Source: a virus
IMG/VR virus record: IMGVR_UViG_3300017989_000150
Location: 1 to 51,685 of that record
Strand: one strand, 5' to 3'
Length of the DNA: 51,685 bases
Shown here: one piece after another, positions 1-51,685 of the stretch
Numbering within the stretch: the first letter of the stretch is position 1
Layout of the letters: each line of letters starts with the position of its first letter
Position numbers and translations under genes: made by a program
Notes under the pieces: model-generated
The model's database searches: none
Seen by the model: only the letters and a program-made list of their open reading frames with translations
Told to the model about the DNA's origin: nothing

Positions 1-1073
1 AAGCCTCGAGCTTCCTTCGCCGCATATTTGGCCTCGCGCCAATCGAACTGCGGGAACGCAGCCATGAGCATCGGGGCGACTTCACTGGTCTTGGTAATCT
101 GCGGCGGTGGGGGCGGAGTTGCTTTCCTCTTTTCACACTCGGCGCAGGGTACGGGTTCCGTAGTCGAATACCCTTCCGGCATCCACTTGAGTCTGTAGAC
201 TATCCCAGATCCACCACAGGTCCCGCAGGACTTCGCCTCCTCGATCTTACGCAGTCGGACACGCCAAGACCCAGGCTTTTCGACTTCCTTGTCGGGCTTG
301 ACACCGTGCCATGGAGTGTTCCTTCGGTTGGACGTCTTACGGCACCTGCCCCAAATGGTCGAGTGGAGGCTAGCCACAATCTCCTCGAGCTTCCTCCCTA
401 CTACGGGGTCTCCTCCGACATTGCAGCATGCACAATCTCCGACCTCCCCGTTCTCGCGCAAGCGGATGTGCCACATCTTCTCCACGGAGGGCTCCCCACT
501 CAATGAGCTTGCCACAACCTTGTAGACGAGCTCTTTGGGCTGGCCGCGGAGGAGAGTCATCGAGTACTTCTCCTCCTCGAGCTCCCAGCGGAGAGCAAAC
601 TCTTCCCCGGTTTCTTCACACCGCGCCGCCCAAGCATCCCTGATCTCTCTGACGACTGGGTACTCTGCCATTGGCGAAGTTCGGACAACCTCCGGCTTGT
701 TCCCTTCCGAGAGGGCATCGACCTCGGCTTTGACAGCTGCCTGCATCAGACGCTCAAACAACATCTCGAACCCGTCGTAGATCGGTAGTACGTGGTAAGG
801 ATGGGCACTCATAGGCTGGCTGACCGTCTTTCCGTCATCTGACACCTGAAAGACGACCTTGAGATCGGGGACCCTCGGATGTGCGCCGAACGCCTGAACA
901 CAGACGTGTGTAGTAGTCCGTTCTAACGTGGGTGGCCCCACTAGAGCAGACAGGAACTCCCACGCAGCCAAGATGATCTTGCCGTTGTACCCTTTGGCAC
1001 GTAGGAACTTCTTCCATTCGTCAGAAACATACCCAACCAGTTGCCCTGGCGAGTAGATTTTTCGTTCTTGCAT
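1..1073 (-). CDS. Hypothetical protein with DnaJ-type zinc motif, C-terminus beyond window
   Basis: I translated this open frame by hand: it starts at ATG 1071-1073 behind a good ribosome site (AGGAGA, 5 bases upstream) and stays open for 357 codons to the left edge, so the C-terminus is missing. Visible features are a CACC cluster near residue 212 and a DnaJ-like CGTCGGSG motif followed about 22 residues later by CAEC (residues roughly 282-310), then a proline run. The paired Cx2C motifs suggest a structural zinc site. I do not recognise a family. It is the next gene after the HD-domain gene and is probably co-transcribed with it. Confidence 0.8.
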   Translation of the reverse strand, partial: MQERKIYSPGQLVGYVSDEWKKFLRAKGYNGKIILAAWEFLSALVGPPTLERTTTHVCVQAFGAHPRVPDLKVVFQVSDDGKTVSQPMSAHPYHVLPIYDGFEMLFERLMQAAVKAEVDALSEGNKPEVVRTSPMAEYPVVREIRDAWAARCEETGEEFALRWELEEEKYSMTLLRGQPKELVYKVVASSLSGEPSVEKMWHIRLRENGEVGDCACCNVGGDPVVGRKLEEIVASLHSTIWGRCRKTSNRRNTPWHGVKPDKEVEKPGSWRVRLRKIEEAKSCGTCGGSGIVYRLKWMPEGYSTTEPVPCAECEKRKATPPPPPQITKTSEVAPMLMAAFPQFDWREAKYAAKEARG

Positions 1074-1091
1074 CTCCGTCTCCTGGTTTCA

Positions 1092-1613
1092 TTACCCTCC
1101 GAGCTGCCCGAACCTCTTGAGAAAGGCTTCCCGAGCTCGTAGGGGCGGTAGCGGAATGATCTGCCGCCGGATGGGTTCTACTCCTCGTATTGGAACCCAC
1201 TCAATGCACTGAGGCGGCATGAGATCTCTCACTTCAGCCGCTAGGACAGCCTGGTCCGCCTCCATGACGTCCGGCAGGTGGTCCCAGTCTTCGAGTCCGA
1301 AGTGGACCTGGATTGCCTGAGCAAGGCTGGCTTCGTGCCGTGCGTACACGTCGCCCAGCACCCTCTTCAGGGGAGCGATGACGTCTCCGAGGTAGGCCTC
1401 AGGAGCATCGTGCATCAATCCCTCGAGCTTGTTCTCGCAGTGGTAGCTCACGAGGACAGAGTGCTGGGCGACGGAGTAGAACTCACGGCAGTGGCCGTTG
1501 AATCGGCAGATGTTCGACAACGCGTGTGCGATATCGTAGACATCGAGCTCCTCGACGATGACGAGATCTTCGCCAAAGGAGATCTCGATCCCTGATTGGG
1601 TATTCATCTGCAT
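1092..1613 (-). CDS. HD-domain metal-dependent phosphohydrolase (YfbR-like nucleotidase candidate)
   Basis: A 173-residue protein with the layout of small HD-superfamily hydrolases: a QHS histidine at residue 51, the paired LMHDAPEAYLGD motif (His68-Asp69) and a following Asp77. Such proteins bind a divalent metal. In the family the YfbR/5'-deoxynucleotidase type dephosphorylates deoxynucleoside monophosphates, and phage copies are common, probably adjusting nucleotide pools. I place the start at ATG 1613 because GAGG lies seven bases upstream; GTG 1619 is possible but has no spacing for it. It overlaps nothing and follows the 1623-2393 gene closely, so it is likely in one operon with it. Substrate is inferred only. 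Confidence 0.82.
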   Translation of the reverse strand: MQMNTQSGIEISFGEDLVIVEELDVYDIAHALSNICRFNGHCREFYSVAQHSVLVSYHCENKLEGLMHDAPEAYLGDVIAPLKRVLGDVYARHEASLAQAIQVHFGLEDWDHLPDVMEADQAVLAAEVRDLMPPQCIEWVPIRGVEPIRRQIIPLPPLRAREAFLKRFGQLGG

Positions 1614-1622
1614 CGGCACACC

Positions 1623-2393
1623 TCAGTTCATGCAGCCCTCGTCCTTGGCCCTCTGCGCCAAAGCGGTGAGCTTTTCTTTCTGCATCTTCTCCAGGATACC
1701 ATCAAGAGCGTCGATGGCTATCGATGTGAGCGAAGATGCCCGGATGCGGTCGAGGTACGGGACTGACTCCAGTAGCACGAGCCGCGTCAGCAGGACGCCG
1801 TCACTCTCACAGAGTCGGTCGAGATGTTTGGCAAAGGCGCGGGCCAGCTCCCCGACCCCAGCCAGCTCCATATCGATCGCCTTCCCACACGTGCCGACCT
1901 CCTCCTCAGCCTCCTCGATGGCTTTGGACTTGCAGCTACTACACTTCTCCACATTGTGGAAAGTTGCCTCCACAACCGTGAAGATGTCCATAGCCATCGC
2001 CACGTCCAGCTTCTCGCGGTCGGAGAGGTCAAGCAGAAGGTGCCGGCCGTTGAGCTCTTCCATGGTTGACCGCAGCCGAGCTCTGAGGATTTCCATGATC
2101 CTGGAGAGCTCGCTGTCGTTGAGCTCACGTCCGAGCTTCTTCGACCCGTACTCGACACGGCCAACGAACTCTTCACACGCGAGGTGTTTCAACCTCGCAA
2201 TGATGGGGTCTGGGATAACGCAACCCGGAATCAACGCAACCGCTCTGGTGAACGGCAAGAAGATCAAGGTCGCTTTGGGAATCTCCGGCTCCCCACGGCC
2301 GTCGTGGTTAGACTCCAGCCACTCTTCTGCTCTTCGGACGAGCTCATCGTCCAGTGGGAATGGCGGTCTCCACTCTTGTCCTGCTTCTGTCAT
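1623..2393 (-). CDS. Hypothetical protein, helical, with CxxC pair
   Basis: A 256-residue protein of unknown function. It is charged and mostly helical in appearance, with a KCSSCKSK knuckle near residue 150 and another cysteine about 18 residues later, so one metal site is possible. An ATG at 2417 would add eight residues, but the strong site CAGGAGGAAGCT sits directly before the ATG at 2393. A promoter-like GTATAAG at 2421-2427 would also put the transcript start at about 2413, downstream of the first ATG. It is therefore the leader gene of the operon running left to position 1. Confidence 0.75.
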   Translation of the reverse strand: MTEAGQEWRPPFPLDDELVRRAEEWLESNHDGRGEPEIPKATLIFLPFTRAVALIPGCVIPDPIIARLKHLACEEFVGRVEYGSKKLGRELNDSELSRIMEILRARLRSTMEELNGRHLLLDLSDREKLDVAMAMDIFTVVEATFHNVEKCSSCKSKAIEEAEEEVGTCGKAIDMELAGVGELARAFAKHLDRLCESDGVLLTRLVLLESVPYLDRIRASSLTSIAIDALDGILEKMQKEKLTALAQRAKDEGCMN

Positions 2394-2420
2394 AGCTTCC
2401 TCCTGGAATTGGTTCATTCA

Positions 2421-2427
2421 CTTATAC
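2421..2427 (-). promoter_or_regulatory. GTATAAG promoter-like motif
   Basis: The minus strand reads GTATAAG about 27 bases upstream of the start codon at 2393. It is one of twelve identical 7-mers in the window that all face an operon leader. No -35 hexamer is apparent upstream. Confidence 0.6.
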
Positions 2428-2430
2428 GGG

Positions 2431-3150
2431 TCAGTCGTCGAACTCCAACATACTGCCCCGCTGGGCTGTCCTATCGCCCATCAGCTTCCGCGCTTCAGCA
2501 CGTTCTCGTTCCCTCTTCTTGCGTGCTAGGCGCTCGCGTTCTGCCTGCTCCTCCTTTTCAGCCTCGAGTCTCCGGGCCTCCTCCCTGGCCTCTCGACCAG
2601 CGTCGATCCGCTCATCGTCGAACTCGAGCTGGGCGAAGCGCTCGTTCTCCGCATCTTCGAGACCGTGAACTCCGAGCATCATGTTCATCCGGTCCTCAGA
2701 CTTCTTCATCTCAGCCCGCGCCTCGTCCCTCTCGACTAGCGCAGCGTCACGGGCCCTGCAGGCCGCTTCCCTGCCCTCCCGCATCTCCGCAACATCCCTC
2801 TGTGCCCGAGCGATGCTCTGGTCAGCTTGCCTGAGCAGGGCCATCCCATTCTGGTGATGTGCGGTAAGATCTCTGAACCGCCTTCGTTCTTGCGCCAGGG
2901 CAGCTTCCATCCTCTCCAGCTCGTTGAATATCCCGTCAGGAACTCCCCCCATCTCATTGTCGAGAGCGCGCTGAGTCAACTCCTTGAGGTAGTGGTCGTC
3001 GAGCCTCTCTCCCGGCTCGAAGTTGATGGTGATGACCAGGTGGGCAACGCAGGACGTCTTGTTGTTGAGGGTAGCGCGGGGGCGGGCTCTCGTCAGGACC
3101 TTACCCTGGACAGCGTGCTTGATCTTACACGTCGCTACGGTCGCCTTCAT
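2431..3150 (-). CDS. Coiled-coil protein carrying half of a 71-bp internal duplication
   Basis: A 239-residue protein with a short N-terminal beta-like region (residues 1-50) and then a long, highly charged stretch rich in E, R, A and K without proline, typical of an extended coiled coil. The ribosome site AAGGAGAAGGAGG directly precedes ATG 3150. Its start overlaps the end of the 3125-3520 gene by 26 bases, so the two are translationally linked. Residues about 120-143 are encoded by a 71-bp segment (2721-2791) repeated exactly inside the gene at 9630-9914. Function is unknown; a structural or scaffolding-type role is only a guess. Confidence 0.75.
   Translation of the reverse strand: MKATVATCKIKHAVQGKVLTRARPRATLNNKTSCVAHLVITINFEPGERLDDHYLKELTQRALDNEMGGVPDGIFNELERMEAALAQERRRFRDLTAHHQNGMALLRQADQSIARAQRDVAEMREGREAACRARDAALVERDEARAEMKKSEDRMNMMLGVHGLEDAENERFAQLEFDDERIDAGREAREEARRLEAEKEEQAERERLARKKRERERAEARKLMGDRTAQRGSMLEFDD
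2721..2791 (-). repeat. 71-bp perfect direct repeat, copy 1
   Basis: Read base by base, positions 2721-2791 are identical to 9638-9708. Both copies lie on the same strand and in the same reading frame, encoding about 23 residues beginning AEMREGREAACRARD. This copy lies mid-gene in the coiled-coil protein. Confidence 0.95.
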
Positions 3151-3520
3151 CCTCCTTCTCCTTAGTCTCTCCGAGTTCTATGACTGCTACTTCTCCCGGC
3201 AGCGCTCTCAATGAACGCCAGAGGGTCCTGAACTGCTCGACTTCAGCTGCCTCTGTCTCCTCGATGTCGATTCCCCACGACATCATGAAGAGGTCGGCCC
3301 CCTCCTCTTCTGACAACTCGGCGTTGTCGCACAAGTCGCTGAGGATTGCTGCGGCCGTACCGAGCATGAACATCTGCCCGTGGAAGATGGCCTCGGTCAT
3401 ATTGATGGTCCCCTGCACCTCCGGTGGTAGGCTCGCCTTGAAGATGCCGACGGCGTTGTCGGCAATGGCTTGGACGAACTCTTGGAATGCGGGGATTCTC
3501 TTCGTCACCTGGAACTTCAT
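3125..3520 (-). CDS. Hypothetical acidic protein
   Basis: A 131-residue acidic protein, with several methionine-rich segments in the middle (residues 40-80) and a KEKEDEGD tail. No domain recognised. ATG 3520 is preceded by AGGAGGAGATCGAA, an unambiguous ribosome site. The gene leads an operon: a GTATAAG motif lies 40 bases upstream and a hairpin terminator separates it from the 3632-4132 gene. The downstream coiled-coil gene overlaps its 3' end. Confidence 0.75.
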   Translation of the reverse strand: MKFQVTKRIPAFQEFVQAIADNAVGIFKASLPPEVQGTINMTEAIFHGQMFMLGTAAAILSDLCDNAELSEEEGADLFMMSWGIDIEETEAAEVEQFRTLWRSLRALPGEVAVIELGETKEKEDEGDRSDV

Positions 3521-3560
3521 TTCGATCTCCTCCTGGTAAGTTCTCTTAGAGCAACTAGGA

Positions 3561-3567
3561 CTTATAC
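3561..3567 (-). promoter_or_regulatory. GTATAAG promoter-like motif
   Basis: Minus-strand GTATAAG about 40 bases before the ATG at 3520, immediately downstream of a hairpin that could end the preceding transcript. Confidence 0.6.
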
Positions 3568-3591
3568 CCGATTCGCCGATGCTAAGGAAGA

Positions 3592-3622
3592 GGGGTCCGG
3601 GATAGATAGTAACCCCGGACCC
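3592..3622 (-). terminator. Hairpin, probable terminator
   Basis: GGGTCCGGG (3593-3601) pairs with CCCGGACCC (3614-3622): a 9-bp perfect stem with a 12-base loop. It lies ten bases past the stop of the 3632-4132 gene and just before a promoter-like motif. On the minus strand it is followed by a short T-rich run (TCTTCCTT) rather than a full U-tract. Confidence 0.55.
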
Positions 3623-3631
3623 ACGAACCTC

Positions 3632-4132
3632 TCACTCCGCGGAAAGCTTCGCGATTGCCTTCCGCAAGAGCTCGGCCCTCTCTTTGCTAGCCTTGTTCAT
3701 CTCGATCAGTAGGGGATTCTCCGGCGGGTCGCCGGCGGTGTTGTCGGACACGAATGTGCCCTCTTGCATGGCGAGGTGCGCTTCCAGGATTCGCAGCGGG
3801 TAGCTCTCGTCCGGGTACGCATCGATGTAGATAGGTTCTGCGTAGGTGGCTCTTACCTTCCACCCCAAGTCGGCCTCTTCCTCCGACATACCCCCCGTGC
3901 GCTTGCTCCAATTCAAGGCCCGCTCAAAGACTTCGGCGGCCTTCTTCCAGAGCTCCTTGATCTTGGAATCAACCTCCTCGAATTCGGGGTGGGTCAGTGC
4001 GCATTCGATCTTGGACCGCTTCCCCCAAGGGAGATCGAAGAATGGGAACTCCGTCGTGGCCTTCTCCATAAGCATCTTGAACAAGTACTCGAGGTGATCC
4101 TCGTAGACAGATCGCGCATTTCCGCTATCCAT
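3632..4132 (-). CDS. Hypothetical protein
   Basis: A 166-residue protein of unknown function, rich in aromatic and charged residues, with alpha-helical stretches at both ends. The start is ATG 4132 behind GGAGGGCGTTC. The frame is open further upstream, but that would run deep into the HAD gene. It overlaps the end of the HAD gene (stop at 4125) by eight bases, so it is translationally coupled and last in its operon before the 3592-3622 hairpin. Confidence 0.72.
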   Translation of the reverse strand: MDSGNARSVYEDHLEYLFKMLMEKATTEFPFFDLPWGKRSKIECALTHPEFEEVDSKIKELWKKAAEVFERALNWSKRTGGMSEEEADLGWKVRATYAEPIYIDAYPDESYPLRILEAHLAMQEGTFVSDNTAGDPPENPLLIEMNKASKERAELLRKAIAKLSAE

Positions 4133-4673
4133 GAACGCCCTCCAGGAGCTCTCTCCATCCGTCGTCTCGCCACTTGGCTGCGTCCATGAAGGAAATGTTG
4201 GCAGCCTCGGCGGCCCCTGCGTCTTCAGGCCTGTCGCCAATCATCCACGCCAAGTGCGGAGGGTAGGCCTCCCCCTTGTACTTCTCGGCCAGGCGCAGAG
4301 CTGCTTGGACGATCAACCCTGCCCGAGGCTTACGGCACCAGCACACGGCCAACTCGGGGTCTTCCGCATCTGGGAAGTGCGGACACCACTCAACCCCGTC
4401 CATGTACTTTGCTTGTCGCAGGGTCTCTTTCATCGCCGCCTGGCACACCTCCTCGGTCATGTGGCCCATGGCAACACCGCCCTGGTTGGAGATCCCAACG
4501 ATCCTCCAGCCGGCCTCCCGGAACTGCCGAAGGATCCCCGGCACCTCCTCGAAGATCTCAACGTCTCCCGGCCCATTGACCCACTTTCCTGTAGTCGAGT
4601 AGCCCTTCCTGATCGTGTCATCGAGGTCTACGTAGAGCACGGGCACTTGCTTGAACCCCTCATTCTTCAACAT
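4125..4673 (-). CDS. HAD-superfamily phosphatase (class IIIA, GmhB/histidinol-phosphatase/PNKP-like)
   Basis: All four HAD motifs are visible in 182 residues: motif I VDLDDT with nucleophile Asp16 and Asp18, motif II ISNQ (Ser62), the motif III lysine in CRKP (Lys115), and motif IV MIGDRPED (Asp147, Asp151). Cys97, His99, Cys111 and Cys113 form the zinc site that marks the GmhB/histidinol-phosphate phosphatase branch, also found in polynucleotide kinase 3'-phosphatase domains. No kinase P-loop is present. In a phage, DNA-end or nucleotide phosphate removal is the likely role, but the substrate cannot be read from sequence. ATG 4673 has GGAGTTGAGAG upstream and overlaps the preceding gene by 14 bases. 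Confidence 0.88.
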   Translation of the reverse strand: MLKNEGFKQVPVLYVDLDDTIRKGYSTTGKWVNGPGDVEIFEEVPGILRQFREAGWRIVGISNQGGVAMGHMTEEVCQAAMKETLRQAKYMDGVEWCPHFPDAEDPELAVCWCRKPRAGLIVQAALRLAEKYKGEAYPPHLAWMIGDRPEDAGAAEAANISFMDAAKWRDDGWRELLEGVHG

Positions 4674-5193
4674 CTCTCAACTCCTCCAATAGGTTGTCGA
4701 CCTCGGCCGCCAGCTCCCGGAACTCTTTGAGCGCTTCGGAAGCCAAGCTCAGAATCTGCTCTGCCGTCTGGTCGTAATCCACTTCGTTGTAGTCGTCGAA
4801 GGCCCAGCTCGTCGTGAGCGTCTTCTTCGTCGAGACGACCCATTCGTCATCTAGCCACTCGACCCAAAATCCACTGAGCGTGTCCATGAGGACGTCGGTC
4901 GCTACGTCCATGAGGTCCTCCCTCGTAGGGCAGATAGTCTTGTGGCACCCGACGACGAAGTCTATCTGGTCTTCGCTAGGGTAGCGGAGCTCTTTGATGC
5001 CGCCGCACCCTTCAGGCTCCAGGTCTGCGTCCTTCCAATCGAAGCTGGCTATTCGCCAACACTTCGGGTTGCGCCCGCCGGCCTTTGTCTTCAACAGGGC
5101 CTCGAGCTTGTCGGCGCAATTCCCCATCGCCGCCTGCTCCTCGGCCGTCATGTACGCATCCCAGTCCTCGCTAGGACATCTCACCCTCGTCAA
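4660..5193 (-). CDS. Hypothetical acidic protein, TTG start
   Basis: A 177-residue acidic protein without recognised domain; the last 40 residues look coiled-coil (L/E/A heptads). The start is best placed at TTG 5193, because GGAGG lies six bases before it; the next in-frame GTG (5184) and ATG (5151) lack usable sites. It overlaps its upstream neighbour by 23 bases and its downstream HAD gene by 14, so the whole 5765-to-3632 block reads as one tightly coupled operon. Confidence 0.7.
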   Translation of the reverse strand: MTRVRCPSEDWDAYMTAEEQAAMGNCADKLEALLKTKAGGRNPKCWRIASFDWKDADLEPEGCGGIKELRYPSEDQIDFVVGCHKTICPTREDLMDVATDVLMDTLSGFWVEWLDDEWVVSTKKTLTTSWAFDDYNEVDYDQTAEQILSLASEALKEFRELAAEVDNLLEELRDVEE

Positions 5194-5404
5194 AATGCAC
5201 CTCCATTGGAGCTATCTCCGGATGGAGCTCCACGGCCGGCCTCTCCTCGAATTCTGTCGCAGACACCCCTACAACCTCGGCCGGCATGGAGCTGTAGGTA
5301 GAATCCCTCCTGACCTCGACGTGCAAACCGTCCAAGGCCCCGATGACCGAACTGGCATCTGAGATGAACTCGATAACCATCCTGACCTTGATCCGCCTAT
5401 TCAC
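5171..5404 (-). CDS. Small hypothetical protein, GTG start
   Basis: A 77-residue protein of unknown function. It starts at GTG 5404, with GAGGTAGAAG immediately upstream, overlapping the TAG stop of the preceding gene by eight bases. The N-terminus is basic and the C-terminus acidic, with alternating hydrophobic residues suggesting a small beta-rich fold. It resembles its neighbour (5397-5765) in having V/I-rich strands but shows no clear sequence identity with it. Confidence 0.68.
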   Translation of the reverse strand: MNRRIKVRMVIEFISDASSVIGALDGLHVEVRRDSTYSSMPAEVVGVSATEFEERPAVELHPEIAPMEVHFDEGEMS

Positions 5405-5765
5405 CTTCTACCTCTACGTGGGACAGGTCGACTTCGTTGAGGTTCATGCGAACGCACTCATTGCCGGACCAGTCCCCATCCTTGTCTTGGATGGCGACGT
5501 CGACAATGATCTGACCAGTCTTTGGGTGGACAGTGACCTGTGTGGTCCTCCCACTGTCGAGCTCCACGCTCATGAACCCCCTCTTCGGCAACACCCAGTC
5601 CCCGTCAGACATGCTGTCCAACAGGTTCCGGATCCCCTTGAGGTCTTCGATGACCACAGGATCGGAGATGTCGATCTGGTCGTCAATGAGCAGTGACAGA
5701 ATCTTCCTCTGCTGCTCGAGTAGCTCTGTGTCTACGTTGCGCAAGTAGATGTCTTTCGTACTCAT
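5397..5765 (-). CDS. Small hypothetical protein, operon leader
   Basis: A 122-residue protein with a helical first half and a beta-like second half containing alternating V/I/T residues. No family recognised. ATG 5765 follows GGAGGAGGAGGACCT, one of the strongest ribosome sites in the window. It is the first gene after an unusually long 218-base leader that includes a terminator-like hairpin and T-tract, so its expression may be attenuated. The operon continues leftward through the HAD phosphatase gene. Confidence 0.78.
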   Translation of the reverse strand: MSTKDIYLRNVDTELLEQQRKILSLLIDDQIDISDPVVIEDLKGIRNLLDSMSDGDWVLPKRGFMSVELDSGRTTQVTVHPKTGQIIVDVAIQDKDGDWSGNECVRMNLNEVDLSHVEVEGE

Positions 5766-5983
5766 AGGTCCTCCTCCTCCTAAAAAACGACCGGGGCGAG
5801 GTGGGGACCCTTCCCCACCCACCCCAAGTCTTGGCGCTATTGGGTTACGAGGCGGCGCCCCTCATCCCCGCCTTTCTGCTAGATTGGCAATCTTGCCCGA
5901 TGGGCCATTCGGTTTGACGGTTGCAACCCCACCAGCCTCAGCCGTGTCTGCGTCTAGGTGTTACTTGTGATCTCGCTCCCACA
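5766..5983 (-). ncRNA. Long structured 5' leader (candidate attenuator or small RNA)
   Basis: Between the GTATAAG motif (5984-5990) and ATG 5765 lies 218 bases without a convincing coding frame; most other motifs sit only 20-70 bases from their genes. The 3' part folds into a GC-rich hairpin followed by TTTTTT and then the ribosome site, as in transcription attenuators. I recognise no known riboswitch class. It could also be the coding region of a small RNA ending at that hairpin. Confidence 0.4.
5782..5832 (-). terminator. Terminator-like hairpin with T6 just before a start codon
   Basis: GGTGGGGA (5800-5807) and TCCCCACC (5812-5819) form a perfect 8-bp stem with a 4-base loop. On the minus strand the stem can extend imperfectly through flanking G-runs and C-runs until it reaches TTTTTT at 5782-5787. 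The ribosome site of the 5765 gene begins a few bases later, so the element lies in the leader, not at an operon end. Confidence 0.55.
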
Positions 5984-5990
5984 CTTATAC
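5984..5990 (-). promoter_or_regulatory. GTATAAG promoter-like motif
   Basis: Minus-strand GTATAAG four bases past the stop codon of the 5994-6572 gene. The nearest downstream gene starts at 5765, giving a leader of about 218 bases. Confidence 0.58.
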
Positions 5991-5993
5991 CAA

Positions 5994-6572
5994 CTACTCG
6001 TCTGCCCAAAGGCTGAAGTCGATGTTGCTCATTCCGCACTTCGTACAGAGGTATCCGTGACTCGACCCGCCGGCGTGGTGGTAGGTGGTGAAGGGCTCCG
6101 AGAAGTCGTGTTCCTCACCCTCACGGCACTGCGGACCGCAAACGAAGATGCTCGTCTGAGGCTCTACCGTCTTGCTGGTCTTGTGCCAGATGTCCTCGCA
6201 GGTTGGCGTCTCCTCACCCCCACAGGCATCGCAGAGCGGCACCTCGGGGCCTTCGCCAAATCCGTCTCTGTGGATGGAGTAGTTCCCCTCCGCCGGCTTC
6301 CAACAGTGAGCACAGAGAGGGACTTCCTCACCGAAGTTCTCGGGCAGCTCGAGCCCGAGAAAGTCGGATTGTGCTTTGATGAGTCCGAGCGCCCTCTCTC
6401 GCCTATCACCGAAGTGGGCCATGGCGATGTCGAGCGCTTCTCGCACCTTCTGCTCCGGGATGCCTGGTTTGATGGTGACCGTACCAGACTCTACCCCTCC
6501 CTTCGAGGGGCAGTTCCACTTCGGACAACCAGCCGTAGTTGTCTCCGTTCCACACCATGTGCACTTTGGCAT
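5994..6572 (-). CDS. Multi-zinc-ribbon hypothetical protein
   Basis: A 192-residue protein with several cysteine pairs: CTWC at the N-terminus with a second CP/CPSK pair, CAHC at about residue 88, CDAC at about 115, a C..C pair at about 144-149 and CTKC near the C-terminus. This suggests two to four structural zinc sites. The N-terminal CxWCGTET resembles zinc ribbons of nucleic-acid-binding proteins, but no enzyme motif is present. ATG 6572 follows GGAGGTAGC. Its stop lies directly before a promoter-like motif, so it ends an operon. Confidence 0.75.
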   Translation of the reverse strand: MPKCTWCGTETTTAGCPKWNCPSKGGVESGTVTIKPGIPEQKVREALDIAMAHFGDRRERALGLIKAQSDFLGLELPENFGEEVPLCAHCWKPAEGNYSIHRDGFGEGPEVPLCDACGGEETPTCEDIWHKTSKTVEPQTSIFVCGPQCREGEEHDFSEPFTTYHHAGGSSHGYLCTKCGMSNIDFSLWADE

Positions 6573-6573
6573 G

Positions 6574-6879
6574 CTACCTCCTGTACTTCTCCAAAGGGTC
6601 TGGGTGGTTCCGCCGGCACGTTGAGGGATCCCCCTCCCACGCCCTGGGATCTCTACTGGGCTCGCCCAACCAGAGCGGGTGAGGGTTCGTCTGGTCGAGA
6701 CCCCAATCGATCGCCTTGATGCACCGCTCGACGTCGGGGTGGTCTTTGCCCCGCAGCATCTCCTTCAACATCTGGAAGGAGAACGTGTCGACGTCTTCCC
6801 TATCCCACCCCATGATCTTGGCGGCGAGCTCACGTATGGCTTCGGCTTCCTTGTTGGGCCTGTCCTTCACGGCTTTCAC
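6574..6879 (-). CDS. Small hypothetical protein
   Basis: A 101-residue protein, helical in its first two thirds and proline/tryptophan-rich at the end, of unknown function. The GTG at 6879 is the first start in frame and lies 11 bases after GGGAGA; a second GTG three codons later is possible. It overlaps the end of the YkgJ-like gene by 50 bases and ends two bases before the next start, consistent with translational coupling. Confidence 0.62.
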   Translation of the reverse strand: MKAVKDRPNKEAEAIRELAAKIMGWDREDVDTFSFQMLKEMLRGKDHPDVERCIKAIDWGLDQTNPHPLWLGEPSRDPRAWEGDPSTCRRNHPDPLEKYRR

Positions 6880-7492
6880 AGTTGTGGTTCTCCCTGGCTC
6901 TGCGGACCTGGTCCGGGAGCCTTGCTTGGTCCAAGTAGTTGATGCCGAGTTTGTTGCACCCAGCTGCGACCTGACCGAACTCGAAGCTGGTCAGGGGAGC
7001 GGTTCTGTCTTCGCACTCCTTGGCCGTAGCCCCTGGTGCCGGGAAGCAGTCACGGCAAGGCACCGGCCTGACCGGATAGATGGCGCAGACGTTGTCGACC
7101 AGGTAGGGGCATGGGGAATTCCTCGCCCGCGCCCGGTCGGAGTGCTCTTGGGAAAGGTCTGCGACGAGCTCCTCGACCACTTCTGGGTCGATCTCGCCAG
7201 CAGCCAGTAGCTTCAGGTAGCGGCTGAAGTCGAGGTCCTTCCCATGGACCTTGAGCCACTTCCGCTCTGCCTTCTTGAGCCGCCTACGCAGATCGCGCGG
7301 GAGCCCCTTGATGTACTCGGCGACGAGCTCGCCCTCTTCTGGGCAGCAGTCCACCCGCAAGTAGCAGCACCAGCTGCACCCCTTCTGACAAGGGGCTCCC
7401 TCCCGAAGCTTCTTCTTCTTGACCTGGTCGTCGATCGCCCCATGGAGGATCTCCACGGGTGTCATTCCGAATTCTGTCGGGTCACCCGTCAT
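6830..7492 (-). CDS. YkgJ-type cysteine-cluster protein
   Basis: This 220-residue protein carries the YkgJ/UPF0153 signature: CQKGCSWCCY (Cys35, 39, 42, 43), then CPYL (Cys128), C-A-IY-x-RP (Cys136) and CRDC (Cys146, 149). Family members are proposed to hold zinc or iron in this cluster; the biochemical role is unknown. An extra pair, Cys49-Cys50, follows the first cluster. The start is ATG 7492 behind GGAGGGGCG; longer frames would overrun the upstream gene. A helical 80-residue insert separates the two Cys halves. Confidence 0.8.
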   Translation of the reverse strand: MTGDPTEFGMTPVEILHGAIDDQVKKKKLREGAPCQKGCSWCCYLRVDCCPEEGELVAEYIKGLPRDLRRRLKKAERKWLKVHGKDLDFSRYLKLLAAGEIDPEVVEELVADLSQEHSDRARARNSPCPYLVDNVCAIYPVRPVPCRDCFPAPGATAKECEDRTAPLTSFEFGQVAAGCNKLGINYLDQARLPDQVRRARENHNCESREGQAQQGSRSHT

Positions 7493-7811
7493 CGCCCCTC
7501 CTGAAGCAGTTCCCGATGATGAGGTCCAGATCGCCTCCGTACTCATCGACGGTGATGTGGTCGACCTTCACCTGGATAGTCGAGCAGTTCCCGTCGGGCG
7601 AGAACTGCTCTGGAGCATCTTGGAGCTCCACATGGCCCTCGGCGTAGAACTTCGCCGGCATGAATGTCTTGTTCCCCATCGATGAGCTGTCGAGGAGCTG
7701 GTTCTCGTACACGACGATCCCCCCTCGTTCTCGCAGCCACTTCGGGAACAGGCCGGGGTCGAAGATGCACCGACGCCAGTTCTCGGGATTCACTTCCCAA
7801 GGTCTACTCAT
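7482..7811 (-). CDS. Small hypothetical protein
   Basis: A 109-residue protein of unknown function with a tryptophan-rich N-terminus and a beta-like C-terminal half. Its ATG (7809-7811) overlaps the TGA of the 7808-8014 gene in an ATGA junction, and its own end overlaps the YkgJ-like start by 11 bases, so it is embedded in a coupled chain. Confidence 0.7.
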   Translation of the reverse strand: MSRPWEVNPENWRRCIFDPGLFPKWLRERGGIVVYENQLLDSSSMGNKTFMPAKFYAEGHVELQDAPEQFSPDGNCSTIQVKVDHITVDEYGGDLDLIIGNCFRRGDDG

Positions 7812-8014
7812 GGATCCTCCTCCATTCCTTGAAACATGAAGAGCAGAGTGTCTCTCCTCTCCGTAGCTCTGATGAGGGGGTCGAAGTTGAACTCGAAGTT
7901 GGCAGGGCAGCCGGCCTCGATGTAGCTCTCCAGGGAATCAAGGGCCGCACGGGCGATCTTGATGTGTTGGAGAACGCGCTCGTCTTGCCCCTTCAGGTAC
8001 TTCTCGATATCCAT
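7808..8014 (-). CDS. Small hypothetical helical protein
   Basis: A 68-residue helical protein starting MDIEKYLKGQ. Unknown function. A run of G residues (GGGGGAG) lies very close upstream of ATG 8014, and a GTATAAG motif lies 59 bases further up, which would allow it to start a transcript. Its first 77 bases overlap the 3' end of a second open frame (7938-8186), so one of the two overlapping ends is unusual. Confidence 0.6.
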   Translation of the reverse strand: MDIEKYLKGQDERVLQHIKIARAALDSLESYIEAGCPANFEFNFDPLIRATERRDTLLFMFQGMEEDP

Positions 8015-8186
8015 CTCTCCCCCATGGATGTGTACAGATCTCGCACGTATGCCAGCCCTGCGGCGGTTTCTCTCTTATACCGTAGACCCTCGTCGCTCCG
8101 CACCGACAGACCTCGTAGATCGTATGGTCGGTCGAACAGCGGTGGGCTGGCGCATGGTCATGCCCCTCTTCTAGCTCTCCGGCCAT
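7938..8186 (-). CDS. Small putative zinc-binding protein, overlapping next gene
   Basis: An 82-residue frame with a very good ribosome site (GGAGGGGAT then ATG 8186) and a plausible zinc knuckle: CRCG near residue 28 and CEIC near residue 49, plus histidines. The last 25 residues overlap the next gene in another frame and look low-complexity (R/P-rich), so the functional part may be residues 1-57. A GTATAAG at 8074-8080 lies inside it. Treat as probable but unproven. Confidence 0.5.
   Translation of the reverse strand: MAGELEEGHDHAPAHRCSTDHTIYEVCRCGATRVYGIREKPPQGWHTCEICTHPWGRDGYREVPEGARRARSPTHQDRPCGP
8074..8080 (-). promoter_or_regulatory. GTATAAG motif inside a coding frame
   Basis: Minus-strand GTATAAG 59 bases upstream of ATG 8014. 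Unlike the other copies it lies well inside an open frame (7938-8186), so this is the weakest member of the set. Confidence 0.35.
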
Positions 8187-8740
8187 ATCCCCTCCTTCTT
8201 GTAACGCTTCACCCAGTTCCTAATGGTCGTGTCAGACACGCCATAGATGATGCTCACTGCCCGCGCACTGCCGCCGAGCTTGAGCTCCATGTACAACTGC
8301 GTAGCCGAGGGCTTTCCTCTGTAGGCCACTGCGGCTTTCGCCTCTTTGTACTTCTCCTGGCGAATGCGCTGGCAGGTCTTGCACTTTCTCCCTCCGCTCG
8401 GAGGGGTGGCGGTGTTCTCGGGGGTAAACTCGTGCCCGTGTATGCAGTGCGTCTTGGACGCATTGATAGCTACCGGGCTGGTCCCGTGCTCACGTGTGTG
8501 CTCCCAGTGCTCCTTGGTCTCCAAGTGAGCCGGGTTGACGCAGCTGGGGTTTTCGCAGATGTGGTGGAGCTCGCCCTCGGGCCACTCCTCATACTCGATG
8601 AACCAGGAGACCCGGTGGGCCTGCTTGGTAGTTCCTTGGAAATTGAAGTGGCCGTACCCCTGCTTGTCCTTGTAAGCAGTCCACTCCCAACACTCGTCCG
8701 GCTTCGATCCGGACACCTTCTCGAAGAACTTGTCTATCAC
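8171..8740 (-). CDS. HNH endonuclease with C-terminal helix-turn-helix
   Basis: A 189-residue protein. CWEWTAYKDKQGYGHF leads into AHRVSWFI and the HNH core LHHICENPSCVNPAHLE (His59-His60, Asn69, His72, with Cys62/Cys67), as in HNH_3-type phage nucleases. A second zinc knuckle follows (His98-Cys99, Cys120-xx-Cys123), and residues about 156-180 look like a helix-turn-helix (IIYGVSDTTIRNWVKRYK). This arrangement fits a free-standing homing endonuclease, though nicking or packaging-related roles are known for other phage HNH proteins. GTG 8740 follows GGAGGAGTA and overlaps the upstream TAG. Confidence 0.88.
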   Translation of the reverse strand: MIDKFFEKVSGSKPDECWEWTAYKDKQGYGHFNFQGTTKQAHRVSWFIEYEEWPEGELHHICENPSCVNPAHLETKEHWEHTREHGTSPVAINASKTHCIHGHEFTPENTATPPSGGRKCKTCQRIRQEKYKEAKAAVAYRGKPSATQLYMELKLGGSARAVSIIYGVSDTTIRNWVKRYKKEGIWPES

Positions 8741-9084
8741 TACTCCTCCATCGTTGTGACCTCCTCAACCCAAATGAATTCGATCGCCGAGTAGACCAGG
8801 TAGTAGCACCTACGACCCTTGTAGAAGGATCGGTAGTAGGCCACGTACGGGTCTTTGGAGAGGGGCAACCACCGATCGTACCCCATCGACTTTGCCCATT
8901 CCCGCAATCCAGCACACCGCCGGCGCATAGTTCGGTAGGAGACCTCTCTGCACTCATCATGGTCACGCATCTCGTTGATGTCGTCGCCATTGGCGTTGAC
9001 ACAGGAGGTCTCGTACACGAACTTCTTGTCTGGGCGGGTGATTACAGGAATGGGCGGGTGGGCGTATCCGGCTAGTAGGTGCAC
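8740..9084 (-). CDS. Small hypothetical protein
   Basis: A 114-residue protein with several Y/W/R-rich segments and two to three scattered cysteines. No family recognised. It starts at GTG 9084 behind GGAGGAGTA, overlapping the upstream stop in a TAGTG junction. The same junction links it to the HNH gene, so the three genes from 9614 to 8171 share an identical coupling arrangement. Confidence 0.68.
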   Translation of the reverse strand: MHLLAGYAHPPIPVITRPDKKFVYETSCVNANGDDINEMRDHDECREVSYRTMRRRCAGLREWAKSMGYDRWLPLSKDPYVAYYRSFYKGRRCYYLVYSAIEFIWVEEVTTMEE

Positions 9085-9614
9085 TACTCCTCCTCGACGA
9101 GGACAGCAGCTACAGCGAGCTCAGATTCCACCTTCCCGCCGAGGGTTTGTCCTTGAGCTGCTCCATACATCTTGAGCAGGATGCTCTCTTCTGGCGAGAG
9201 ATCGACTGTCTTGCCGCAGAGGATATCCGCCGCCTTTTGCCTGAGCGGAGCGAGAGAGTCCCCGTCTAGGAAGTCCTCGAATGTGGCTCCCAGCTTGTTG
9301 GCAGGCATTGCCAGCTTCTCGTCCAGCTCCCGGGGCTTGCACTGGAGATGCAGGAGCTGTATGTAGGCCGTCTCCAACATCTCTTCGGCGACCTCGTCCT
9401 CGTCGTCCTCTACCGGGAGGGAAGACGTGATCGTGTGGAGGACTGCCTTCGCCCCATAGCCCAGCAGAGCATCGGCCAGGCAGCACTTCCACTCGAGCTC
9501 CTGGCCTCGTTCGACCACCAGCTCCCCCGACTCAGTGAGGATGTTCTCCTCGTTGTCGAACTCGTACCCGCAGGACGACAAAGCGTCTTCCCTGGCCTTG
9601 GACGACAGGCTCAC
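9084..9614 (-). CDS. Hypothetical acidic protein
   Basis: A 176-residue acidic helical protein of unknown function with no recognised motif; a DDEDEVAEE run lies in the middle. The start GTG 9614 follows GAGGTCGTCATC. It is preceded by the gene that ends with the 71-bp repeat and followed, with a stop-start overlap, by the 8740-9084 gene. Confidence 0.68.
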   Translation of the reverse strand: MSLSSKAREDALSSCGYEFDNEENILTESGELVVERGQELEWKCCLADALLGYGAKAVLHTITSSLPVEDDEDEVAEEMLETAYIQLLHLQCKPRELDEKLAMPANKLGATFEDFLDGDSLAPLRQKAADILCGKTVDLSPEESILLKMYGAAQGQTLGGKVESELAVAAVLVEEE

Positions 9615-9629
9615 GATGACGACCTCGCA

Positions 9630-9914
9630 TTAGAAGCCCTCGTCCCTCTCGACTAGCGCAGCGTCACGGGCCCTGCAGGCCGCTTCCCTGCCCTCCCGCA
9701 TCTCCGCAGCCAACGCGTCGTGCTGGTCCTGACACGCCTGGCACATACCCGTAATTTCGTACTCGCGACGGCACAAGGCATCTCTGAACTCGCCGACGGT
9801 TTCTCGGCAGAACGGGCAAACTCCCATGGTTTCAGCTTCAGACTGGGGAAGAACCCCCAAAGACTTCGCCAACCTGTCCAATCCTCCCTGTAGATCAGGG
9901 TTTCTCTTGATCAT
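9630..9914 (-). CDS. Small zinc-knuckle protein with a duplicated C-terminal tail
   Basis: A 94-residue protein: CPFC near residue 33 and CQAC near residue 58 make a likely zinc ribbon. The last 24 residues before EGF-stop are an exact copy of an internal piece of the coiled-coil protein at 2431-3150, encoded by the 71-bp repeat. The tail therefore seems to have been acquired by a recent duplication that replaced or extended the original C-terminus. ATG 9914 overlaps the upstream TGA (ATGA). Confidence 0.72.
   Translation of the reverse strand: MIKRNPDLQGGLDRLAKSLGVLPQSEAETMGVCPFCRETVGEFRDALCRREYEITGMCQACQDQHDALAAEMREGREAACRARDAALVERDEGF
9638..9708 (-). repeat. 71-bp perfect direct repeat, copy 2
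   Basis: Identical to 2721-2791 at every base. Here the repeat occupies the 3' end of its gene, and the stop codon comes three codons after it. Confidence 0.95.
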
Positions 9915-10189
9915 TTCTCCTCCTGCATGAACAACTCCTCCTTCTTTTCTTCGAGTTCCTCCTCAGTGACCCAGTCGTTGGCCTTGTACTTGACCTTCTT
10001 CCTGGCGCCCGGGTAGGCCTCGAACTCGAACCGACGTAAAACTTTGCCTGCGACCATGGCATCCACGATCCGCTTGGCTACGCCACGGCCTACGGCGAGA
10101 ATCTTGGCAATCTCACCAAGTGTCTCGCCGAAGGCCAGGCTGCGCATCAAGTACTCGACGTTTCTCCTATCCTTCTCTCTCAACGGCAT
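9911..10189 (-). CDS. Putative HTH DNA-binding protein
   Basis: A 92-residue protein whose residues about 22-52 (TLGEIAKILAVGRGVAKRIVDAMVAGKVLRR) look like a helix-turn-helix followed by a short wing. A lysine-rich linker and an acidic EEKKEE tail follow. It may be a small transcription regulator. ATG 10189 follows GAGGAGCCACT; a GTATAAG motif lies 44 bases upstream inside the end of the methyltransferase gene, so this gene could be expressed separately from it. Confidence 0.68.
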   Translation of the reverse strand: MPLREKDRRNVEYLMRSLAFGETLGEIAKILAVGRGVAKRIVDAMVAGKVLRRFEFEAYPGARKKVKYKANDWVTEEELEEKKEELFMQEEK

Positions 10190-11735
10190 AGTGGCTCCTC
10201 GTAGGTGTGCGAACCCAAATTGGTCCGTCACCACTTATACCGTCTACGCCGTACGAAGCTGCCTCGAGGGTCTCTCGCATCGACTTCGCAATCGCCTCCG
10301 CTGTTGGGGGAGGAACAGCATTGCCGATCCTCTGCCGCCAGGTAGCGTGACTACGCCCGCCGAGCTTGAGCCATTGATCACCTTCCCGAATCGGGAAACC
10401 CTGAAGGGCAGCCAACTCTAGCGTTGTCATCGGCCTGTGCCATGTGCCATCCGAGGCCCGGATGATCAGGTGGGTTGGTCGCTTGGTCTCCAAGTCGATT
10501 GGCGGGCCCTCGATGAGGGGCATTCTCGGGTCTGCGACCGACTGACCCTTGTTCACCCGACTGTCGCCGATGACGACGTGTGATGGTGTAGCCCAATCCT
10601 CGACTCTCATCGTCCCTCGCCGAGGTGAGTAGCCCAATCTCGGGTCCGCAACCTGCCATGGGCCGTTGTGGATCCTCCCATTGGCGATCACGACCGTCGA
10701 AGGTTCGTCCCAAGAGGTCACCCCGTGCCCGCCCTCCCGTCTCTTGCAACCGACTCGCGGGTCAGCGACTGACCAGGTCCCGTTGTCCATCTTCGCAGAG
10801 CCAACAACGGCCCCACTGGGCTCTTCTGGGTCCTGGACGCCGTAGACACCGCTACGAGGAGCGCACTTGAGCCGCGGATCTCCGACAGAAGCCCAGGTAT
10901 TGCGCACCGAGCCCTCACTGACGACCGTATGGGAGCCCCTTTCCCAGTCGTTGACCCCGAAACCACCGTTCTGCCTCGCCGACCGAGGCGCAAGAGCCAC
11001 CTCTGGTGGCAAGTCCCGCCAATCTCCCCCTGGAGGGATGAGGGCGAGCCTCACCCAGTTCAGCGGAGATAGACGTGGGAGGGCGTGCAGCGGTCCGCCG
11101 GCCGTAGAACCTGGCAGGGGGACCGGTAGCTCGCGCAGAACCTCCCCGACACTGAGCACGGGCTTCTTCGGAGGCTCGTAGAGGAACTCTGGGACGGCTT
11201 CCATGTGTCTGGCGACGAGAAGGAACCGCCGGCGGTGCTGCCCCAACCCCCCAAGCTCACCGCAGTCGTGGACTGTCTCCTTGACTGCGTACCCGTAGGC
11301 GTGCAGAAGCCCGATGATCTGGTCGAGCCACTTCCGCCCGCGGGTGAGGATCCTCGGAACGTTCTCCATGACGATGAGGTAGGGCGGGAACGGCCAGGCC
11401 TCGAGGGCCAACCAGATCCCGTGGAGAGTCAGGGCGCTCATCTCCCTGTACTTCTCGGTATCGGCGATCTTCGCCGGCAAGCAGGCCGAGAACGACTTGC
11501 ACGGGGGCGAGGTGAAGACGACATCGGGGCGGTCCGTGCAGGCGTCTCGGAGCTCGACAGGAGTCATCCTGGCAATGTCCGTGACCGTGGGCTCAAACCC
11601 GACGAGCTCCTTGAAGTCCTGGCTCGCTCCAACGTCGTTGTCTATGGCCCCGACAGTCTCGAAGCCGGCTCTCTGAAACCCAAGGGCTCCACCCCCGAGC
11701 CCACTGAAGAGATGGAGTACCTTTGGTGCTATCAT
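10167..11735 (-). CDS. C5-cytosine DNA methyltransferase with tandem repeats in the target-recognition region
   Basis: This 522-residue protein shows the ordered motifs of a DNA (cytosine-5) methyltransferase: motif I HLFSGLGGGALGF (SAM binding), motif IV SPPCKSFS with catalytic Cys79, motif VI MENVP (Glu124), motif VIII GQHRRRFLL, and motif X GNAVPPPTAEAIA near residue 471. Between motifs VIII and X, where the target-recognition domain belongs, are four copies of a ~38-residue unit ending in a DPR tripeptide (residues 256-404). It probably modifies phage DNA against host restriction; the target site cannot be read. ATG 11735 follows GAGGAGGTAGTAG. The last ~30 residues overlap the start of the next gene. 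Confidence 0.92.
   Translation of the reverse strand: MIAPKVLHLFSGLGGGALGFQRAGFETVGAIDNDVGASQDFKELVGFEPTVTDIARMTPVELRDACTDRPDVVFTSPPCKSFSACLPAKIADTEKYREMSALTLHGIWLALEAWPFPPYLIVMENVPRILTRGRKWLDQIIGLLHAYGYAVKETVHDCGELGGLGQHRRRFLLVARHMEAVPEFLYEPPKKPVLSVGEVLRELPVPLPGSTAGGPLHALPRLSPLNWVRLALIPPGGDWRDLPPEVALAPRSARQNGGFGVNDWERGSHTVVSEGSVRNTWASVGDPRLKCAPRSGVYGVQDPEEPSGAVVGSAKMDNGTWSVADPRVGCKRREGGHGVTSWDEPSTVVIANGRIHNGPWQVADPRLGYSPRRGTMRVEDWATPSHVVIGDSRVNKGQSVADPRMPLIEGPPIDLETKRPTHLIIRASDGTWHRPMTTLELAALQGFPIREGDQWLKLGGRSHATWRQRIGNAVPPPTAEAIAKSMRETLEAASYGVDGISGDGPIWVRTPTRSHYAVEREG
10234..10240 (-). promoter_or_regulatory. GTATAAG promoter-like motif within the methyltransferase 3' end
   Basis: Minus-strand GTATAAG about 44 bases upstream of ATG 10189. 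It lies inside the last 25 codons of the methyltransferase gene, so it would start an internal transcript. Confidence 0.5.
10524..10970 (-). repeat. Four tandem protein repeats in the methyltransferase
   Basis: Units begin near residues 256, 297, 335 and 374. Each has the pattern G-x-x-x-V-x-D/S-W/P-x-x-x-S-x-x-V-V, then a short N/G stretch, then V-A/G-D-P-R. The nucleotide copies are diverged, so the repeats are old. Confidence 0.8.
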
Positions 11736-11738
11736 CTA

Positions 11739-12572
11739 CTACCTCCTCACCTTACGCGCGATCTCCAACATCGAAAGGGCGTGCCGCAACGATCGCTCTG
11801 CAGACTCCCTGTAGGCCAACAGGCTCTTGCCGAGCTGGTCGAGAGCTGGAACGGCCTTCCCCAACAGAATCTCTCGCTCCATCTCGAGTATGCTGTCCAG
11901 CCGCCAGTGTGCGACGGCGATATCGGCGACCAGCTTGCCTTCGTACTCGTCCTTCGGGTCGTAGTACTTCAAACAGGTCCTCGTTCCGGCCTCGAGCTCG
12001 GAGAGCCTTTCAGGATCGGCAATGACGTCGTCGTCATCGTCGTCATCGTCAGGCAGTTCTTCCACGCCTACGACCTCCTCGAGATCGAGGACCTCCTGAG
12101 TGGGATGCGGGTCTGGGATAGGCTCCGTGGCCGGCTCCGCAGTGGGCACTTCCTCGACCGGCGGCGGGTTCACATCTGGTGGCTCTGCCTCTTCCCCGTA
12201 GTTCTCAGGCTTGAACTCGACCAGGCGCTTCAGCGTGATGCCGTCCTTGCGGATCGTCTCGACGACGCCGACCTCGTTCTGCATCTCCTGGGCCTTGGTA
12301 GGCTTGACGATCTTCTCCTTGAAGTAGGCGTAGGCGAACCACTTCCGGTAGTCTGGCTTCGGCAGGTCTCCGTCGAACAGACCGGACAGGTGGTTGTCCC
12401 TGTTTGTGCGAGAGCTCTTTCCACTACACTGGTCCAGGTACTCCTTCCTGGTCATCCTTTCAGAGAGGGGCCTGCTCCTTTTGTGCTTGGACTCGACCCC
12501 ACGCAAGATGGAGCTCTTTCCTTTCTCCCTTCCGTAGTACTTGATGTCTTCTGCGTGCTCGTTTTTGGTCAT
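11739..12572 (-). CDS. Hypothetical protein with proline-rich and poly-aspartate linker
   Basis: A 277-residue protein in three parts: a basic N-terminal region with aromatic residues (1-120), a P/E-rich linker ending in eight consecutive aspartates (about 125-187), and a helical C-terminus (195-277). Such an acidic, disordered linker between folded parts occurs in DNA-mimic or tether proteins, but no family can be named. ATG 12572 follows GGGAGAC. It is directly upstream of the methyltransferase gene and ends three bases before it. Confidence 0.72.
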   Translation of the reverse strand: MTKNEHAEDIKYYGREKGKSSILRGVESKHKRSRPLSERMTRKEYLDQCSGKSSRTNRDNHLSGLFDGDLPKPDYRKWFAYAYFKEKIVKPTKAQEMQNEVGVVETIRKDGITLKRLVEFKPENYGEEAEPPDVNPPPVEEVPTAEPATEPIPDPHPTQEVLDLEEVVGVEELPDDDDDDDDVIADPERLSELEAGTRTCLKYYDPKDEYEGKLVADIAVAHWRLDSILEMEREILLGKAVPALDQLGKSLLAYRESAERSLRHALSMLEIARKVRR

Positions 12573-12578
12573 GTCTCC

Positions 12579-12776
12579 CTACCAGAATTGTCCCCGCTTG
12601 CGCTTCCTGCGCTCGGAGTTGGTTTCGTTCTTCATGTCCTGCAAGATCTGCAGGAGCCGGCGCTTGGATTCGATCGAGAGTCGCCCAATCAACTCCTGCG
12701 CCAGCTGCCGATTGTCTCCACGCTCTCTCAAGACCATCGCCCGTAGGTTCTGGTCCAACATCGGAGCCTTCGACAT
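12579..12776 (-). CDS. Small basic helical protein
   Basis: A 65-residue protein, highly basic at the C-terminus (RRKRKRGQFW) and helical before it. It may bind nucleic acid, but no motif confirms this. ATG 12776 follows GGAGAAGAC; the gene lies between two others with 6-8-base gaps. Confidence 0.68.
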   Translation of the reverse strand: MSKAPMLDQNLRAMVLRERGDNRQLAQELIGRLSIESKRRLLQILQDMKNETNSERRKRKRGQFW

Positions 12777-12784
12777 GTCTTCTC

Positions 12785-13123
12785 CTACAGCTTGTGTACG
12801 ACGGCGACCGCCGCATTGACGAACTCGATGTAGTGGTCGTCAAGCAAGGCCGATGCCTCCAGAGAGTGGTGCATCCCGTTGCCCCAATACTCGAGGGGCA
12901 CGCCACAATCGTCATCGCCGCCGTGTTGCTCCATACAGATGAACACCACACCGCCCCACCCCTTGGGGTCTCCGTCCTCGATGTAGGGGCCGAATTGCCG
13001 AGTGCCCCTCAGCAGGTTCTCCGCCCGCTCTTCGGAGGATACAGGCTCCTCCTCCCCTACTGGCTGGCCGGCATCTGGGTTCACCCGGCAGATCGCCAGG
13101 GCGACGTCTCTAGCTACTGTCAT
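12785..13123 (-). CDS. Small hypothetical protein
   Basis: A 112-residue protein of unknown function with the segment GWGGVVFICMEQHGGDDDCG and a C-terminal alternation of A/V residues. The start ATG 13123 follows GGAGAAGGAG; longer frames would cover the upstream gene. It is part of the operon that begins at 14443. Confidence 0.65.
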   Translation of the reverse strand: MTVARDVALAICRVNPDAGQPVGEEEPVSSEERAENLLRGTRQFGPYIEDGDPKGWGGVVFICMEQHGGDDDCGVPLEYWGNGMHHSLEASALLDDHYIEFVNAAVAVVHKL

Positions 13124-13136
13124 CTCCTTCTCCTCA

Positions 13137-13349
13137 TCACGGAAAGCCTTCCGTGAACTTGTCACACTCATTCCAGACCCTGCCCTGCTTCCAATCTCCG
13201 AGAGCCTTGCAGGGAAACTCGCATTGGTCTGCATCCCAATCGGAACAGGTGCAGCAGGGACTTGGCCCTATCCTCTCAGGTGTGGGAGGGTCGGGCTCGT
13301 CAGACACCTCCCACTCAATCCCGAGGGCCATGACTCTCTTGAACTTCAC
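13137..13349 (-). CDS. Small cysteine-rich protein
   Basis: A 70-residue protein with six cysteines: CCTCSDWDADQCEFPC around residues 32-47, then Cys62. The spacing suggests a metal site or disulfide knot; there is no signal peptide, so a metal site is more likely. I choose GTG 13349 because GGAGGGCCT lies directly before it and just after the stop of the preceding gene; ATG 13331 has no comparable site. Confidence 0.62.
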   Translation of the reverse strand: MKFKRVMALGIEWEVSDEPDPPTPERIGPSPCCTCSDWDADQCEFPCKALGDWKQGRVWNECDKFTEGFP

Positions 13350-13357
13350 AGGCCCTC

Positions 13358-13549
13358 CTACAGCTCGAGTGCCGAACACGCGGCAGTCAGGAGTTGAGCG
13401 GAAAGCTCCACGAGGATGTGGGCCAGATCATCTCGGCTGTGCAGGTCAATCTGGTCGAATCTGATTTCGATTGTCCCCACCTCCTCTCCTGGGAATTCCA
13501 CGTCGACGGTCAGGTTCCCACTCTCGTCGTCATACGTCCACGTCCTCAT
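13358..13549 (-). CDS. Small hypothetical acidic protein
   Basis: A 63-residue protein with an N-terminal beta-hairpin-like stretch (EVGTIEIRFDQIDL) and a helical end. Unknown function. ATG 13549 follows GGAGGGAGAAG and overlaps the end of the upstream gene by 20 bases. Confidence 0.66.
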   Translation of the reverse strand: MRTWTYDDESGNLTVDVEFPGEEVGTIEIRFDQIDLHSRDDLAHILVELSAQLLTAACSALEL

Positions 13550-13829
13550 CTTCTCCCTCCTTCGGTAGCACTACTGTGATGCGGTCCTGGGTAGTTTCCC
13601 ACCACGAGTCGTTCAGGAACACGTGGGCCCACTGCTTCCGTCCGTACAGGTAATGGCAAGCGGCGATGAGCCACTCTTCGACGTGGGCGCGCACATGGTA
13701 GAGCTTGTTGGCAAAGCGGCCCTCGCCGTAGAACACTCTGATCTCTGCGCCGATGGGAGGAGGCCAGTGGACCTCCGAGGCAGGAAGCCCTTTTGGCCGG
13801 ATCTTGCCATAGTGCGAGGGGATCTTCAT
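13530..13829 (-). CDS. Small hypothetical protein
   Basis: A 99-residue protein rich in H, W and Y with the segment GRFANKLYHVRAHVEEW in the middle and an acidic tail. No family recognised. The start is ATG 13829 behind GGAGGGATC, in an ATGA overlap with the stop of the upstream gene. Confidence 0.68.
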   Translation of the reverse strand: MKIPSHYGKIRPKGLPASEVHWPPPIGAEIRVFYGEGRFANKLYHVRAHVEEWLIAACHYLYGRKQWAHVFLNDSWWETTQDRITVVLPKEGEDEDVDV

Positions 13830-14443
13830 GATCCCTCCTCGGGCAAGTCGGACTCGGAAATCCAATCGAGGAGCGTCTCCATCATCTGTTCACTCCCAAT
13901 GATCTCCCTCTCAGCATCGGTGAGCTGCCAGAGCAGGTCATCGGAGACCAGACGCGATTCAGGATTGTTGAGCTCAGCCAGCGGGTCGGCGAAGCTGTAC
14001 CTGAGGAGTGCCTTCGCCACTTCAAGCATCTCGCCAGTGCCGCGTTCTTCAAACTCCTTCATCGACGCCATCTCCTCCGAGAGCCAGTCGAAGGCCGTCT
14101 TGATGCCGTTGGACTGGGAAGACCAGAGGGCCGACCGGATCCCCGTGAGTTCGCTCAGCAGCTGGTCCCACTGCGGGGCGAGCAGCTGCCCGAACATCTT
14201 GAGCAGGAGCAAGAGGATCTTCTCTGCGTACTCGATGGCTACTGGCGATCGGACAGCCTCGGTGTAGTTCTTCAGCTCCTTCAGCAAGAAGGCCTTCTCT
14301 CGCGCAGAGAGGGTCTCGTGCTTCGTGATGAGGTCGAGGATTTTGGTAGCGTCTGCCTCATGACCCTCGGCCCCCTTAACGGCCTCTTCGAGCTCTACAG
14401 CGAGACCCTTCACTTTCTCTTTCGCTTCGTCGCGTGTCGTCAT
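13826..14443 (-). CDS. Hypothetical helical protein, operon leader
   Basis: A 205-residue all-helical-looking protein, charged, with a LLLLLKMFGQLL hydrophobic stretch in the middle that is too broken for a clear membrane span. Unknown function. ATG 14443 follows GGAGGAGTA. A GTATAAG motif lies 46 bases upstream, directly behind a hairpin, so this gene starts the operon that continues left to the methyltransferase. Confidence 0.74.
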   Translation of the reverse strand: MTTRDEAKEKVKGLAVELEEAVKGAEGHEADATKILDLITKHETLSAREKAFLLKELKNYTEAVRSPVAIEYAEKILLLLLKMFGQLLAPQWDQLLSELTGIRSALWSSQSNGIKTAFDWLSEEMASMKEFEERGTGEMLEVAKALLRYSFADPLAELNNPESRLVSDDLLWQLTDAEREIIGSEQMMETLLDWISESDLPEEGS

Positions 14444-14489
14444 TACTCCTCCTGGGCTTGACGTAGTTCTTCATTCAAACGTTCGACTC

Positions 14490-14496
14490 CTTATAC
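14490..14496 (-). promoter_or_regulatory. GTATAAG promoter-like motif in an 18-bp conserved block
   Basis: The plus-strand block CCTTATACTAAGAGAGAA at 14489-14506 is identical to 15659-15676. In both places it sits between a terminator hairpin and the leader gene of an operon on the minus strand. Confidence 0.68.
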
Positions 14497-14501
14497 TAAG
14501 A

Positions 14502-14523
14502 GAGAAACCAGAATAGGTTTCTC
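14502..14523 (-). terminator. Hairpin terminator before promoter
   Basis: GAGAAACC (14502-14509) pairs with GGTTTCTC (14516-14523) around a 6-base loop. It lies 17 bases beyond the stop of the 14541-15590 gene. There is only a short pyrimidine run after it (TCTCTCTT), overlapping the promoter block. Confidence 0.6.
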
Positions 14524-14540
14524 GGCGGGGCTGGGTAGGC

Positions 14541-15590
14541 TCACTTGGCCTCTGGGGGTCGGCCTCTTTTTCCATAGAACACAATGTGGTTGTTCTCATG
14601 CCGTCGGTAGTTCATCCCCCACAGAACAGCTTGGATGAACTTGGCGAAGCGCCCATAGGTGCTGATTCCGCGAAAGCCTTCTCTCTGTTTTGGAGAGAGG
14701 CTAGTAGTGATCCTGGGCAGCGCCTTGAAGAGCTCCACGTTGTCGACGCCACGGTCCTCGAACATTCCGAACAGAATTGCCGCAAACGTCGTGGCAGCGA
14801 AAGCTGTGAGGTGTGGAGTCTTGTGGAAATCCTTCCCGATTGGCCACCACTTGGCGCAAGCCTGGGCCGTCATGTCGATGACGGAATTATCAGCCTCGAG
14901 CCACAACTGCATCGGGATGACCACACCATCCTTATTGGCCCTCTTGATAGACGGTGTAGAAGCAGAGATCTCGAGCAGGTCTGCTCCATCTCCGACTCCG
15001 GCTTTGATCGCGTCAGCGATGAGGCGGCCCTTGATGATGGAACTCCACGAGAATGGAGTCCACGACCCTTTCGAGTACTTGGGCCTGAGGTCGTATTTCT
15101 CGAAGACAGCAGGCCAAGGTGAGAAGTTCGACTCCGAGTGCAAGATATCATCGAAGTTCTGCGGCTTCACCCGGGTAGAGTTGAGGTGGTTGTAGAGAGC
15201 TCGGAGTTCTTGGACAGTGTAGAGATGTACCCCCCACTTCCAGATGATGGCAAGGAACATGCTCGGGCCGTTGACTGAATCCGTCCCGTAGAGGCGGTGG
15301 TGGCCGTCGAGGATCTTGTAGACGGCTTCGTAGTTGTCCACGGCCGGAGCTCTTTCAAGCAGGTGGATGATACTCCCTTGGAGGTCAGTCCACACTCCCA
15401 GCAGGTACTTGACGTGGCTCGTGTCAATCTCCCGGTTTTGGAGACCCCTGCCATCATTCCCGCCAAGGGGTATGTACTTGTTCCCATACTCTCCCGGCAT
15501 GACGACGATTGGTACGGCCTTCACTCCCAGCATTCTCTGCATCAACCCTTCAACTAGGTCTGGGTCTCCCTCAATTGTTTCTCTCGGCAT
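14541..15590 (-). CDS. ParB/Srx-fold DGHHR-type protein
   Basis: A 349-residue protein. The segment ILDGHHRLYG (Asp95-Arg99) after an NREIDTSHVKYL stretch matches the conserved box of the ParB/sulfiredoxin fold, as in the ParB N-terminal and DGQHR (DndB-like) groups. Members are CTP-dependent clamps, nucleases or regulators of DNA modification. The long C-terminal region (110-349) is not the usual ParB HTH. It is a single-gene transcription unit with its own promoter block and terminator. Its role may be segregation, DNA modification control or regulation; the sequence does not decide. ATG 15590 follows GGAGAGTCACT. Confidence 0.7.
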   Translation of the reverse strand: MPRETIEGDPDLVEGLMQRMLGVKAVPIVVMPGEYGNKYIPLGGNDGRGLQNREIDTSHVKYLLGVWTDLQGSIIHLLERAPAVDNYEAVYKILDGHHRLYGTDSVNGPSMFLAIIWKWGVHLYTVQELRALYNHLNSTRVKPQNFDDILHSESNFSPWPAVFEKYDLRPKYSKGSWTPFSWSSIIKGRLIADAIKAGVGDGADLLEISASTPSIKRANKDGVVIPMQLWLEADNSVIDMTAQACAKWWPIGKDFHKTPHLTAFAATTFAAILFGMFEDRGVDNVELFKALPRITTSLSPKQREGFRGISTYGRFAKFIQAVLWGMNYRRHENNHIVFYGKRGRPPEAK

Positions 15591-15659
15591 AGTGACTCTC
15601 CAAAATATGGTCCTCCTGTTACACTCGGGTTCCCGGTTAAGCTCCGGGTAGCTATCCCC

Positions 15660-15666
15660 CTTATAC
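15660..15666 (-). promoter_or_regulatory. GTATAAG promoter-like motif in an 18-bp conserved block
   Basis: Second copy of the block at 14489-14506, here 69 bases upstream of ATG 15590 and directly after the hairpin at 15676-15700. Confidence 0.68.
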
Positions 15667-15675
15667 TAAGAGAGA

Positions 15676-15700
15676 AGCGCGGGCTGTCGTGGCCCGCGCT
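15676..15700 (-). terminator. Hairpin terminator before promoter
   Basis: AGCGCGGGC (15676-15684) pairs perfectly with GCCCGCGCT (15692-15700) around a 7-base loop. It lies six bases beyond the stop of the 15707-16582 gene and is followed on the minus strand by TCTCTCTTAG. Confidence 0.72.
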
Positions 15701-15706
15701 CCTGCT

Positions 15707-16582
15707 CTACTTGCGCCTCCTGCGCTTCTTGCTACGCCCCCTCCTCGAGCGCGACTCCTTCCACTGTTTGAACGCTGACTTGCTGATGGCCGCCGGCTGC
15801 AGCGAGATCCTGAAGTCGTCGACCTTGATCTCCTCCCCGTCGCCACGAAGGTGCTCTTGGACCGTCGTGAGCCCTCCGGACGGGGTTCGACGATGGTGCT
15901 CCCGTACCCAATGTAGCAGGGCCTTTCTCCTCTGCCCTGGGATGGTGTCCCTGAGACGCATGAGCCTGCGCGCCGCCTCCAGGTCGGGTAGCGGCATGTC
16001 TATGGAGGTGTCCTTCAAGCCTGCCAGGGAGATGCGTGCTCTCCACAGAGGCCCGAAAGCGACAGACAACGAGTACGCCGCCTTGATGTTGTTGATGCCC
16101 TCGGGAGAGTTGTCGAAGAAGTTCCACTTGCGTCGCAAGCGGTCCCACTCTGTCCAGCCGCGCTTCGGGCCCCACCCTATCCACGCGCCGCCGGTCATAC
16201 TCTTCGTGTACTCGTTGACGTGGACAGCTTCCAACATCCAGCCTGTGCGAATGCCCCCCACCTTCTCTCCCTGGGGACCTATCATCGGAGAGACTCGGTA
16301 GATCTCGCAGCGGACCTCGCTGCCGTCCACTACGTACTTGGCGTAGGACACGCCGCTCTTGGGTAGCTTGATCTGTTGGGGCTTCCACATGTCTGGGTGC
16401 GGGATGGCCATCCCGTTCCAGGTGTTGGAGAGTATCGGGTAGGCGTTCCACTTCCCGATACGGTCAGACTCCCACCCAGACCCCTCGTCGGGGTCTCGGC
16501 AGAGCACGTACATCAGCACAGTCTCAATCTCTTTCCCTATGTCCACCTCCTGGTGTGTGTCATCGTCAATCCCTAGTAGCAT
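15707..16582 (-). CDS. Hypothetical protein with basic C-terminal tail
   Basis: A 291-residue protein with many glycines, tryptophans and prolines in its first 150 residues, which gives it the look of a globular, conserved domain. The C-terminal 25 residues are almost all R, K and S (ending RSKKRRRRK), probably for nucleic-acid binding. I do not recognise the family. The start is ATG 16582 in a TGATG overlap with the upstream stop. It is the last gene of the operon starting at 20164 and lies before the ParB-like gene, from which it is separated by a terminator. Confidence 0.74.
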   Translation of the reverse strand: MLLGIDDDTHQEVDIGKEIETVLMYVLCRDPDEGSGWESDRIGKWNAYPILSNTWNGMAIPHPDMWKPQQIKLPKSGVSYAKYVVDGSEVRCEIYRVSPMIGPQGEKVGGIRTGWMLEAVHVNEYTKSMTGGAWIGWGPKRGWTEWDRLRRKWNFFDNSPEGINNIKAAYSLSVAFGPLWRARISLAGLKDTSIDMPLPDLEAARRLMRLRDTIPGQRRKALLHWVREHHRRTPSGGLTTVQEHLRGDGEEIKVDDFRISLQPAAISKSAFKQWKESRSRRGRSKKRRRRK

Positions 16583-16890
16583 CACGGGCCTCCTCTGGTG
16601 TCGTGTTCGTACTTCCAGCGCTCCCAGGCAGCCTCTGCTTCGGCCTCCCTGAAGTCCTCCTCGTAGGACTCGTAGAGCTTCTCCTCTGCCTGCTTCGCCT
16701 CTTCTTCGGTGAGCTCGACATTCGGCTCGACCTTGGTGATCTCGGCGTAGCCGCCCTCGGCCGGGTAGCAGTTCTCGGGCGGGCCGGAGAGCTTTGCCGG
16801 CACGTAGGGCTCAATGTCCCCCTCGATGACGAGCTCGATCTCCTCATCGTCCCGCTCAATCATGAATTCGATGGTCGCGCTTGGTCTCAT
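16582..16890 (-). CDS. Small acidic protein
   Basis: A 102-residue, strongly acidic protein: beta-like N-terminal half and an E/A-rich helical C-terminal half. No family recognised. ATG 16890 overlaps the upstream TGA (ATGA), and its stop overlaps the next start, so translation is coupled on both sides. Confidence 0.68.
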   Translation of the reverse strand: MRPSATIEFMIERDDEEIELVIEGDIEPYVPAKLSGPPENCYPAEGGYAEITKVEPNVELTEEEAKQAEEKLYESYEEDFREAEAEAAWERWKYEHDTRGGP

Positions 16891-17570
16891 GGGTCCACCA
16901 CCTTCACGATCTCGCCTTCGCGCACCAACTTCGTCGTGCCTGTCTTGTCGAAGCGGACCCTGACCTTGCCTCCCTTGGTGACTCCGAAGATCTTCCCTCG
17001 ATCGCCGTACTCGGCATGGATAAAGTCGTCGGGAGTTACCCAGGGCCGTTCTTCGTCGATGGCCACGTTGGTATCGCCCTTACTCGTCTCGCTCTCTACG
17101 AGGCGCTTCGTGGCCGCCACGACTGTCCCGACCCCATAGGGGAAGCTCTCCGAGGGTTCGGCACCCTCTCGCCACCGGACTTTGAGGTCGACCTCGACCT
17201 TCAACTCGAGGCAGGTGATCTCGGTCCCGCAGTCTTCGTTGTCGCAGCACACGTACCAGTCATCCCAACCAAGTTGGGCATCTCCATTGGCGGGCGAGAG
17301 CTTGGGGTAGCTCAAGTGCCAGTCGGTGAGGTCCCGAGAGCAGGCGTACCCGCAGATCGGGCACGTCCACTTGATCGTGATGGGGATGCGCTGGCGTTTT
17401 GCCCCCTCTGCCCAATCAGGGTTGGGAACTCGCCGCAGCTTGAGTGCCTCTATCAACTTCTCCTCCTCTGTTTTTAGGTCCTCGCACTCCTGGCAGAACT
17501 CTGGGAGCTGGTCCTCTCCACGCTCTCGCCGGATCCAGTTACACCCGATACAGTCGGTGAACCTCCTCAT
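16887..17570 (-). CDS. Zinc-ribbon protein with C-terminal SH3-like beta domain
   Basis: A 227-residue protein. The N-terminus has CIGC (residues 8-11) and CQEC (26-29); the middle has CPIC (69-72) with a further Cys, then CCDNEDC (about 107-113), suggesting two zinc ribbons. The last 50 residues (DRGKIFGVTKGGKVRVRFD and following) look like a small SH3/Tudor-like beta barrel. Its role is unknown; nucleic-acid or ribosome interaction would fit. ATG 17570 overlaps the upstream TGA. Confidence 0.7.
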   Translation of the reverse strand: MRRFTDCIGCNWIRRERGEDQLPEFCQECEDLKTEEEKLIEALKLRRVPNPDWAEGAKRQRIPITIKWTCPICGYACSRDLTDWHLSYPKLSPANGDAQLGWDDWYVCCDNEDCGTEITCLELKVEVDLKVRWREGAEPSESFPYGVGTVVAATKRLVESETSKGDTNVAIDEERPWVTPDDFIHAEYGDRGKIFGVTKGGKVRVRFDKTGTTKLVREGEIVKVVDP

Positions 17571-17947
17571 GAGTGCCCCCCTGTTCCGCATGGTCCACAC
17601 ATCGGAGGCTTTCCCATCACATCTGTTGACTCGCACAAGACACACTTGGGGGCGTCGGGGTCCGGGATCTCGCCAACCCCTTCGCACTCTGGGCAATCGT
17701 CAGAGTTCCCAGAGATGTCATCGAGGATCCCTCTGCCTCCACAGATAGGGCAGAGCTTGTTCCCTTCGGCCGCGATATCGCACTTGGAGCAGTAGCCTCC
17801 GACGACGGCTACCCCCTCCCCGCACTTGTCGCAGGGAGGGGGTTCGAAAGGAGGAGTCTCGCTATCCAGCTTGGCTACGACCCGAAGGTCGACACACCCA
17901 TCCCCATGGAGCTCCAAGGACTCGACGTGGTAGTTCGCCTCCATCAT
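17567..17947 (-). CDS. Small multi-zinc-knuckle protein (DnaJ-type repeats)
   Basis: A 126-residue protein with at least ten cysteines in CxxC pairs: CDKC, CSKC, CPICGGRG, CPECEGVG, CVLC, and CGPC at the end. The CPICGGRG...CPECEGVG pair is the DnaJ cysteine-rich repeat pattern, so one zinc site of that kind is likely, with rubredoxin-like knuckles around it. No J-domain is present. ATG 17947 has a weak upstream site (ACCGG). Confidence 0.68.
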   Translation of the reverse strand: MMEANYHVESLELHGDGCVDLRVVAKLDSETPPFEPPPCDKCGEGVAVVGGYCSKCDIAAEGNKLCPICGGRGILDDISGNSDDCPECEGVGEIPDPDAPKCVLCESTDVMGKPPMCGPCGTGGHS

Positions 17948-17962
17948 CCGGTGGAAGTTGAG

Positions 17963-18076
17963 CTATTGAAGCAGGATTGAAGCAGCATCCTCTCGAGGTA
18001 CCCTGCGTTCCTCCTCTGTCTCATCCATAGCCCACTCGAGGTCGGCGAGGGCCTTCTCCTTGGCACTTGAGCTCAT
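17963..18076 (-). CDS. Very small helical protein
   Basis: A 37-residue frame, charged and helical, starting at ATG 18076 behind GGAGGCCACA and overlapping the upstream stop in an ATGA junction. The coupling and ribosome site support it as a real gene despite its size. Function unknown. Confidence 0.55.
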   Translation of the reverse strand: MSSSAKEKALADLEWAMDETEEERRVPREDAASILLQ

Positions 18077-18273
18077 TGTGGCCTCCAGCGGTCGATGAAT
18101 TCCAAGACCTTCCGGCCGAGCTTGGTGAGTATGTACTTGTGCCCATTGCAGGTAGAGCACTCTCGCTCTAGCTGAGTCGGGTTCCTGACGAACTCAACCC
18201 GGCTCCGGGGGCTTCCTCTGTCGTAAGCCCAGCTGCAACAGTCGTCGCAGACCTTGTCAAATCGGATCTTCAT
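18073..18273 (-). CDS. Small zinc-knuckle protein
   Basis: A 66-residue protein with CDDCC near residue 9 and CSTC near residue 39, spaced as one zinc ribbon, followed by a basic helical end. ATG 18273 follows GGAGAACC and overlaps the end of the upstream gene by 17 bases. Confidence 0.68.
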   Translation of the reverse strand: MKIRFDKVCDDCCSWAYDRGSPRSRVEFVRNPTQLERECSTCNGHKYILTKLGRKVLEFIDRWRPQ

Positions 18274-18412
18274 GGTTCTCCATGTCTGGTAGGTGTTTGT
18301 TCATGTCCTCCAAGATATTGGCCTCGAGCGTAGTCAGCTCATCCACCGGGATTGCCAACAGCTGCTCGTGCCACGCCTTGACGAGCTGGTACCAGCCCTC
18401 TGCAGTCTTCAC
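18257..18412 (-). CDS. Small helical protein, GTG start
   Basis: A 51-residue helical protein. GTG 18412 is chosen because it overlaps the TGA of the upstream gene (GTGA) and has GGAGGACAC directly before it; the frame is open further up but would then cover that gene. No family recognised. Confidence 0.58.
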   Translation of the reverse strand: MKTAEGWYQLVKAWHEQLLAIPVDELTTLEANILEDMNKHLPDMENHEDPI

Positions 18413-18717
18413 GTGTCCTCCATAAAGTGGTCGATCCAGTTTCCTGGCGGATGCTTGGGCTTGTCTTCGACCTCGACTCCCAGCCACCGTCCGATAGCCG
18501 CTTGGATTCCCCACCCGTCAATGTCTGTATTGTTGAATCGGCTACCCAAATCGGGAATCTCTGTGAGGATTCGTTGGAATAGAATCTCAGCCTCCTTCGC
18601 CCGGGCGAAGAGGAGGTTCTCGCTCTCGTAGGCGGCACAGAGAGGACAAGTTTTCCCCTCTTCCCAAGTGACCGAGATGTTGATGTGGTCCTCACACACC
18701 CGCTTCACCAACACCAT
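18409..18717 (-). CDS. Small protein with CPLC knuckle
   Basis: A 102-residue protein with CPLC near residue 24 after a WEEGKT stretch, then a helical region. A single CxxC with an upstream Cys and a His (CEDH) could form one zinc site. Two adjacent ATGs (18720 and 18717) are possible; the second has the better spacing to GGAGGTGA. Confidence 0.64.
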   Translation of the reverse strand: MVLVKRVCEDHINISVTWEEGKTCPLCAAYESENLLFARAKEAEILFQRILTEIPDLGSRFNNTDIDGWGIQAAIGRWLGVEVEDKPKHPPGNWIDHFMEDT

Positions 18718-19127
18718 CATTCACCTCCCTCAGGATCGTCCTTCTGTTCCCACCCGAGCTCGTGGGCCAGCCAGCCGACCTGGACGCCCAAAGCCTCGAG
18801 TTTCATGCGGATGTCCTTCAGGTGTGTGTCGGCGATATCGACGACGAGCTTGAGATTGTGCTCGAGGTCTTCGAGCAGCTCACGTTCGTAGGCCTCGGCC
18901 ATCTCCGAGACTTCCTCCCACTTGTCTTTAGGCTGCAACCCCTGCCAGCGGTGGCGGCAAGCATCCCCACTGATGATGAGAGACGATTTGTAGGCCATCG
19001 TTGCAGCCACAGAGGACCAGAACTCTTTCTGGTACTTGAACTGGTCTTCCATCCCCTGGAGAGTATCGACGACCTCGCACAAGGTCTGGTCCTCTTCTTC
19101 GGTCCATTGGTGTCGTTGATTACTCAT
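18717..19127 (-). CDS. Myb/SANT-like DNA-binding protein
   Basis: A 136-residue protein. Residues 6-64 follow the Myb/SANT pattern: WTEEEDQTL (Trp8), a central FWSSVA (Trp37) and CRHRWQGL (Trp61), with the three tryptophans at the spacing of a trihelical Myb repeat. The rest is a helical, probably coiled-coil, region suited to dimerisation. Such domains in phages are usually DNA-binding; the target is unknown. ATG 19127 overlaps the preceding gene by eight bases. Confidence 0.66.
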   Translation of the reverse strand: MSNQRHQWTEEEDQTLCEVVDTLQGMEDQFKYQKEFWSSVAATMAYKSSLIISGDACRHRWQGLQPKDKWEEVSEMAEAYERELLEDLEHNLKLVVDIADTHLKDIRMKLEALGVQVGWLAHELGWEQKDDPEGGE

Positions 19128-19626
19128 TCTCCACTCCTATGACGATGTAGTTCCCTGGGACACCTGCCGGCCGGGCGAGACCTGCTTCGACCTTCTCCTG
19201 CATGAACCGCTGGCAGACGTGTGGGTCGAGGCACAGGCCTTCGACCAGGTCCCAGTGCTTCACCCGCGCGCCGGGCTCCATCCTGTCCCAGAACATCTCC
19301 AGCTCGTCCTCAGAGTTGATGTTCGTCGGAGCTGCGTCCCCGAACTCCCCAACAGTGTCGAAGAGCCACTGCATCCACGCGACCGGCCAGCGCTTCCTCA
19401 TCTCCTCTTGGTGCTCTTCCCCGTGAACAGCACAAGCTACCCCGCCGTGGCAGAACATCTGGGTGAAGTAGATGCAGTCTTCGATGAACTCTCTTGGCAC
19501 TGCGGGTGGAAGCCCATCCTCTGTGCAGACCTTGTCGTAGACCTCCGCCGCCGCCTCGAGGTCCTCCAGGGAGATCTCGTCGGCCTCGGGGTTCCTCTTC
19601 TGGGTTGGGTGGGTGTCAGTACTCAT
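19120..19626 (-). CDS. Hypothetical acidic protein with Cys/His residues
   Basis: A 168-residue acidic protein of unknown function; scattered cysteines and histidines (IYFTQMFCHGGVACAVHGEEH at the centre) could bind a metal. The start is ATG 19626 behind GGGAGGTGACGCCG, overlapping the upstream gene by 11 bases; GTG 19635 is an alternative without a proper site. Confidence 0.68.
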   Translation of the reverse strand: MSTDTHPTQKRNPEADEISLEDLEAAAEVYDKVCTEDGLPPAVPREFIEDCIYFTQMFCHGGVACAVHGEEHQEEMRKRWPVAWMQWLFDTVGEFGDAAPTNINSEDELEMFWDRMEPGARVKHWDLVEGLCLDPHVCQRFMQEKVEAGLARPAGVPGNYIVIGVENE

Positions 19627-20164
19627 CGGCGTCACCTCCCATCACGTCGTCGAGCCAGACGACGTAGGCATCGTCGATGTCCATGACGTTGGGGTCCTTC
19701 TCGTGCCGGCGCTTCTGCATCTCCCGGAAGGCGAGGTTACCGAGGATGATGTAGGGTCGGATGTCGAGCTCGGGGATGCCACTTCCCACGCCGACGGAGG
19801 GGAACCCCGCCTTCTTCAGGTGGATGGCAGCCAGGCCGCGCTTGAACAGGAACTCGACGAAGATGTCCTCGAGGTTCTCCACCGGGGTCTGCCACCAGTT
19901 GACCAGCAGGCCGTCGATGTCGTCCTCATTCACATCATGTTCCTCATCATCCAGCGCGCCGAAGCAGAAGATGATGAGCCCATCCATGATGCCGAGGGAG
20001 GGATCCTCCTTCATCCGCGGGACGGCGTGGTAGAGGCGCTCCAGGCCCTTCGAGGGGTTCAAGTAGACGGAGCTCGCCGGCAGGGGAAAGCTCACGACGT
20101 TGTCGGTGGCCTCTGCATCCTCGACTTCATCAACGGGGACTTGTTCTTTGGTTTCATCGCTCAT
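19616..20164 (-). CDS. Hypothetical acidic protein, operon leader
   Basis: A 182-residue acidic protein without recognised motif, with a long E/D-rich N-terminus and a hydrophobic central part (MDGLIIFCFGALDDEEHDV). ATG 20164 follows AGGAGGATCT. The GTATAAG motif is only 26 bases upstream, inside the repeat-rich divergent regulatory region, so this gene heads the largest left-arm operon (to 15707). Confidence 0.72.
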   Translation of the reverse strand: MSDETKEQVPVDEVEDAEATDNVVSFPLPASSVYLNPSKGLERLYHAVPRMKEDPSLGIMDGLIIFCFGALDDEEHDVNEDDIDGLLVNWWQTPVENLEDIFVEFLFKRGLAAIHLKKAGFPSVGVGSGIPELDIRPYIILGNLAFREMQKRRHEKDPNVMDIDDAYVVWLDDVMGGDADEY

Positions 20165-20370
20165 AGATCCTCCTGTATGATTGCTCCGACCTTATACCAA
20201 ACTTGTCAATCTTACCACGGGAGTAAGAGAATCTTACCAAACTTGTCAACTTTGCCGTGAGGGGAAGGGAAGGTAAGTGACGATTTTCTTTTCTAGTCGT
20301 TCGACTTCACAAACAAGGTAAAGGTAAGTTACTCTCAGAAGGCGGTAGGTTTGACAAGATCGGGAAGATT
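20165..20370. promoter_or_regulatory. Divergent regulatory region with repeated operator-like sites
   Basis: No gene is present. TACCAAACTTGTCAA occurs at 20195-20209 and again at 20235-20249, 40 bp apart; a reverse copy of its core, TTGACAAG, lies at 20351-20358. GTAAGA/TCTTAC form a palindrome at 20223-20237, and GGTAAGT recurs at 20272-20278 and 20323-20329. The first 15-mer overlaps the GTATAAG promoter, so a repressor bound there would block it. The gene at 20371 could encode that protein. Confidence 0.6.
20191..20197 (-). promoter_or_regulatory. GTATAAG promoter-like motif
   Basis: Minus-strand GTATAAG 26 bases before ATG 20164, overlapping the first operator-like repeat. Confidence 0.62.
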
Positions 20371-20670
20371 GTGGGACTGAAAGGCAAAGCACGACAGACC
20401 AGGACGACGACCGAGGAGGAGATTCGTATCCTCGGTCCCCTCGATGTCCTACGTCGGGGTGGGAGGATGAAGGAGCTCACTGTCCGGATACCGGAGAGGA
20501 GCTACACGGGCCTCCGGAGGGCTTGCTCGAGACTCGAGCGTCACGCCCGTGAGAACGACGTCACCCTGAAGAAGGAGATCACCCCCGAGAGCTTGCTCGA
20601 AGTCCTGGTGTACTGGTACGTCTCTACAGACGGCGAACCGGACCTCATGGGGCGCCTGGAGGACGTATAA
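20371..20670 (+). CDS. Putative ribbon-helix-helix regulator
   Basis: A 99-residue basic protein. After a flexible basic N-terminus, KELTVRIPERSYTGLRRA (residues 34-51) looks like the beta-strand and first helix of a ribbon-helix-helix domain, followed by ITPESLLEVLVYWYV as a second helix. Its location beside the repeat-rich region makes autoregulation plausible. GTG 20371 with GGGAAGATT upstream is the apparent start. The stop codon TAA is part of the GTATAAG motif that leads the next gene. Confidence 0.55.
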   Translation: MGLKGKARQTRTTTEEEIRILGPLDVLRRGGRMKELTVRIPERSYTGLRRACSRLERHARENDVTLKKEITPESLLEVLVYWYVSTDGEPDLMGRLEDV

Positions 20671-20671
20671 G
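20665..20671 (+). promoter_or_regulatory. GTATAAG promoter-like motif overlapping a stop codon
   Basis: Plus-strand GTATAAG that shares its TAA with the end of the 20371-20670 gene; it lies 53 bases before ATG 20725. Confidence 0.6.
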
Positions 20672-20724
20672 TAGGTAGGAGACATCCGGTGCTCCGCCTA
20701 CAACCCTGAATCAGGAGAATCACC

Positions 20725-21177
20725 ATGAAGAAGCTCATACCGTTGATCGTTGGTCTTGGCTGTGCTGCCCTTGCCGTTGTCCTAGTCGTCTCGGGGGCCG
20801 TTGGGGGAGAACATGTCCCTCAGTGGGCAGAGGGGTGTCATTCCTGTGAATGTACCGCCGAAATTCGGGAGGAAGGTGGGGAGTGCTGGTGTGAGGGAGA
20901 CGACATCAGATGGATGAGGGTCAACAACGACGTCACCGAGTACGTCAGCAACTCCGAAGACGTGTCTGTCGTCCGGATGTACTTCTTGCTCGACCCGGAG
21001 ATCGAGTTCATCTCAGAGATCGTCACCGAGTATTCGGGGGGTCGTCCGACGAGACGGCTCTACGACGGCGAGAACCCCTCCAGCTCGTCCGCCATCAGGC
21101 CCGACGGAGAAGTAGACGTCGTATGTCGGGTAGAATGGGGAGGCCCTCAGATGGGCTACCAGGAGCTCTGTCAGTAA
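20725..21177 (+). CDS. Exported or membrane-anchored cysteine-rich protein
   Basis: A 150-residue protein: MKKL then a hydrophobic stretch (residues 4-27) typical of a signal peptide or membrane anchor, followed by an extracytoplasmic-looking region with about seven cysteines, five of them in the first 40 residues after the anchor (CHSCEC and CWC). Disulfide bonding is likely. A role at the cell envelope, such as superinfection exclusion, is only a guess from the topology. ATG 20725 follows AGGAGAATCACC; it has its own GTATAAG. Confidence 0.72.
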   Translation: MKKLIPLIVGLGCAALAVVLVVSGAVGGEHVPQWAEGCHSCECTAEIREEGGECWCEGDDIRWMRVNNDVTEYVSNSEDVSVVRMYFLLDPEIEFISEIVTEYSGGRPTRRLYDGENPSSSSAIRPDGEVDVVCRVEWGGPQMGYQELCQ

Positions 21178-21204
21178 CATCAGGCAGCAGGGCAGGTCGT
21201 CTTA

Positions 21205-22017
21205 CTACCCTTCTCGTCGGATCTTCTCGATGTCCTTGTGCTGCCCTCGAGCCCATCGCCTCGCCAAGATTGGTGCGGCGATGGCTGCGAGGGCCGTTGC
21301 CCCGTACGTACCGAAAGCCCTCGCCATTGCCTTCCTCGATTTAGCTAGCGCTTCAGGTGCGTACCCGAGCTCCTTCAATGCTCTATGCCCGCGTATGCTC
21401 GCCGAGGCCTCATCGACCAGAGTCGGGGCCGTCATGGCCGCAGAGGCCGCTGGGAGGCCATAGGCCGCCAAATCGCTATCTGGAGCAGCTACTCCCGCGG
21501 CTACTCCGCCACCGAGAGCCAACAGAGGAGAAGACATGAAAGCCAGCCGGCTGGCCTTGTTGGAGAACAAGCGCCCAACCCTAGACTTCATCCCCTTGGC
21601 ATGGCCGAGTTCGTGAGCGAGAATTCCAGGATCGGCCTTCTTGGGCACGAAGACGTACTCGCCGAGTTCCTTATTCCACCCCTTGGGCATGTAGTGAGGA
21701 CCAGCTGCTCCGGGTCCAACACCGACCGGGACGTCATGGGTAATCTCGAGACCCTCCAGCCCCATATTCTTGGCCATCCGCTTGACTTCGTCTGGACTAA
21801 GCTCTCGGTCCCCAAACTCCCCAAGCAGCATCCGGCCAGCAGAGAGTGCTGCAGCAAGCTGGCCTCCCATCGTTGCAGTGAGGCCAGCTCCCGCACCAAT
21901 CATGCCTGCCCGAGTCTTAGCCGCCGAGATCCTCTCTCTGTCTCTCCGAGTCAGCTCAGGAGAGCCAGTAGCAGCAACCTTCATCAGGTATGCGCTTGTG
22001 GGGTATTCGGAATACAC
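21205..22017 (-). CDS. Membrane protein with M48-like zinc metalloprotease signature
   Basis: A 270-residue protein. Residues 131-141 contain AHELGHAKG with the HExxH zinc motif (His135, Glu136, His139); about 63 residues later VDEASASIRGHRALKELGY resembles the third-ligand segment of M48/HtpX peptidases (ExxA plus a helix). Hydrophobic segments lie near residues 37-60, 157-178, 183-200 and 236-253. The N-terminus carries the LMKVA tag common to the virion proteins. GTG 22017 follows GGAGGAACAAGTAG and abuts the upstream stop. It could be a virion membrane protease acting at entry; the catalysis is inferred from motif only. Confidence 0.68.
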   Translation of the reverse strand: MYSEYPTSAYLMKVAATGSPELTRRDRERISAAKTRAGMIGAGAGLTATMGGQLAAALSAGRMLLGEFGDRELSPDEVKRMAKNMGLEGLEITHDVPVGVGPGAAGPHYMPKGWNKELGEYVFVPKKADPGILAHELGHAKGMKSRVGRLFSNKASRLAFMSSPLLALGGGVAAGVAAPDSDLAAYGLPAASAAMTAPTLVDEASASIRGHRALKELGYAPEALAKSRKAMARAFGTYGATALAAIAAPILARRWARGQHKDIEKIRREG

Positions 22018-22332
22018 CTACTTGTTCCTCCATGCCGAAGATCCAAATCCGGCACCTGCGCCGCCGCCGAGGGCAGACCCGAGCAGCATTGCGGCCAGAC
22101 GGGTCTCCGGACGGGCTTTGCGAGTCAACATACCTGCGCCGAGGGCACCTGCAGTTCCGCCGCCGAGGCCGCCGAGGAATGCTCCGGTCCCGCCGCCCTT
22201 CTTCGCCGTGGCAGCACCGACCCCGCCACCAAGGAGGCCGCCTCCGAGGGCACCTGAGCCGAGGGCTGCGCCCCAGTCGAACTCTGCGATCTTCTCGAAG
22301 GAACTGAAAAATGCTTGGTCTGACGTGTTCAT
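22018..22332 (-). CDS. Glycine-rich membrane protein with N-terminal FEKIA tag
   Basis: A 104-residue protein: SDQAFFSSFEKIAEF at the N-terminus (tag at 12-16), then two glycine/alanine-rich hydrophobic blocks (residues 20-63 and 80-98) like membrane helices with glycine zippers. Its N-terminus resembles that of the 23375-24160 protein (PDQAFAGVFAKVAF), suggesting a shared targeting element. The site before ATG 22332 is weak (GGGAATAATCA). It is cotranscribed with the metalloprotease gene. Confidence 0.68.
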   Translation of the reverse strand: MNTSDQAFFSSFEKIAEFDWGAALGSGALGGGLLGGGVGAATAKKGGGTGAFLGGLGGGTAGALGAGMLTRKARPETRLAAMLLGSALGGGAGAGFGSSAWRNK

Positions 22333-22639
22333 TGATTATTCCCGTTGGAGGTGAGTTCCGTTCCCTAGTCCCCATTGGAGACACCACACCAACCAAGATA
22401 CACTGCGGCTTCCGTATAAGTAAAGTAGAGAGACCGAGGGAAGGATACGCCCTATCGCCACATACGGGCCCTTGAGTCGAAGTCTCAGGAAGAGGCAAAA
22501 CCCGGGATCAGGTGAGGTTCATACCTCTAGACTTGGCTTGTCGGTGACGACGTAAAGACTGGTGTGGCAGTCGGGGCCAAGTCCCTGGGGGAGACATCCC
22601 CTGGTGCTCAGTTAGCCAACAACTCACGCAGGAGGAGAG
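22333..22639 (+). other. Intergenic region with promoter and untranslated leader
   Basis: This 307-base stretch separates a minus-strand gene from a plus-strand gene. The left part (22333-22413) shows nothing recognisable. A GTATAAG follows at 22414, then 219 bases of apparently untranslated leader with short hairpins (for example GAGGT-TCAT-ACCTC at 22514-22527 and GGGG...CCCC near 22587) before the site AGGAGGAG at 22629. Confidence 0.45.
22414..22420 (+). promoter_or_regulatory. GTATAAG promoter-like motif
   Basis: Plus-strand GTATAAG; the next start codon on this strand is 219 bases downstream (22640), a leader as long as that at 5766-5983. Confidence 0.58.
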
Positions 22640-22960
22640 ATGAGCTTTTTGTCCACTGGCGTCGAAGGACTCGTTGAAGCCGTTGTCGGGGAGATCAGCA
22701 CGGGGACCGTACCAGAAGACGAGCGTCCCTCTGGAATCGATGTGCTCTTGGGGCTGATGGAGAAGAACCAGTGCACGAGGTTCTGGGCCACCCAGAACTA
22801 CAAGGTTAGGAACTGGGACGGCACCACTGATTGGTGCCGGATCTGCCTCCCCCTCCGTGGGCCTATCAAGCCCGGAGTGGCCTATGTGAGGTTCACTGAC
22901 GGAGAGATGCAGCAGATGGATGCGAAGCACTTCTGCCACTCGGTGGAGGTATTCGTCTAA
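22640..22960 (+). CDS. Hypothetical protein with WCRIC knuckle
   Basis: A 106-residue protein of unknown function with a Cys near residue 45, CRIC at about 66-69 and Cys-His positions at the end, which could hold zinc. ATG 22640 follows AGGAGGAGAG. It is the first gene after a long leader and is isolated among minus-strand membrane-protein genes. Confidence 0.7.
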   Translation: MSFLSTGVEGLVEAVVGEISTGTVPEDERPSGIDVLLGLMEKNQCTRFWATQNYKVRNWDGTTDWCRICLPLRGPIKPGVAYVRFTDGEMQQMDAKHFCHSVEVFV

Positions 22961-22986
22961 TAGCCGTCTGCGGTGAATGCGCAGGA

Positions 22987-23018
22987 AGAAAGAACAGGAC
23001 CTGGGGGACCTTGTTCTT
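22987..23018 (+). terminator. Hairpin after the 22640-22960 gene, possible terminator
   Basis: AAGAACAGG and CCTTGTTCTT pair with one bulged base around a GGGGG-containing loop. It lies 27 bases after the stop. No T-tract is adjacent beyond the TTCTT of the stem itself, so termination is uncertain. Confidence 0.4.
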
Positions 23019-23045
23019 AGCCCCTACTGCGGGTAGACTCTGCGC

Positions 23046-23369
23046 ATGGAAGAGTGGTTCTCACATCACCCCTGGATCAACTCGGCGACTACTGCAGACG
23101 CTTCCTCGTGCGTCTACCACCTCTCGCCGACGAGGTGGGTACTCCTACCCAAAGGAGACCCGCCCCAAGACCTCATCGACTTCCTCACAAAAGAGCCTCA
23201 CGTACCCGGAAAGAGCGCCGTCGTCGTCACCATAGAGAAGGGCTTGCACCCGAAGTGGACAGACCACATTGCCATCATCGGAAAGAAGGCTGGTCTTTGG
23301 GACGTGTGGCCGGTGTGGAACGACCCGAGTTGGAAGTACGATACGGGACAGTTTCCGCTCTTGAACTAG
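23046..23369 (+). CDS. Small hypothetical protein
   Basis: A 107-residue protein with tryptophan-rich C-terminal half and a histidine-rich beginning. No family recognised. The site before ATG 23046 is weak (GGGTAGACTCTGCGC). It ends five bases before the minus-strand gene at 23375, so these genes are convergent. Confidence 0.6.
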   Translation: MEEWFSHHPWINSATTADASSCVYHLSPTRWVLLPKGDPPQDLIDFLTKEPHVPGKSAVVVTIEKGLHPKWTDHIAIIGKKAGLWDVWPVWNDPSWKYDTGQFPLLN

Positions 23370-23374
23370 CCTGC

Positions 23375-24160
23375 CTACAGGATTGCCGCACCTGCGCCAA
23401 GACCTGCAGCTCCGGCCGTCATAGCCAAAGCTTCAGGGTTTTGCTTGAGAGCTCCCCAACCGGCTTTGAGGCCGCCCATCCGGGTGCCTGTGACCTTCGA
23501 GCCTTTCATGCCAGACCGAGCAGCTGTTCTGAACCCTTTGCCGGCCCGAGAGAGGAACCCTCCGGGCTTGGCCTTACCTAACAGCTTTCCCAGGCCCATC
23601 ACCCCCTTTCCGAGAAGCGCCTGCTTCTCAAATTGCTGGCGTAGGATCACCTGAGCTGCGTGATCGGCAGCTCCTTTCGACAGGTAGGGGTACTTCGACT
23701 CATCGAAAGGTTCTAGCTCCTCGATGGAGCGTACAGCTTTCTCAGACAGGGGTCTGCTGACGATGGAGTGACCTGCATAACCAAGACCACCGGCGCTGAG
23801 AAGCCCACCAATGATAGCCCCGATGATCTTCCCTCGCCGGGACTTCCCAGCGAGAGACCCGAGACCGGCTCCCGTAGCACCTCCGAGGAGAGTAGAAAGC
23901 CCTGTCGTACGGGCTACTCGAGAGTTGATGTCTCCCTGAGCGTGGCCTACCTCCCGGGGGTCAGTCAGCTCACGCATTGCCAAAGGCATCCCTTCGAGGT
24001 CCCGAATGTCTGCCTCTGGGGCTATCCTCTGGATCTCTTCTGGGCGGTCGGCGATCATCTGCTCGTAGTAGCGGCCTTCGGGACCCTCGTAGGGCTCCCG
24101 AATGAGGAACGCCACCTTCGCAAAAACTCCTGCGAATGCTTGGTCTGGCAAGTTGGGCAT
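23375..24160 (-). CDS. Glycine-rich virion-type membrane protein with repeated tag
   Basis: A 261-residue protein. N-terminal PDQAFAGVFAKVAF carries the tag FAKVA (13-17), and a second, FEKQA, lies at about residue 184. Two long glycine/alanine-rich hydrophobic segments (about 94-140) and a hydrophobic C-terminus suggest membrane insertion. A lysine-rich region between them is unusual for a membrane protein. I place the start at ATG 24160 (AGGTAG upstream). It follows the tail genes and is possibly the last gene of the virion operon. Confidence 0.66.
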   Translation of the reverse strand: MPNLPDQAFAGVFAKVAFLIREPYEGPEGRYYEQMIADRPEEIQRIAPEADIRDLEGMPLAMRELTDPREVGHAQGDINSRVARTTGLSTLLGGATGAGLGSLAGKSRRGKIIGAIIGGLLSAGGLGYAGHSIVSRPLSEKAVRSIEELEPFDESKYPYLSKGAADHAAQVILRQQFEKQALLGKGVMGLGKLLGKAKPGGFLSRAGKGFRTAARSGMKGSKVTGTRMGGLKAGWGALKQNPEALAMTAGAAGLGAGAAIL

Positions 24161-24218
24161 AGCTACTACCTGGCGTGGTGAGAGGTCACCAGAGGACTTA
24201 CGGGTAAAGAGCCAATCT

Positions 24219-25091
24219 CTAGGCGACGAGCTCGGCCCACGCTGTGGTAGCGATCCCATTGGCGACGAGCATGAGAGCCATCATCCCGCCGGCCACGTAG
24301 GGACCTGCCGTCCCGTCGATGTCGACCAGGGTCACGGCTGTGTCGGTCCAGGTGACTACCGGCCACCAGGTCCACGTGCCCTCGAAGTCGCTGATCCAGA
24401 CTCCGTAGAGCCCGCCTTCGGCGCCCTCGAGCTGCACTGCTTCGCCGTCGGTCATCGCTGCGACCAGCCCAGCTCCGCCGGATACGACGGAGACGTAGTT
24501 GGTCATGTCGGCGTCGACCAGGGCAGCAACGTCGTCGGCTGTGGTGGTGATGACACCGCCAGCGTCCGTGGCCAGGTCGATCACGATGGCCCGATACTGT
24601 AGGCCGCCGAGCTCGATGAGGGCCGTCCGAGCGCCCAGTGACTGATTGACGTCCTCTGGATCCCGGTGGAAGACCAGGATACGATTCCCATTGGGGAAGT
24701 CGTTGTTCCCGTTGCCGGGAGCACGAGCGGTGTAGGTCAACGCCGAAGTGCCTGCGCCGATGGTCACTTCCCCCTTCACGGGAGAGGTGTAGCCGGCCTC
24801 GGCCTTGAAGTTGCCGCTGAGGATGACGGTGTTGTCCGCCGCGGCCACACTGATTTGCGCATCGTCGATCAGGGCGATGCCCAGGGGCGTGGCGAAGTCG
24901 TCGTCGTCGACCAGGTTGGAAGACAGCCGCTGGAAAGCCTTGTCGGCATCGCCGCGAATGTCGGTGACGATCTTCTCGATCACCCGGCCAGCTCGGTTGT
25001 ACGCCTGGCCCTCTACTTGCTCGAAGACGGCCGCTTTCGGCTCCAGCTCGATGACCGGCTCGAACCCTGCAAAATGGTCTGCAACTGCCAT
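24219..25091 (-). CDS. Tail structural protein sharing a repeat domain with the sheath
   Basis: A 290-residue protein next to the tail tube gene. Residues about 105-225 follow the same pattern as the inserted repeats of the sheath protein: a T/S-rich strand ending in TARAPG..GN, a strand run after an insert, an I-x-L-A-T-D-A-G-G-x-I-T-T-T-A-D-D-V-A-A-L segment, a V-S-V-V-S-G-G-A-G turn, and L-E-G at the end. It may be a tube-associated, tail-tip or sheath-partner protein; which one cannot be told. ATG 25091 follows GGAGAGTACCGACA. Confidence 0.7.
   Translation of the reverse strand: MAVADHFAGFEPVIELEPKAAVFEQVEGQAYNRAGRVIEKIVTDIRGDADKAFQRLSSNLVDDDDFATPLGIALIDDAQISVAAADNTVILSGNFKAEAGYTSPVKGEVTIGAGTSALTYTARAPGNGNNDFPNGNRILVFHRDPEDVNQSLGARTALIELGGLQYRAIVIDLATDAGGVITTTADDVAALVDADMTNYVSVVSGGAGLVAAMTDGEAVQLEGAEGGLYGVWISDFEGTWTWWPVVTWTDTAVTLVDIDGTAGPYVAGGMMALMLVANGIATTAWAELVA
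24414..24779 (-). repeat. Sheath-type repeat domain copy
   Basis: Encodes residues 105-225 of the preceding gene; pattern-matched by eye with the two sheath copies (27373-27936). Protein-level similarity only. Confidence 0.5.
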
Positions 25092-25119
25092 TGTCGGTAC
25101 TCTCCTTCGTCAGTACGGC

Positions 25120-25902
25120 CTAGTAGTTACGGCCGGTGCTCACTTCGGTGTAGACCCCCGCCGGCCGCATGATCTTGTGGCTGCTGTCGATGTCCGCGAC
25201 CGCGATGGAGTTGGACATGTAGACGGGGATGAGACGCTCGAACTGAAGCGTCACATTCTCCTGGATGACCGTGCCGCCTGCATCGAGGCCGAGGTTGTGA
25301 CTCGGTACGACGCAGTTCTCGGCGTAGGTCGCGTACACGGACTCGTTGTTCGAGTCCTTGAAGTAGATCAACAGGCCGACCGTCTGGCTGAACAGGTCGG
25401 AGGCCAGGTTCAGGAAGATGTTCCTGTAGCCTGGGCTGATCTGGATCGAGTGCGGGTTCCGGTTGGCATTGGCCTCTTGGACCGTCGTGCCGTTCCCCAA
25501 GAGGTCGGGGAAGTCATACCGGCTATCCGCCGCCGTGGACCGATAGTAGGCGTACAGGACACGCAGCAAGCTGGGTCCGTGGTACACCATCCGCCCGAGG
25601 TTCATCTGGCCGACAGTCCGGCCCGAGATCCAGTAGGATCTCTCCGAACCGATCTCCCAGACACGGGCGTGCTGTCGGGTTTGCTGGATACCGAACCGCT
25701 GTGTGACGCCGATGGGGAAGACGATGTTGTCCTGCGCCTCACCGATGATGTCCTCATCGTTGTTGGTATTGGCGTCACTCAGGAACGCCAAGTTGGGAGG
25801 CCCCGCAGCGATCAGCGTGAACTGCGCAGCCAGGTACTGACCCTCGGTCAGACCAGACTGCACATTCCGGTTGAAGAAGTCCCACTCGTGAAGCTTGGCC
25901 AT
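25120..25902 (-). CDS. Probable tail tube protein
   Basis: A 260-residue protein directly downstream of the sheath gene, the usual place of the major tail tube gene. Its C-terminal half has the beta-rich alternating pattern (VSTVATY..VPSHNLGLDAGGTVIQENVTLQFERLIPV) typical of the tube fold, with a conserved-looking NVTLQFERL strand. Sequence identity to a named family is not evident. ATG 25902 follows GGAGCTCCAG. The role is inferred from position and pattern. Confidence 0.72.
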   Translation of the reverse strand: MAKLHEWDFFNRNVQSGLTEGQYLAAQFTLIAAGPPNLAFLSDANTNNDEDIIGEAQDNIVFPIGVTQRFGIQQTRQHARVWEIGSERSYWISGRTVGQMNLGRMVYHGPSLLRVLYAYYRSTAADSRYDFPDLLGNGTTVQEANANRNPHSIQISPGYRNIFLNLASDLFSQTVGLLIYFKDSNNESVYATYAENCVVPSHNLGLDAGGTVIQENVTLQFERLIPVYMSNSIAVADIDSSHKIMRPAGVYTEVSTGRNY

Positions 25903-25914
25903 CTGGAGCTCCTC

Positions 25915-28617
25915 TTACGAACTGGCGATTGTCAGGTAGAAGCGGATGCCGTTGTTGGGCTGCAACGGCGAAGCCTCCCCCTCGACGATGATAGTGTCGA
26001 TCGGCGCGGTCGTACCGTCGCCCTGTGCGATGGTGTCGACAGATGCCCTTGCCAGCTCTTGGCTGTCGACCATGTGTCTGCCGACGTTGTCGATCTTCAT
26101 GGCGATGTCGTCGAGCAGGGACAGCGTGATCGTCGACCCCAAGGTCCGCTTGACTGCCGACCGCACCAGGCGGGCGTACTTGTCGACCTGCCAGGCGCTC
26201 GTCGGGTTGTAGGTGAGCGGGGAGGTGACGTCGGTCGTGAGAGCATGTCTCGTCTGGACCGACCCGCCGGGCACGACCACGTGGCGTACCCATGTCCCGC
26301 CGCCCTGGATGACGTCGAGCTGCTCGTTGGAGAAGAAGTCGCTGCTGTACCGGATCGCTTCGATGCCGGTGAGTGTTTGGCGGACCTTCGACCGGGAGAC
26401 CGGCTGGGCCGAGCACTGCCCGACCTGTGCAGCATCCCCGTAGAAGCCCTCGACGTTCTTCTGAACGCCGTCGACGGTGAGCGTCACATTGTCCGGGAAG
26501 GTACTGGACACTTTCCGGTTCGAGATCTCGCCGTTGATCTGATTGATGGTCTCAGCCATCGAGTCTTTGAGCCACGTACCGCCCACATAGAGGGCCGTTC
26601 CTGCCCGGTAGATGGCCCAATCTGCGTTGACGGCCGCCGGCGGAGTTCCCTCTGTCGTAGTGAGCGTGTATGGCGTCCCTTCCACAGCGGCTGCAACGGT
26701 GTACCCGAGCAGGCCGTTTTGGAGCTCTGTCTCTCCTGCAGAGCCGTCCCCGATGACGAGAACGTCGTTGGCTTGGATACCCAGGAGGTAGAAGTTCTCG
26801 CTCCCGGTGTAGGTCGAACCGCCTCCGCCTGCTCCGTTGAGGTCGTCGTCCTTGTTCGCAAGGAGCTCGTCCGGAGTCTCGGATGGGATCTCCTTGTTGA
26901 TGAGGAGGAAGCACTCCATTACGGCAGCTTCGGTCACGCCATCACCGTTCATGTAGTCGATGAACGTGATCCACTGGGAGTGGACAGAATCTCTCTGCGA
27001 GCCGATGGCATAGAAGTAGGGCGTCTCCCCCTTCATGAAGTCTATGGCTCGCGTCCAGGCTGTGTCCGTCCCGTCCGGTTGGAGGTCGGAGACCTCGTCG
27101 ACTCCGAGTCCGTAGACTGTCCCACCAGGGTTGTTCTGGAGGGCCAGGTACATCATCAGGCCGAGGGGATTGTCGTCGGTGAGCTCACCGACGAGAGTCT
27201 CGAGGGTGTCGACATCAGAAGCCGAGATCATCTGCGGCTCGTTGCCAGTAGTGGCCGTCGAGGCCTCGCTGGTCCACCGCTTGCTCAGGGCCCGATACTC
27301 GACGTAGAGCTCAGCCGTAATGCCGACCGTGCCAATCAAGTTGGCGTCGACGGTAACGCTGTTGGCGTCGTACCCTCCGGAAAGGTTGGTGTAGGTCGAA
27401 AGCAGAGATGCCGTCGGAACACCTGCCCCGCCGTAGGCAGTCGCTGTGACGAAAGCCGCCACAGTCGCGTCGCCAGCGATGATGGCTGCGATCTCGGTGT
27501 CTGTCGACGCCTCACTGCCTCCGCTGTTCTCGAGGATGACGGTGAGGTCATTCCCGTTGAGCTGAAGAGCGAGGGGGTCGCCGGGGTTCGTGGCCTTGAC
27601 GTAGCGGATGCGCTTGGCATTGCCCGCCGCGCCAGCTGTCGGAGCCGTGTAGACGATGTGGCTACCTCCGGCCAAGGACTGGGCTCCGGCAGTACCGGAA
27701 TCGACAGTGCCAGCTTGGGTAACTGCTGCCGATACCAAGTACAGGGCTTCGGAGCTCCCGTCGACCAGGGCCTTGACGCCTGCTGCCGTCGTGACGCCGG
27801 CGTCAATGGTGATGACGATGTCACGCCCACTGATTGCGATCGTCTCGGACCCGGTATCCTGGACGTCCACCGTGATGGAGTTTCCGTCGTTGCCCGGGAA
27901 GTTGGTAGGGTTGGCCGTGAATGTGACATCGCCAGTGGCAGTGTCCAAGAGGTAACTGGCCGTCGCCGAGTTGACTCGGTGAGCTGCCGCGATTGCTGCT
28001 GAGTTGACGACGTACTTGGTCGGGTTGAGGATGACCTCGTAGTCGAGCTCCGAGTTGCTCGGATTCACCCCGCCGGCCGTCGGACGAATCTCAAGGACTG
28101 TCGTCGACACGGTAGCGATGGTGAAGTCGTGCTCGAGCCCGTCGGTGCCTTCCATCCGGACGACATAGTCGGCCCCGTCGATGTCTCCATCGGCAACGAT
28201 CCCACTGCCGCCAGCCCCAGTGAATACCTGGATGGCGTCGGTGAGGTCGAAGTTGGCTCCGTTGGGGGCGACGCTGTCCGCCGTGCTGGCGATGACAGTC
28301 GTCTCGCTGTCCGGGCCATCGAACTGCTGAGAGCTCGACCCGATCTTCATGTAGACTTCGAGGCTATCCGCGTCGAACGTCGACCCATCCTCAAGATTCG
28401 GTAGGGCGTAGGTCCAAGTGTTGTCGTCGTCCTCGTAGGTGCCCATCAGAGCGTCGGAGTTGAAGTTCCCACTCGAGTCTTGCGCCCGCATCCAGAAGTA
28501 GTTGGCTGCGATGCAAACCGGAGCAAGGCCGACACGAGGAGTAGCAGCTGCGGTTGGCGCTACCTGCTGGAAGATATCAACGCTTGGCTCTCTGATTGAA
28601 GGATTTACTTGTGCCAT
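25915..28617 (-). CDS. Tail sheath protein (expanded)
   Basis: At 900 residues this is long for a sheath (families usually 350-700). The C-terminal third (about 680-900) matches the contractile sheath pattern: AIRYSSDFFSNEQLDVIQGGGTWVRHVVVPGG, then TSAWQVDKYARLVRSAVKRTL and SLLDDIAMKIDNVGRHMVDSQELARASVDTI. Residues 228-415 hold two tandem ~90-residue beta repeats that lie on the outside in other expanded sheaths. The sheath contracts around the tube to drive it into the host envelope. Start ATG 28617 has GAGTAGCAC upstream. Confidence 0.88.
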   Translation of the reverse strand: MAQVNPSIREPSVDIFQQVAPTAAATPRVGLAPVCIAANYFWMRAQDSSGNFNSDALMGTYEDDDNTWTYALPNLEDGSTFDADSLEVYMKIGSSSQQFDGPDSETTVIASTADSVAPNGANFDLTDAIQVFTGAGGSGIVADGDIDGADYVVRMEGTDGLEHDFTIATVSTTVLEIRPTAGGVNPSNSELDYEVILNPTKYVVNSAAIAAAHRVNSATASYLLDTATGDVTFTANPTNFPGNDGNSITVDVQDTGSETIAISGRDIVITIDAGVTTAAGVKALVDGSSEALYLVSAAVTQAGTVDSGTAGAQSLAGGSHIVYTAPTAGAAGNAKRIRYVKATNPGDPLALQLNGNDLTVILENSGGSEASTDTEIAAIIAGDATVAAFVTATAYGGAGVPTASLLSTYTNLSGGYDANSVTVDANLIGTVGITAELYVEYRALSKRWTSEASTATTGNEPQMISASDVDTLETLVGELTDDNPLGLMMYLALQNNPGGTVYGLGVDEVSDLQPDGTDTAWTRAIDFMKGETPYFYAIGSQRDSVHSQWITFIDYMNGDGVTEAAVMECFLLINKEIPSETPDELLANKDDDLNGAGGGGSTYTGSENFYLLGIQANDVLVIGDGSAGETELQNGLLGYTVAAAVEGTPYTLTTTEGTPPAAVNADWAIYRAGTALYVGGTWLKDSMAETINQINGEISNRKVSSTFPDNVTLTVDGVQKNVEGFYGDAAQVGQCSAQPVSRSKVRQTLTGIEAIRYSSDFFSNEQLDVIQGGGTWVRHVVVPGGSVQTRHALTTDVTSPLTYNPTSAWQVDKYARLVRSAVKRTLGSTITLSLLDDIAMKIDNVGRHMVDSQELARASVDTIAQGDGTTAPIDTIIVEGEASPLQPNNGIRFYLTIASS
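27373..27936 (-). repeat. Two tandem repeat domains inside the sheath
   Basis: Encodes sheath residues 228-415. Copy 1 has FTANPTNFPGNDGNSITV and ends AQSLAGG; copy 2 has YTAPTAGAAGNAKRIRYV and ends YTNLSGG. Both have a T/A-rich strand, a G-N turn and a late L-x-G-G. The similarity is at the protein level. Confidence 0.62.
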
Positions 28618-28620
28618 GTG

Positions 28621-29403
28621 CTACTCTTCCGTTTCTTCGAGCAGTTGAGTAAACGAGTCTGGGTTGACTATACCACCATCTGGGCTGTTCCCGTCAAGCG
28701 CAGAGACCCCATATGCAATGATGGTCATTCGGAAATCCTTCGCCTGCGCAGTCGGGCGAATGATGGATGTCCGGCCTGTCCAACCCCACGAGTAGTTGAA
28801 AGACGCCGACGCCTGTTTGTAGTCGAACTCCGAGGGACCGCTCACTAAGTCCCCCGCAGGTTGAATCGGCGACCAGGAGATCGCTGGGTGGATAGAGTGG
28901 AATCTTCCGAAGGTCAAGAACTTGACCAGCAGACGGAAGCTGATCCCAACCCACTCAGCCAGCCGACGGGCCTCATGCCCGCGGCGAGAGATTACAGTTG
29001 CCGTCAGCACGCCATTGATGAGGTCGTGCTGCGTGTAGGTGTAAGTCGGTACGTTGAAGTGCTTGAACTGGTCCAGGTGATGGCCAGCGAAGCCTCTTGG
29101 ACCGATCCTGATGAGGACTACTGGTCTCTTGTCAACGACCTCTTTGTTGACGGGGTACTCGGTGACGATAGAGATACCAGTGGCATCTTCGTCTTCCCGC
29201 CCGTGGAGATCGCCTTCCCACCTGTAGGGGTGCTCAAGAGAGAGGTGGTAAAAAAGTGCTCGGAGGAAGAACACAACGGTATTGATGATCCCCTCACTGG
29301 GGAGATCTTCTTCAGGGAGGCCAGCCATGTAGTCGGCAAGTGTTTGCCGCAACGTGTCGCTGGTAAAGTCCCCGTACAGCTGCTTCTGTTCCTCCGTGCT
29401 CAT
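28621..29403 (-). CDS. Probable tail terminator or sheath-associated protein
   Basis: A 260-residue protein lying just before the sheath gene, where neck and tail-completion proteins (T4 gp15-like) usually sit. Its N-terminus is helical and includes a conserved-looking VVFFLRALFYHLSL; the middle is beta-rich and histidine-rich (YTYTQHDLING). No motif proves a class, so the call rests on position. The start ATG 29403 is coupled to the upstream stop (TAG 29404-29406). Confidence 0.6.
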   Translation of the reverse strand: MSTEEQKQLYGDFTSDTLRQTLADYMAGLPEEDLPSEGIINTVVFFLRALFYHLSLEHPYRWEGDLHGREDEDATGISIVTEYPVNKEVVDKRPVVLIRIGPRGFAGHHLDQFKHFNVPTYTYTQHDLINGVLTATVISRRGHEARRLAEWVGISFRLLVKFLTFGRFHSIHPAISWSPIQPAGDLVSGPSEFDYKQASASFNYSWGWTGRTSIIRPTAQAKDFRMTIIAYGVSALDGNSPDGGIVNPDSFTQLLEETEE

Positions 29404-29877
29404 CTAGTATCCGTACCCCGATGAGTACCCTCCTCCACCTCCGAGCCAGCCCTTGCTCTGGGCATATTCGGCAGCGGCCGGAGCACCCACCAATGTGGTC
29501 GGCACCAAGACCCCCATGCCTACGAGGGACTTGAGCTGTTGCCCCTTGGCTTTGGAGATCTGATCACCCATGTCCTGCTGGGACTTCAACAACACTCGCT
29601 GGGCCTGCCGAACCTTCTTCTCGGCCCCTGAAGCTCGGGCCCCGTGCCACATCCGGCCGAGAATTCCAGAGTCTTCGAGAGACTTCCGGTGTTTGGCAGC
29701 GCGCTGTGACTGTTGCCCTATGTACTGAGAGGCCGACTCTTCCATGCCTTTGAGCTGCCCGCGGAGCGCCCTTGTCCTCCCGCCCAGGAGATTTTTGAAG
29801 AGGGCCTCTTTGACCATCTCACCGCCGGACGCCAGCTCGGCCGCCAAGGCCAGGACTTGCATGTCGTACGCGTCCAT
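29404..29877 (-). CDS. Small virion-type protein with MVKEA tag
   Basis: A 157-residue protein with tag MVKEA at residues 21-25, a coiled-coil middle (40-110) and a hydrophobic glycine/alanine segment near residue 118 followed by a GGGGY-rich tail. The tag and hydrophobic end are shared with other virion-region proteins, so it is probably an internal head protein or neck component. ATG 29877 follows GGAGGTGTGATA and overlaps the upstream stop. Confidence 0.6.
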   Translation of the reverse strand: MDAYDMQVLALAAELASGGEMVKEALFKNLLGGRTRALRGQLKGMEESASQYIGQQSQRAAKHRKSLEDSGILGRMWHGARASGAEKKVRQAQRVLLKSQQDMGDQISKAKGQQLKSLVGMGVLVPTTLVGAPAAAEYAQSKGWLGGGGGYSSGYGY

Positions 29878-29879
29878 TA

Positions 29880-30791
29880 TCACACCTCCGGTGGATGGTA
29901 CCGATTCCGCCTCTCTGTTAGGGCCTCCAAGTTGTAGGCCGGGCGGAAGTTCAGCTCATCCGCGAAATCGACCCGGATTGGATCGATACCTCTGATCGGG
30001 AGTTTGTATTCGACATCCGTCTTGGGAACCCTAGAACATGTCACAACCTGGCTTACGAGAGCCTCGTCCCGGTAAGAGGGCTCCACTATATTAGCACGCC
30101 ACCGACCATTTTTGGAATCGACAACGATATCCTGGGGCTTGACCTCGGGATACCCGGAAAACCTGAAGCGCTTCTGGGTAGGTTCACTGCGACGCATACC
30201 GTCGAGGTGGTCTGACTTACCTGGATTTCCTAGGAGGATAATCCTGGTAGTGATGGGGCGGAAGAACCCCGTGACGAACCCGGTATCGAAGCACTCTTGG
30301 CACTGTGACACTGTGCGTACGGATTTGACCTCGTCCCAACAGGTCGAGCAGCGCTGCCCGAAGACTCTCCGCTGGAACAGGTAGGCCGATCGTCCGAACT
30401 TGTTCAGGAGGAGCCGCATCCTGTAGATCGCTTCTCGCGCATCGAAGGGCGGGTCAGGGTCTCGACTGACGCCACCAGGGTCAAGACCGTCTTTGACCTC
30501 TTCAGGTGTTCGGGCTCCGTACTCTTCCGTTGCCGAAGTAGCCCTGTTGACCACCCGGATGCGGTAGTAGTAGGGGGCCCACACGCGGCCTTCCCTGGCT
30601 CGATTGTCCCTCCAGATGTATTGGTCAACGAGCGGACCCCCCACTACCTCGTAGGGGCCGGCTTGGCCCCCAGAGCGGAGGACGTAGAAGTCGTAGTCGG
30701 AAAGAGACTCAGCGGTGGGCTCGATCTGCCAAACGACGTGCGAGTACTCCATTGAGAAGCTTCGTACTCTGATCTGCCTGACAACCAGCAT
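29880..30791 (-). CDS. Fibronectin-III-like virion protein with zinc knuckle
   Basis: A 303-residue protein. Its first 100 residues (SYSHVVWQIEPTAESLSDYDFYVLRSG and a following strand with YYYRIRVVN) look like an FnIII domain. The middle contains CSTCWDEV and CQECFDTG (about residues 153-173), one zinc knuckle. The rest is beta-rich. It lies between the MCP/connector genes and the tail genes, so a neck or tail-completion role is plausible. The start ATG 30791 is coupled to the upstream stop; its site is weak. Confidence 0.6.
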   Translation of the reverse strand: MLVVRQIRVRSFSMEYSHVVWQIEPTAESLSDYDFYVLRSGGQAGPYEVVGGPLVDQYIWRDNRAREGRVWAPYYYRIRVVNRATSATEEYGARTPEEVKDGLDPGGVSRDPDPPFDAREAIYRMRLLLNKFGRSAYLFQRRVFGQRCSTCWDEVKSVRTVSQCQECFDTGFVTGFFRPITTRIILLGNPGKSDHLDGMRRSEPTQKRFRFSGYPEVKPQDIVVDSKNGRWRANIVEPSYRDEALVSQVVTCSRVPKTDVEYKLPIRGIDPIRVDFADELNFRPAYNLEALTERRNRYHPPEV

Positions 30792-30795
30792 CCAT

Positions 30796-31587
30796 TTACC
30801 CAGTGGCCGACATGTAAAGTAGGGGAAGGGCCATAGACCCAATTGAGGGCTGACCGGCTCTCAGGGCGATATCGATGTCAGCTTCTTCGAGCTTCTTTGC
30901 CTGCTCTTCCAAAGACCTCTTCGACGCCTCATTCGCCCGAGCTACCTGTTTGATTCCTCTGAGCATCCCGAAGACGCCCATGCTGCCCAGGAGCAGCGGC
31001 CATTTATGCTTCCGGACCCACTTGACTCCCGACTTGAGTGGTTTGTATGCGCCTACCTCCTCTGCTGCCATAGACGTAACCATACGTCCTACGGGAGCGT
31101 CGAGAGGCTCGGGGGCCCCGTGTCGAAGGAGCTTCTTGGCTATCTCTGCGCCTTCTTCGAACTCTTTTCTAGCAAAGGCCTCCTGCACGCGCTTTTTGAA
31201 GAGCTCTCGCGTCTCCTCAATTCCCATGCCCGTACGCTCTGACAAGAGCTCGAGGTCGCTACCAGCTTGTTGGAGGACTTTGTCGACGTCGCCTCCAGCA
31301 GTAGCGATGGCCTGACCCAAGTTGGAGGCGAAGGGTTTGCGGTAGGCCCGCTCGCCCGCGGCACGAATCCCGCCCTCTATGAGGGGCATGGTCGACAAGA
31401 GGATGGCGCCCCCTACCCCGGAAGTCACAGCTCCCCTACCGGCCTCTGAAAGGCCGTAAGAGAGCGGGCTACCGGCAAAGGTCCGGGACGCCGAGGTGAG
31501 AAGTTGCGCGCGCTCTTCCAGCGGCCTGTGCTTCTCGGAGGCCCTGAACTGCTGTACCCGCGCTTCCTCAATCGGAGACAGCGGCAT
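30796..31587 (-). CDS. Virion-type protein with hydrophobic segments
   Basis: A 263-residue protein: charged N-terminal 40 residues, a glycine-rich hydrophobic block (about 47-75), a helical charged middle with REL, ELFKKRV, EGAEIAKKLL, and two hydrophobic segments around 185-206 and at the C-terminus. It resembles the other membrane-like proteins of the virion region, although the tag is weak (EIAKKLL). Unknown role. ATG 31587 has only GTAGGTT upstream but is coupled to the upstream stop. Confidence 0.6.
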   Translation of the reverse strand: MPLSPIEEARVQQFRASEKHRPLEERAQLLTSASRTFAGSPLSYGLSEAGRGAVTSGVGGAILLSTMPLIEGGIRAAGERAYRKPFASNLGQAIATAGGDVDKVLQQAGSDLELLSERTGMGIEETRELFKKRVQEAFARKEFEEGAEIAKKLLRHGAPEPLDAPVGRMVTSMAAEEVGAYKPLKSGVKWVRKHKWPLLLGSMGVFGMLRGIKQVARANEASKRSLEEQAKKLEEADIDIALRAGQPSIGSMALPLLYMSATG

Positions 31588-31590
31588 AAC

Positions 31591-32082
31591 CTACTGGCCT
31601 TGGCGACGCTTCAGCTCCGCTGCTGCACGAGCGCCCAACTTGCGCATGAAACGCGGGTCGGAGGCGAGCTTCTCGCCCTCAACGAGGAGACTGGCTTGAG
31701 CCAGCTTCTCTTGACCGATAGCAGCCCGCGCCAAGTTCCGTCCCTGCTGCTCGGCCATGGCGGCCTCGTTGTAGAACTCCATGTAAGCAGCGGTCTTGAA
31801 CATGGCATCTTCGCCAAGGAGGGTCAGAGCCGCAATCTCAGTCTCCGGCATCCGGTTGACGTCGTCGGAGTCGAGCGGGATACCAGAAGCCAGCTTCACG
31901 CGCGTGTCGTCGCTGAGAGCAAAGAAAGCCCGGTCCTCGTCAGAGAGCTGAGAGTCGAACTCTTCTGTGTCTCCAGAGACCATCGAACGAGCAACTTTGC
32001 TGATCCCGCTCTCTGCACTCGCGGTCTTCTCCAACACGAAGTCGTTGAATGGCGCGAGGTAGATGTTCTTGTGTCTTGCCAT
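31591..32082 (-). CDS. Virion-type protein with LEKTA tag
   Basis: A 163-residue protein with the tag LEKTA at residues 17-21 and a second K-x-A (SKVA) nine residues later. The rest is helical and rich in A, E and D. Probably a small head or neck protein; class unknown. ATG 32082 follows GGAGGCTGAC. Confidence 0.65.
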   Translation of the reverse strand: MARHKNIYLAPFNDFVLEKTASAESGISKVARSMVSGDTEEFDSQLSDEDRAFFALSDDTRVKLASGIPLDSDDVNRMPETEIAALTLLGEDAMFKTAAYMEFYNEAAMAEQQGRNLARAAIGQEKLAQASLLVEGEKLASDPRFMRKLGARAAAELKRRQGQ

Positions 32083-32091
32083 GTCAGCCTC

Positions 32092-32526
32092 CTACTGAGC
32101 CATGCTGCGAAGGATGTGGGCAAGCTTCGGGACGATCTCTTCGGTGGAGGTTGCCTTCTCCTCCTCCTCCTTCTCGTCCTTCTTCTCTCCCTCGTCCTTC
32201 TTCTCGGCCTCCTCTTGGGCGACCTTTTTCATCTCGTCCCAAAACCCGTGGAGCTGGACGCGCCCGAGGAAGTCGTGGAAGGCAGCTACCTTCTCCGCCT
32301 GCTCCTCTGGAGAGTCCTCTCCAGGAGGCTCCGGCGCAGACTCATCCGGCTCTTGTGCGGCTGCAGCCAAAGCTGCGAGCTCTTCTTCAGAGAGCTGGCT
32401 GAGGTCTACCTTGTCGGCCACCTCTTCGGGAGAGGGAGCAGTCTCTTCCGGCTCATCCCTCTCCAGGGGCTCGACACCGCTGGCTTCCTCTGCGGTCTTG
32501 AGCATGAAATCGAGTACTCCTGACAT
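32092..32526 (-). CDS. Acidic virion-type protein with MLKTA tag
   Basis: A 144-residue protein with the tag MLKTA at residues 8-12, then a strongly acidic E/P-rich region and a K/E-rich helical C-terminus. A second motif (MKKVA) lies near residue 99. This composition resembles scaffold or decoy-like internal proteins. ATG 32526 follows GGAGAAGACGAA; upstream extension would overlap another gene. Confidence 0.64.
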   Translation of the reverse strand: MSGVLDFMLKTAEEASGVEPLERDEPEETAPSPEEVADKVDLSQLSEEELAALAAAAQEPDESAPEPPGEDSPEEQAEKVAAFHDFLGRVQLHGFWDEMKKVAQEEAEKKDEGEKKDEKEEEEKATSTEEIVPKLAHILRSMAQ

Positions 32527-32537
32527 TTCGTCTTCTC

Positions 32538-33023
32538 CTACGTGTAGTGGCCGTAATACCCAGCCGAGTACAAGACGTACTCTGAGTGTATCCCGGTCGC
32601 TTGCCCTAGAGCACGCTGGATGTTCTGGGCGATCTTCCAACGTGTCTTCTTCGTTTCGTATTCTTGCCTGAAGATGTTCGCAAGCGCAAGCATTGCTTGG
32701 TGCTTGTCGAGATCAACACTGAACCCACCGTCAGTGTAACTCAAAGCATTGCGAAGGTTCAATACGGCGGCGGAAGTAAGGGCTTCTGCCGCCACACCCT
32801 TGAGGATGATGGACCTCGGCAGATTTTCGAGCCTCAGAGTGCCCAGAGGAGGCGGGGTAGCCGAGAAGTCATCCAGAACCTCGATGATGTACCATCTCAG
32901 CTGCCGGTCTGACGTCTCCTCGGCATCCAGGAGCCTATTCAACTCAGGGTAGTCCCGGAGATAAGCTCTGACTTCTTCGAGGGTTGACTTGAAGGTCTTG
33001 GCTGGATCGAGTGTGAGGGTCAT
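32538..33023 (-). CDS. Probable head completion or connector protein
   Basis: A 161-residue protein: helical, with LLDAEETSDRQLRWYIIEVLDDF, then RNALSYTDGGFSVDLDKHQAML and a K/R-rich tail ending EYVLYSAGYYGHYT. Its size and place after the MCP gene suit a head-tail adaptor, but no family motif was found. ATG 33023 follows GAGGCTAGGCT. It has no [F/L/M]xKxA tag. Confidence 0.5.
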   Translation of the reverse strand: MTLTLDPAKTFKSTLEEVRAYLRDYPELNRLLDAEETSDRQLRWYIIEVLDDFSATPPPLGTLRLENLPRSIILKGVAAEALTSAAVLNLRNALSYTDGGFSVDLDKHQAMLALANIFRQEYETKKTRWKIAQNIQRALGQATGIHSEYVLYSAGYYGHYT

Positions 33024-33032
33024 AGCCTAGCC

Positions 33033-33215
33033 TCAAGCCAGGCGTACGATCTGGCTCTTTCCGTTGCGGAGTTCCCGGATGCTGATGAGTTTCCCATCCC
33101 AGTCCCACTGCTGCTTCGTGATCTTGTCAGTGTCCACGACAACAGGTTTCTGGTCCCCGTACTTGATGGTCACTCCCGCAACCTGGATATTCTGGATGGG
33201 CTTGCGAGCCTTCAT
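33033..33215 (-). CDS. Very small basic protein
   Basis: A 60-residue beta-like basic protein of unknown function. ATG 33215 overlaps the upstream TGA (ATGA), which supports it. It is too short to place in a family. Confidence 0.58.
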   Translation of the reverse strand: MKARKPIQNIQVAGVTIKYGDQKPVVVDTDKITKQQWDWDGKLISIRELRNGKSQIVRLA

Positions 33216-33748
33216 TCCAGCTCTCCCACGCGGCCCTCTAGGGTCGCTAGCACGGTCTTGCGAGCCTTGCCGTCCGTCTCGAGCTCGTGGAGCTCGCAGA
33301 GCAGGTCGACGTCGTCACACTCTTTGACGTAGGCGATGACGGACTTCGCGCCCTTTCCCAAAAGGTCTGCCTTGTCCACCTCCTCCGCTGACCCAGTGGT
33401 CGTCTCTGGAGCAGGTTCCTCGACAGGTTCCTCGACAGGTTCCTCGGCAACCTCCTCGGCAACTTCTGGAGTCTCCTCCTCGGTCTCCTTGGTAGTTGCA
33501 AGCAGCCAATCAGGCAGCGGCTCTCCGTCGAGTGCTTCGACGAGGAGCTGTCCAGTCCTGGCATACCGTACGAGAGGGCGGAGGGCGTTCTCGGTCACAA
33601 TCGCCATGTGGCGACCGCGTTTCCCAAGTCGACGCCGTCGCCCAGGCGGTGTCCCGGGCGGAAGGCTGGAGCTCGCCCCGAAGGGTATCGGGGTCCGCAC
33701 CAACCCTCGTCCACCAGAGACGTTGGTGATCCTGAAGCGCCGTTCCAT
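33212..33748 (-). CDS. Virion-region protein with E/P-rich repeat linker
   Basis: A 178-residue protein in three parts: a basic, proline-rich N-terminus (1-48), an acidic linker with repeated EEPVEEPVEEP, and a helical C-terminal region (120-178). The linker is encoded by 12-bp tandem repeats. ATG 33748 follows AGGAGAGGTAC; a shorter start at 33607 lacks a site. Its position after the MCP suggests a small head protein. Confidence 0.62.
   Translation of the reverse strand: MERRFRITNVSGGRGLVRTPIPFGASSSLPPGTPPGRRRRLGKRGRHMAIVTENALRPLVRYARTGQLLVEALDGEPLPDWLLATTKETEEETPEVAEEVAEEPVEEPVEEPAPETTTGSAEEVDKADLLGKGAKSVIAYVKECDDVDLLCELHELETDGKARKTVLATLEGRVGELE
33412..33459 (-). repeat. 12-bp tandem repeats in an acidic linker
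   Basis: CAGGTTCCTCGA occurs at 33412-33423 and 33424-33435, with a third copy differing in the last base (33436-33447) and a diverged fourth. Each unit encodes four residues of the EEPV linker. Confidence 0.75.
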
Positions 33749-33757
33749 GTACCTCTC

Positions 33758-34822
33758 CTAGGAGAGCACCACCTGCGGATAGGTGGGGCCGCCGTCGAAC
33801 ACCGGGTTCGTCTGCTGGAACAGGTCGTCCTCATCCGGCAGCGTGTCGGAGTCGGTGCTTCCGCCGGACTGCCCATTGTAGAGCTCCAGCTTGGCGACCG
33901 AGCTGATGTTGGCGATAGCGATCGCCACATCCTGCCATGCCTGCCAACGGATCAAGTTCGCGATCTTGTCGATGTAGAACTTGACGTCGTTCAGGATGAA
34001 GAAGAAGCCCAGGAAGTCCGGCTCGGTGTAGCCGTAGACGTTCCCTGTCTGGAGCAGATCGGTCTTCACCGTCCGCACGACCAGGTAGTTGAGGACCTTG
34101 TCGTACTTGTAGCCCTCGACCAGAGTCTCGGACTGCTTCGGTGAACCTGCATCCTCGACCGTCCACTTCAACAAGTTGTTGAAGTCGATGTCGTTCATCC
34201 AGATCTTGTTGAGGCGCTTCCGGTTCCCGTCCTCGAGCATGGAGTTCGCCAAGTCGACGAAGTCCGGGCGCTCGATGTCGAAGCGGTCGCCTGTGACGCC
34301 GTGGGCCACGCGGTCAGCCGATGCCTGCGCGCCGAGGATCCGGCGGCCGGTGGAGACGATGGCGGCCTGCGAGAACGTCAACCATTCCAGGTCCTCGATC
34401 TCTTGCAGGTCCTTGCCTGTGTTCTCCTCGATCAGCTTGGTGACCGGAGCCTCGTACGCGAGCAAGTGCTGCTCGCGGATCTGGAACATCTCGCTCGAGA
34501 TGGTGAACAGCGGAATGTCCACACGCTTGGTGCTGACGATCCGTGCCTCCGGCTGTGCCCCAAAGGTGAGGGGAACGGCCTTCGAGCCAGGTTCCAGGTC
34601 CTTCCGGACGACAAGGGTGTCGTTGGTGAGGCTGGGGATGACCCGCTGTGCGCTTGGGTCGAGCCTCTCGGGCGGGAGAATCCGCCGTACAGCGGACTCC
34701 TCGCGCAGGTGGTCACGCACATAGGCGCGGCCGGCCTGGGCCATCTTCTTGATGCCCCCCTCCTCATTGTCCAGGAAGGCCATGAAGGCCCGGTTGAACT
34801 GTACGGGGTTCTTTGCGCTCAT
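33758..34822 (-). CDS. Major capsid protein (HK97-fold candidate)
   Basis: A 354-residue protein in the standard MCP position, after small scaffold-like genes and before connector-like ones. Its composition is that of a phage capsid protein: an N-terminal helical region with an internal K-x-A tag (IKKMA near residue 26), then beta/alpha alternation with WTVEDAGSPKQSETLVEGYKYD and a C-terminal part with LIRWQAWQDVAIAIANISSVAKLEL. This resembles major capsid proteins of large myoviruses. No signature motif exists for the fold, so the call rests on gene order and pattern. ATG 34822 has GGAGTGAATTG upstream. Confidence 0.82.
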   Translation of the reverse strand: MSAKNPVQFNRAFMAFLDNEEGGIKKMAQAGRAYVRDHLREESAVRRILPPERLDPSAQRVIPSLTNDTLVVRKDLEPGSKAVPLTFGAQPEARIVSTKRVDIPLFTISSEMFQIREQHLLAYEAPVTKLIEENTGKDLQEIEDLEWLTFSQAAIVSTGRRILGAQASADRVAHGVTGDRFDIERPDFVDLANSMLEDGNRKRLNKIWMNDIDFNNLLKWTVEDAGSPKQSETLVEGYKYDKVLNYLVVRTVKTDLLQTGNVYGYTEPDFLGFFFILNDVKFYIDKIANLIRWQAWQDVAIAIANISSVAKLELYNGQSGGSTDSDTLPDEDDLFQQTNPVFDGGPTYPQVVLS

Positions 34823-34866
34823 CAATTCACTCCATGCAGCTAGATGCTACGGTTGTCCCCTACTCG

Positions 34867-35358
34867 CTACGCAATCGAGAGGGTGAACTTCGCCGACGTG
34901 ATGCGCATCGGAGTGTACTCCGTGGGCGTGTCGGGTGGGTTCTCCACGATCGCGACGACGTTGTCCTTGTCGGTGTCAGCCGGCACCAGGACAGAGTAGT
35001 TCTGCCCACCGATAGCCACCTGATTCACCTTCAGGGGTGTTCCCTCGTCGTACGAGGCGGTGCCGTCGTAGCAGGTCGTGAGAGCGTGGTCCCAGACCAG
35101 ATACATCTCGGACCGTCCCAGGGCTTGGCAATCCGTCGAGCCCTTGGGGCTTGCGACCGGATAGGCCAACTTGGGTCCGGCGTCCGCGGCGTCGTGTCGC
35201 TCGAGGGTCTTCTTGACCGCATCCTTGGGACGAAGCCACTCGCCCTGCTCGAGAGCGTTGGCGGCCGTCGGGTCGAGGATGGCGACCGGGTCCACCTTCC
35301 GATTGTGTCGGACGGCGATGTCCTCGGGGTTCAAGACCTGGAAAGTTCCGAATGCCAT
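34867..35358 (-). CDS. Small head protein, decoration-like
   Basis: A 163-residue protein immediately upstream of the MCP gene. It is beta-rich with AIGGQNYSVLVPADTDKDNVVAIV and an alanine-rich end, and has no K-x-A tag. Capsid decoration or head-stabilisation proteins often take this position. ATG 35358 follows AGGAGAACACA. Confidence 0.58.
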   Translation of the reverse strand: MAFGTFQVLNPEDIAVRHNRKVDPVAILDPTAANALEQGEWLRPKDAVKKTLERHDAADAGPKLAYPVASPKGSTDCQALGRSEMYLVWDHALTTCYDGTASYDEGTPLKVNQVAIGGQNYSVLVPADTDKDNVVAIVENPPDTPTEYTPMRITSAKFTLSIA

Positions 35359-35370
35359 TGTGTTCTCCTA

Positions 35371-35766
35371 TCAGTCCTCGAAGTCGAAGTCCCCACCGAG
35401 CACGAGGCTTGAAATGGGGTCCATCTTACCGCTACCGGTCGAGTCGTCGCTGTCGTCCGACCCTTCCTTCCCGAAGAAGTCGCCGGTAGCGTACTCCAGT
35501 CCCTGCTCGACCACATCAAGAGACTTGTCGGAAGCGAGGGTCTCTTTGACCCAGTCTTCCACGCTCTCATGCGCGCCGTCGATGATACCACGATCGACAG
35601 CCTTCTTGGCAAGCTCTCTGGTACGCTTCTCCCGATCGTGCTCGCTTTTGCACTCGGCGAGCTTGGTGTTCTCGTCCCGGAGCTGGCGAATCTGCGCCTG
35701 CTGAGTACGGAGAACCTGAGCGGTTTTCGCGAAGAGGGCCTGTACTTTTGTGCCTGACTGGTTCAT
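35371..35766 (-). CDS. Scaffold-like coiled-coil protein with FAKTA tag
   Basis: A 131-residue protein: tag FAKTA at residues 12-16, a coiled-coil region (QLRDENTKLAECKSEHDREKRTRELAK), and an acidic tail with DSDDSTGSGKMD and DFDFED at the end. Short coiled-coil proteins before the MCP are usually scaffolding proteins that are degraded by the prohead protease. ATG 35766 follows GGGAAGGAC. Confidence 0.62.
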   Translation of the reverse strand: MNQSGTKVQALFAKTAQVLRTQQAQIRQLRDENTKLAECKSEHDREKRTRELAKKAVDRGIIDGAHESVEDWVKETLASDKSLDVVEQGLEYATGDFFGKEGSDDSDDSTGSGKMDPISSLVLGGDFDFED

Positions 35767-35775
35767 GTCCTTCCC

Positions 35776-36450
35776 TCAGCTGCCCCGAGTTTTCACCCCT
35801 GCGGCTTCCGCATTGTCAAAGTTCCGGTGGAGAACCGGATCCGTGAAGGGGGCTTCGTTGAACAGACCGCTCAGGACACCGACCTTGCTGACTTGGACAG
35901 CCTGGCGCTTCTTGAAGGCCTGGACTGCGCCATGATCCGCCAGGAATGGGATCCGGGTGCTGATCGGGGTCCCCTCACCGGCAGCGTACTCTTGGGGGGA
36001 CGTTGCCGATTCGTTCTCAGCGGCAGCGACCTTGTCGGGGATCCCTGCGGGGGTCTCCGTCACTGTCGCGATCTGCGGAGCGTTGTCGGAATGCGTGTCC
36101 CGCCCCTCGTCGGTACCTGGCTCGGTCTCGGAACCGCTCTGGGCGGTATGTGGACTCGGCCCGACCGTGTCTTTGGGTTGGGTTTCGATGGTGCTCCGGC
36201 TCTCGTCCGTTGGCGGCTGTACCGCTGGTGAGTCTGTCCCTGTGTTGGGACCGACCTCACTGATCTTCGAGAGGGCGCGGGGGTCCCCAGCGAGGCGCTC
36301 GAACGCCGACGCCAGTTTATCCACGCTCGCGTCGAAGGACGGAGCTGGAGCGCTCGTTGGCTCTTGGCGAGCTTGGGAAGAAGCTACTTTCTCCCGCGCA
36401 CGCACCAACGAGCCCTGGATGAGCTGTTCGATTTCGCTGGTTCGCTTCAT
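35776..36450 (-). CDS. Low-complexity virion-region protein
   Basis: A 224-residue protein dominated by a disordered T/S/P/E-rich middle (residues 65-160), with possible tags EKVAS near the N-terminus and DKLAS and DKVAA later. Function unknown; possibly a scaffold or internal-core component, since it shares an operon with the protease. ATG 36450 overlaps the upstream stop (GATGA). Confidence 0.58.
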   Translation of the reverse strand: MKRTSEIEQLIQGSLVRAREKVASSQARQEPTSAPAPSFDASVDKLASAFERLAGDPRALSKISEVGPNTGTDSPAVQPPTDESRSTIETQPKDTVGPSPHTAQSGSETEPGTDEGRDTHSDNAPQIATVTETPAGIPDKVAAAENESATSPQEYAAGEGTPISTRIPFLADHGAVQAFKKRQAVQVSKVGVLSGLFNEAPFTDPVLHRNFDNAEAAGVKTRGS

Positions 36451-37352
36451 CAGTCTCCTCCGCTGAGAGCTGCTGCTGTACCAAGGCCACCGGCTGCGAG
36501 TGTGCCGCCGCCGATCAGCTGAGCTGCTCTCCGAGCTCCGATGATGTCAGCAGGCTCGAGTCCGGGAGCACCCTTGGAGTAGGTGGACGGGCGCTTGAGC
36601 AAGCTGCGGATGATGCTTTCGTCATCGCCGACACCCAATACACCTCGAAGCTGCTCTTTTCGGGATCCGAAAGACCCGACGTTGGCCAGCGGAGAATCGG
36701 CAGGGCTCTTCATCGCGTCTCGAAGGCGTCTACCTCCTCGACCCAAGCTCTCCGCTGCCCCGCTTACAGCTTCTCGTGCTGCTCTTCCGAAAGCCACCTT
36801 CTCCAAATACTCGTCGAAGGAGACCCCTGCCATTTCGGCATAGGCGATCTTGGCCATCTCGTCGGCGAGAGCCTCAGCGGCGACCTTTTGCATGAACTCG
36901 TCTTTGGCGACCATCGCCGATGCTGCCACCTTGACATGGCGATCGTTGTCGGCGAGCAGGTGAGGATACTGTTGAAGGAAGGCAGCTCCGATGGATGCGA
37001 GGGCCTCTTTGGTCTCCTCGTCCATCTTCTCCTTCTTCTCTTCGGCTTTCTCCTCAGCCTTGTCTTCGACCTTCTCTTGCTGAGCTTTGAACTCGGGAGG
37101 AACTTCGCCCTCCATCGCAGTCTTCTCCTCAGCCTTCTGCTCTGGAGTCTTCGACTCGCTGGTCGACCCGTTGGTCGCCTCGCTTGTCTCCTTCTCCTTC
37201 TTCTCTTCGTCTTCTTGGGCCGCCTTTCCGAGGCCCGCGAGGGCGTCGTTCACCAGATCGTCGATCTGGGAGGAAGCAAGCTTGGTCGGACCTCCCTGGT
37301 CGGGCGGAAGGTTCTCCATGATGCGACGAAGGATGTCGACTTCACGTGCCAT
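36450..37352 (-). CDS. Scaffold-like E/K-rich protein with repeated K-x-A tags
   Basis: A 300-residue protein. An E/K-rich coiled-coil stretch (residues 45-105) precedes a segment with three tags, FMQKVA, MAKIA and YLEKVA, each followed by a small helix (AGVSFDEYLEKVAFG). The C-terminus is glycine-rich and hydrophobic. AGVSFDEY/F also occurs in the neighbour at 37357-37620. The layout fits an assembly core or scaffold protein processed at several sites. ATG 37352 follows GGAGCTGATCAG. Confidence 0.62.
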   Translation of the reverse strand: MAREVDILRRIMENLPPDQGGPTKLASSQIDDLVNDALAGLGKAAQEDEEKKEKETSEATNGSTSESKTPEQKAEEKTAMEGEVPPEFKAQQEKVEDKAEEKAEEKKEKMDEETKEALASIGAAFLQQYPHLLADNDRHVKVAASAMVAKDEFMQKVAAEALADEMAKIAYAEMAGVSFDEYLEKVAFGRAAREAVSGAAESLGRGGRRLRDAMKSPADSPLANVGSFGSRKEQLRGVLGVGDDESIIRSLLKRPSTYSKGAPGLEPADIIGARRAAQLIGGGTLAAGGLGTAAALSGGD

Positions 37353-37356
37353 CTGA

Positions 37357-37620
37357 TCAGCTCCTTACGATATCGTCCAGACTCAACGGGTTTCTGGCCT
37401 TGAACTCGTCGAACGAGACCCCGGCTTCTTCCGCTGCTGCGATCTTCTCGAGCTCGTCGAGAAAAATCGCTGCCGAGTACTCTCCGCTCAGTACACCAGC
37501 AGAATGCCTCTGAGCCGCTTCCTTTGTCAAGGCCCGGTTCGCGTCTATGATTGCCAGCGCAGTACTGCGGTTGACGATCAGACTTCCGATTTCGGCCGCT
37601 GCTTTCTTGTCGATCGGCAT
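37357..37620 (-). CDS. Small virion-region protein with two tags
   Basis: An 87-residue protein with tags LTKEA near residue 32 and LEKIA near residue 59, followed by AEEAGVSFDEFKARNP, a variant of the segment in the larger neighbour. The shared segment suggests the two genes arose by duplication or use the same interaction helix. ATG 37620 follows GGAGCGACGCG. Confidence 0.6.
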   Translation of the reverse strand: MPIDKKAAAEIGSLIVNRSTALAIIDANRALTKEAAQRHSAGVLSGEYSAAIFLDELEKIAAAEEAGVSFDEFKARNPLSLDDIVRS

Positions 37621-37630
37621 CGCGTCGCTC

Positions 37631-39229
37631 CTACGAGAACAACCTGTTTGCGCCGGTGGCGTGATAACCAGTCATCAAACCTACAGACGAAATGAGGGGG
37701 TGGTCGGCGACGAAGTTCTGGAGAAGTGACAGGTCTCTTCCGGCTCTGCGGTCGGCGTTCCACTTTGCCGACAGGAGGTAGGTTGGAAGAATTATGGCCA
37801 TCGCTGGTACCAGTGTGTCGCCTTTGAAGCTCGATACCTTCTCTAGGGGATCGAAATCAGCCGCTGCGAAGATATCAAACAGGTCTCCACGTTGCAACAT
37901 GGCAGATTTCAAGAAAGAGGGCAACCCTGCCATGCCGTTGATATATTTTGCGTACTCTCGACCCACTTCGTCAAGCACTGTGTTTGATGTCTCTTGAAGT
38001 GGGCCTTCCTGAGGTCGCGTTTTCCCAGACAGCACCACGATTATACGCTTGCTGACGAAAGGCTGTAGTACCGATCTGCGGGGCATCCAGTCCAGCAATT
38101 TTCGTAAGATGCCGTCGGAGATGTGGCCTGGGTCGAATAGGTACTTCCCGCTGTCCCGCAGTAGGGGCAATTCCCCACAGGAGAACACGTGTCCGTTGTG
38201 GTGTAGCTCGGAGGCCATTCTTGGATGGCCGTTTCTTCGAAGGAAGAGATACTGGAACTCTCGAGGCCGAAGGACCGTGCCAGTTGCTGCCGTCGACGCG
38301 AGGATTTGAGGAAGACTGAATCCAGCGAGATGTTCCAGGAGATCGTCCGACAACGGCTCCTCATGCTGGTATAGTGGCCTAATGACCTTGGAATAGACTG
38401 CCGGAAACCTCTTCTCGAGTTCAGCGAGTTTGACCTTAGCTGTCTTCGATGCAGCCGCCTTCTCGAATGTCGCCGAGGGCTCAAGCGGGACATAGTTCTC
38501 CAAGAGATGAGACATAGACCTGCCGGCGGAGGAGCTCGCTACCTTCTGGAGGATGGCAGCCTCTTTTGCAGCGCGCACGAATACAAAGCTCAAGTCGAAA
38601 AACCTGGGCTCTGGATTGTAGGCGCACACGACTCTACCGTCAGGAAGGATTTGGGCCATCTGGGACTTGAGGTGGGAGCAATACTCAGCTGTACTCTTGG
38701 AACGCTGTCCGCAAATCGAGCAGACGTCGTACTTGACCTTTGCCCCCATCGAGAGGTCGATCATCTTCCCGGCATCCAGCCGGCTGACGACACTCCCGGC
38801 CCCGACTCTCTCAGCCTTCGCGCGATCGATACGAAAGATGGCCTCCACCCGGTGCATGAGAGGCTCGTAGACGGCTACCGGTACCGTACCAAAGCCTCGG
38901 TCCATCACCTTGTTCTGGTGGTGTTGGTAAGCGCGAGCGTACGTCTCAAAGCTCTTGTGGCCCCAACGCGGGTTCTCTGGTTCAAGCCACTTCCTCTGGA
39001 AGGCGTCGCCGTTGACGTTGCATCCCCAAGTCTCGAAGGAACCCAAGGGGACTACGACCAAGACCAGATCGTTTTCTGAGAACGGTTGTTCAGACAAGTA
39101 GCGGGCAATCCTCGGATGGAACTCGCTCTCGCTTGCTGTCTTGAGGTGTCCATCTGCACCAACAACGTGGTACGGCCTACCCCAAGCAGGGCCCCAAGCA
39201 CCGGAGCCTATTTTGATGAGCTTTTCCAC
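37631..39229 (-). CDS. Prohead protease-like protein with long C-terminal extension
   Basis: A 532-residue protein. Residues 50-215 contain VNGDAFQRKWL, HHQNK (His103/104) and a later LSMG (Ser160) followed by CSICGQRSKSTAEYCSHL (Cys170, 173, 184, His186), a pattern I associate with prohead maturation proteases of large myoviruses. Ser160 and His103/104 are candidate catalytic residues. Residues 216-532 are an extra region with its own K-x-A tags (QKVAS, FEKAA). Location between internal proteins and scaffold genes fits. GTG 39229 follows AGGTAGATT. Protease activity is inferred, not shown. Confidence 0.68.
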   Translation of the reverse strand: MEKLIKIGSGAWGPAWGRPYHVVGADGHLKTASESEFHPRIARYLSEQPFSENDLVLVVVPLGSFETWGCNVNGDAFQRKWLEPENPRWGHKSFETYARAYQHHQNKVMDRGFGTVPVAVYEPLMHRVEAIFRIDRAKAERVGAGSVVSRLDAGKMIDLSMGAKVKYDVCSICGQRSKSTAEYCSHLKSQMAQILPDGRVVCAYNPEPRFFDLSFVFVRAAKEAAILQKVASSSAGRSMSHLLENYVPLEPSATFEKAAASKTAKVKLAELEKRFPAVYSKVIRPLYQHEEPLSDDLLEHLAGFSLPQILASTAATGTVLRPREFQYLFLRRNGHPRMASELHHNGHVFSCGELPLLRDSGKYLFDPGHISDGILRKLLDWMPRRSVLQPFVSKRIIVVLSGKTRPQEGPLQETSNTVLDEVGREYAKYINGMAGLPSFLKSAMLQRGDLFDIFAAADFDPLEKVSSFKGDTLVPAMAIILPTYLLSAKWNADRRAGRDLSLLQNFVADHPLISSVGLMTGYHATGANRLFS

Positions 39230-39236
39230 AATCTAC

Positions 39237-40307
39237 CTAGTAGGCGTCACCAACTGCTTGCCTGAGAGGGTCTGGGATCTCTGTCCCTGAAGCTTGAAGA
39301 CTGGCAACTTCTTGTCCCAAGGCTCTCGCCCTGGCTTGGTCAAATGCGAAATTCAACTGCGCCTGCTGCTGCTCTTCAGCTCGCATCGCCTCCTGGGCCT
39401 GGAGGTTCTCCATCTGAGCATCCCTCTCGAGTATCCCGCCGCGCTCACGGGCCCTGGACAAGGCCTCTGCGTGCTCCAACTGAGCCGCCCCAGACCCCAA
39501 CCCGCGCTGTTTGGCGATAGCATACTCTTCTGCCAACCTCTCTGCCGATGACGGTTGGAGGAGGTCTGCTGCCGTTCCTACCCCCTTCAATACGCCAGCT
39601 GCTTGAGCAGCGTAGTCGGAAACGGCCTTCGTTCTCGGGACCCCGCCCTGGAGTTTCGACGGAAGCACGAAGGGCTCCAACCCGTGCTCGAGCATGACCC
39701 GGGGCTTTGTTTGACCAGGGTCAACGTGTCCGTGAACCGTACCGATCTCTCGGATCAGTGGAGCCATCTGTGCCGCCGCCAACGTAGGATCTTTGGCGAT
39801 GTCTGGGGACAGCGTGTAGAGAGCATTATAGGCGTTTCGGATCTCCTTTTCGGGGACAGGAGTTTCTGTATCACGGGCGACGGCTTTGAGCTCTGTCCCG
39901 TATTCCTGCATCATATTCCGATAGGACCGCGACTTGTCGATCGTCTTCATCTGCCCCTGGAGGTAGTCGACCCCCATAAGACCAGCAGTAGCCCCACCGA
40001 TAATCCCTACGGCCTTGGCAGGTTTGCTCGTGACAACTCGCTTCAGACCAGACCAGAAGCTGGCTGACTTTTCCATAGAAGACCTCTTCATCATCATCGC
40101 CTGACGTTTGACAGCAGGATTCACCCGCCCTTTCGTGAGCAGGTCCTGCCGCTTAGACTGGCGTTTTTGGAGGGCCTTGCTAGGCGAGGTGAACATGGAC
40201 GCCGTCACCAGCGGGTTGGTCATCGCCTTCAGGGGATTTCCGGAAGACATAAGAGCAAGCCCAAACGTCCCTCCGGCTAATGCCTTGTCGGCAGTTCCCT
40301 CAAACAT
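39237..40307 (-). CDS. Virion-region protein with MEKSA tag and hydrophobic segment
   Basis: A 356-residue protein: tag MEKSASFW at residues 78-85, a hydrophobic block around 97-114 (AVGIIGGATAGLMGV), and a Q/A-rich helical C-terminal third. Its start ATG 40307 overlaps the upstream stop and follows a G-rich ribosome site. The hydrophobic block after the tag recurs in several virion-region proteins. Role unknown, possibly an internal head protein. Confidence 0.62.
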   Translation of the reverse strand: MFEGTADKALAGGTFGLALMSSGNPLKAMTNPLVTASMFTSPSKALQKRQSKRQDLLTKGRVNPAVKRQAMMMKRSSMEKSASFWSGLKRVVTSKPAKAVGIIGGATAGLMGVDYLQGQMKTIDKSRSYRNMMQEYGTELKAVARDTETPVPEKEIRNAYNALYTLSPDIAKDPTLAAAQMAPLIREIGTVHGHVDPGQTKPRVMLEHGLEPFVLPSKLQGGVPRTKAVSDYAAQAAGVLKGVGTAADLLQPSSAERLAEEYAIAKQRGLGSGAAQLEHAEALSRARERGGILERDAQMENLQAQEAMRAEEQQQAQLNFAFDQARARALGQEVASLQASGTEIPDPLRQAVGDAY

Positions 40308-41337
40308 GCGAGACCCCCTCCCCCCTCAAGGCCATGCGTGTCGCCTGAGCGTGTTTCTCGGCCAGGTCTTCCCTGGCGGCGGATAAGACTAGCGTCTCTT
40401 TACGGAGCTCCCCGATCGTCTTTGCGGCTTTGACCAACGGATGTTCCGGGTTGATCCCGTCCGAAGTCCGAACCCGCTCGAGGAAAGAGCGGAACTTGGA
40501 GCTCGCTTGCTTGTCGAAACCTGGGCCATCGGGGCGGTCCCACAAGGTAGCCCTGCCATCGTCTGTTTTTTGCCCTCTGGCAATGAAGGCCTCGAAGGCG
40601 TCATCCCGGGGGTCGTGATGGGCAAAGGCCTCCTTGTTCAAGAAGCTGACAAGAGCCGTCCCGACATCACCCGCGGCCGCCTCTTTGACGACATACGAGA
40701 TCTCTTCCGGAGTCGACCCCTCCAAGAGCATCTGATTGGCCGTCTTGAGTAGCTCGCCGATAGCCTCGGCGAAGCCGATCTCGTTGCAGTCTATCTGCTC
40801 CTGGATGACGGATTTGGCTTCCGCTACCTTCGCCGCCACCCGGTCCCAGTCGGCGAGCTCGTCAGAGGGGATTGCCCCAAGGTCGTACTCCTCGGTGCCG
40901 TGACTTCGGAGACTGGCCTCCTTCTCCATGGGAGAATCAAACAGGATCTCTTCCAGACGGTTCATCGGGATGGTCTCCAAAAAGGACAGTGAGGACGGAC
41001 GCGCTGTGCTCGCCGTCTTCTCCAACCAGTAGTTGAACTCGGAGCTGCTGGCCGTCTTTTCGACCTCAGACTCGTCCTCGTTCTTGGTGGAGACGACCCC
41101 GTCCAAGGCCGCCGGCTCAAACCTGATTTTGTGCGGGCAGTCCGTTGAGGCCAACTTGTTCCAGGCAGCCTGGTTGGTAGCCTCAACGACTCTGGCGATC
41201 TGCTCGTTGTTGTACTGGGTGTCCCCGAGGGCATCTACGACCGCCGCCGTGAGGCTGGAAACCTTACCGTCGATGTAGAAATCGGACGCTTGGTCAGCTA
41301 ATCTCAGGACGTCGGACTTGTCAATGAGAGGATTCAC
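40300..41337 (-). CDS. Virion-region protein with many K-x-A tags
   Basis: A 345-residue protein without recognised domain. It has at least seven copies of the tag: EKTASSS, EKTASTA, MEKEASL, VVKEAA, FLNKEAF, FDKQASS and EKHAQA. No other protein in the window has so many, so it may be extensively processed. The start is uncertain: TTG 41370 would coincide with the -10 of the promoter at 41370-41399, so I prefer GTG 41337; neither has a strong Shine-Dalgarno. Confidence 0.6.
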   Translation of the reverse strand: MNPLIDKSDVLRLADQASDFYIDGKVSSLTAAVVDALGDTQYNNEQIARVVEATNQAAWNKLASTDCPHKIRFEPAALDGVVSTKNEDESEVEKTASSSEFNYWLEKTASTARPSSLSFLETIPMNRLEEILFDSPMEKEASLRSHGTEEYDLGAIPSDELADWDRVAAKVAEAKSVIQEQIDCNEIGFAEAIGELLKTANQMLLEGSTPEEISYVVKEAAAGDVGTALVSFLNKEAFAHHDPRDDAFEAFIARGQKTDDGRATLWDRPDGPGFDKQASSKFRSFLERVRTSDGINPEHPLVKAAKTIGELRKETLVLSAAREDLAEKHAQATRMALRGEGVSHV

Positions 41338-41369
41338 GTCAATGACCCGCAGAGAGTTTACACGAGACA

Positions 41370-41399
41370 ATCGTATTGGAGACGGTGCAGCAGTGTCAA
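41370..41399 (-). promoter_or_regulatory. Sigma70-type promoter for the virion operon
   Basis: The minus strand reads TTGACA (41394-41399) and, 18 bases later, TACGAT (41370-41375). This is the only clear -35/-10 pair I found; no GTATAAG was seen between it and 24160, so this promoter could drive the head genes. It sits between the divergent genes. Confidence 0.5.
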
Positions 41400-42079
41400 C
41401 ACCGACTGCTCCATCCTATATCAGCAGAATGGATACGGCAAAGGAATTGGACATCGGAGTCCGGGGAGTCGACTACCACGTCCGCGAGGGGAACCTGACC
41501 CCGATCAAACAGGGCAGGCAAACGATGTTCCTGAGGGCTGAAGTCGAGGAGCTCAGAACTGAGAGGCACCGCCGGCGTACCGACGACACCCTGCGCCGCG
41601 CCGTCGGTGAGCGCCAGCGCCAAGACGACCTCAAGTTCCAGGAAATCAGCGAGCGCCTCAAGTTCCTAGAGCACATTTCTGGAGTAGCCGGGCGAGCAGC
41701 AGGTCTGAACAAGCCGATCCTGCTAGCCATGACCGAAGAAGTGGTAAGGAAGAGCAGGCAGGTAGACCGCCTCTCCACGGAAGAGAAGGCTATGTGGATG
41801 GAGAGGATATCCGCCCTGGACTACAAGACTGTGAAGTTCTGCCTCAAAACACAGGAGCTGTCCAACTTGCCCCTTTGGATACTGCGCCTCGGCATGAAGA
41901 TCGCCGCCTCGAGGGAGACGAAGAAGGAGAAGAACGAGGACCTGCTCCACTGTCGGAACCTGCGCCTCCTACTCCAGAGTTTTGCGCCTCCCAGACCAGT
42001 CTACTACTGCTCCTTCCCACTACCCCAATCCCTGTCTCCCGTAGACGCCCTCATCCTAGCCTCACACACCGCCCACTAA
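41393..42079 (+). CDS. HTH/MerR-like regulator
   Basis: A 228-residue protein. Near the N-terminus YISRMDTAKELDIGVRGVDY leads into HVREGNLTPIKQGRQTMFLRAEVEELRTER, the pattern of an excisionase/MerR-like helix-turn-helix (helix, recognition helix, then a wing with G-R-Q). The rest is helical and charged, with a low-complexity end. It faces the virion operon across a 20-base gap and could control its promoter. GTG 41393 is preferred because upstream starts lack a site and would overlap the opposite gene; several ATG/TTG codons upstream remain possible. Confidence 0.6.
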   Translation: MSTPTAPSYISRMDTAKELDIGVRGVDYHVREGNLTPIKQGRQTMFLRAEVEELRTERHRRRTDDTLRRAVGERQRQDDLKFQEISERLKFLEHISGVAGRAAGLNKPILLAMTEEVVRKSRQVDRLSTEEKAMWMERISALDYKTVKFCLKTQELSNLPLWILRLGMKIAASRETKKEKNEDLLHCRNLRLLLQSFAPPRPVYYCSFPLPQSLSPVDALILASHTAH

Positions 42080-42083
42080 CCTC

Positions 42084-42090
42084 GTATAAG
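42084..42090 (+). promoter_or_regulatory. GTATAAG promoter-like motif
   Basis: Plus-strand GTATAAG five bases after the regulator gene stop and 26 bases before ATG 42117. Confidence 0.62.
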
Positions 42091-42116
42091 GTCGGGTACA
42101 ACTACGGAGGGAATCT

Positions 42117-42722
42117 ATGCCAGCAGGGAAGATGTCCAACTTCGACGAGAGTACGGCCCTGGTTCTAGCGAGTGAACCAGAAGAGGAAGAATATGGGCCC
42201 TCGCTCACGGAGAAGTTGAGCAGCAGTGCACAAAGTGCAATCGACAAAGCGAGAGAGGCGGGAGAGGCCGCCAAAGAAGTAGCCAAAGGCGTGGTGTCCA
42301 AGGGAAGACAGAACACTACAGGGAGGAGAGGAAAAAAGATGGCAGCAAGCAACCAGCCCGACCCGATGATGCAGTGGGTGATGCAGTATCTTCGGGAGGA
42401 GCAAACGAGGATCAGCAAACTCGATGCAGACACCAGGGAGTTCGTCAAGGGCGCCCTGGAGAACCTGCGTGAGACGACGAAGGAGCAGCGGGCGCTGAAC
42501 GCACTCATCGAAGAGACGATGACGCTCATCTCTGTGACCATTCAAGAGGAGAGGAGGAGATCTCAAGCCAAGGCTTGGTGGGAGTGGATTCGAGACCTCA
42601 GTCTCATCCTCGTTGGAGCTGTCAGCTGTATCCGTCTCGGGCAGGTAGCCACTGCGCAGCAGGTCCTGATTGGGCAGCTGGAGCCCAAGAGACCACACCT
42701 ATCTGTAGCCCGCGCTGCCTAA
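42117..42722 (+). CDS. Coiled-coil protein with C-terminal membrane segment
   Basis: A 201-residue protein: a glutamate-rich N-terminus, an Ala/Glu/Lys-rich helical region, then a coiled coil with alternating charges (REEQTRISKLDADTREFVKG) and a hydrophobic stretch LSLILVGAVSCIRL at about 164-177, probably a single membrane span. Possible role in membrane interaction during assembly or lysis, not established. ATG 42117 follows GGAGGGAATCT. Confidence 0.62.
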   Translation: MPAGKMSNFDESTALVLASEPEEEEYGPSLTEKLSSSAQSAIDKAREAGEAAKEVAKGVVSKGRQNTTGRRGKKMAASNQPDPMMQWVMQYLREEQTRISKLDADTREFVKGALENLRETTKEQRALNALIEETMTLISVTIQEERRRSQAKAWWEWIRDLSLILVGAVSCIRLGQVATAQQVLIGQLEPKRPHLSVARAA

Positions 42723-42745
42723 CCTGCGGGCAGTTGAAGAGGCTT

Positions 42746-42778
42746 CCAGTGAGGGAGGGCTGCACTCTCCCTCACTGG
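42746..42778. terminator. Bidirectional hairpin terminator
   Basis: CCAGTGAGGGAG (42746-42757) pairs with CTCCCTCACTGG (42767-42778): a 12-bp perfect stem with a 9-base loop. It lies between convergent genes (stop at 42722, terminase stop at 42772), the right arm reaching into the terminase C-terminal codons. No T-tract; it could end both transcripts. Confidence 0.72.
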
Positions 42779-44487
42779 AGGTCTGGCCTCGGAAATTTAG
42801 CCTGAGATGCGAGGAACGAGTAGGCCACACTATGCACGGTGTCGTCCGTGGTTCCTTTCGGGTGATCGTACTTGAGGTTCCCGTGTACGTTCAGCTCCTT
42901 GTGGACGTTCAAGAAGTCCCCCGCGTATCCCTCGTCGTGGAGCTCGTCCCACGAACAGCGGAAGCGCATACCGCCTGACTTGACGAGATGGAACACGTCC
43001 GCTAGCACAGCCGTCCTATTGGTGATGTAGACCATCGCTGACGTGTCGTACTTCAACTTGTCTCGCTGGTTGGTGTGCGCGTAGACGAAAGTCTTGTCGA
43101 ACCCGAAGGCCTTCCTGATCCTACTATTGAGACCATGACCAAGACCCCAGTCTAGCCCTACGAAGTTGGCGTTGACTGCTCCGAGTAGGCGCATCACCTC
43201 GGCGACCGCGAGCTCGGGGTCTAGGAGGTCACGGGTGAAGTTCTTCAGGAAGAAAACCTCGAAGAGGTCATCGACATACCTTCCAGCTGTGAAGATCGTC
43301 TTCGACGGGTCTCCCAGGCCCCAGTCGACTCCGCAGAACACGTATCCGTTCACCAGCTTGGGTGGGGCTTTTGCCCCAGCGACGTCCAGGTTCAACAACT
43401 TGTGCTGCGGCATGCAGATGTTCTTCAGGTCCTCCCTAGTTACTGGCTTGTCGCCCGAATCGTAGCTGATGCCGAGGACTTCGTTGTAGAACCGGGGACG
43501 GTTGTACCGCCGCCATTTGTAGAGCAGGTCGTCCCACTTCCTTCGGAAGAGGTCCCGGTTGTAAGAGAAGCTGTACGGGAGGAGGAGCTGTGGAATGCGA
43601 AAGCCTTCCATATCAGCAGAGGCCGGGCCTGTTCTGAACCACCCGGCTCCGAACCTCTTCCCGTCAGAGGTTACTTTCCCGAAGGGGTTCAACTTTCCGC
43701 CGCACTTGATGCAGACTAGGCCGTGAGGACCGATGTTGTCCTCCATCATCCCCTCGTTCCAGTGGTTGCACGCCTCACAGCGGATCATCCATTCGTTCTG
43801 TGTCGACTCCTGGGACCAGTAGTACTCGAGAGGATTGTCGTAGGTCTTGGGGGTACCCAGCACTCGAAAGATAGGGCCCTCCACCCTGTCACAGTGGGCT
43901 AGAGTCTCCCGGATGACGGGGATGTTCTCGTTGATGATGTCCTGCACCTCATCGATGAACAGGACCTCTGCCGGGATACCACGAACTCGGTCAGGGGTGA
44001 GGTAGGCAGCTCGAAGAGTGATGCTCGAGTGGAGCCCAAAGAAGGACTTCCGACTCACGCTCCAACGGTCTTCATCCCGCATGTGGGTGATCTTCGGGGA
44101 AGTCTCTACAACCTCGTCGATGCGCCGAAAGGAAAACTCAGAGAGCTGCGGGTTGGATGGGGCTACGTAGAGGATGCTGGTCCAGGGAACCTGGGCTTCG
44201 GCGAGCGCCTTGTTCGCCAAGCTCGAGGACTTCTCTACCTGCCTCCCGGCCACAATGACGGCACTACGTCGGTACTTGTTCTTGGGGAACTTCATGTACT
44301 CGAGGTCGTATGGGAGAATCCACCAAGGCCGAAAGTGCAGATTGAGCGCCTTGCCCGTTACCGTCAGGTTCTGGTCAATCCACTGAGACTGCCGAAGCCG
44401 CCTCTGCTGCACGTGCTTCACCCGCGCAGAGTGCGCGCGAAACTCAGCCATCTCTTCTGAGGTCTCAGGTCTCTCTATGGACAACAT
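42772..44487 (-). CDS. Terminase large subunit
   Basis: A 571-residue ATPase/nuclease for DNA packaging. Walker A is AGRQVEKSSS (residues 80-89); the usual glycine before KS is Glu85. Walker B is VLFIDEVQD (Asp179, Glu180). A zinc finger, CEAC (237-240) with CIKC (259-262), lies between ATPase and nuclease domains. The nuclease has the RNase-H-like acids Asp388 (GVDWGLGD), Asp446 (LDWGLGHG) and Asp548/549 (TTDDT). It powers translocation of DNA into the prohead and cuts the concatemer. ATG 44487 follows GAGGGACTTATACG. The small terminase was not identified. Confidence 0.92.
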   Translation of the reverse strand: MLSIERPETSEEMAEFRAHSARVKHVQQRRLRQSQWIDQNLTVTGKALNLHFRPWWILPYDLEYMKFPKNKYRRSAVIVAGRQVEKSSSLANKALAEAQVPWTSILYVAPSNPQLSEFSFRRIDEVVETSPKITHMRDEDRWSVSRKSFFGLHSSITLRAAYLTPDRVRGIPAEVLFIDEVQDIINENIPVIRETLAHCDRVEGPIFRVLGTPKTYDNPLEYYWSQESTQNEWMIRCEACNHWNEGMMEDNIGPHGLVCIKCGGKLNPFGKVTSDGKRFGAGWFRTGPASADMEGFRIPQLLLPYSFSYNRDLFRRKWDDLLYKWRRYNRPRFYNEVLGISYDSGDKPVTREDLKNICMPQHKLLNLDVAGAKAPPKLVNGYVFCGVDWGLGDPSKTIFTAGRYVDDLFEVFFLKNFTRDLLDPELAVAEVMRLLGAVNANFVGLDWGLGHGLNSRIRKAFGFDKTFVYAHTNQRDKLKYDTSAMVYITNRTAVLADVFHLVKSGGMRFRCSWDELHDEGYAGDFLNVHKELNVHGNLKYDHPKGTTDDTVHSVAYSFLASQAKFPRPDLQ

Positions 44488-44488
44488 C

Positions 44489-44495
44489 GTATAAG
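44489..44495 (+). promoter_or_regulatory. GTATAAG promoter-like motif
   Basis: Plus-strand GTATAAG starting two bases outside the terminase start codon, 24 bases before ATG 44520. It drives the small genes opposite the terminase. Confidence 0.6.
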
Positions 44496-44519
44496 TCCCT
44501 CACAACAGGAGGAGAGTGC

Positions 44520-44921
44520 ATGCAGAAAATCATCGACATCTTGGAGGCCCATTCCGCTCCCGAATACTTCTCCGAATGCGACAGTGGGAAGAGGCTTCTC
44601 GCCCACAAGGCCATCATCGAACCGGAGATCCGAGAGGAGGTATGGGAACTTCCCCCTGACAGAATCTTACCAGCACTGCGGAGAGCCTTGTCAAACGAGG
44701 AGCTCACAAAAGTCCTGCGCAGGCACGAGATTGCAGGCAGGGTGACGAAGAGTCAACTGTCCTTGTTGCGAGAACTACTCTCAGAGATCCTCATTGAGCA
44801 AGAGCTATTCAGGGTTGCCGAAAGACTCGGGTGCTCTGGATTCCGATGGTGTATCCTGTGCCCGGAAGGGAAGAACATCGTCGCCAGGAAGATCTACGAC
44901 TATGCAATGGGACCAACTTGA
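44520..44921 (+). CDS. Small hypothetical protein
   Basis: A 133-residue protein, mostly helical, with a C-terminal FRWCILCPEGKN that has a CxxC knuckle. It is divergent from the terminase gene. A small-terminase function is possible by position, but nothing in the sequence supports it. ATG 44520 follows AGGAGGAGAGTGC. Confidence 0.66.
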   Translation: MQKIIDILEAHSAPEYFSECDSGKRLLAHKAIIEPEIREEVWELPPDRILPALRRALSNEELTKVLRRHEIAGRVTKSQLSLLRELLSEILIEQELFRVAERLGCSGFRWCILCPEGKNIVARKIYDYAMGPT

Positions 44922-45261
44922 TAGCGTCGCTCAACACCTGAAAGGTACTCTCGGGGCAGTAGCGATGAAGACGGAAGTAGAGGTAGTCCGCTCAAAGCGG
45001 TACACCGACCCCTCCGTCTTATTAGTATCGGTCTGGACGGAGGCCAAGGGCCAACGCCAGAGCATCTTGGACCTGATAGGGGCACACCACCCAAAGAACT
45101 GGAAGAAGACCAGAACTCGGACCAAGACTACCAAAGACCGATTCTTGTGGAAGACCTGGGTGCGCGTTGAGTACATGCCCCGAGCCACCAAGCCCCTTGC
45201 TGTTCGCTTGGCAGAGCAAGGGCGCCCAGGACAAGAGAAGAACCCGTCCTACCCGACCTAG
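44902..45261 (+). CDS. Small basic protein
   Basis: A 119-residue basic protein with a TRTRTKTTKD run and a beta-like middle. Unknown function. ATG 44902 overlaps the end of the preceding gene by 20 bases and has AGGAAG about 11 bases upstream. An ORF in this frame extends back to 44794, but that would lie fully inside the previous gene. It ends overlapping the minus-strand gene at 45258 by four bases. Confidence 0.52.
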   Translation: MQWDQLDSVAQHLKGTLGAVAMKTEVEVVRSKRYTDPSVLLVSVWTEAKGQRQSILDLIGAHHPKNWKKTRTRTKTTKDRFLWKTWVRVEYMPRATKPLAVRLAEQGRPGQEKNPSYPT

Positions 45262-45797
45262 TCCCGCCACCTATTGCGGCGCAGGTCCTTCTCGAGCAGA
45301 TGGATCTCTCCATTCAAGGAGTACTTGCTAGCCTTTTCGAACAGGGAATCCAGCCGCCCAAGGAAGCGCTCGACCAAGATCCTCTCTGCGCCCATACGGT
45401 TCCCTGCCTTCTGCACCTTGACGCAGAAAGTAGGCTGCCCGAGAGCTCGAGTAGGGTCATTTGCCCGAACGAAGTGCTGGGCGATCTGCCGGCCGAAGAA
45501 GTCTGCCTCGGCTGGGATGTCCCCACCGACCGCCCACACGAATGCGTCTTCCAGGATCATGCCCGTCACCTTCTCGTTGAAGGTGAAGTCGAAGCTGCCC
45601 TTCTTCGGAAAGAAGTGGTAGATCACGTCCCCGTTGGGCTGGAATGCGATCTCCACATCGTAGAACCTACGCTCGTGGTTCCGGAATGGGATCTGTGTTG
45701 GAATGTGGGCGCGCTGGCCCTCATTGCTTAGGAACGAATGGGATGAGTTGTCCGCGGTTTGTGGTGTCATCTTCTTCCTCCAGGAGTCGTCGCTCAT
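45258..45797 (-). CDS. Virion-region protein with LFEKAS motif
   Basis: A 179-residue protein with a beta-rich middle (FYDVEIAFQPNGDVIYHFFP) and, near the C-terminus, RLDSLFEKASKYSLNG, a late copy of the tag. No family recognised. Two starts fit: ATG 45797 (GGAGGAGGAAG upstream) and ATG 45770 (GGAGGAAGAAG); both overlap the upstream gene by 50-77 bases. I use the longer. Confidence 0.6.
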   Translation of the reverse strand: MSDDSWRKKMTPQTADNSSHSFLSNEGQRAHIPTQIPFRNHERRFYDVEIAFQPNGDVIYHFFPKKGSFDFTFNEKVTGMILEDAFVWAVGGDIPAEADFFGRQIAQHFVRANDPTRALGQPTFCVKVQKAGNRMGAERILVERFLGRLDSLFEKASKYSLNGEIHLLEKDLRRNRWRD

Positions 45798-46587
45798 CTT
45801 CCTCCTCCAAGAAATCAAGATGGTCGACACTGGGGATCATGTCAATGACTCCACCATCAAAAACTACCGAAGGCTCTACTTCCGGCGGGGCTACCCGACG
45901 AAGCTCGTTGTCGAGAACCAAAACTGTCGAAACCCAATTTCGCGCATCTTGGGCGTTGGCCCGGCCTGAGTGCATGTCCTTTGAGTACCTCATCAACGCG
46001 ACGTCACGCATGTACGCCAGGCGCTCTTCGTCCGACATCGGGTTGGGGACCCCGAAGTCCAAAGAGAGGCCAACGATAGGATACCCGTCGGCAGCAGCCT
46101 GCATCCCTACCGTTGCCCCGATAGCCCGGAAGTACCTCTCCTTCTCTTTCACCGTCAGTATGGCGAAGTTCCAGAAGAGCTGCTGGTAGTCCTCGACCAT
46201 CTGACGCATGACCCCCTTCGGCTTCCCGAGGAGGGACAACTTTCCGATGATGTCCTCCCAGGACATTCGGGGGTTCAACAAGCAGAGCTCGAGGGTGTGG
46301 CGAATCTGGGAGTGGAAGCAGATGGCCCGTGCAGCCTGTACCCTTTTCGAGTTGGCGTTCAAGAGGCCGCGAGAGAGGTTCCTCCGGTCAGCCCACCGAC
46401 GAAGCTGGTTGGTGGGGGTGAATCTCCGGTTCTTGATGACTGGTACAGTCGCCCGAAGCCTCTCCAACAAGTCCTCGTCCGGCTTTGGGAGGCGTAGGAG
46501 ATCGAACTCGTCCTCAATCTCTGCGTCTTCCCACCTGCGGGAGATCAGCAGTGAAAGGTAGATCTCGTGTGGAACATGGGTCGTCAC
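45721..46587 (-). CDS. Hypothetical protein upstream of the terminase region
   Basis: A 288-residue, basic and helical protein with an acidic E/D-rich tail (LEEEDERRLLEEEDD) and several Trp and Arg residues. No family recognised. GTG 46587 overlaps the upstream stop (GTGA) and has GGGCGAGAT before it, so it is coupled with the 646-residue virion protein. Confidence 0.62.
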   Translation of the reverse strand: MTTHVPHEIYLSLLISRRWEDAEIEDEFDLLRLPKPDEDLLERLRATVPVIKNRRFTPTNQLRRWADRRNLSRGLLNANSKRVQAARAICFHSQIRHTLELCLLNPRMSWEDIIGKLSLLGKPKGVMRQMVEDYQQLFWNFAILTVKEKERYFRAIGATVGMQAAADGYPIVGLSLDFGVPNPMSDEERLAYMRDVALMRYSKDMHSGRANAQDARNWVSTVLVLDNELRRVAPPEVEPSVVFDGGVIDMIPSVDHLDFLEEEDERRLLEEEDDTTNRGQLIPFVPKQ

Positions 46588-48524
46588 ATCTCGCCCGTCT
46601 TCAGTTTCCGAACTCCCTCGAGGACCTTCTCCATACTCTTCATGGCCCCGATGGCGTCGTTCATCGGTAATTCAGAGTAGCCCATCTGACTCGCGACTAC
46701 CAGCGACGCCAGGGTTTTCTGGGCGTCTTCGAGGTCGCTCTCTGCCTCGACGTAGTTTCTGGTGTTCTCGGGATTGACGAAGCCGAGAGAGAGGATAGCG
46801 TCGATGGTCTCTGACCTGACCTCTCCGTGCTTGGCCATCTCGTAGAACAGAGCCTCGGCAGTCCGAACGAGCAACGCCGGGTCCCCTTTCAGGGTAGCGC
46901 AGACCTCCTCGGCGTGCTTCGTCAAATTGCCGTACTCTCCGTAGACATCCTCGGTAATGTCCTCTTGGATGTCCCCATACAGGATCACGGTTCCGAGCAC
47001 GTCGGCTTTTTTGAGAAGCCTCTTGGGATCTGGAGCTCCGACAGCGGCCAGCTTGAAGTGGGCTTCTTTCGTGTCGATGAACTGGTCATTGAAGCCGCTG
47101 CCGACAAGGGAATACGAGCCGCTGCCATCTCCGAGAAGCCTGGCAGCTTCCTTGGATCCCATGGCGTGGAAGGCCTCGAACTCCCCCGGAGTCGCGACCA
47201 GGTCGACCCTCCCCTCGGGAGGAGCGATGCACTTCAGGGAGTAGGAGGCCGGGACGAGGAATACGTCCTCCTCAATCTCAGTCGGCTTGATGACGTCACA
47301 ACGAACGATGGTCACACGGTCGCCGAGGTAGGTCTCGACAGCCCAGCCTGGACCGTAGTTGGTCTGAGCCTCGCCCTGCACCACGAACGGGGTAGTGCAC
47401 ATTACGTCCATTTTCACCGGGTCCGTGCAGAGGAACACACACTCCCCAGAAGGCTTGATGTCCGGAGCTGGGAGGTCGAACTCTCCTACCCACTTGCCGG
47501 CAATCTCCTCTTGGGCAGCGGCGTTCTTGCCGTTGAAGAAGATCTTCATGGGCAAGGTGATCCCGGTGAAGTCGAGAACTCGCGTGATGACGTACCCAAC
47601 AAGGGTCTCTCCGACGTTGGTCTTGACCATCCATTCGCCGGTCTTGTCCACCTCTTGTGCCTCAGCGAAAACGTCGGTGTCCAGGACCGGACCAGGGCCC
47701 CCAACTACGGCGTAGCCGTCAACGTTCGCCTGTTTGACGATCTCCGAGGGAAGGATGCTGATCTCCTTACGGGTAGCCGACTTCGCTGCTTCCTTACGCA
47801 AAGCGGCGCTCATCGACCGCACAGAATACCTGTGCCCGACTGATGGCTCGATGAGGAAAGTGTCATGGTGCCCTCCGAGCTCGGAAGACGTCTTCATGAT
47901 ACTTTGTCTGTCCCGACGCCGCCGTTTCTTCTCAGCCCCAACCATCTTCTTGATGAAGCGCGCAGCGAAAGGGGACTTCCTCGCCTCTTTGATCATCGCC
48001 ATGATGTCGCTTTCGCGAATGGAGGACAGCTTGGTGCTGATGTAGCGGTTCCCGTAGTGGTTCATGTGATCCGGTGGCTGCAGATCCTGCTCCTGCAGCA
48101 TGTCTTGCACATCCGGGTCGCCGGCGGGAACCGCGTCTACGGCAGCCTGAGAGAGCATCGCTTCCCGAATCCGCTCTTCTGTGAGCGGGAAGATCTCGTC
48201 GTCCTTTGCGAACGTAGCAAAAGGGAGGATGTCCCAATCGCGAACGAAGATGGGAATCTTGATTTCGTTCTTCTCTTGCTCACCAGCGTCGTCATCATCT
48301 CCGATGATGGCGTACCCGAGCATGTATCCCTCTTCAGGGTCCACTCGGACCTCCTCGATCTCCGGCTCGTACTCTGAGAGGTACGGATGTTCGGAGAACA
48401 AGGCCGTAGTGATGTCTTCTGGCCACGTCTCTGCGGGACCCTCAACACGGTTCTTGATGGTCGAAGAGACCATCGGAGCACCCTGCTTGTAGAATTCACG
48501 CTCGAGTAGGAGGTTAGCGGTCAT
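46584..48524 (-). CDS. Large virion-type protein with tags
   Basis: A 646-residue protein of unknown function. Tags LRKEA, IVKQA and LTKHA are present; the middle (about 270-450) is beta-rich with many G/V residues, and the N-terminal 230 residues are acidic with a K/R-rich patch. It may be an internal or baseplate protein. ATG 48524 shares an ATGA junction with the preceding gene, with GAGG nearby. It does not look like a portal: no typical conserved segment is visible. Confidence 0.6.
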   Translation of the reverse strand: MTANLLLEREFYKQGAPMVSSTIKNRVEGPAETWPEDITTALFSEHPYLSEYEPEIEEVRVDPEEGYMLGYAIIGDDDDAGEQEKNEIKIPIFVRDWDILPFATFAKDDEIFPLTEERIREAMLSQAAVDAVPAGDPDVQDMLQEQDLQPPDHMNHYGNRYISTKLSSIRESDIMAMIKEARKSPFAARFIKKMVGAEKKRRRRDRQSIMKTSSELGGHHDTFLIEPSVGHRYSVRSMSAALRKEAAKSATRKEISILPSEIVKQANVDGYAVVGGPGPVLDTDVFAEAQEVDKTGEWMVKTNVGETLVGYVITRVLDFTGITLPMKIFFNGKNAAAQEEIAGKWVGEFDLPAPDIKPSGECVFLCTDPVKMDVMCTTPFVVQGEAQTNYGPGWAVETYLGDRVTIVRCDVIKPTEIEEDVFLVPASYSLKCIAPPEGRVDLVATPGEFEAFHAMGSKEAARLLGDGSGSYSLVGSGFNDQFIDTKEAHFKLAAVGAPDPKRLLKKADVLGTVILYGDIQEDITEDVYGEYGNLTKHAEEVCATLKGDPALLVRTAEALFYEMAKHGEVRSETIDAILSLGFVNPENTRNYVEAESDLEDAQKTLASLVVASQMGYSELPMNDAIGAMKSMEKVLEGVRKLKTGEM

Positions 48525-51500
48525 GGGATATTGTCCTCTACTGTGAGGTCGGCCACTCTGCCGAAGCAAGAGTCGTCACCGACTCCGTTTGAACCGATGT
48601 ATATCTTAGCACCAGGGACGACCAGGGAGTCAATGGTCGGTATCGTAACACCGGAAACAACCTCGTCAAACACAGGCCCCCCGTTCTTCACGACTACGAA
48701 GCGCATTTCTGTGCTCCCGTACTCGAAAGAGACAGAGAGCTCGAGCTCGTCATCTGCCTCGTAGTCAAACCCAGAAGATTGGTATTGAACTCCGCCTACG
48801 AGCATTCGCAATCTAGCTTGAGAAGAGAGTCCACGGATGCCGAAAACGAAGTAGCCTGTACCGTAGAATAGCACTCTGAAGTCGTTGGTTTCCAGTAGCG
48901 CGCTCCGGGTGTATGGCCGGAAGGTACAGCTGACAACAGCCTCTCCACTCCCTGGAACAGACAACTTCCCACCAGGCGAAGAGACAATGTCCGGTGCTCG
49001 AGAGCGAGACGCCTCCGCTGTCGGGATGGGGCTACTCATCGGCCCAGCTTCCCACTGCGCACGCCAGAGGCGAACTTCTCCCCCTGGAGGTTGGCTCCAT
49101 CCGATACCCGTATCAGGCAGGACGTGCCAGGGAAAGATGCGGATGCTGCCACTGGTGTAGAGCGTGTCGTACGCCACCTGGAAGATTCGCCCAGGGTATG
49201 TAGTCCGCAAGTCTGGGGATACCTCTACGCAGGCCCTTCCAGCCAAGATGGCCCCGGGTGGGCCCATTCGGAAACTGACCCCGGCCAAATTGGGGTCGTA
49301 GACCACGGGCACTAGGACGTCCCCGGGGGTGACGATCCACCCCTCGATGTTCGACACGTCGGAATGAGACAGGGTCAGGTAAGCGTTAGGGTCGCCAGGG
49401 TCAGGGATCAGCGCCGTGCGCTCAACGTGCCGGCGCGGTACCTCGAGCTTCAGCCGTCGGTATCCCTGGTAGGTATCGGTGCCGTCTAGGATCCTCGCCT
49501 CCAAAATGGGCGAGTCGTCGTCGTAGACGTGGCCCCCGCGGATAGCGGGAGAGAGTGTCAGGGTCAACTCAGTTGTCTCGACTGCAGACAAGACAAAGAA
49601 ATGCCAGGCCTTCTCGCCCAGCGCAGTATTGGCCTTCAGCTCAACGATAGCCCCGCTGGCGATGGACTGATTTACTTGCTGAGCCGTCAGTACCCCATTG
49701 TTGAAGTAGAATGGCTGTCCAGGACCGTCTGTTGAAACGAGCGTGTGCAAAACGTCCATCTTGAGAGACAGCTGGGACGAGTAGGCAGGCCCCTTAGCAT
49801 CGCCGAGGTACTGCGCGGCAAATCCCTTATAGTCGTCGGACCACTGCGCCGACCTGGCGAATATGGAGAACGTGTCGACGTAGGTGCTCGCATCGAAGGG
49901 GAGGCCACCCTGCTCCATGTACCCTCCAACAGAGTCATCGATGATGACGATATCCGAAATGAGCAGCGTCCGCGCCGTCGGCTCCGTGAAGATGGCTGGG
50001 GAGAAGTAGATGATCCCCTCTGGTACATCCACGGAGTCCACCTCGACGATGAAGAACGCGTCTTGGAACTCTCCGAATAGGTCAATCTCCTGCCGGCCGA
50101 GGACCCAGTCCCCGGCGGAGACCAGAGACACGTCGAAGGCAGAACCTCCCGGGTTGACCAGGTTAGTCAGAGCACACCCAGAGTGATCGGGGGTGCCCCT
50201 GAGACCAGAAGCGATCACAGACCCTGTCCCGACCGGAGCCTCCAACACTAGTGCTGGACCGGCCTCCTTCAACCTCCGCATCAAATCCGCCGAGGGCGCA
50301 GCATTCTGTAGGAGGGACGAGGCAGCTCCCCCATGGAGGGTGGCTGACACGAACCTGTCCGAGTGCAAGAAGCGGTTCGTCTTCTCACCCTCAATCAAGA
50401 GCCCCGAGGGCAGTACTGGAACATTGATCTCGTAGATACTCTCCAGGCGAGGTGTGTCGTGCGCGACGTGGGCTAAATAGTAGCTCTTGGACCCTATGTT
50501 GGACATCACTGCACGCCCGCCCGACGGATCGTGACCCATCGCCAGGCTATGGAGCTCGGACTGGTATGTCCCCCAAGAGTCCCGCTGGATCAGCATCCCG
50601 CCGACCTGCGAGCCGAGGCCGCTATCGTCCCCGGGTGCTTCTGAGTCCGTTCTCCTGCCGCTCCTCCTAGAGCCTCCGCTCGATCCCTCGACGTTACCGG
50701 ACCCTCCGCCATCTTCAACAAACCCGTCGTTGCCGTAGTTCGGGACGCCGCGAGACCCCGCATTGTCTGTACCGGTCCGATTGAACACGCCAGACATAGA
50801 AGGGTCCAAGAAGATCTCTTCACGTCCGGTACCCCCAAGCCAGGACGCCCAGTCCTCTGGGGAGATGACGAACTCTGGGGCCCCAACACCCTCTAATCCA
50901 GGGCTGGGCGAGAAGGTGACCAGCGGGCTGTCAGAGACGTCACCCTCTTCCGGGAAGAGCAGGGACTTGAGAAGGTTGTACGCTCCAGGGGTGGTGACGA
51001 AAAAGCCTCCGCCCACAAGGAATGCTCCAGGTCCGTATGGGGGACGATCTTCAGACTCCCAGATACGGTTCTGCAGGTGGGGCACTCCACCTACCTCTAC
51101 AGGGAGCCACAAGGAATACACTGCTGGCAGCTCGACCAGCAGCCGCGCAATCCGGTCAAGCAGGTCTGCGAGCTCCTCGAACACCTTGCTGAGCTGACGT
51201 AGCTTGAGTTCAATAGCCCGAACGAGGTCGCTCACCTGCTCTCCTATCAAGTCTACAGACTTGAGCAGGTCGAGCAGGGCATCGAAGTTCACGACGACCG
51301 TTCCAAAATCAGGAAACAGGTCCTTGACCTTGACGCTGTTGAAGTCCGGAGCTTCGCCGCTTCTGCTGTAGACCGTGTCGCGCACGGTCCTGAACATCGC
51401 CGCTTCGCCGAGCCTGGACGCATTGTCCAAATCGATAGCCTCCCAATTATCGAGGCCCGAAGCGAGCTCCTCGAACAGGGAGATCTCCAAGACTTTGCCC

Positions 51501-51685
51501 AGGGCTTCTATCAGGGGCTGCAGCTCCAACAGGTACTCAGCCCCGACCAGGAATACCACCCCGCCAATGCCACCGCTCTCGTCCAGAAGAGGGCGGCGTG
51601 AGTCGAACTTGTCGTCGAAGGCCCAAAGGATTCCGCGAATCCAGTGTTGGAATCCGCGAATCTCGTCCCACTCCTGGCCGTCGAA
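48521..51685 (-). CDS. Large tail-type protein with C-terminal lectin/LamG-like domain, N-terminus beyond window
   Basis: The frame is open from 51685 down to 48521, at least 1054 residues; an apparent GTG at 51559 is not necessarily the start. The first ~180 residues are helical with heptads; the middle is beta-rich and glycine/serine-rich, and residues about 880-1040 resemble concanavalin-A-like lectin/LamG modules (CTFRPYTRSALLETNDFRVLFYGTGYFVFGIRG, then an ELSVSFEYG strand and a late IYIGSNG). This fits a baseplate, tail-fibre or adsorption protein. No K-x-A tag was evident. Confidence 0.66.
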   Translation of the reverse strand, partial: FDGQEWDEIRGFQHWIRGILWAFDDKFDSRRPLLDESGGIGGVVFLVGAEYLLELQPLIEALGKVLEISLFEELASGLDNWEAIDLDNASRLGEAAMFRTVRDTVYSRSGEAPDFNSVKVKDLFPDFGTVVVNFDALLDLLKSVDLIGEQVSDLVRAIELKLRQLSKVFEELADLLDRIARLLVELPAVYSLWLPVEVGGVPHLQNRIWESEDRPPYGPGAFLVGGGFFVTTPGAYNLLKSLLFPEEGDVSDSPLVTFSPSPGLEGVGAPEFVISPEDWASWLGGTGREEIFLDPSMSGVFNRTGTDNAGSRGVPNYGNDGFVEDGGGSGNVEGSSGGSRRSGRRTDSEAPGDDSGLGSQVGGMLIQRDSWGTYQSELHSLAMGHDPSGGRAVMSNIGSKSYYLAHVAHDTPRLESIYEINVPVLPSGLLIEGEKTNRFLHSDRFVSATLHGGAASSLLQNAAPSADLMRRLKEAGPALVLEAPVGTGSVIASGLRGTPDHSGCALTNLVNPGGSAFDVSLVSAGDWVLGRQEIDLFGEFQDAFFIVEVDSVDVPEGIIYFSPAIFTEPTARTLLISDIVIIDDSVGGYMEQGGLPFDASTYVDTFSIFARSAQWSDDYKGFAAQYLGDAKGPAYSSQLSLKMDVLHTLVSTDGPGQPFYFNNGVLTAQQVNQSIASGAIVELKANTALGEKAWHFFVLSAVETTELTLTLSPAIRGGHVYDDDSPILEARILDGTDTYQGYRRLKLEVPRRHVERTALIPDPGDPNAYLTLSHSDVSNIEGWIVTPGDVLVPVVYDPNLAGVSFRMGPPGAILAGRACVEVSPDLRTTYPGRIFQVAYDTLYTSGSIRIFPWHVLPDTGIGWSQPPGGEVRLWRAQWEAGPMSSPIPTAEASRSRAPDIVSSPGGKLSVPGSGEAVVSCTFRPYTRSALLETNDFRVLFYGTGYFVFGIRGLSSQARLRMLVGGVQYQSSGFDYEADDELELSVSFEYGSTEMRFVVVKNGGPVFDEVVSGVTIPTIDSLVVPGAKIYIGSNGVGDDSCFGRVADLTVEDNIP

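Follow-up and report, generated by a model that had tools for sequence, protein, structure and literature searches.

The window, by which is meant the whole 51,685-nucleotide stretch of DNA from a large contractile-tailed phage analysed here (IMG/VR record IMGVR_UViG_3300017989_000150), carries in its right arm a head-assembly gene block in which a short motif, [F/L/M/I/V]-x-K-x-A, recurs (Table 1). The genes run in the order 40300, 39237, protease, 37357–35371 and major capsid protein (MCP), with the protease gene adjoining scaffold-like genes and the MCP gene, a layout shared by Salmonella phage Arash and Vibrio phage D181. An initial annotation of this DNA had noticed the motif in almost all virion-region proteins, and suggested either the cleavage site of a prohead protease encoded among them or a head-packaging signal.

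Table 1. Motif-bearing genes and individual motif sites in the window (aa, amino acids; nt, nucleotide positions)
Feature	Position	Strand	Details
Zinc metallopeptidase (HELGH), candidate packaged/ejected enzyme	21205..22017	-	N-terminal LMKVA (residues 11-15, nt 21973-21987)
Gly-rich candidate packaged protein, 104 aa	22018..22332	-	N-terminal FEKIA (residues 12-16, nt 22285-22299)
Candidate packaged protein	23375..24160	-	N-terminal FAKVA (residues 13-17); later FEKQA ahead of Gly-rich segment
Candidate internal head protein	29404..29877	-	MVKEA at residues 21-25
Head-cluster protein	31591..32082	-	N-terminal LEKTA followed by S (residues 17-21, nt 32020-32034) and two others
Acidic protein	32092..32526	-	MLKTA near N-terminus and two more copies
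MCP, HK97 fold, KxA in N-terminal arm	33758..34825	-	phrog_2522 major head protein
MCP site IKKMA (residues 25-29)	34739..34753	-	K and A invariant, 18 aligned orthologs
Small head protein	35371..35766	-	N-terminal FAKTA (residues 12-16, nt 35719-35733) and LAKKA; both present in relative L001
Scaffold-like protein	35776..36450	-	VDKLA at residues 43-47
Acidic, probably disordered scaffold-like protein	36450..37352	-	Four motif copies
Small core-like protein	37357..37620	-	Three motif copies
Prohead (head maturation) protease, N-terminal prodomain and long C-terminal extension	37631..39229	-	phrog_18299
Protease site 2, LQKVA followed by S (residues 227-231), directly after catalytic domain	38537..38551	-	Sequence comparison
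Protease site 1, HLKTA (residues 28-32), prodomain/catalytic domain junction	39134..39148	-	K30/A32 invariant
Head-cluster protein	39237..40307	-	MEKSA at residues 78-82; MQKTA in closest relative
Scaffold/core-like protein	40300..41337	-	Eight motif copies; nine in gp220, its gene-order counterpart in Arash
Probable internal head/core protein, 661 aa	46584..48569	-	Five motif copies

The presence of a prohead protease was borne out, as all 17 aligned members of the family match the head maturation protease family phrog_18299 (best E 1.4e-9), and hhalign relates the protease to phage G gp19 (99.2%) and to proteins annotated as head maturation proteases (97.8%). H103/H104 and S160 are invariant in the 17 proteases and align with the H and S-x-G of PaBG, Yoloswag and GR7B, making His104 and Ser160 candidate catalytic residues. 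Searched by sequence with the protease profile, the PDB gave chance matches only, and its AlphaFold2 model had no PDB match at E below 0.001. The AlphaFold2 models of the protease (17 sequences, pLDDT 51) and MCP (18 sequences, pLDDT 41) were too low in confidence to read site exposure; protease residues 1–33 and 208–289, which hold most of its copies, fall in low-confidence stretches, a weakly informative observation. The MCP profile matched phage G gp27 (6wkk) in the PDB at E 1e-3. Among the other motif-bearing products, that of 36450..37352 has weak matches to phrog_14063 (head scaffolding protein, E 0.02) and phrog_12 (portal, E 4e-4), and that of 21205..22017 matches Pfam PF04298 at 28.5 bits (cut-off 27). 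The ortholog of the 661-aa protein in a 167-kb relative also has five copies; a guess that this protein is a homologue of Arash gp218 was unsupported on comparison.

Scored, as the initial annotation had proposed, against 400 composition-preserving within-protein shuffles and against the left arm, the pattern [FLMIV]xKxA (hxKxA, with h pooling F, L, M, I and V) occurs 44 times in the 29 right-arm proteins (9,090 aa), versus 11.2 ± 3.5 expected (z 9.4), a count reached by 0 of 400 shuffles. The 36 left-arm proteins (6,157 aa), in which no copies had been noticed, contain two versus 6.3 expected. An unsupervised scan of every XxY and AxBxC pattern, with the same pooling, ranked KxA first of 338 and hxKxA first of 713 in the right arm, versus 206th of 338 and 399th of 413 in the left. 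All eight examples first named lie at the residues given for them, and where at least seven copies had been reported in 40300–41337, eight were counted. Recurrence in almost all virion-region proteins was too broad a description: 17 of the 29 right-arm proteins carry the motif, but the terminase, tail and other group (8 proteins) shows no excess (1 versus 2.2 expected). The signal comes from the head block (29404–41370), from 46584–48569 and from a few genes at 21205–24259; the motif is a feature of the head-assembly block and not of virion proteins at large. That the motif arises by chance or from the composition of helical or coiled-coil scaffold proteins with much Ala and Lys has a negligible probability; A, K and E do abound in scaffold proteins, and hxRxA is slightly raised in the window (z 2.2), but hxAxK, hxKxxA, KA and KxxA, controls of equal composition, are unenriched, as is hxExA, and the motif is both conserved through 40–50% identity and invariant in MCP and protease. 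The shuffles and permuted patterns together rule this effect out.

The same enrichment is found in the MCP relatives, namely 28 viral contigs (hxKxA z 2.2 to 9.0, control patterns mostly flat), Arash and D181. In Arash, on which no paper was found in the open-access literature searched, enrichment is confined to the head block (33 copies versus 5.2 expected, rank 1), with 34 versus 26 in other structural and 28 versus 39 in non-structural proteins, and the 20-kb head chunk of the 167-kb relative has 30 versus 6.6 expected; in neither phage, nor in the window, is the motif equally frequent in non-virion proteins. Lys and Ala are retained together in 76–79% of motifs between diverged pairs, versus 28–30% of control pairs, while the x positions drift: 23 of 29 motifs between the window and L001 (48% identity; control pairs 25/90), and 28 of 37 between Arash and D181 (44% identity; control pairs 21/71). 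In the 30-kb head region of phage G, KxA is again enriched (rank 1), with N-terminal copies in the protease and portal but none at the equivalent place in the MCP, gp27, so MCP cleavage would not be universal in the lineage. The enrichment is lineage-specific, with no significant KxA excess in the wider protease relatives PaBG, Sebata, Yoloswag, BcepSauron, GR7B, Illi2 and Rctr197k. IxE ranks first among the pairs in GR7B, though weakly.

Lys and Ala are fixed at the MCP N-terminal arm and at the end of the protease prodomain, and a third place lies just after the catalytic domain, all of them points at which a maturation protease has to cut. In the MCP arm, K26/A28 are invariant in 18 aligned orthologs amid variable flanking residues, the site reading LVKEA/LTKEA in Arash and D181, and a cut after the Ala of IKKMA is predicted, which would remove ~28 residues. 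Many MCP sites have no hydrophobic P5; the motif as first written therefore holds in its K-x-A core, which is fixed, but the hydrophobic residue two before the Lys is preferred and dispensable. A second MCP copy, IDKIA near residue 285, is conserved within the folded domain, and because of this some copies cannot be cleavage sites. In the protease, K30 and A32 are invariant in 17 sequences along an otherwise variable stretch. The second protease site has an equivalent in Arash, D181 and phage G, and most relatives have a post-domain KxA (L019, L023 and L027 have none right after the domain); stand-alone homologues, which have no extension, end at about this point.

Subsite preferences, computed as odds ratios (OR) relative to other hxXxA sites, extend the pattern to (D/E)(E/D)-[L/M/F]-E-K-[V/T/E]-A↓[S/A], the arrow marking the predicted bond, with information mainly in P5–P2′, about seven residues. 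Glu is favoured at P4 (OR 5.2) and G/P/D/R/N disfavoured at P2 (OR 0.17). The bond cut is most likely that after the Ala, giving P3 Lys, P1 Ala and a preferred P1′ Ser; as the initial annotation had remarked, this differs from the known L-x-E and A-x-E sites, the P3/P1 residues being K/A and not those of T4 (L/I, E) or SPN3US (A, E). The HK97 protease accepts Lys at P1, and with Lys invariant at all fixed sites the same protease might instead cut K↓x-A as in HK97, placing the Ala at P2′. This is quite improbable, as the strongest preference beyond K and A is for Ser/Ala after the Ala (P1′ Ser OR 5.2; bulky/basic OR 0.21), like SPN3US P1′, and K-x-A matches the P3-x-P1 spacing of T4 and SPN3US.

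The idea that the motif is a head-packaging (capsid-targeting) signal rather than a cleavage site draws on its placement, since 15 of the 44 copies lie within the first 60 residues (19% of all residues), which upholds the earlier description of the motif as often N-terminal, though as a tendency, and several small proteins in the window have copies at residues 11–25. It also has a precedent in the T4 internal proteins, which have an N-terminal targeting peptide of 10–20 residues (PMC7411985). Packaging alone is nevertheless unlikely, as it gives no account of the MCP-arm and protease-flanking copies, nor of scaffold proteins with up to nine copies each, and information spread over some seven residues, with small residues sharply preferred immediately behind the Ala, is unlike an amphipathic helix. 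A recognition motif for another factor common to head proteins, such as a host chaperone or the membrane or ejection machinery, would suit the tagged proteins, several of which resemble peptidases or are rich in Gly and might be ejected; it is nonetheless highly implausible, as such a motif would have no cause to stand on either side of the protease domain, and the lineage pattern tracks the protease subfamily, with no excess in the T4, PaBG, Illi2, Yoloswag and GR7B regions.

The initial suggestion of a cleavage site is strongly supported: the copies sit in the MCP arm and flank the protease domain, K and A alone are conserved, and the subsites resemble those measured for prohead proteases. 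K-x-A is accordingly proposed, with a probability of roughly 0.85 judged from sequence comparison, to be the core that the prohead protease of this phage family recognizes, at sites cut during head maturation. The enrichment, its confinement to head genes, the positional conservation, the subsite preferences and the lineage specificity are computed results; the cutting itself, its exact bond and the following order of events we infer. The protease would assemble within the prohead as a zymogen and release itself through KxA cuts flanking its catalytic domain. Its next targets would be the KxA copies of the scaffold/core proteins, those of the MCP N-terminal arm and those that close short N-terminal propeptides on internal proteins; with the core broken down, the head could then expand and be filled. 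The N-terminal copies probably end capsid-targeting propeptides, and the packaging idea may survive in part, in that these short propeptides may also act as targeting sequences, as in T4.

To our knowledge, the specificity of prohead proteases has been worked out in only a few model phages, and no KxA specificity was described in the open-access literature searched. The code, sharply defined and readable from sequence alone, predicts the proteins that are processed in the head and the points at which MCP and protease mature. It likewise points to the small proteins that probably are packaged into the head and later ejected, across a lineage that is large and mostly uncultured (the cultured members being Arash, D181 and phage G). 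The unsupervised scan recovers the T4 motif as well and could be run on other head gene blocks to infer protease codes. It seems somewhat probable that the full combination holds: a lineage of large contractile-tailed phages, taking in phages of Salmonella, Vibrio and Bacillus, with an unreported Lys-x-Ala↓Ser capsid-protease code, an Ala-Ser scissile bond in common with herpesvirus assemblin, in part of the lineage an arrangement of protease domain, release site and C-terminal extension, and a code from which packaged and probably ejected proteins, a zinc metallopeptidase among them, can be listed by sequence.

Among the closest known systems, the SPN3US protease gp245 (phiKZ-type, A-x-E↓S) has sites determined by mass spectrometry, with an AxE core (P3-x-P1), a P4 preference and a P1′ Ser preference, N-terminal propeptides of 20–254 residues and, in the protease itself, a propeptide at the C-terminus (PMC10052503). 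The present sites share the P3-x-P1 core with a free middle residue and the preferences at P4 and for Ser at P1′; several sites in one propeptide, short propeptides at the N-terminus and self-cleavage with a C-terminal propeptide are likewise predicted here. They have P3 Lys/P1 Ala instead of P3 Ala/P1 Glu, and the likeness is drawn from sites, not protease homology. In T4 (gp21, Peptidase S77; L/I-x-E↓) the motif is likewise concentrated in core, scaffold, MCP and protease, and internal proteins have short N-terminal propeptides; as a positive control of the scan, AxhxE ranks first in the T4 head genes, and [LI]xE is enriched in known gp21 substrates (z 5.8). The site residues differ, and the proteases show no detectable sequence similarity (hhalign probability 0.3%), with no match to Peptidase S77 (PF03420) among the 17 members, versus 372 bits for T4 gp21 itself. 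Bacillus phage G gp19 is a homologous protease, but has no long C-terminal extension, and its phage lacks KxA in the MCP. Herpesvirus assemblin is a protease–scaffold fusion with an Ala-Ser scissile bond. Here, too, Ala precedes and Ser is preferred after the predicted bond, and the protease domain is followed by a release site and then a longer C-terminal part; the fixed feature in the phages, however, is the Lys three before the bond, and the likeness is one of layout, not of proven homology. Phage prohead proteases have been reported as homologous to the herpesvirus enzyme, according to a reference cited in PMC7411985.

The pattern hxKxA (h being F, L, M, I or V), built on the core KxA, is present in the window in excess of chance. 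The copies listed in the initial annotation are all found at the residues it assigned to them, and scoring against within-protein shuffles gave 44 copies in the right arm versus 11.2 expected (z 9.4), and 2 versus 6.3 in the left arm. Other orders and spacings of the same residues, used as control patterns in the window, were not enriched. The choice of pattern was allowed for by ranking every XxY pair and every AxBxC triple, with F, L, M, I and V treated as one class; in the right arm, KxA ranked first of 338 pairs and hxKxA first of 713 triples. The proposed recurrence across almost all virion-region proteins held for the head block (32 versus 6.4 expected, rank 1), but not for the terminase, tail and other genes, which show no excess (1 versus 2.2). 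The single VDKYA copy in the tail-sheath-like protein (25915-28617) is surely not a cleavage site, nor, surely, is the IDKIA conserved within the folded portion of the major capsid protein (MCP).

The window, 51.7 kb long, represents part of the genome of a large contractile-tailed phage, with nearly all genes on the minus strand; tail genes accompany the tabulated genes in the right arm. Between the scaffold-like gene and the terminase, neither strand of a ~1.4-kb stretch (41371-42771) bears a convincing gene. Two left-arm genes share a perfect 71-bp direct repeat (2721-2791 and 9638-9708), which encodes the peptide EMREGREAACRARDAALVERDE, identical in 2431-3150 and 9630-9914, and reflects a recent duplication or an assembly effect.

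Right-arm genes of the window
Feature	Coordinates	Location
Terminase	42772-44487	right arm
Prohead protease	37631-39229	right arm
Major capsid protein	33758-34825	right arm

Scanning viral contigs with the capsid protein recovered 28 relatives (37-75% identity; genes called mechanically as longest ORFs), and hxKxA was enriched in all 28 (z 2.2 to 9.0); control patterns stayed largely flat. With counts pooled over the family, KxA exceeded all other pairs in enrichment (1001 versus 537) and hxKxA all other triples (470 versus 127). Cultured relatives of the protease comprise Vibrio phages D181, D148 and D69, Salmonella phage Arash and, more distantly, Bacillus phage G. The head block of Arash contains 33 copies versus 5.2 expected, compared with 34 versus 26 in its other structural and 28 versus 39 in its non-structural proteins; D181 has 36 versus 6.2 in the head block, and phage G 30 versus 11.4 at 2-32 kb (rank 1). 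L001, the window's closest relative within the collection, sits in a 167-kb contig, whose 60-80 kb chunk, bearing the head genes, has 30 versus 6.6 and the adjoining 40-60 kb chunk 16 versus 6.2; two remaining chunks have 8 versus 2.8 and 12 versus 5.0, the others being near background. In the head region of Vibrio phage GR7B (L041), which has a related protease, the top enriched pair is the T4-like IxE (39 versus 21), and the protease code may have switched inside the superfamily.

KxA is under purifying selection. In aligned head proteins of the window and L001 (48% identity), K and A were both retained in 23 of 29 motifs; the corresponding count for control residue pairs was 25 of 90, and single K or A residues elsewhere were kept in 40-45% of cases. 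Between Arash and D181 (44% identity) the motifs scored 28 of 37 and the control pairs 21 of 71. The x positions drift freely between relatives (LEKTA/LEKAA, MEKAA/MEKVA). In the MCP, K26 and A28 (numbered from Met2) are invariant among 18 aligned orthologues within an N-terminal stretch that is otherwise mostly variable, and Arash and D181 carry the same K-x-A immediately ahead of a (V/I)(R/K)xxLRE segment. Set against the other hxXxA sites of the proteins that carry them, KxA sites favour Glu before K (OR 5.2), V/T/E/I/Q in the middle (OR 3.7; G/P/D/R/N avoided, OR 0.17) and Ser after Ala (OR 5.2; bulky or basic residues avoided, OR 0.21), their sequence information lying mainly in P5-P2'. 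The motif is confined to head genes, positionally fixed and lineage-specific, with protease-like subsites.

By sequence, the protease is of a known kind, a head maturation protease, with no detectable membership of the T4 gp21 family. Its K30 and A32, at the end of a prodomain variable in length and sequence, do not vary across 17 proteases. Another copy lies behind the final portion of the catalytic domain (it reads LQKVA|S in the window and D181, LEKVA|N in Arash and LEKVA|S in phage G), approximately where the stand-alone homologues of PaBG, GR7B, Illi2 and Yoloswag end. KxA therefore brackets the catalytic domain, the pattern expected if the enzyme were a self-freeing zymogen. A C-x2-C...C-x-H cluster (CSICG...YCSHL, residues ~170-186) within the catalytic region, carried by the protease family and also present in phage G, PaBG and others, is a possible zinc site.

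The protease would cut after the Ala of KxA, its catalytic domain first being freed through cuts at both flanking sites. Scaffold or core proteins, with up to eight or nine KxA copies each, would then be degraded, the MCP arm would be trimmed by ~28 residues, and small proteins would lose N-terminal peptides of ~12-25 residues. As T4 internal proteins analogously carry an N-terminal targeting sequence cut off by gp21 (PMC7411985), small proteins with an N-terminal KxA are candidate packaged and ejected proteins. One such candidate, 21205-22017, is a HELGH zinc metallopeptidase (PF04298, above cut-off); gp2 of phage G, encoded close to the head genes, is likewise annotated as a zinc-dependent peptidase. 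Further candidate packaged proteins are encoded in the contig of L001 (G001) beyond the block that it has in common with the window: one of 367 aa in which KxA occurs seven times (46326-47429), and two small ones that bear TAFEKCA near the N-terminus (58213-58521 and 58566-58991).

T4 gp21 cleaves after (L/I)-x-E. The same scan of T4 head genes ranked AxhxE first, and [LI]xE was enriched at z 5.8 in known substrates versus 2.8 elsewhere; the scan therefore recovers a known protease code. Sites measured in SPN3US have A-x-E at P3-P1, a P4 preference and Ser at P1'; N-terminal propeptides of 20-254 residues are cut off, and the protease cleaves away its own C-terminal propeptide (PMC10052503). 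Both fixed residues of the KxA code are different in the T4 and SPN3US codes, and no report of a KxA specificity was found in the open-access papers searched. The predicted KxA bond, Ala-Ser, is likewise the bond cut by herpesvirus assemblin. Phage prohead proteases are homologous to the herpesvirus enzyme, according to a reference cited in PMC7411985.
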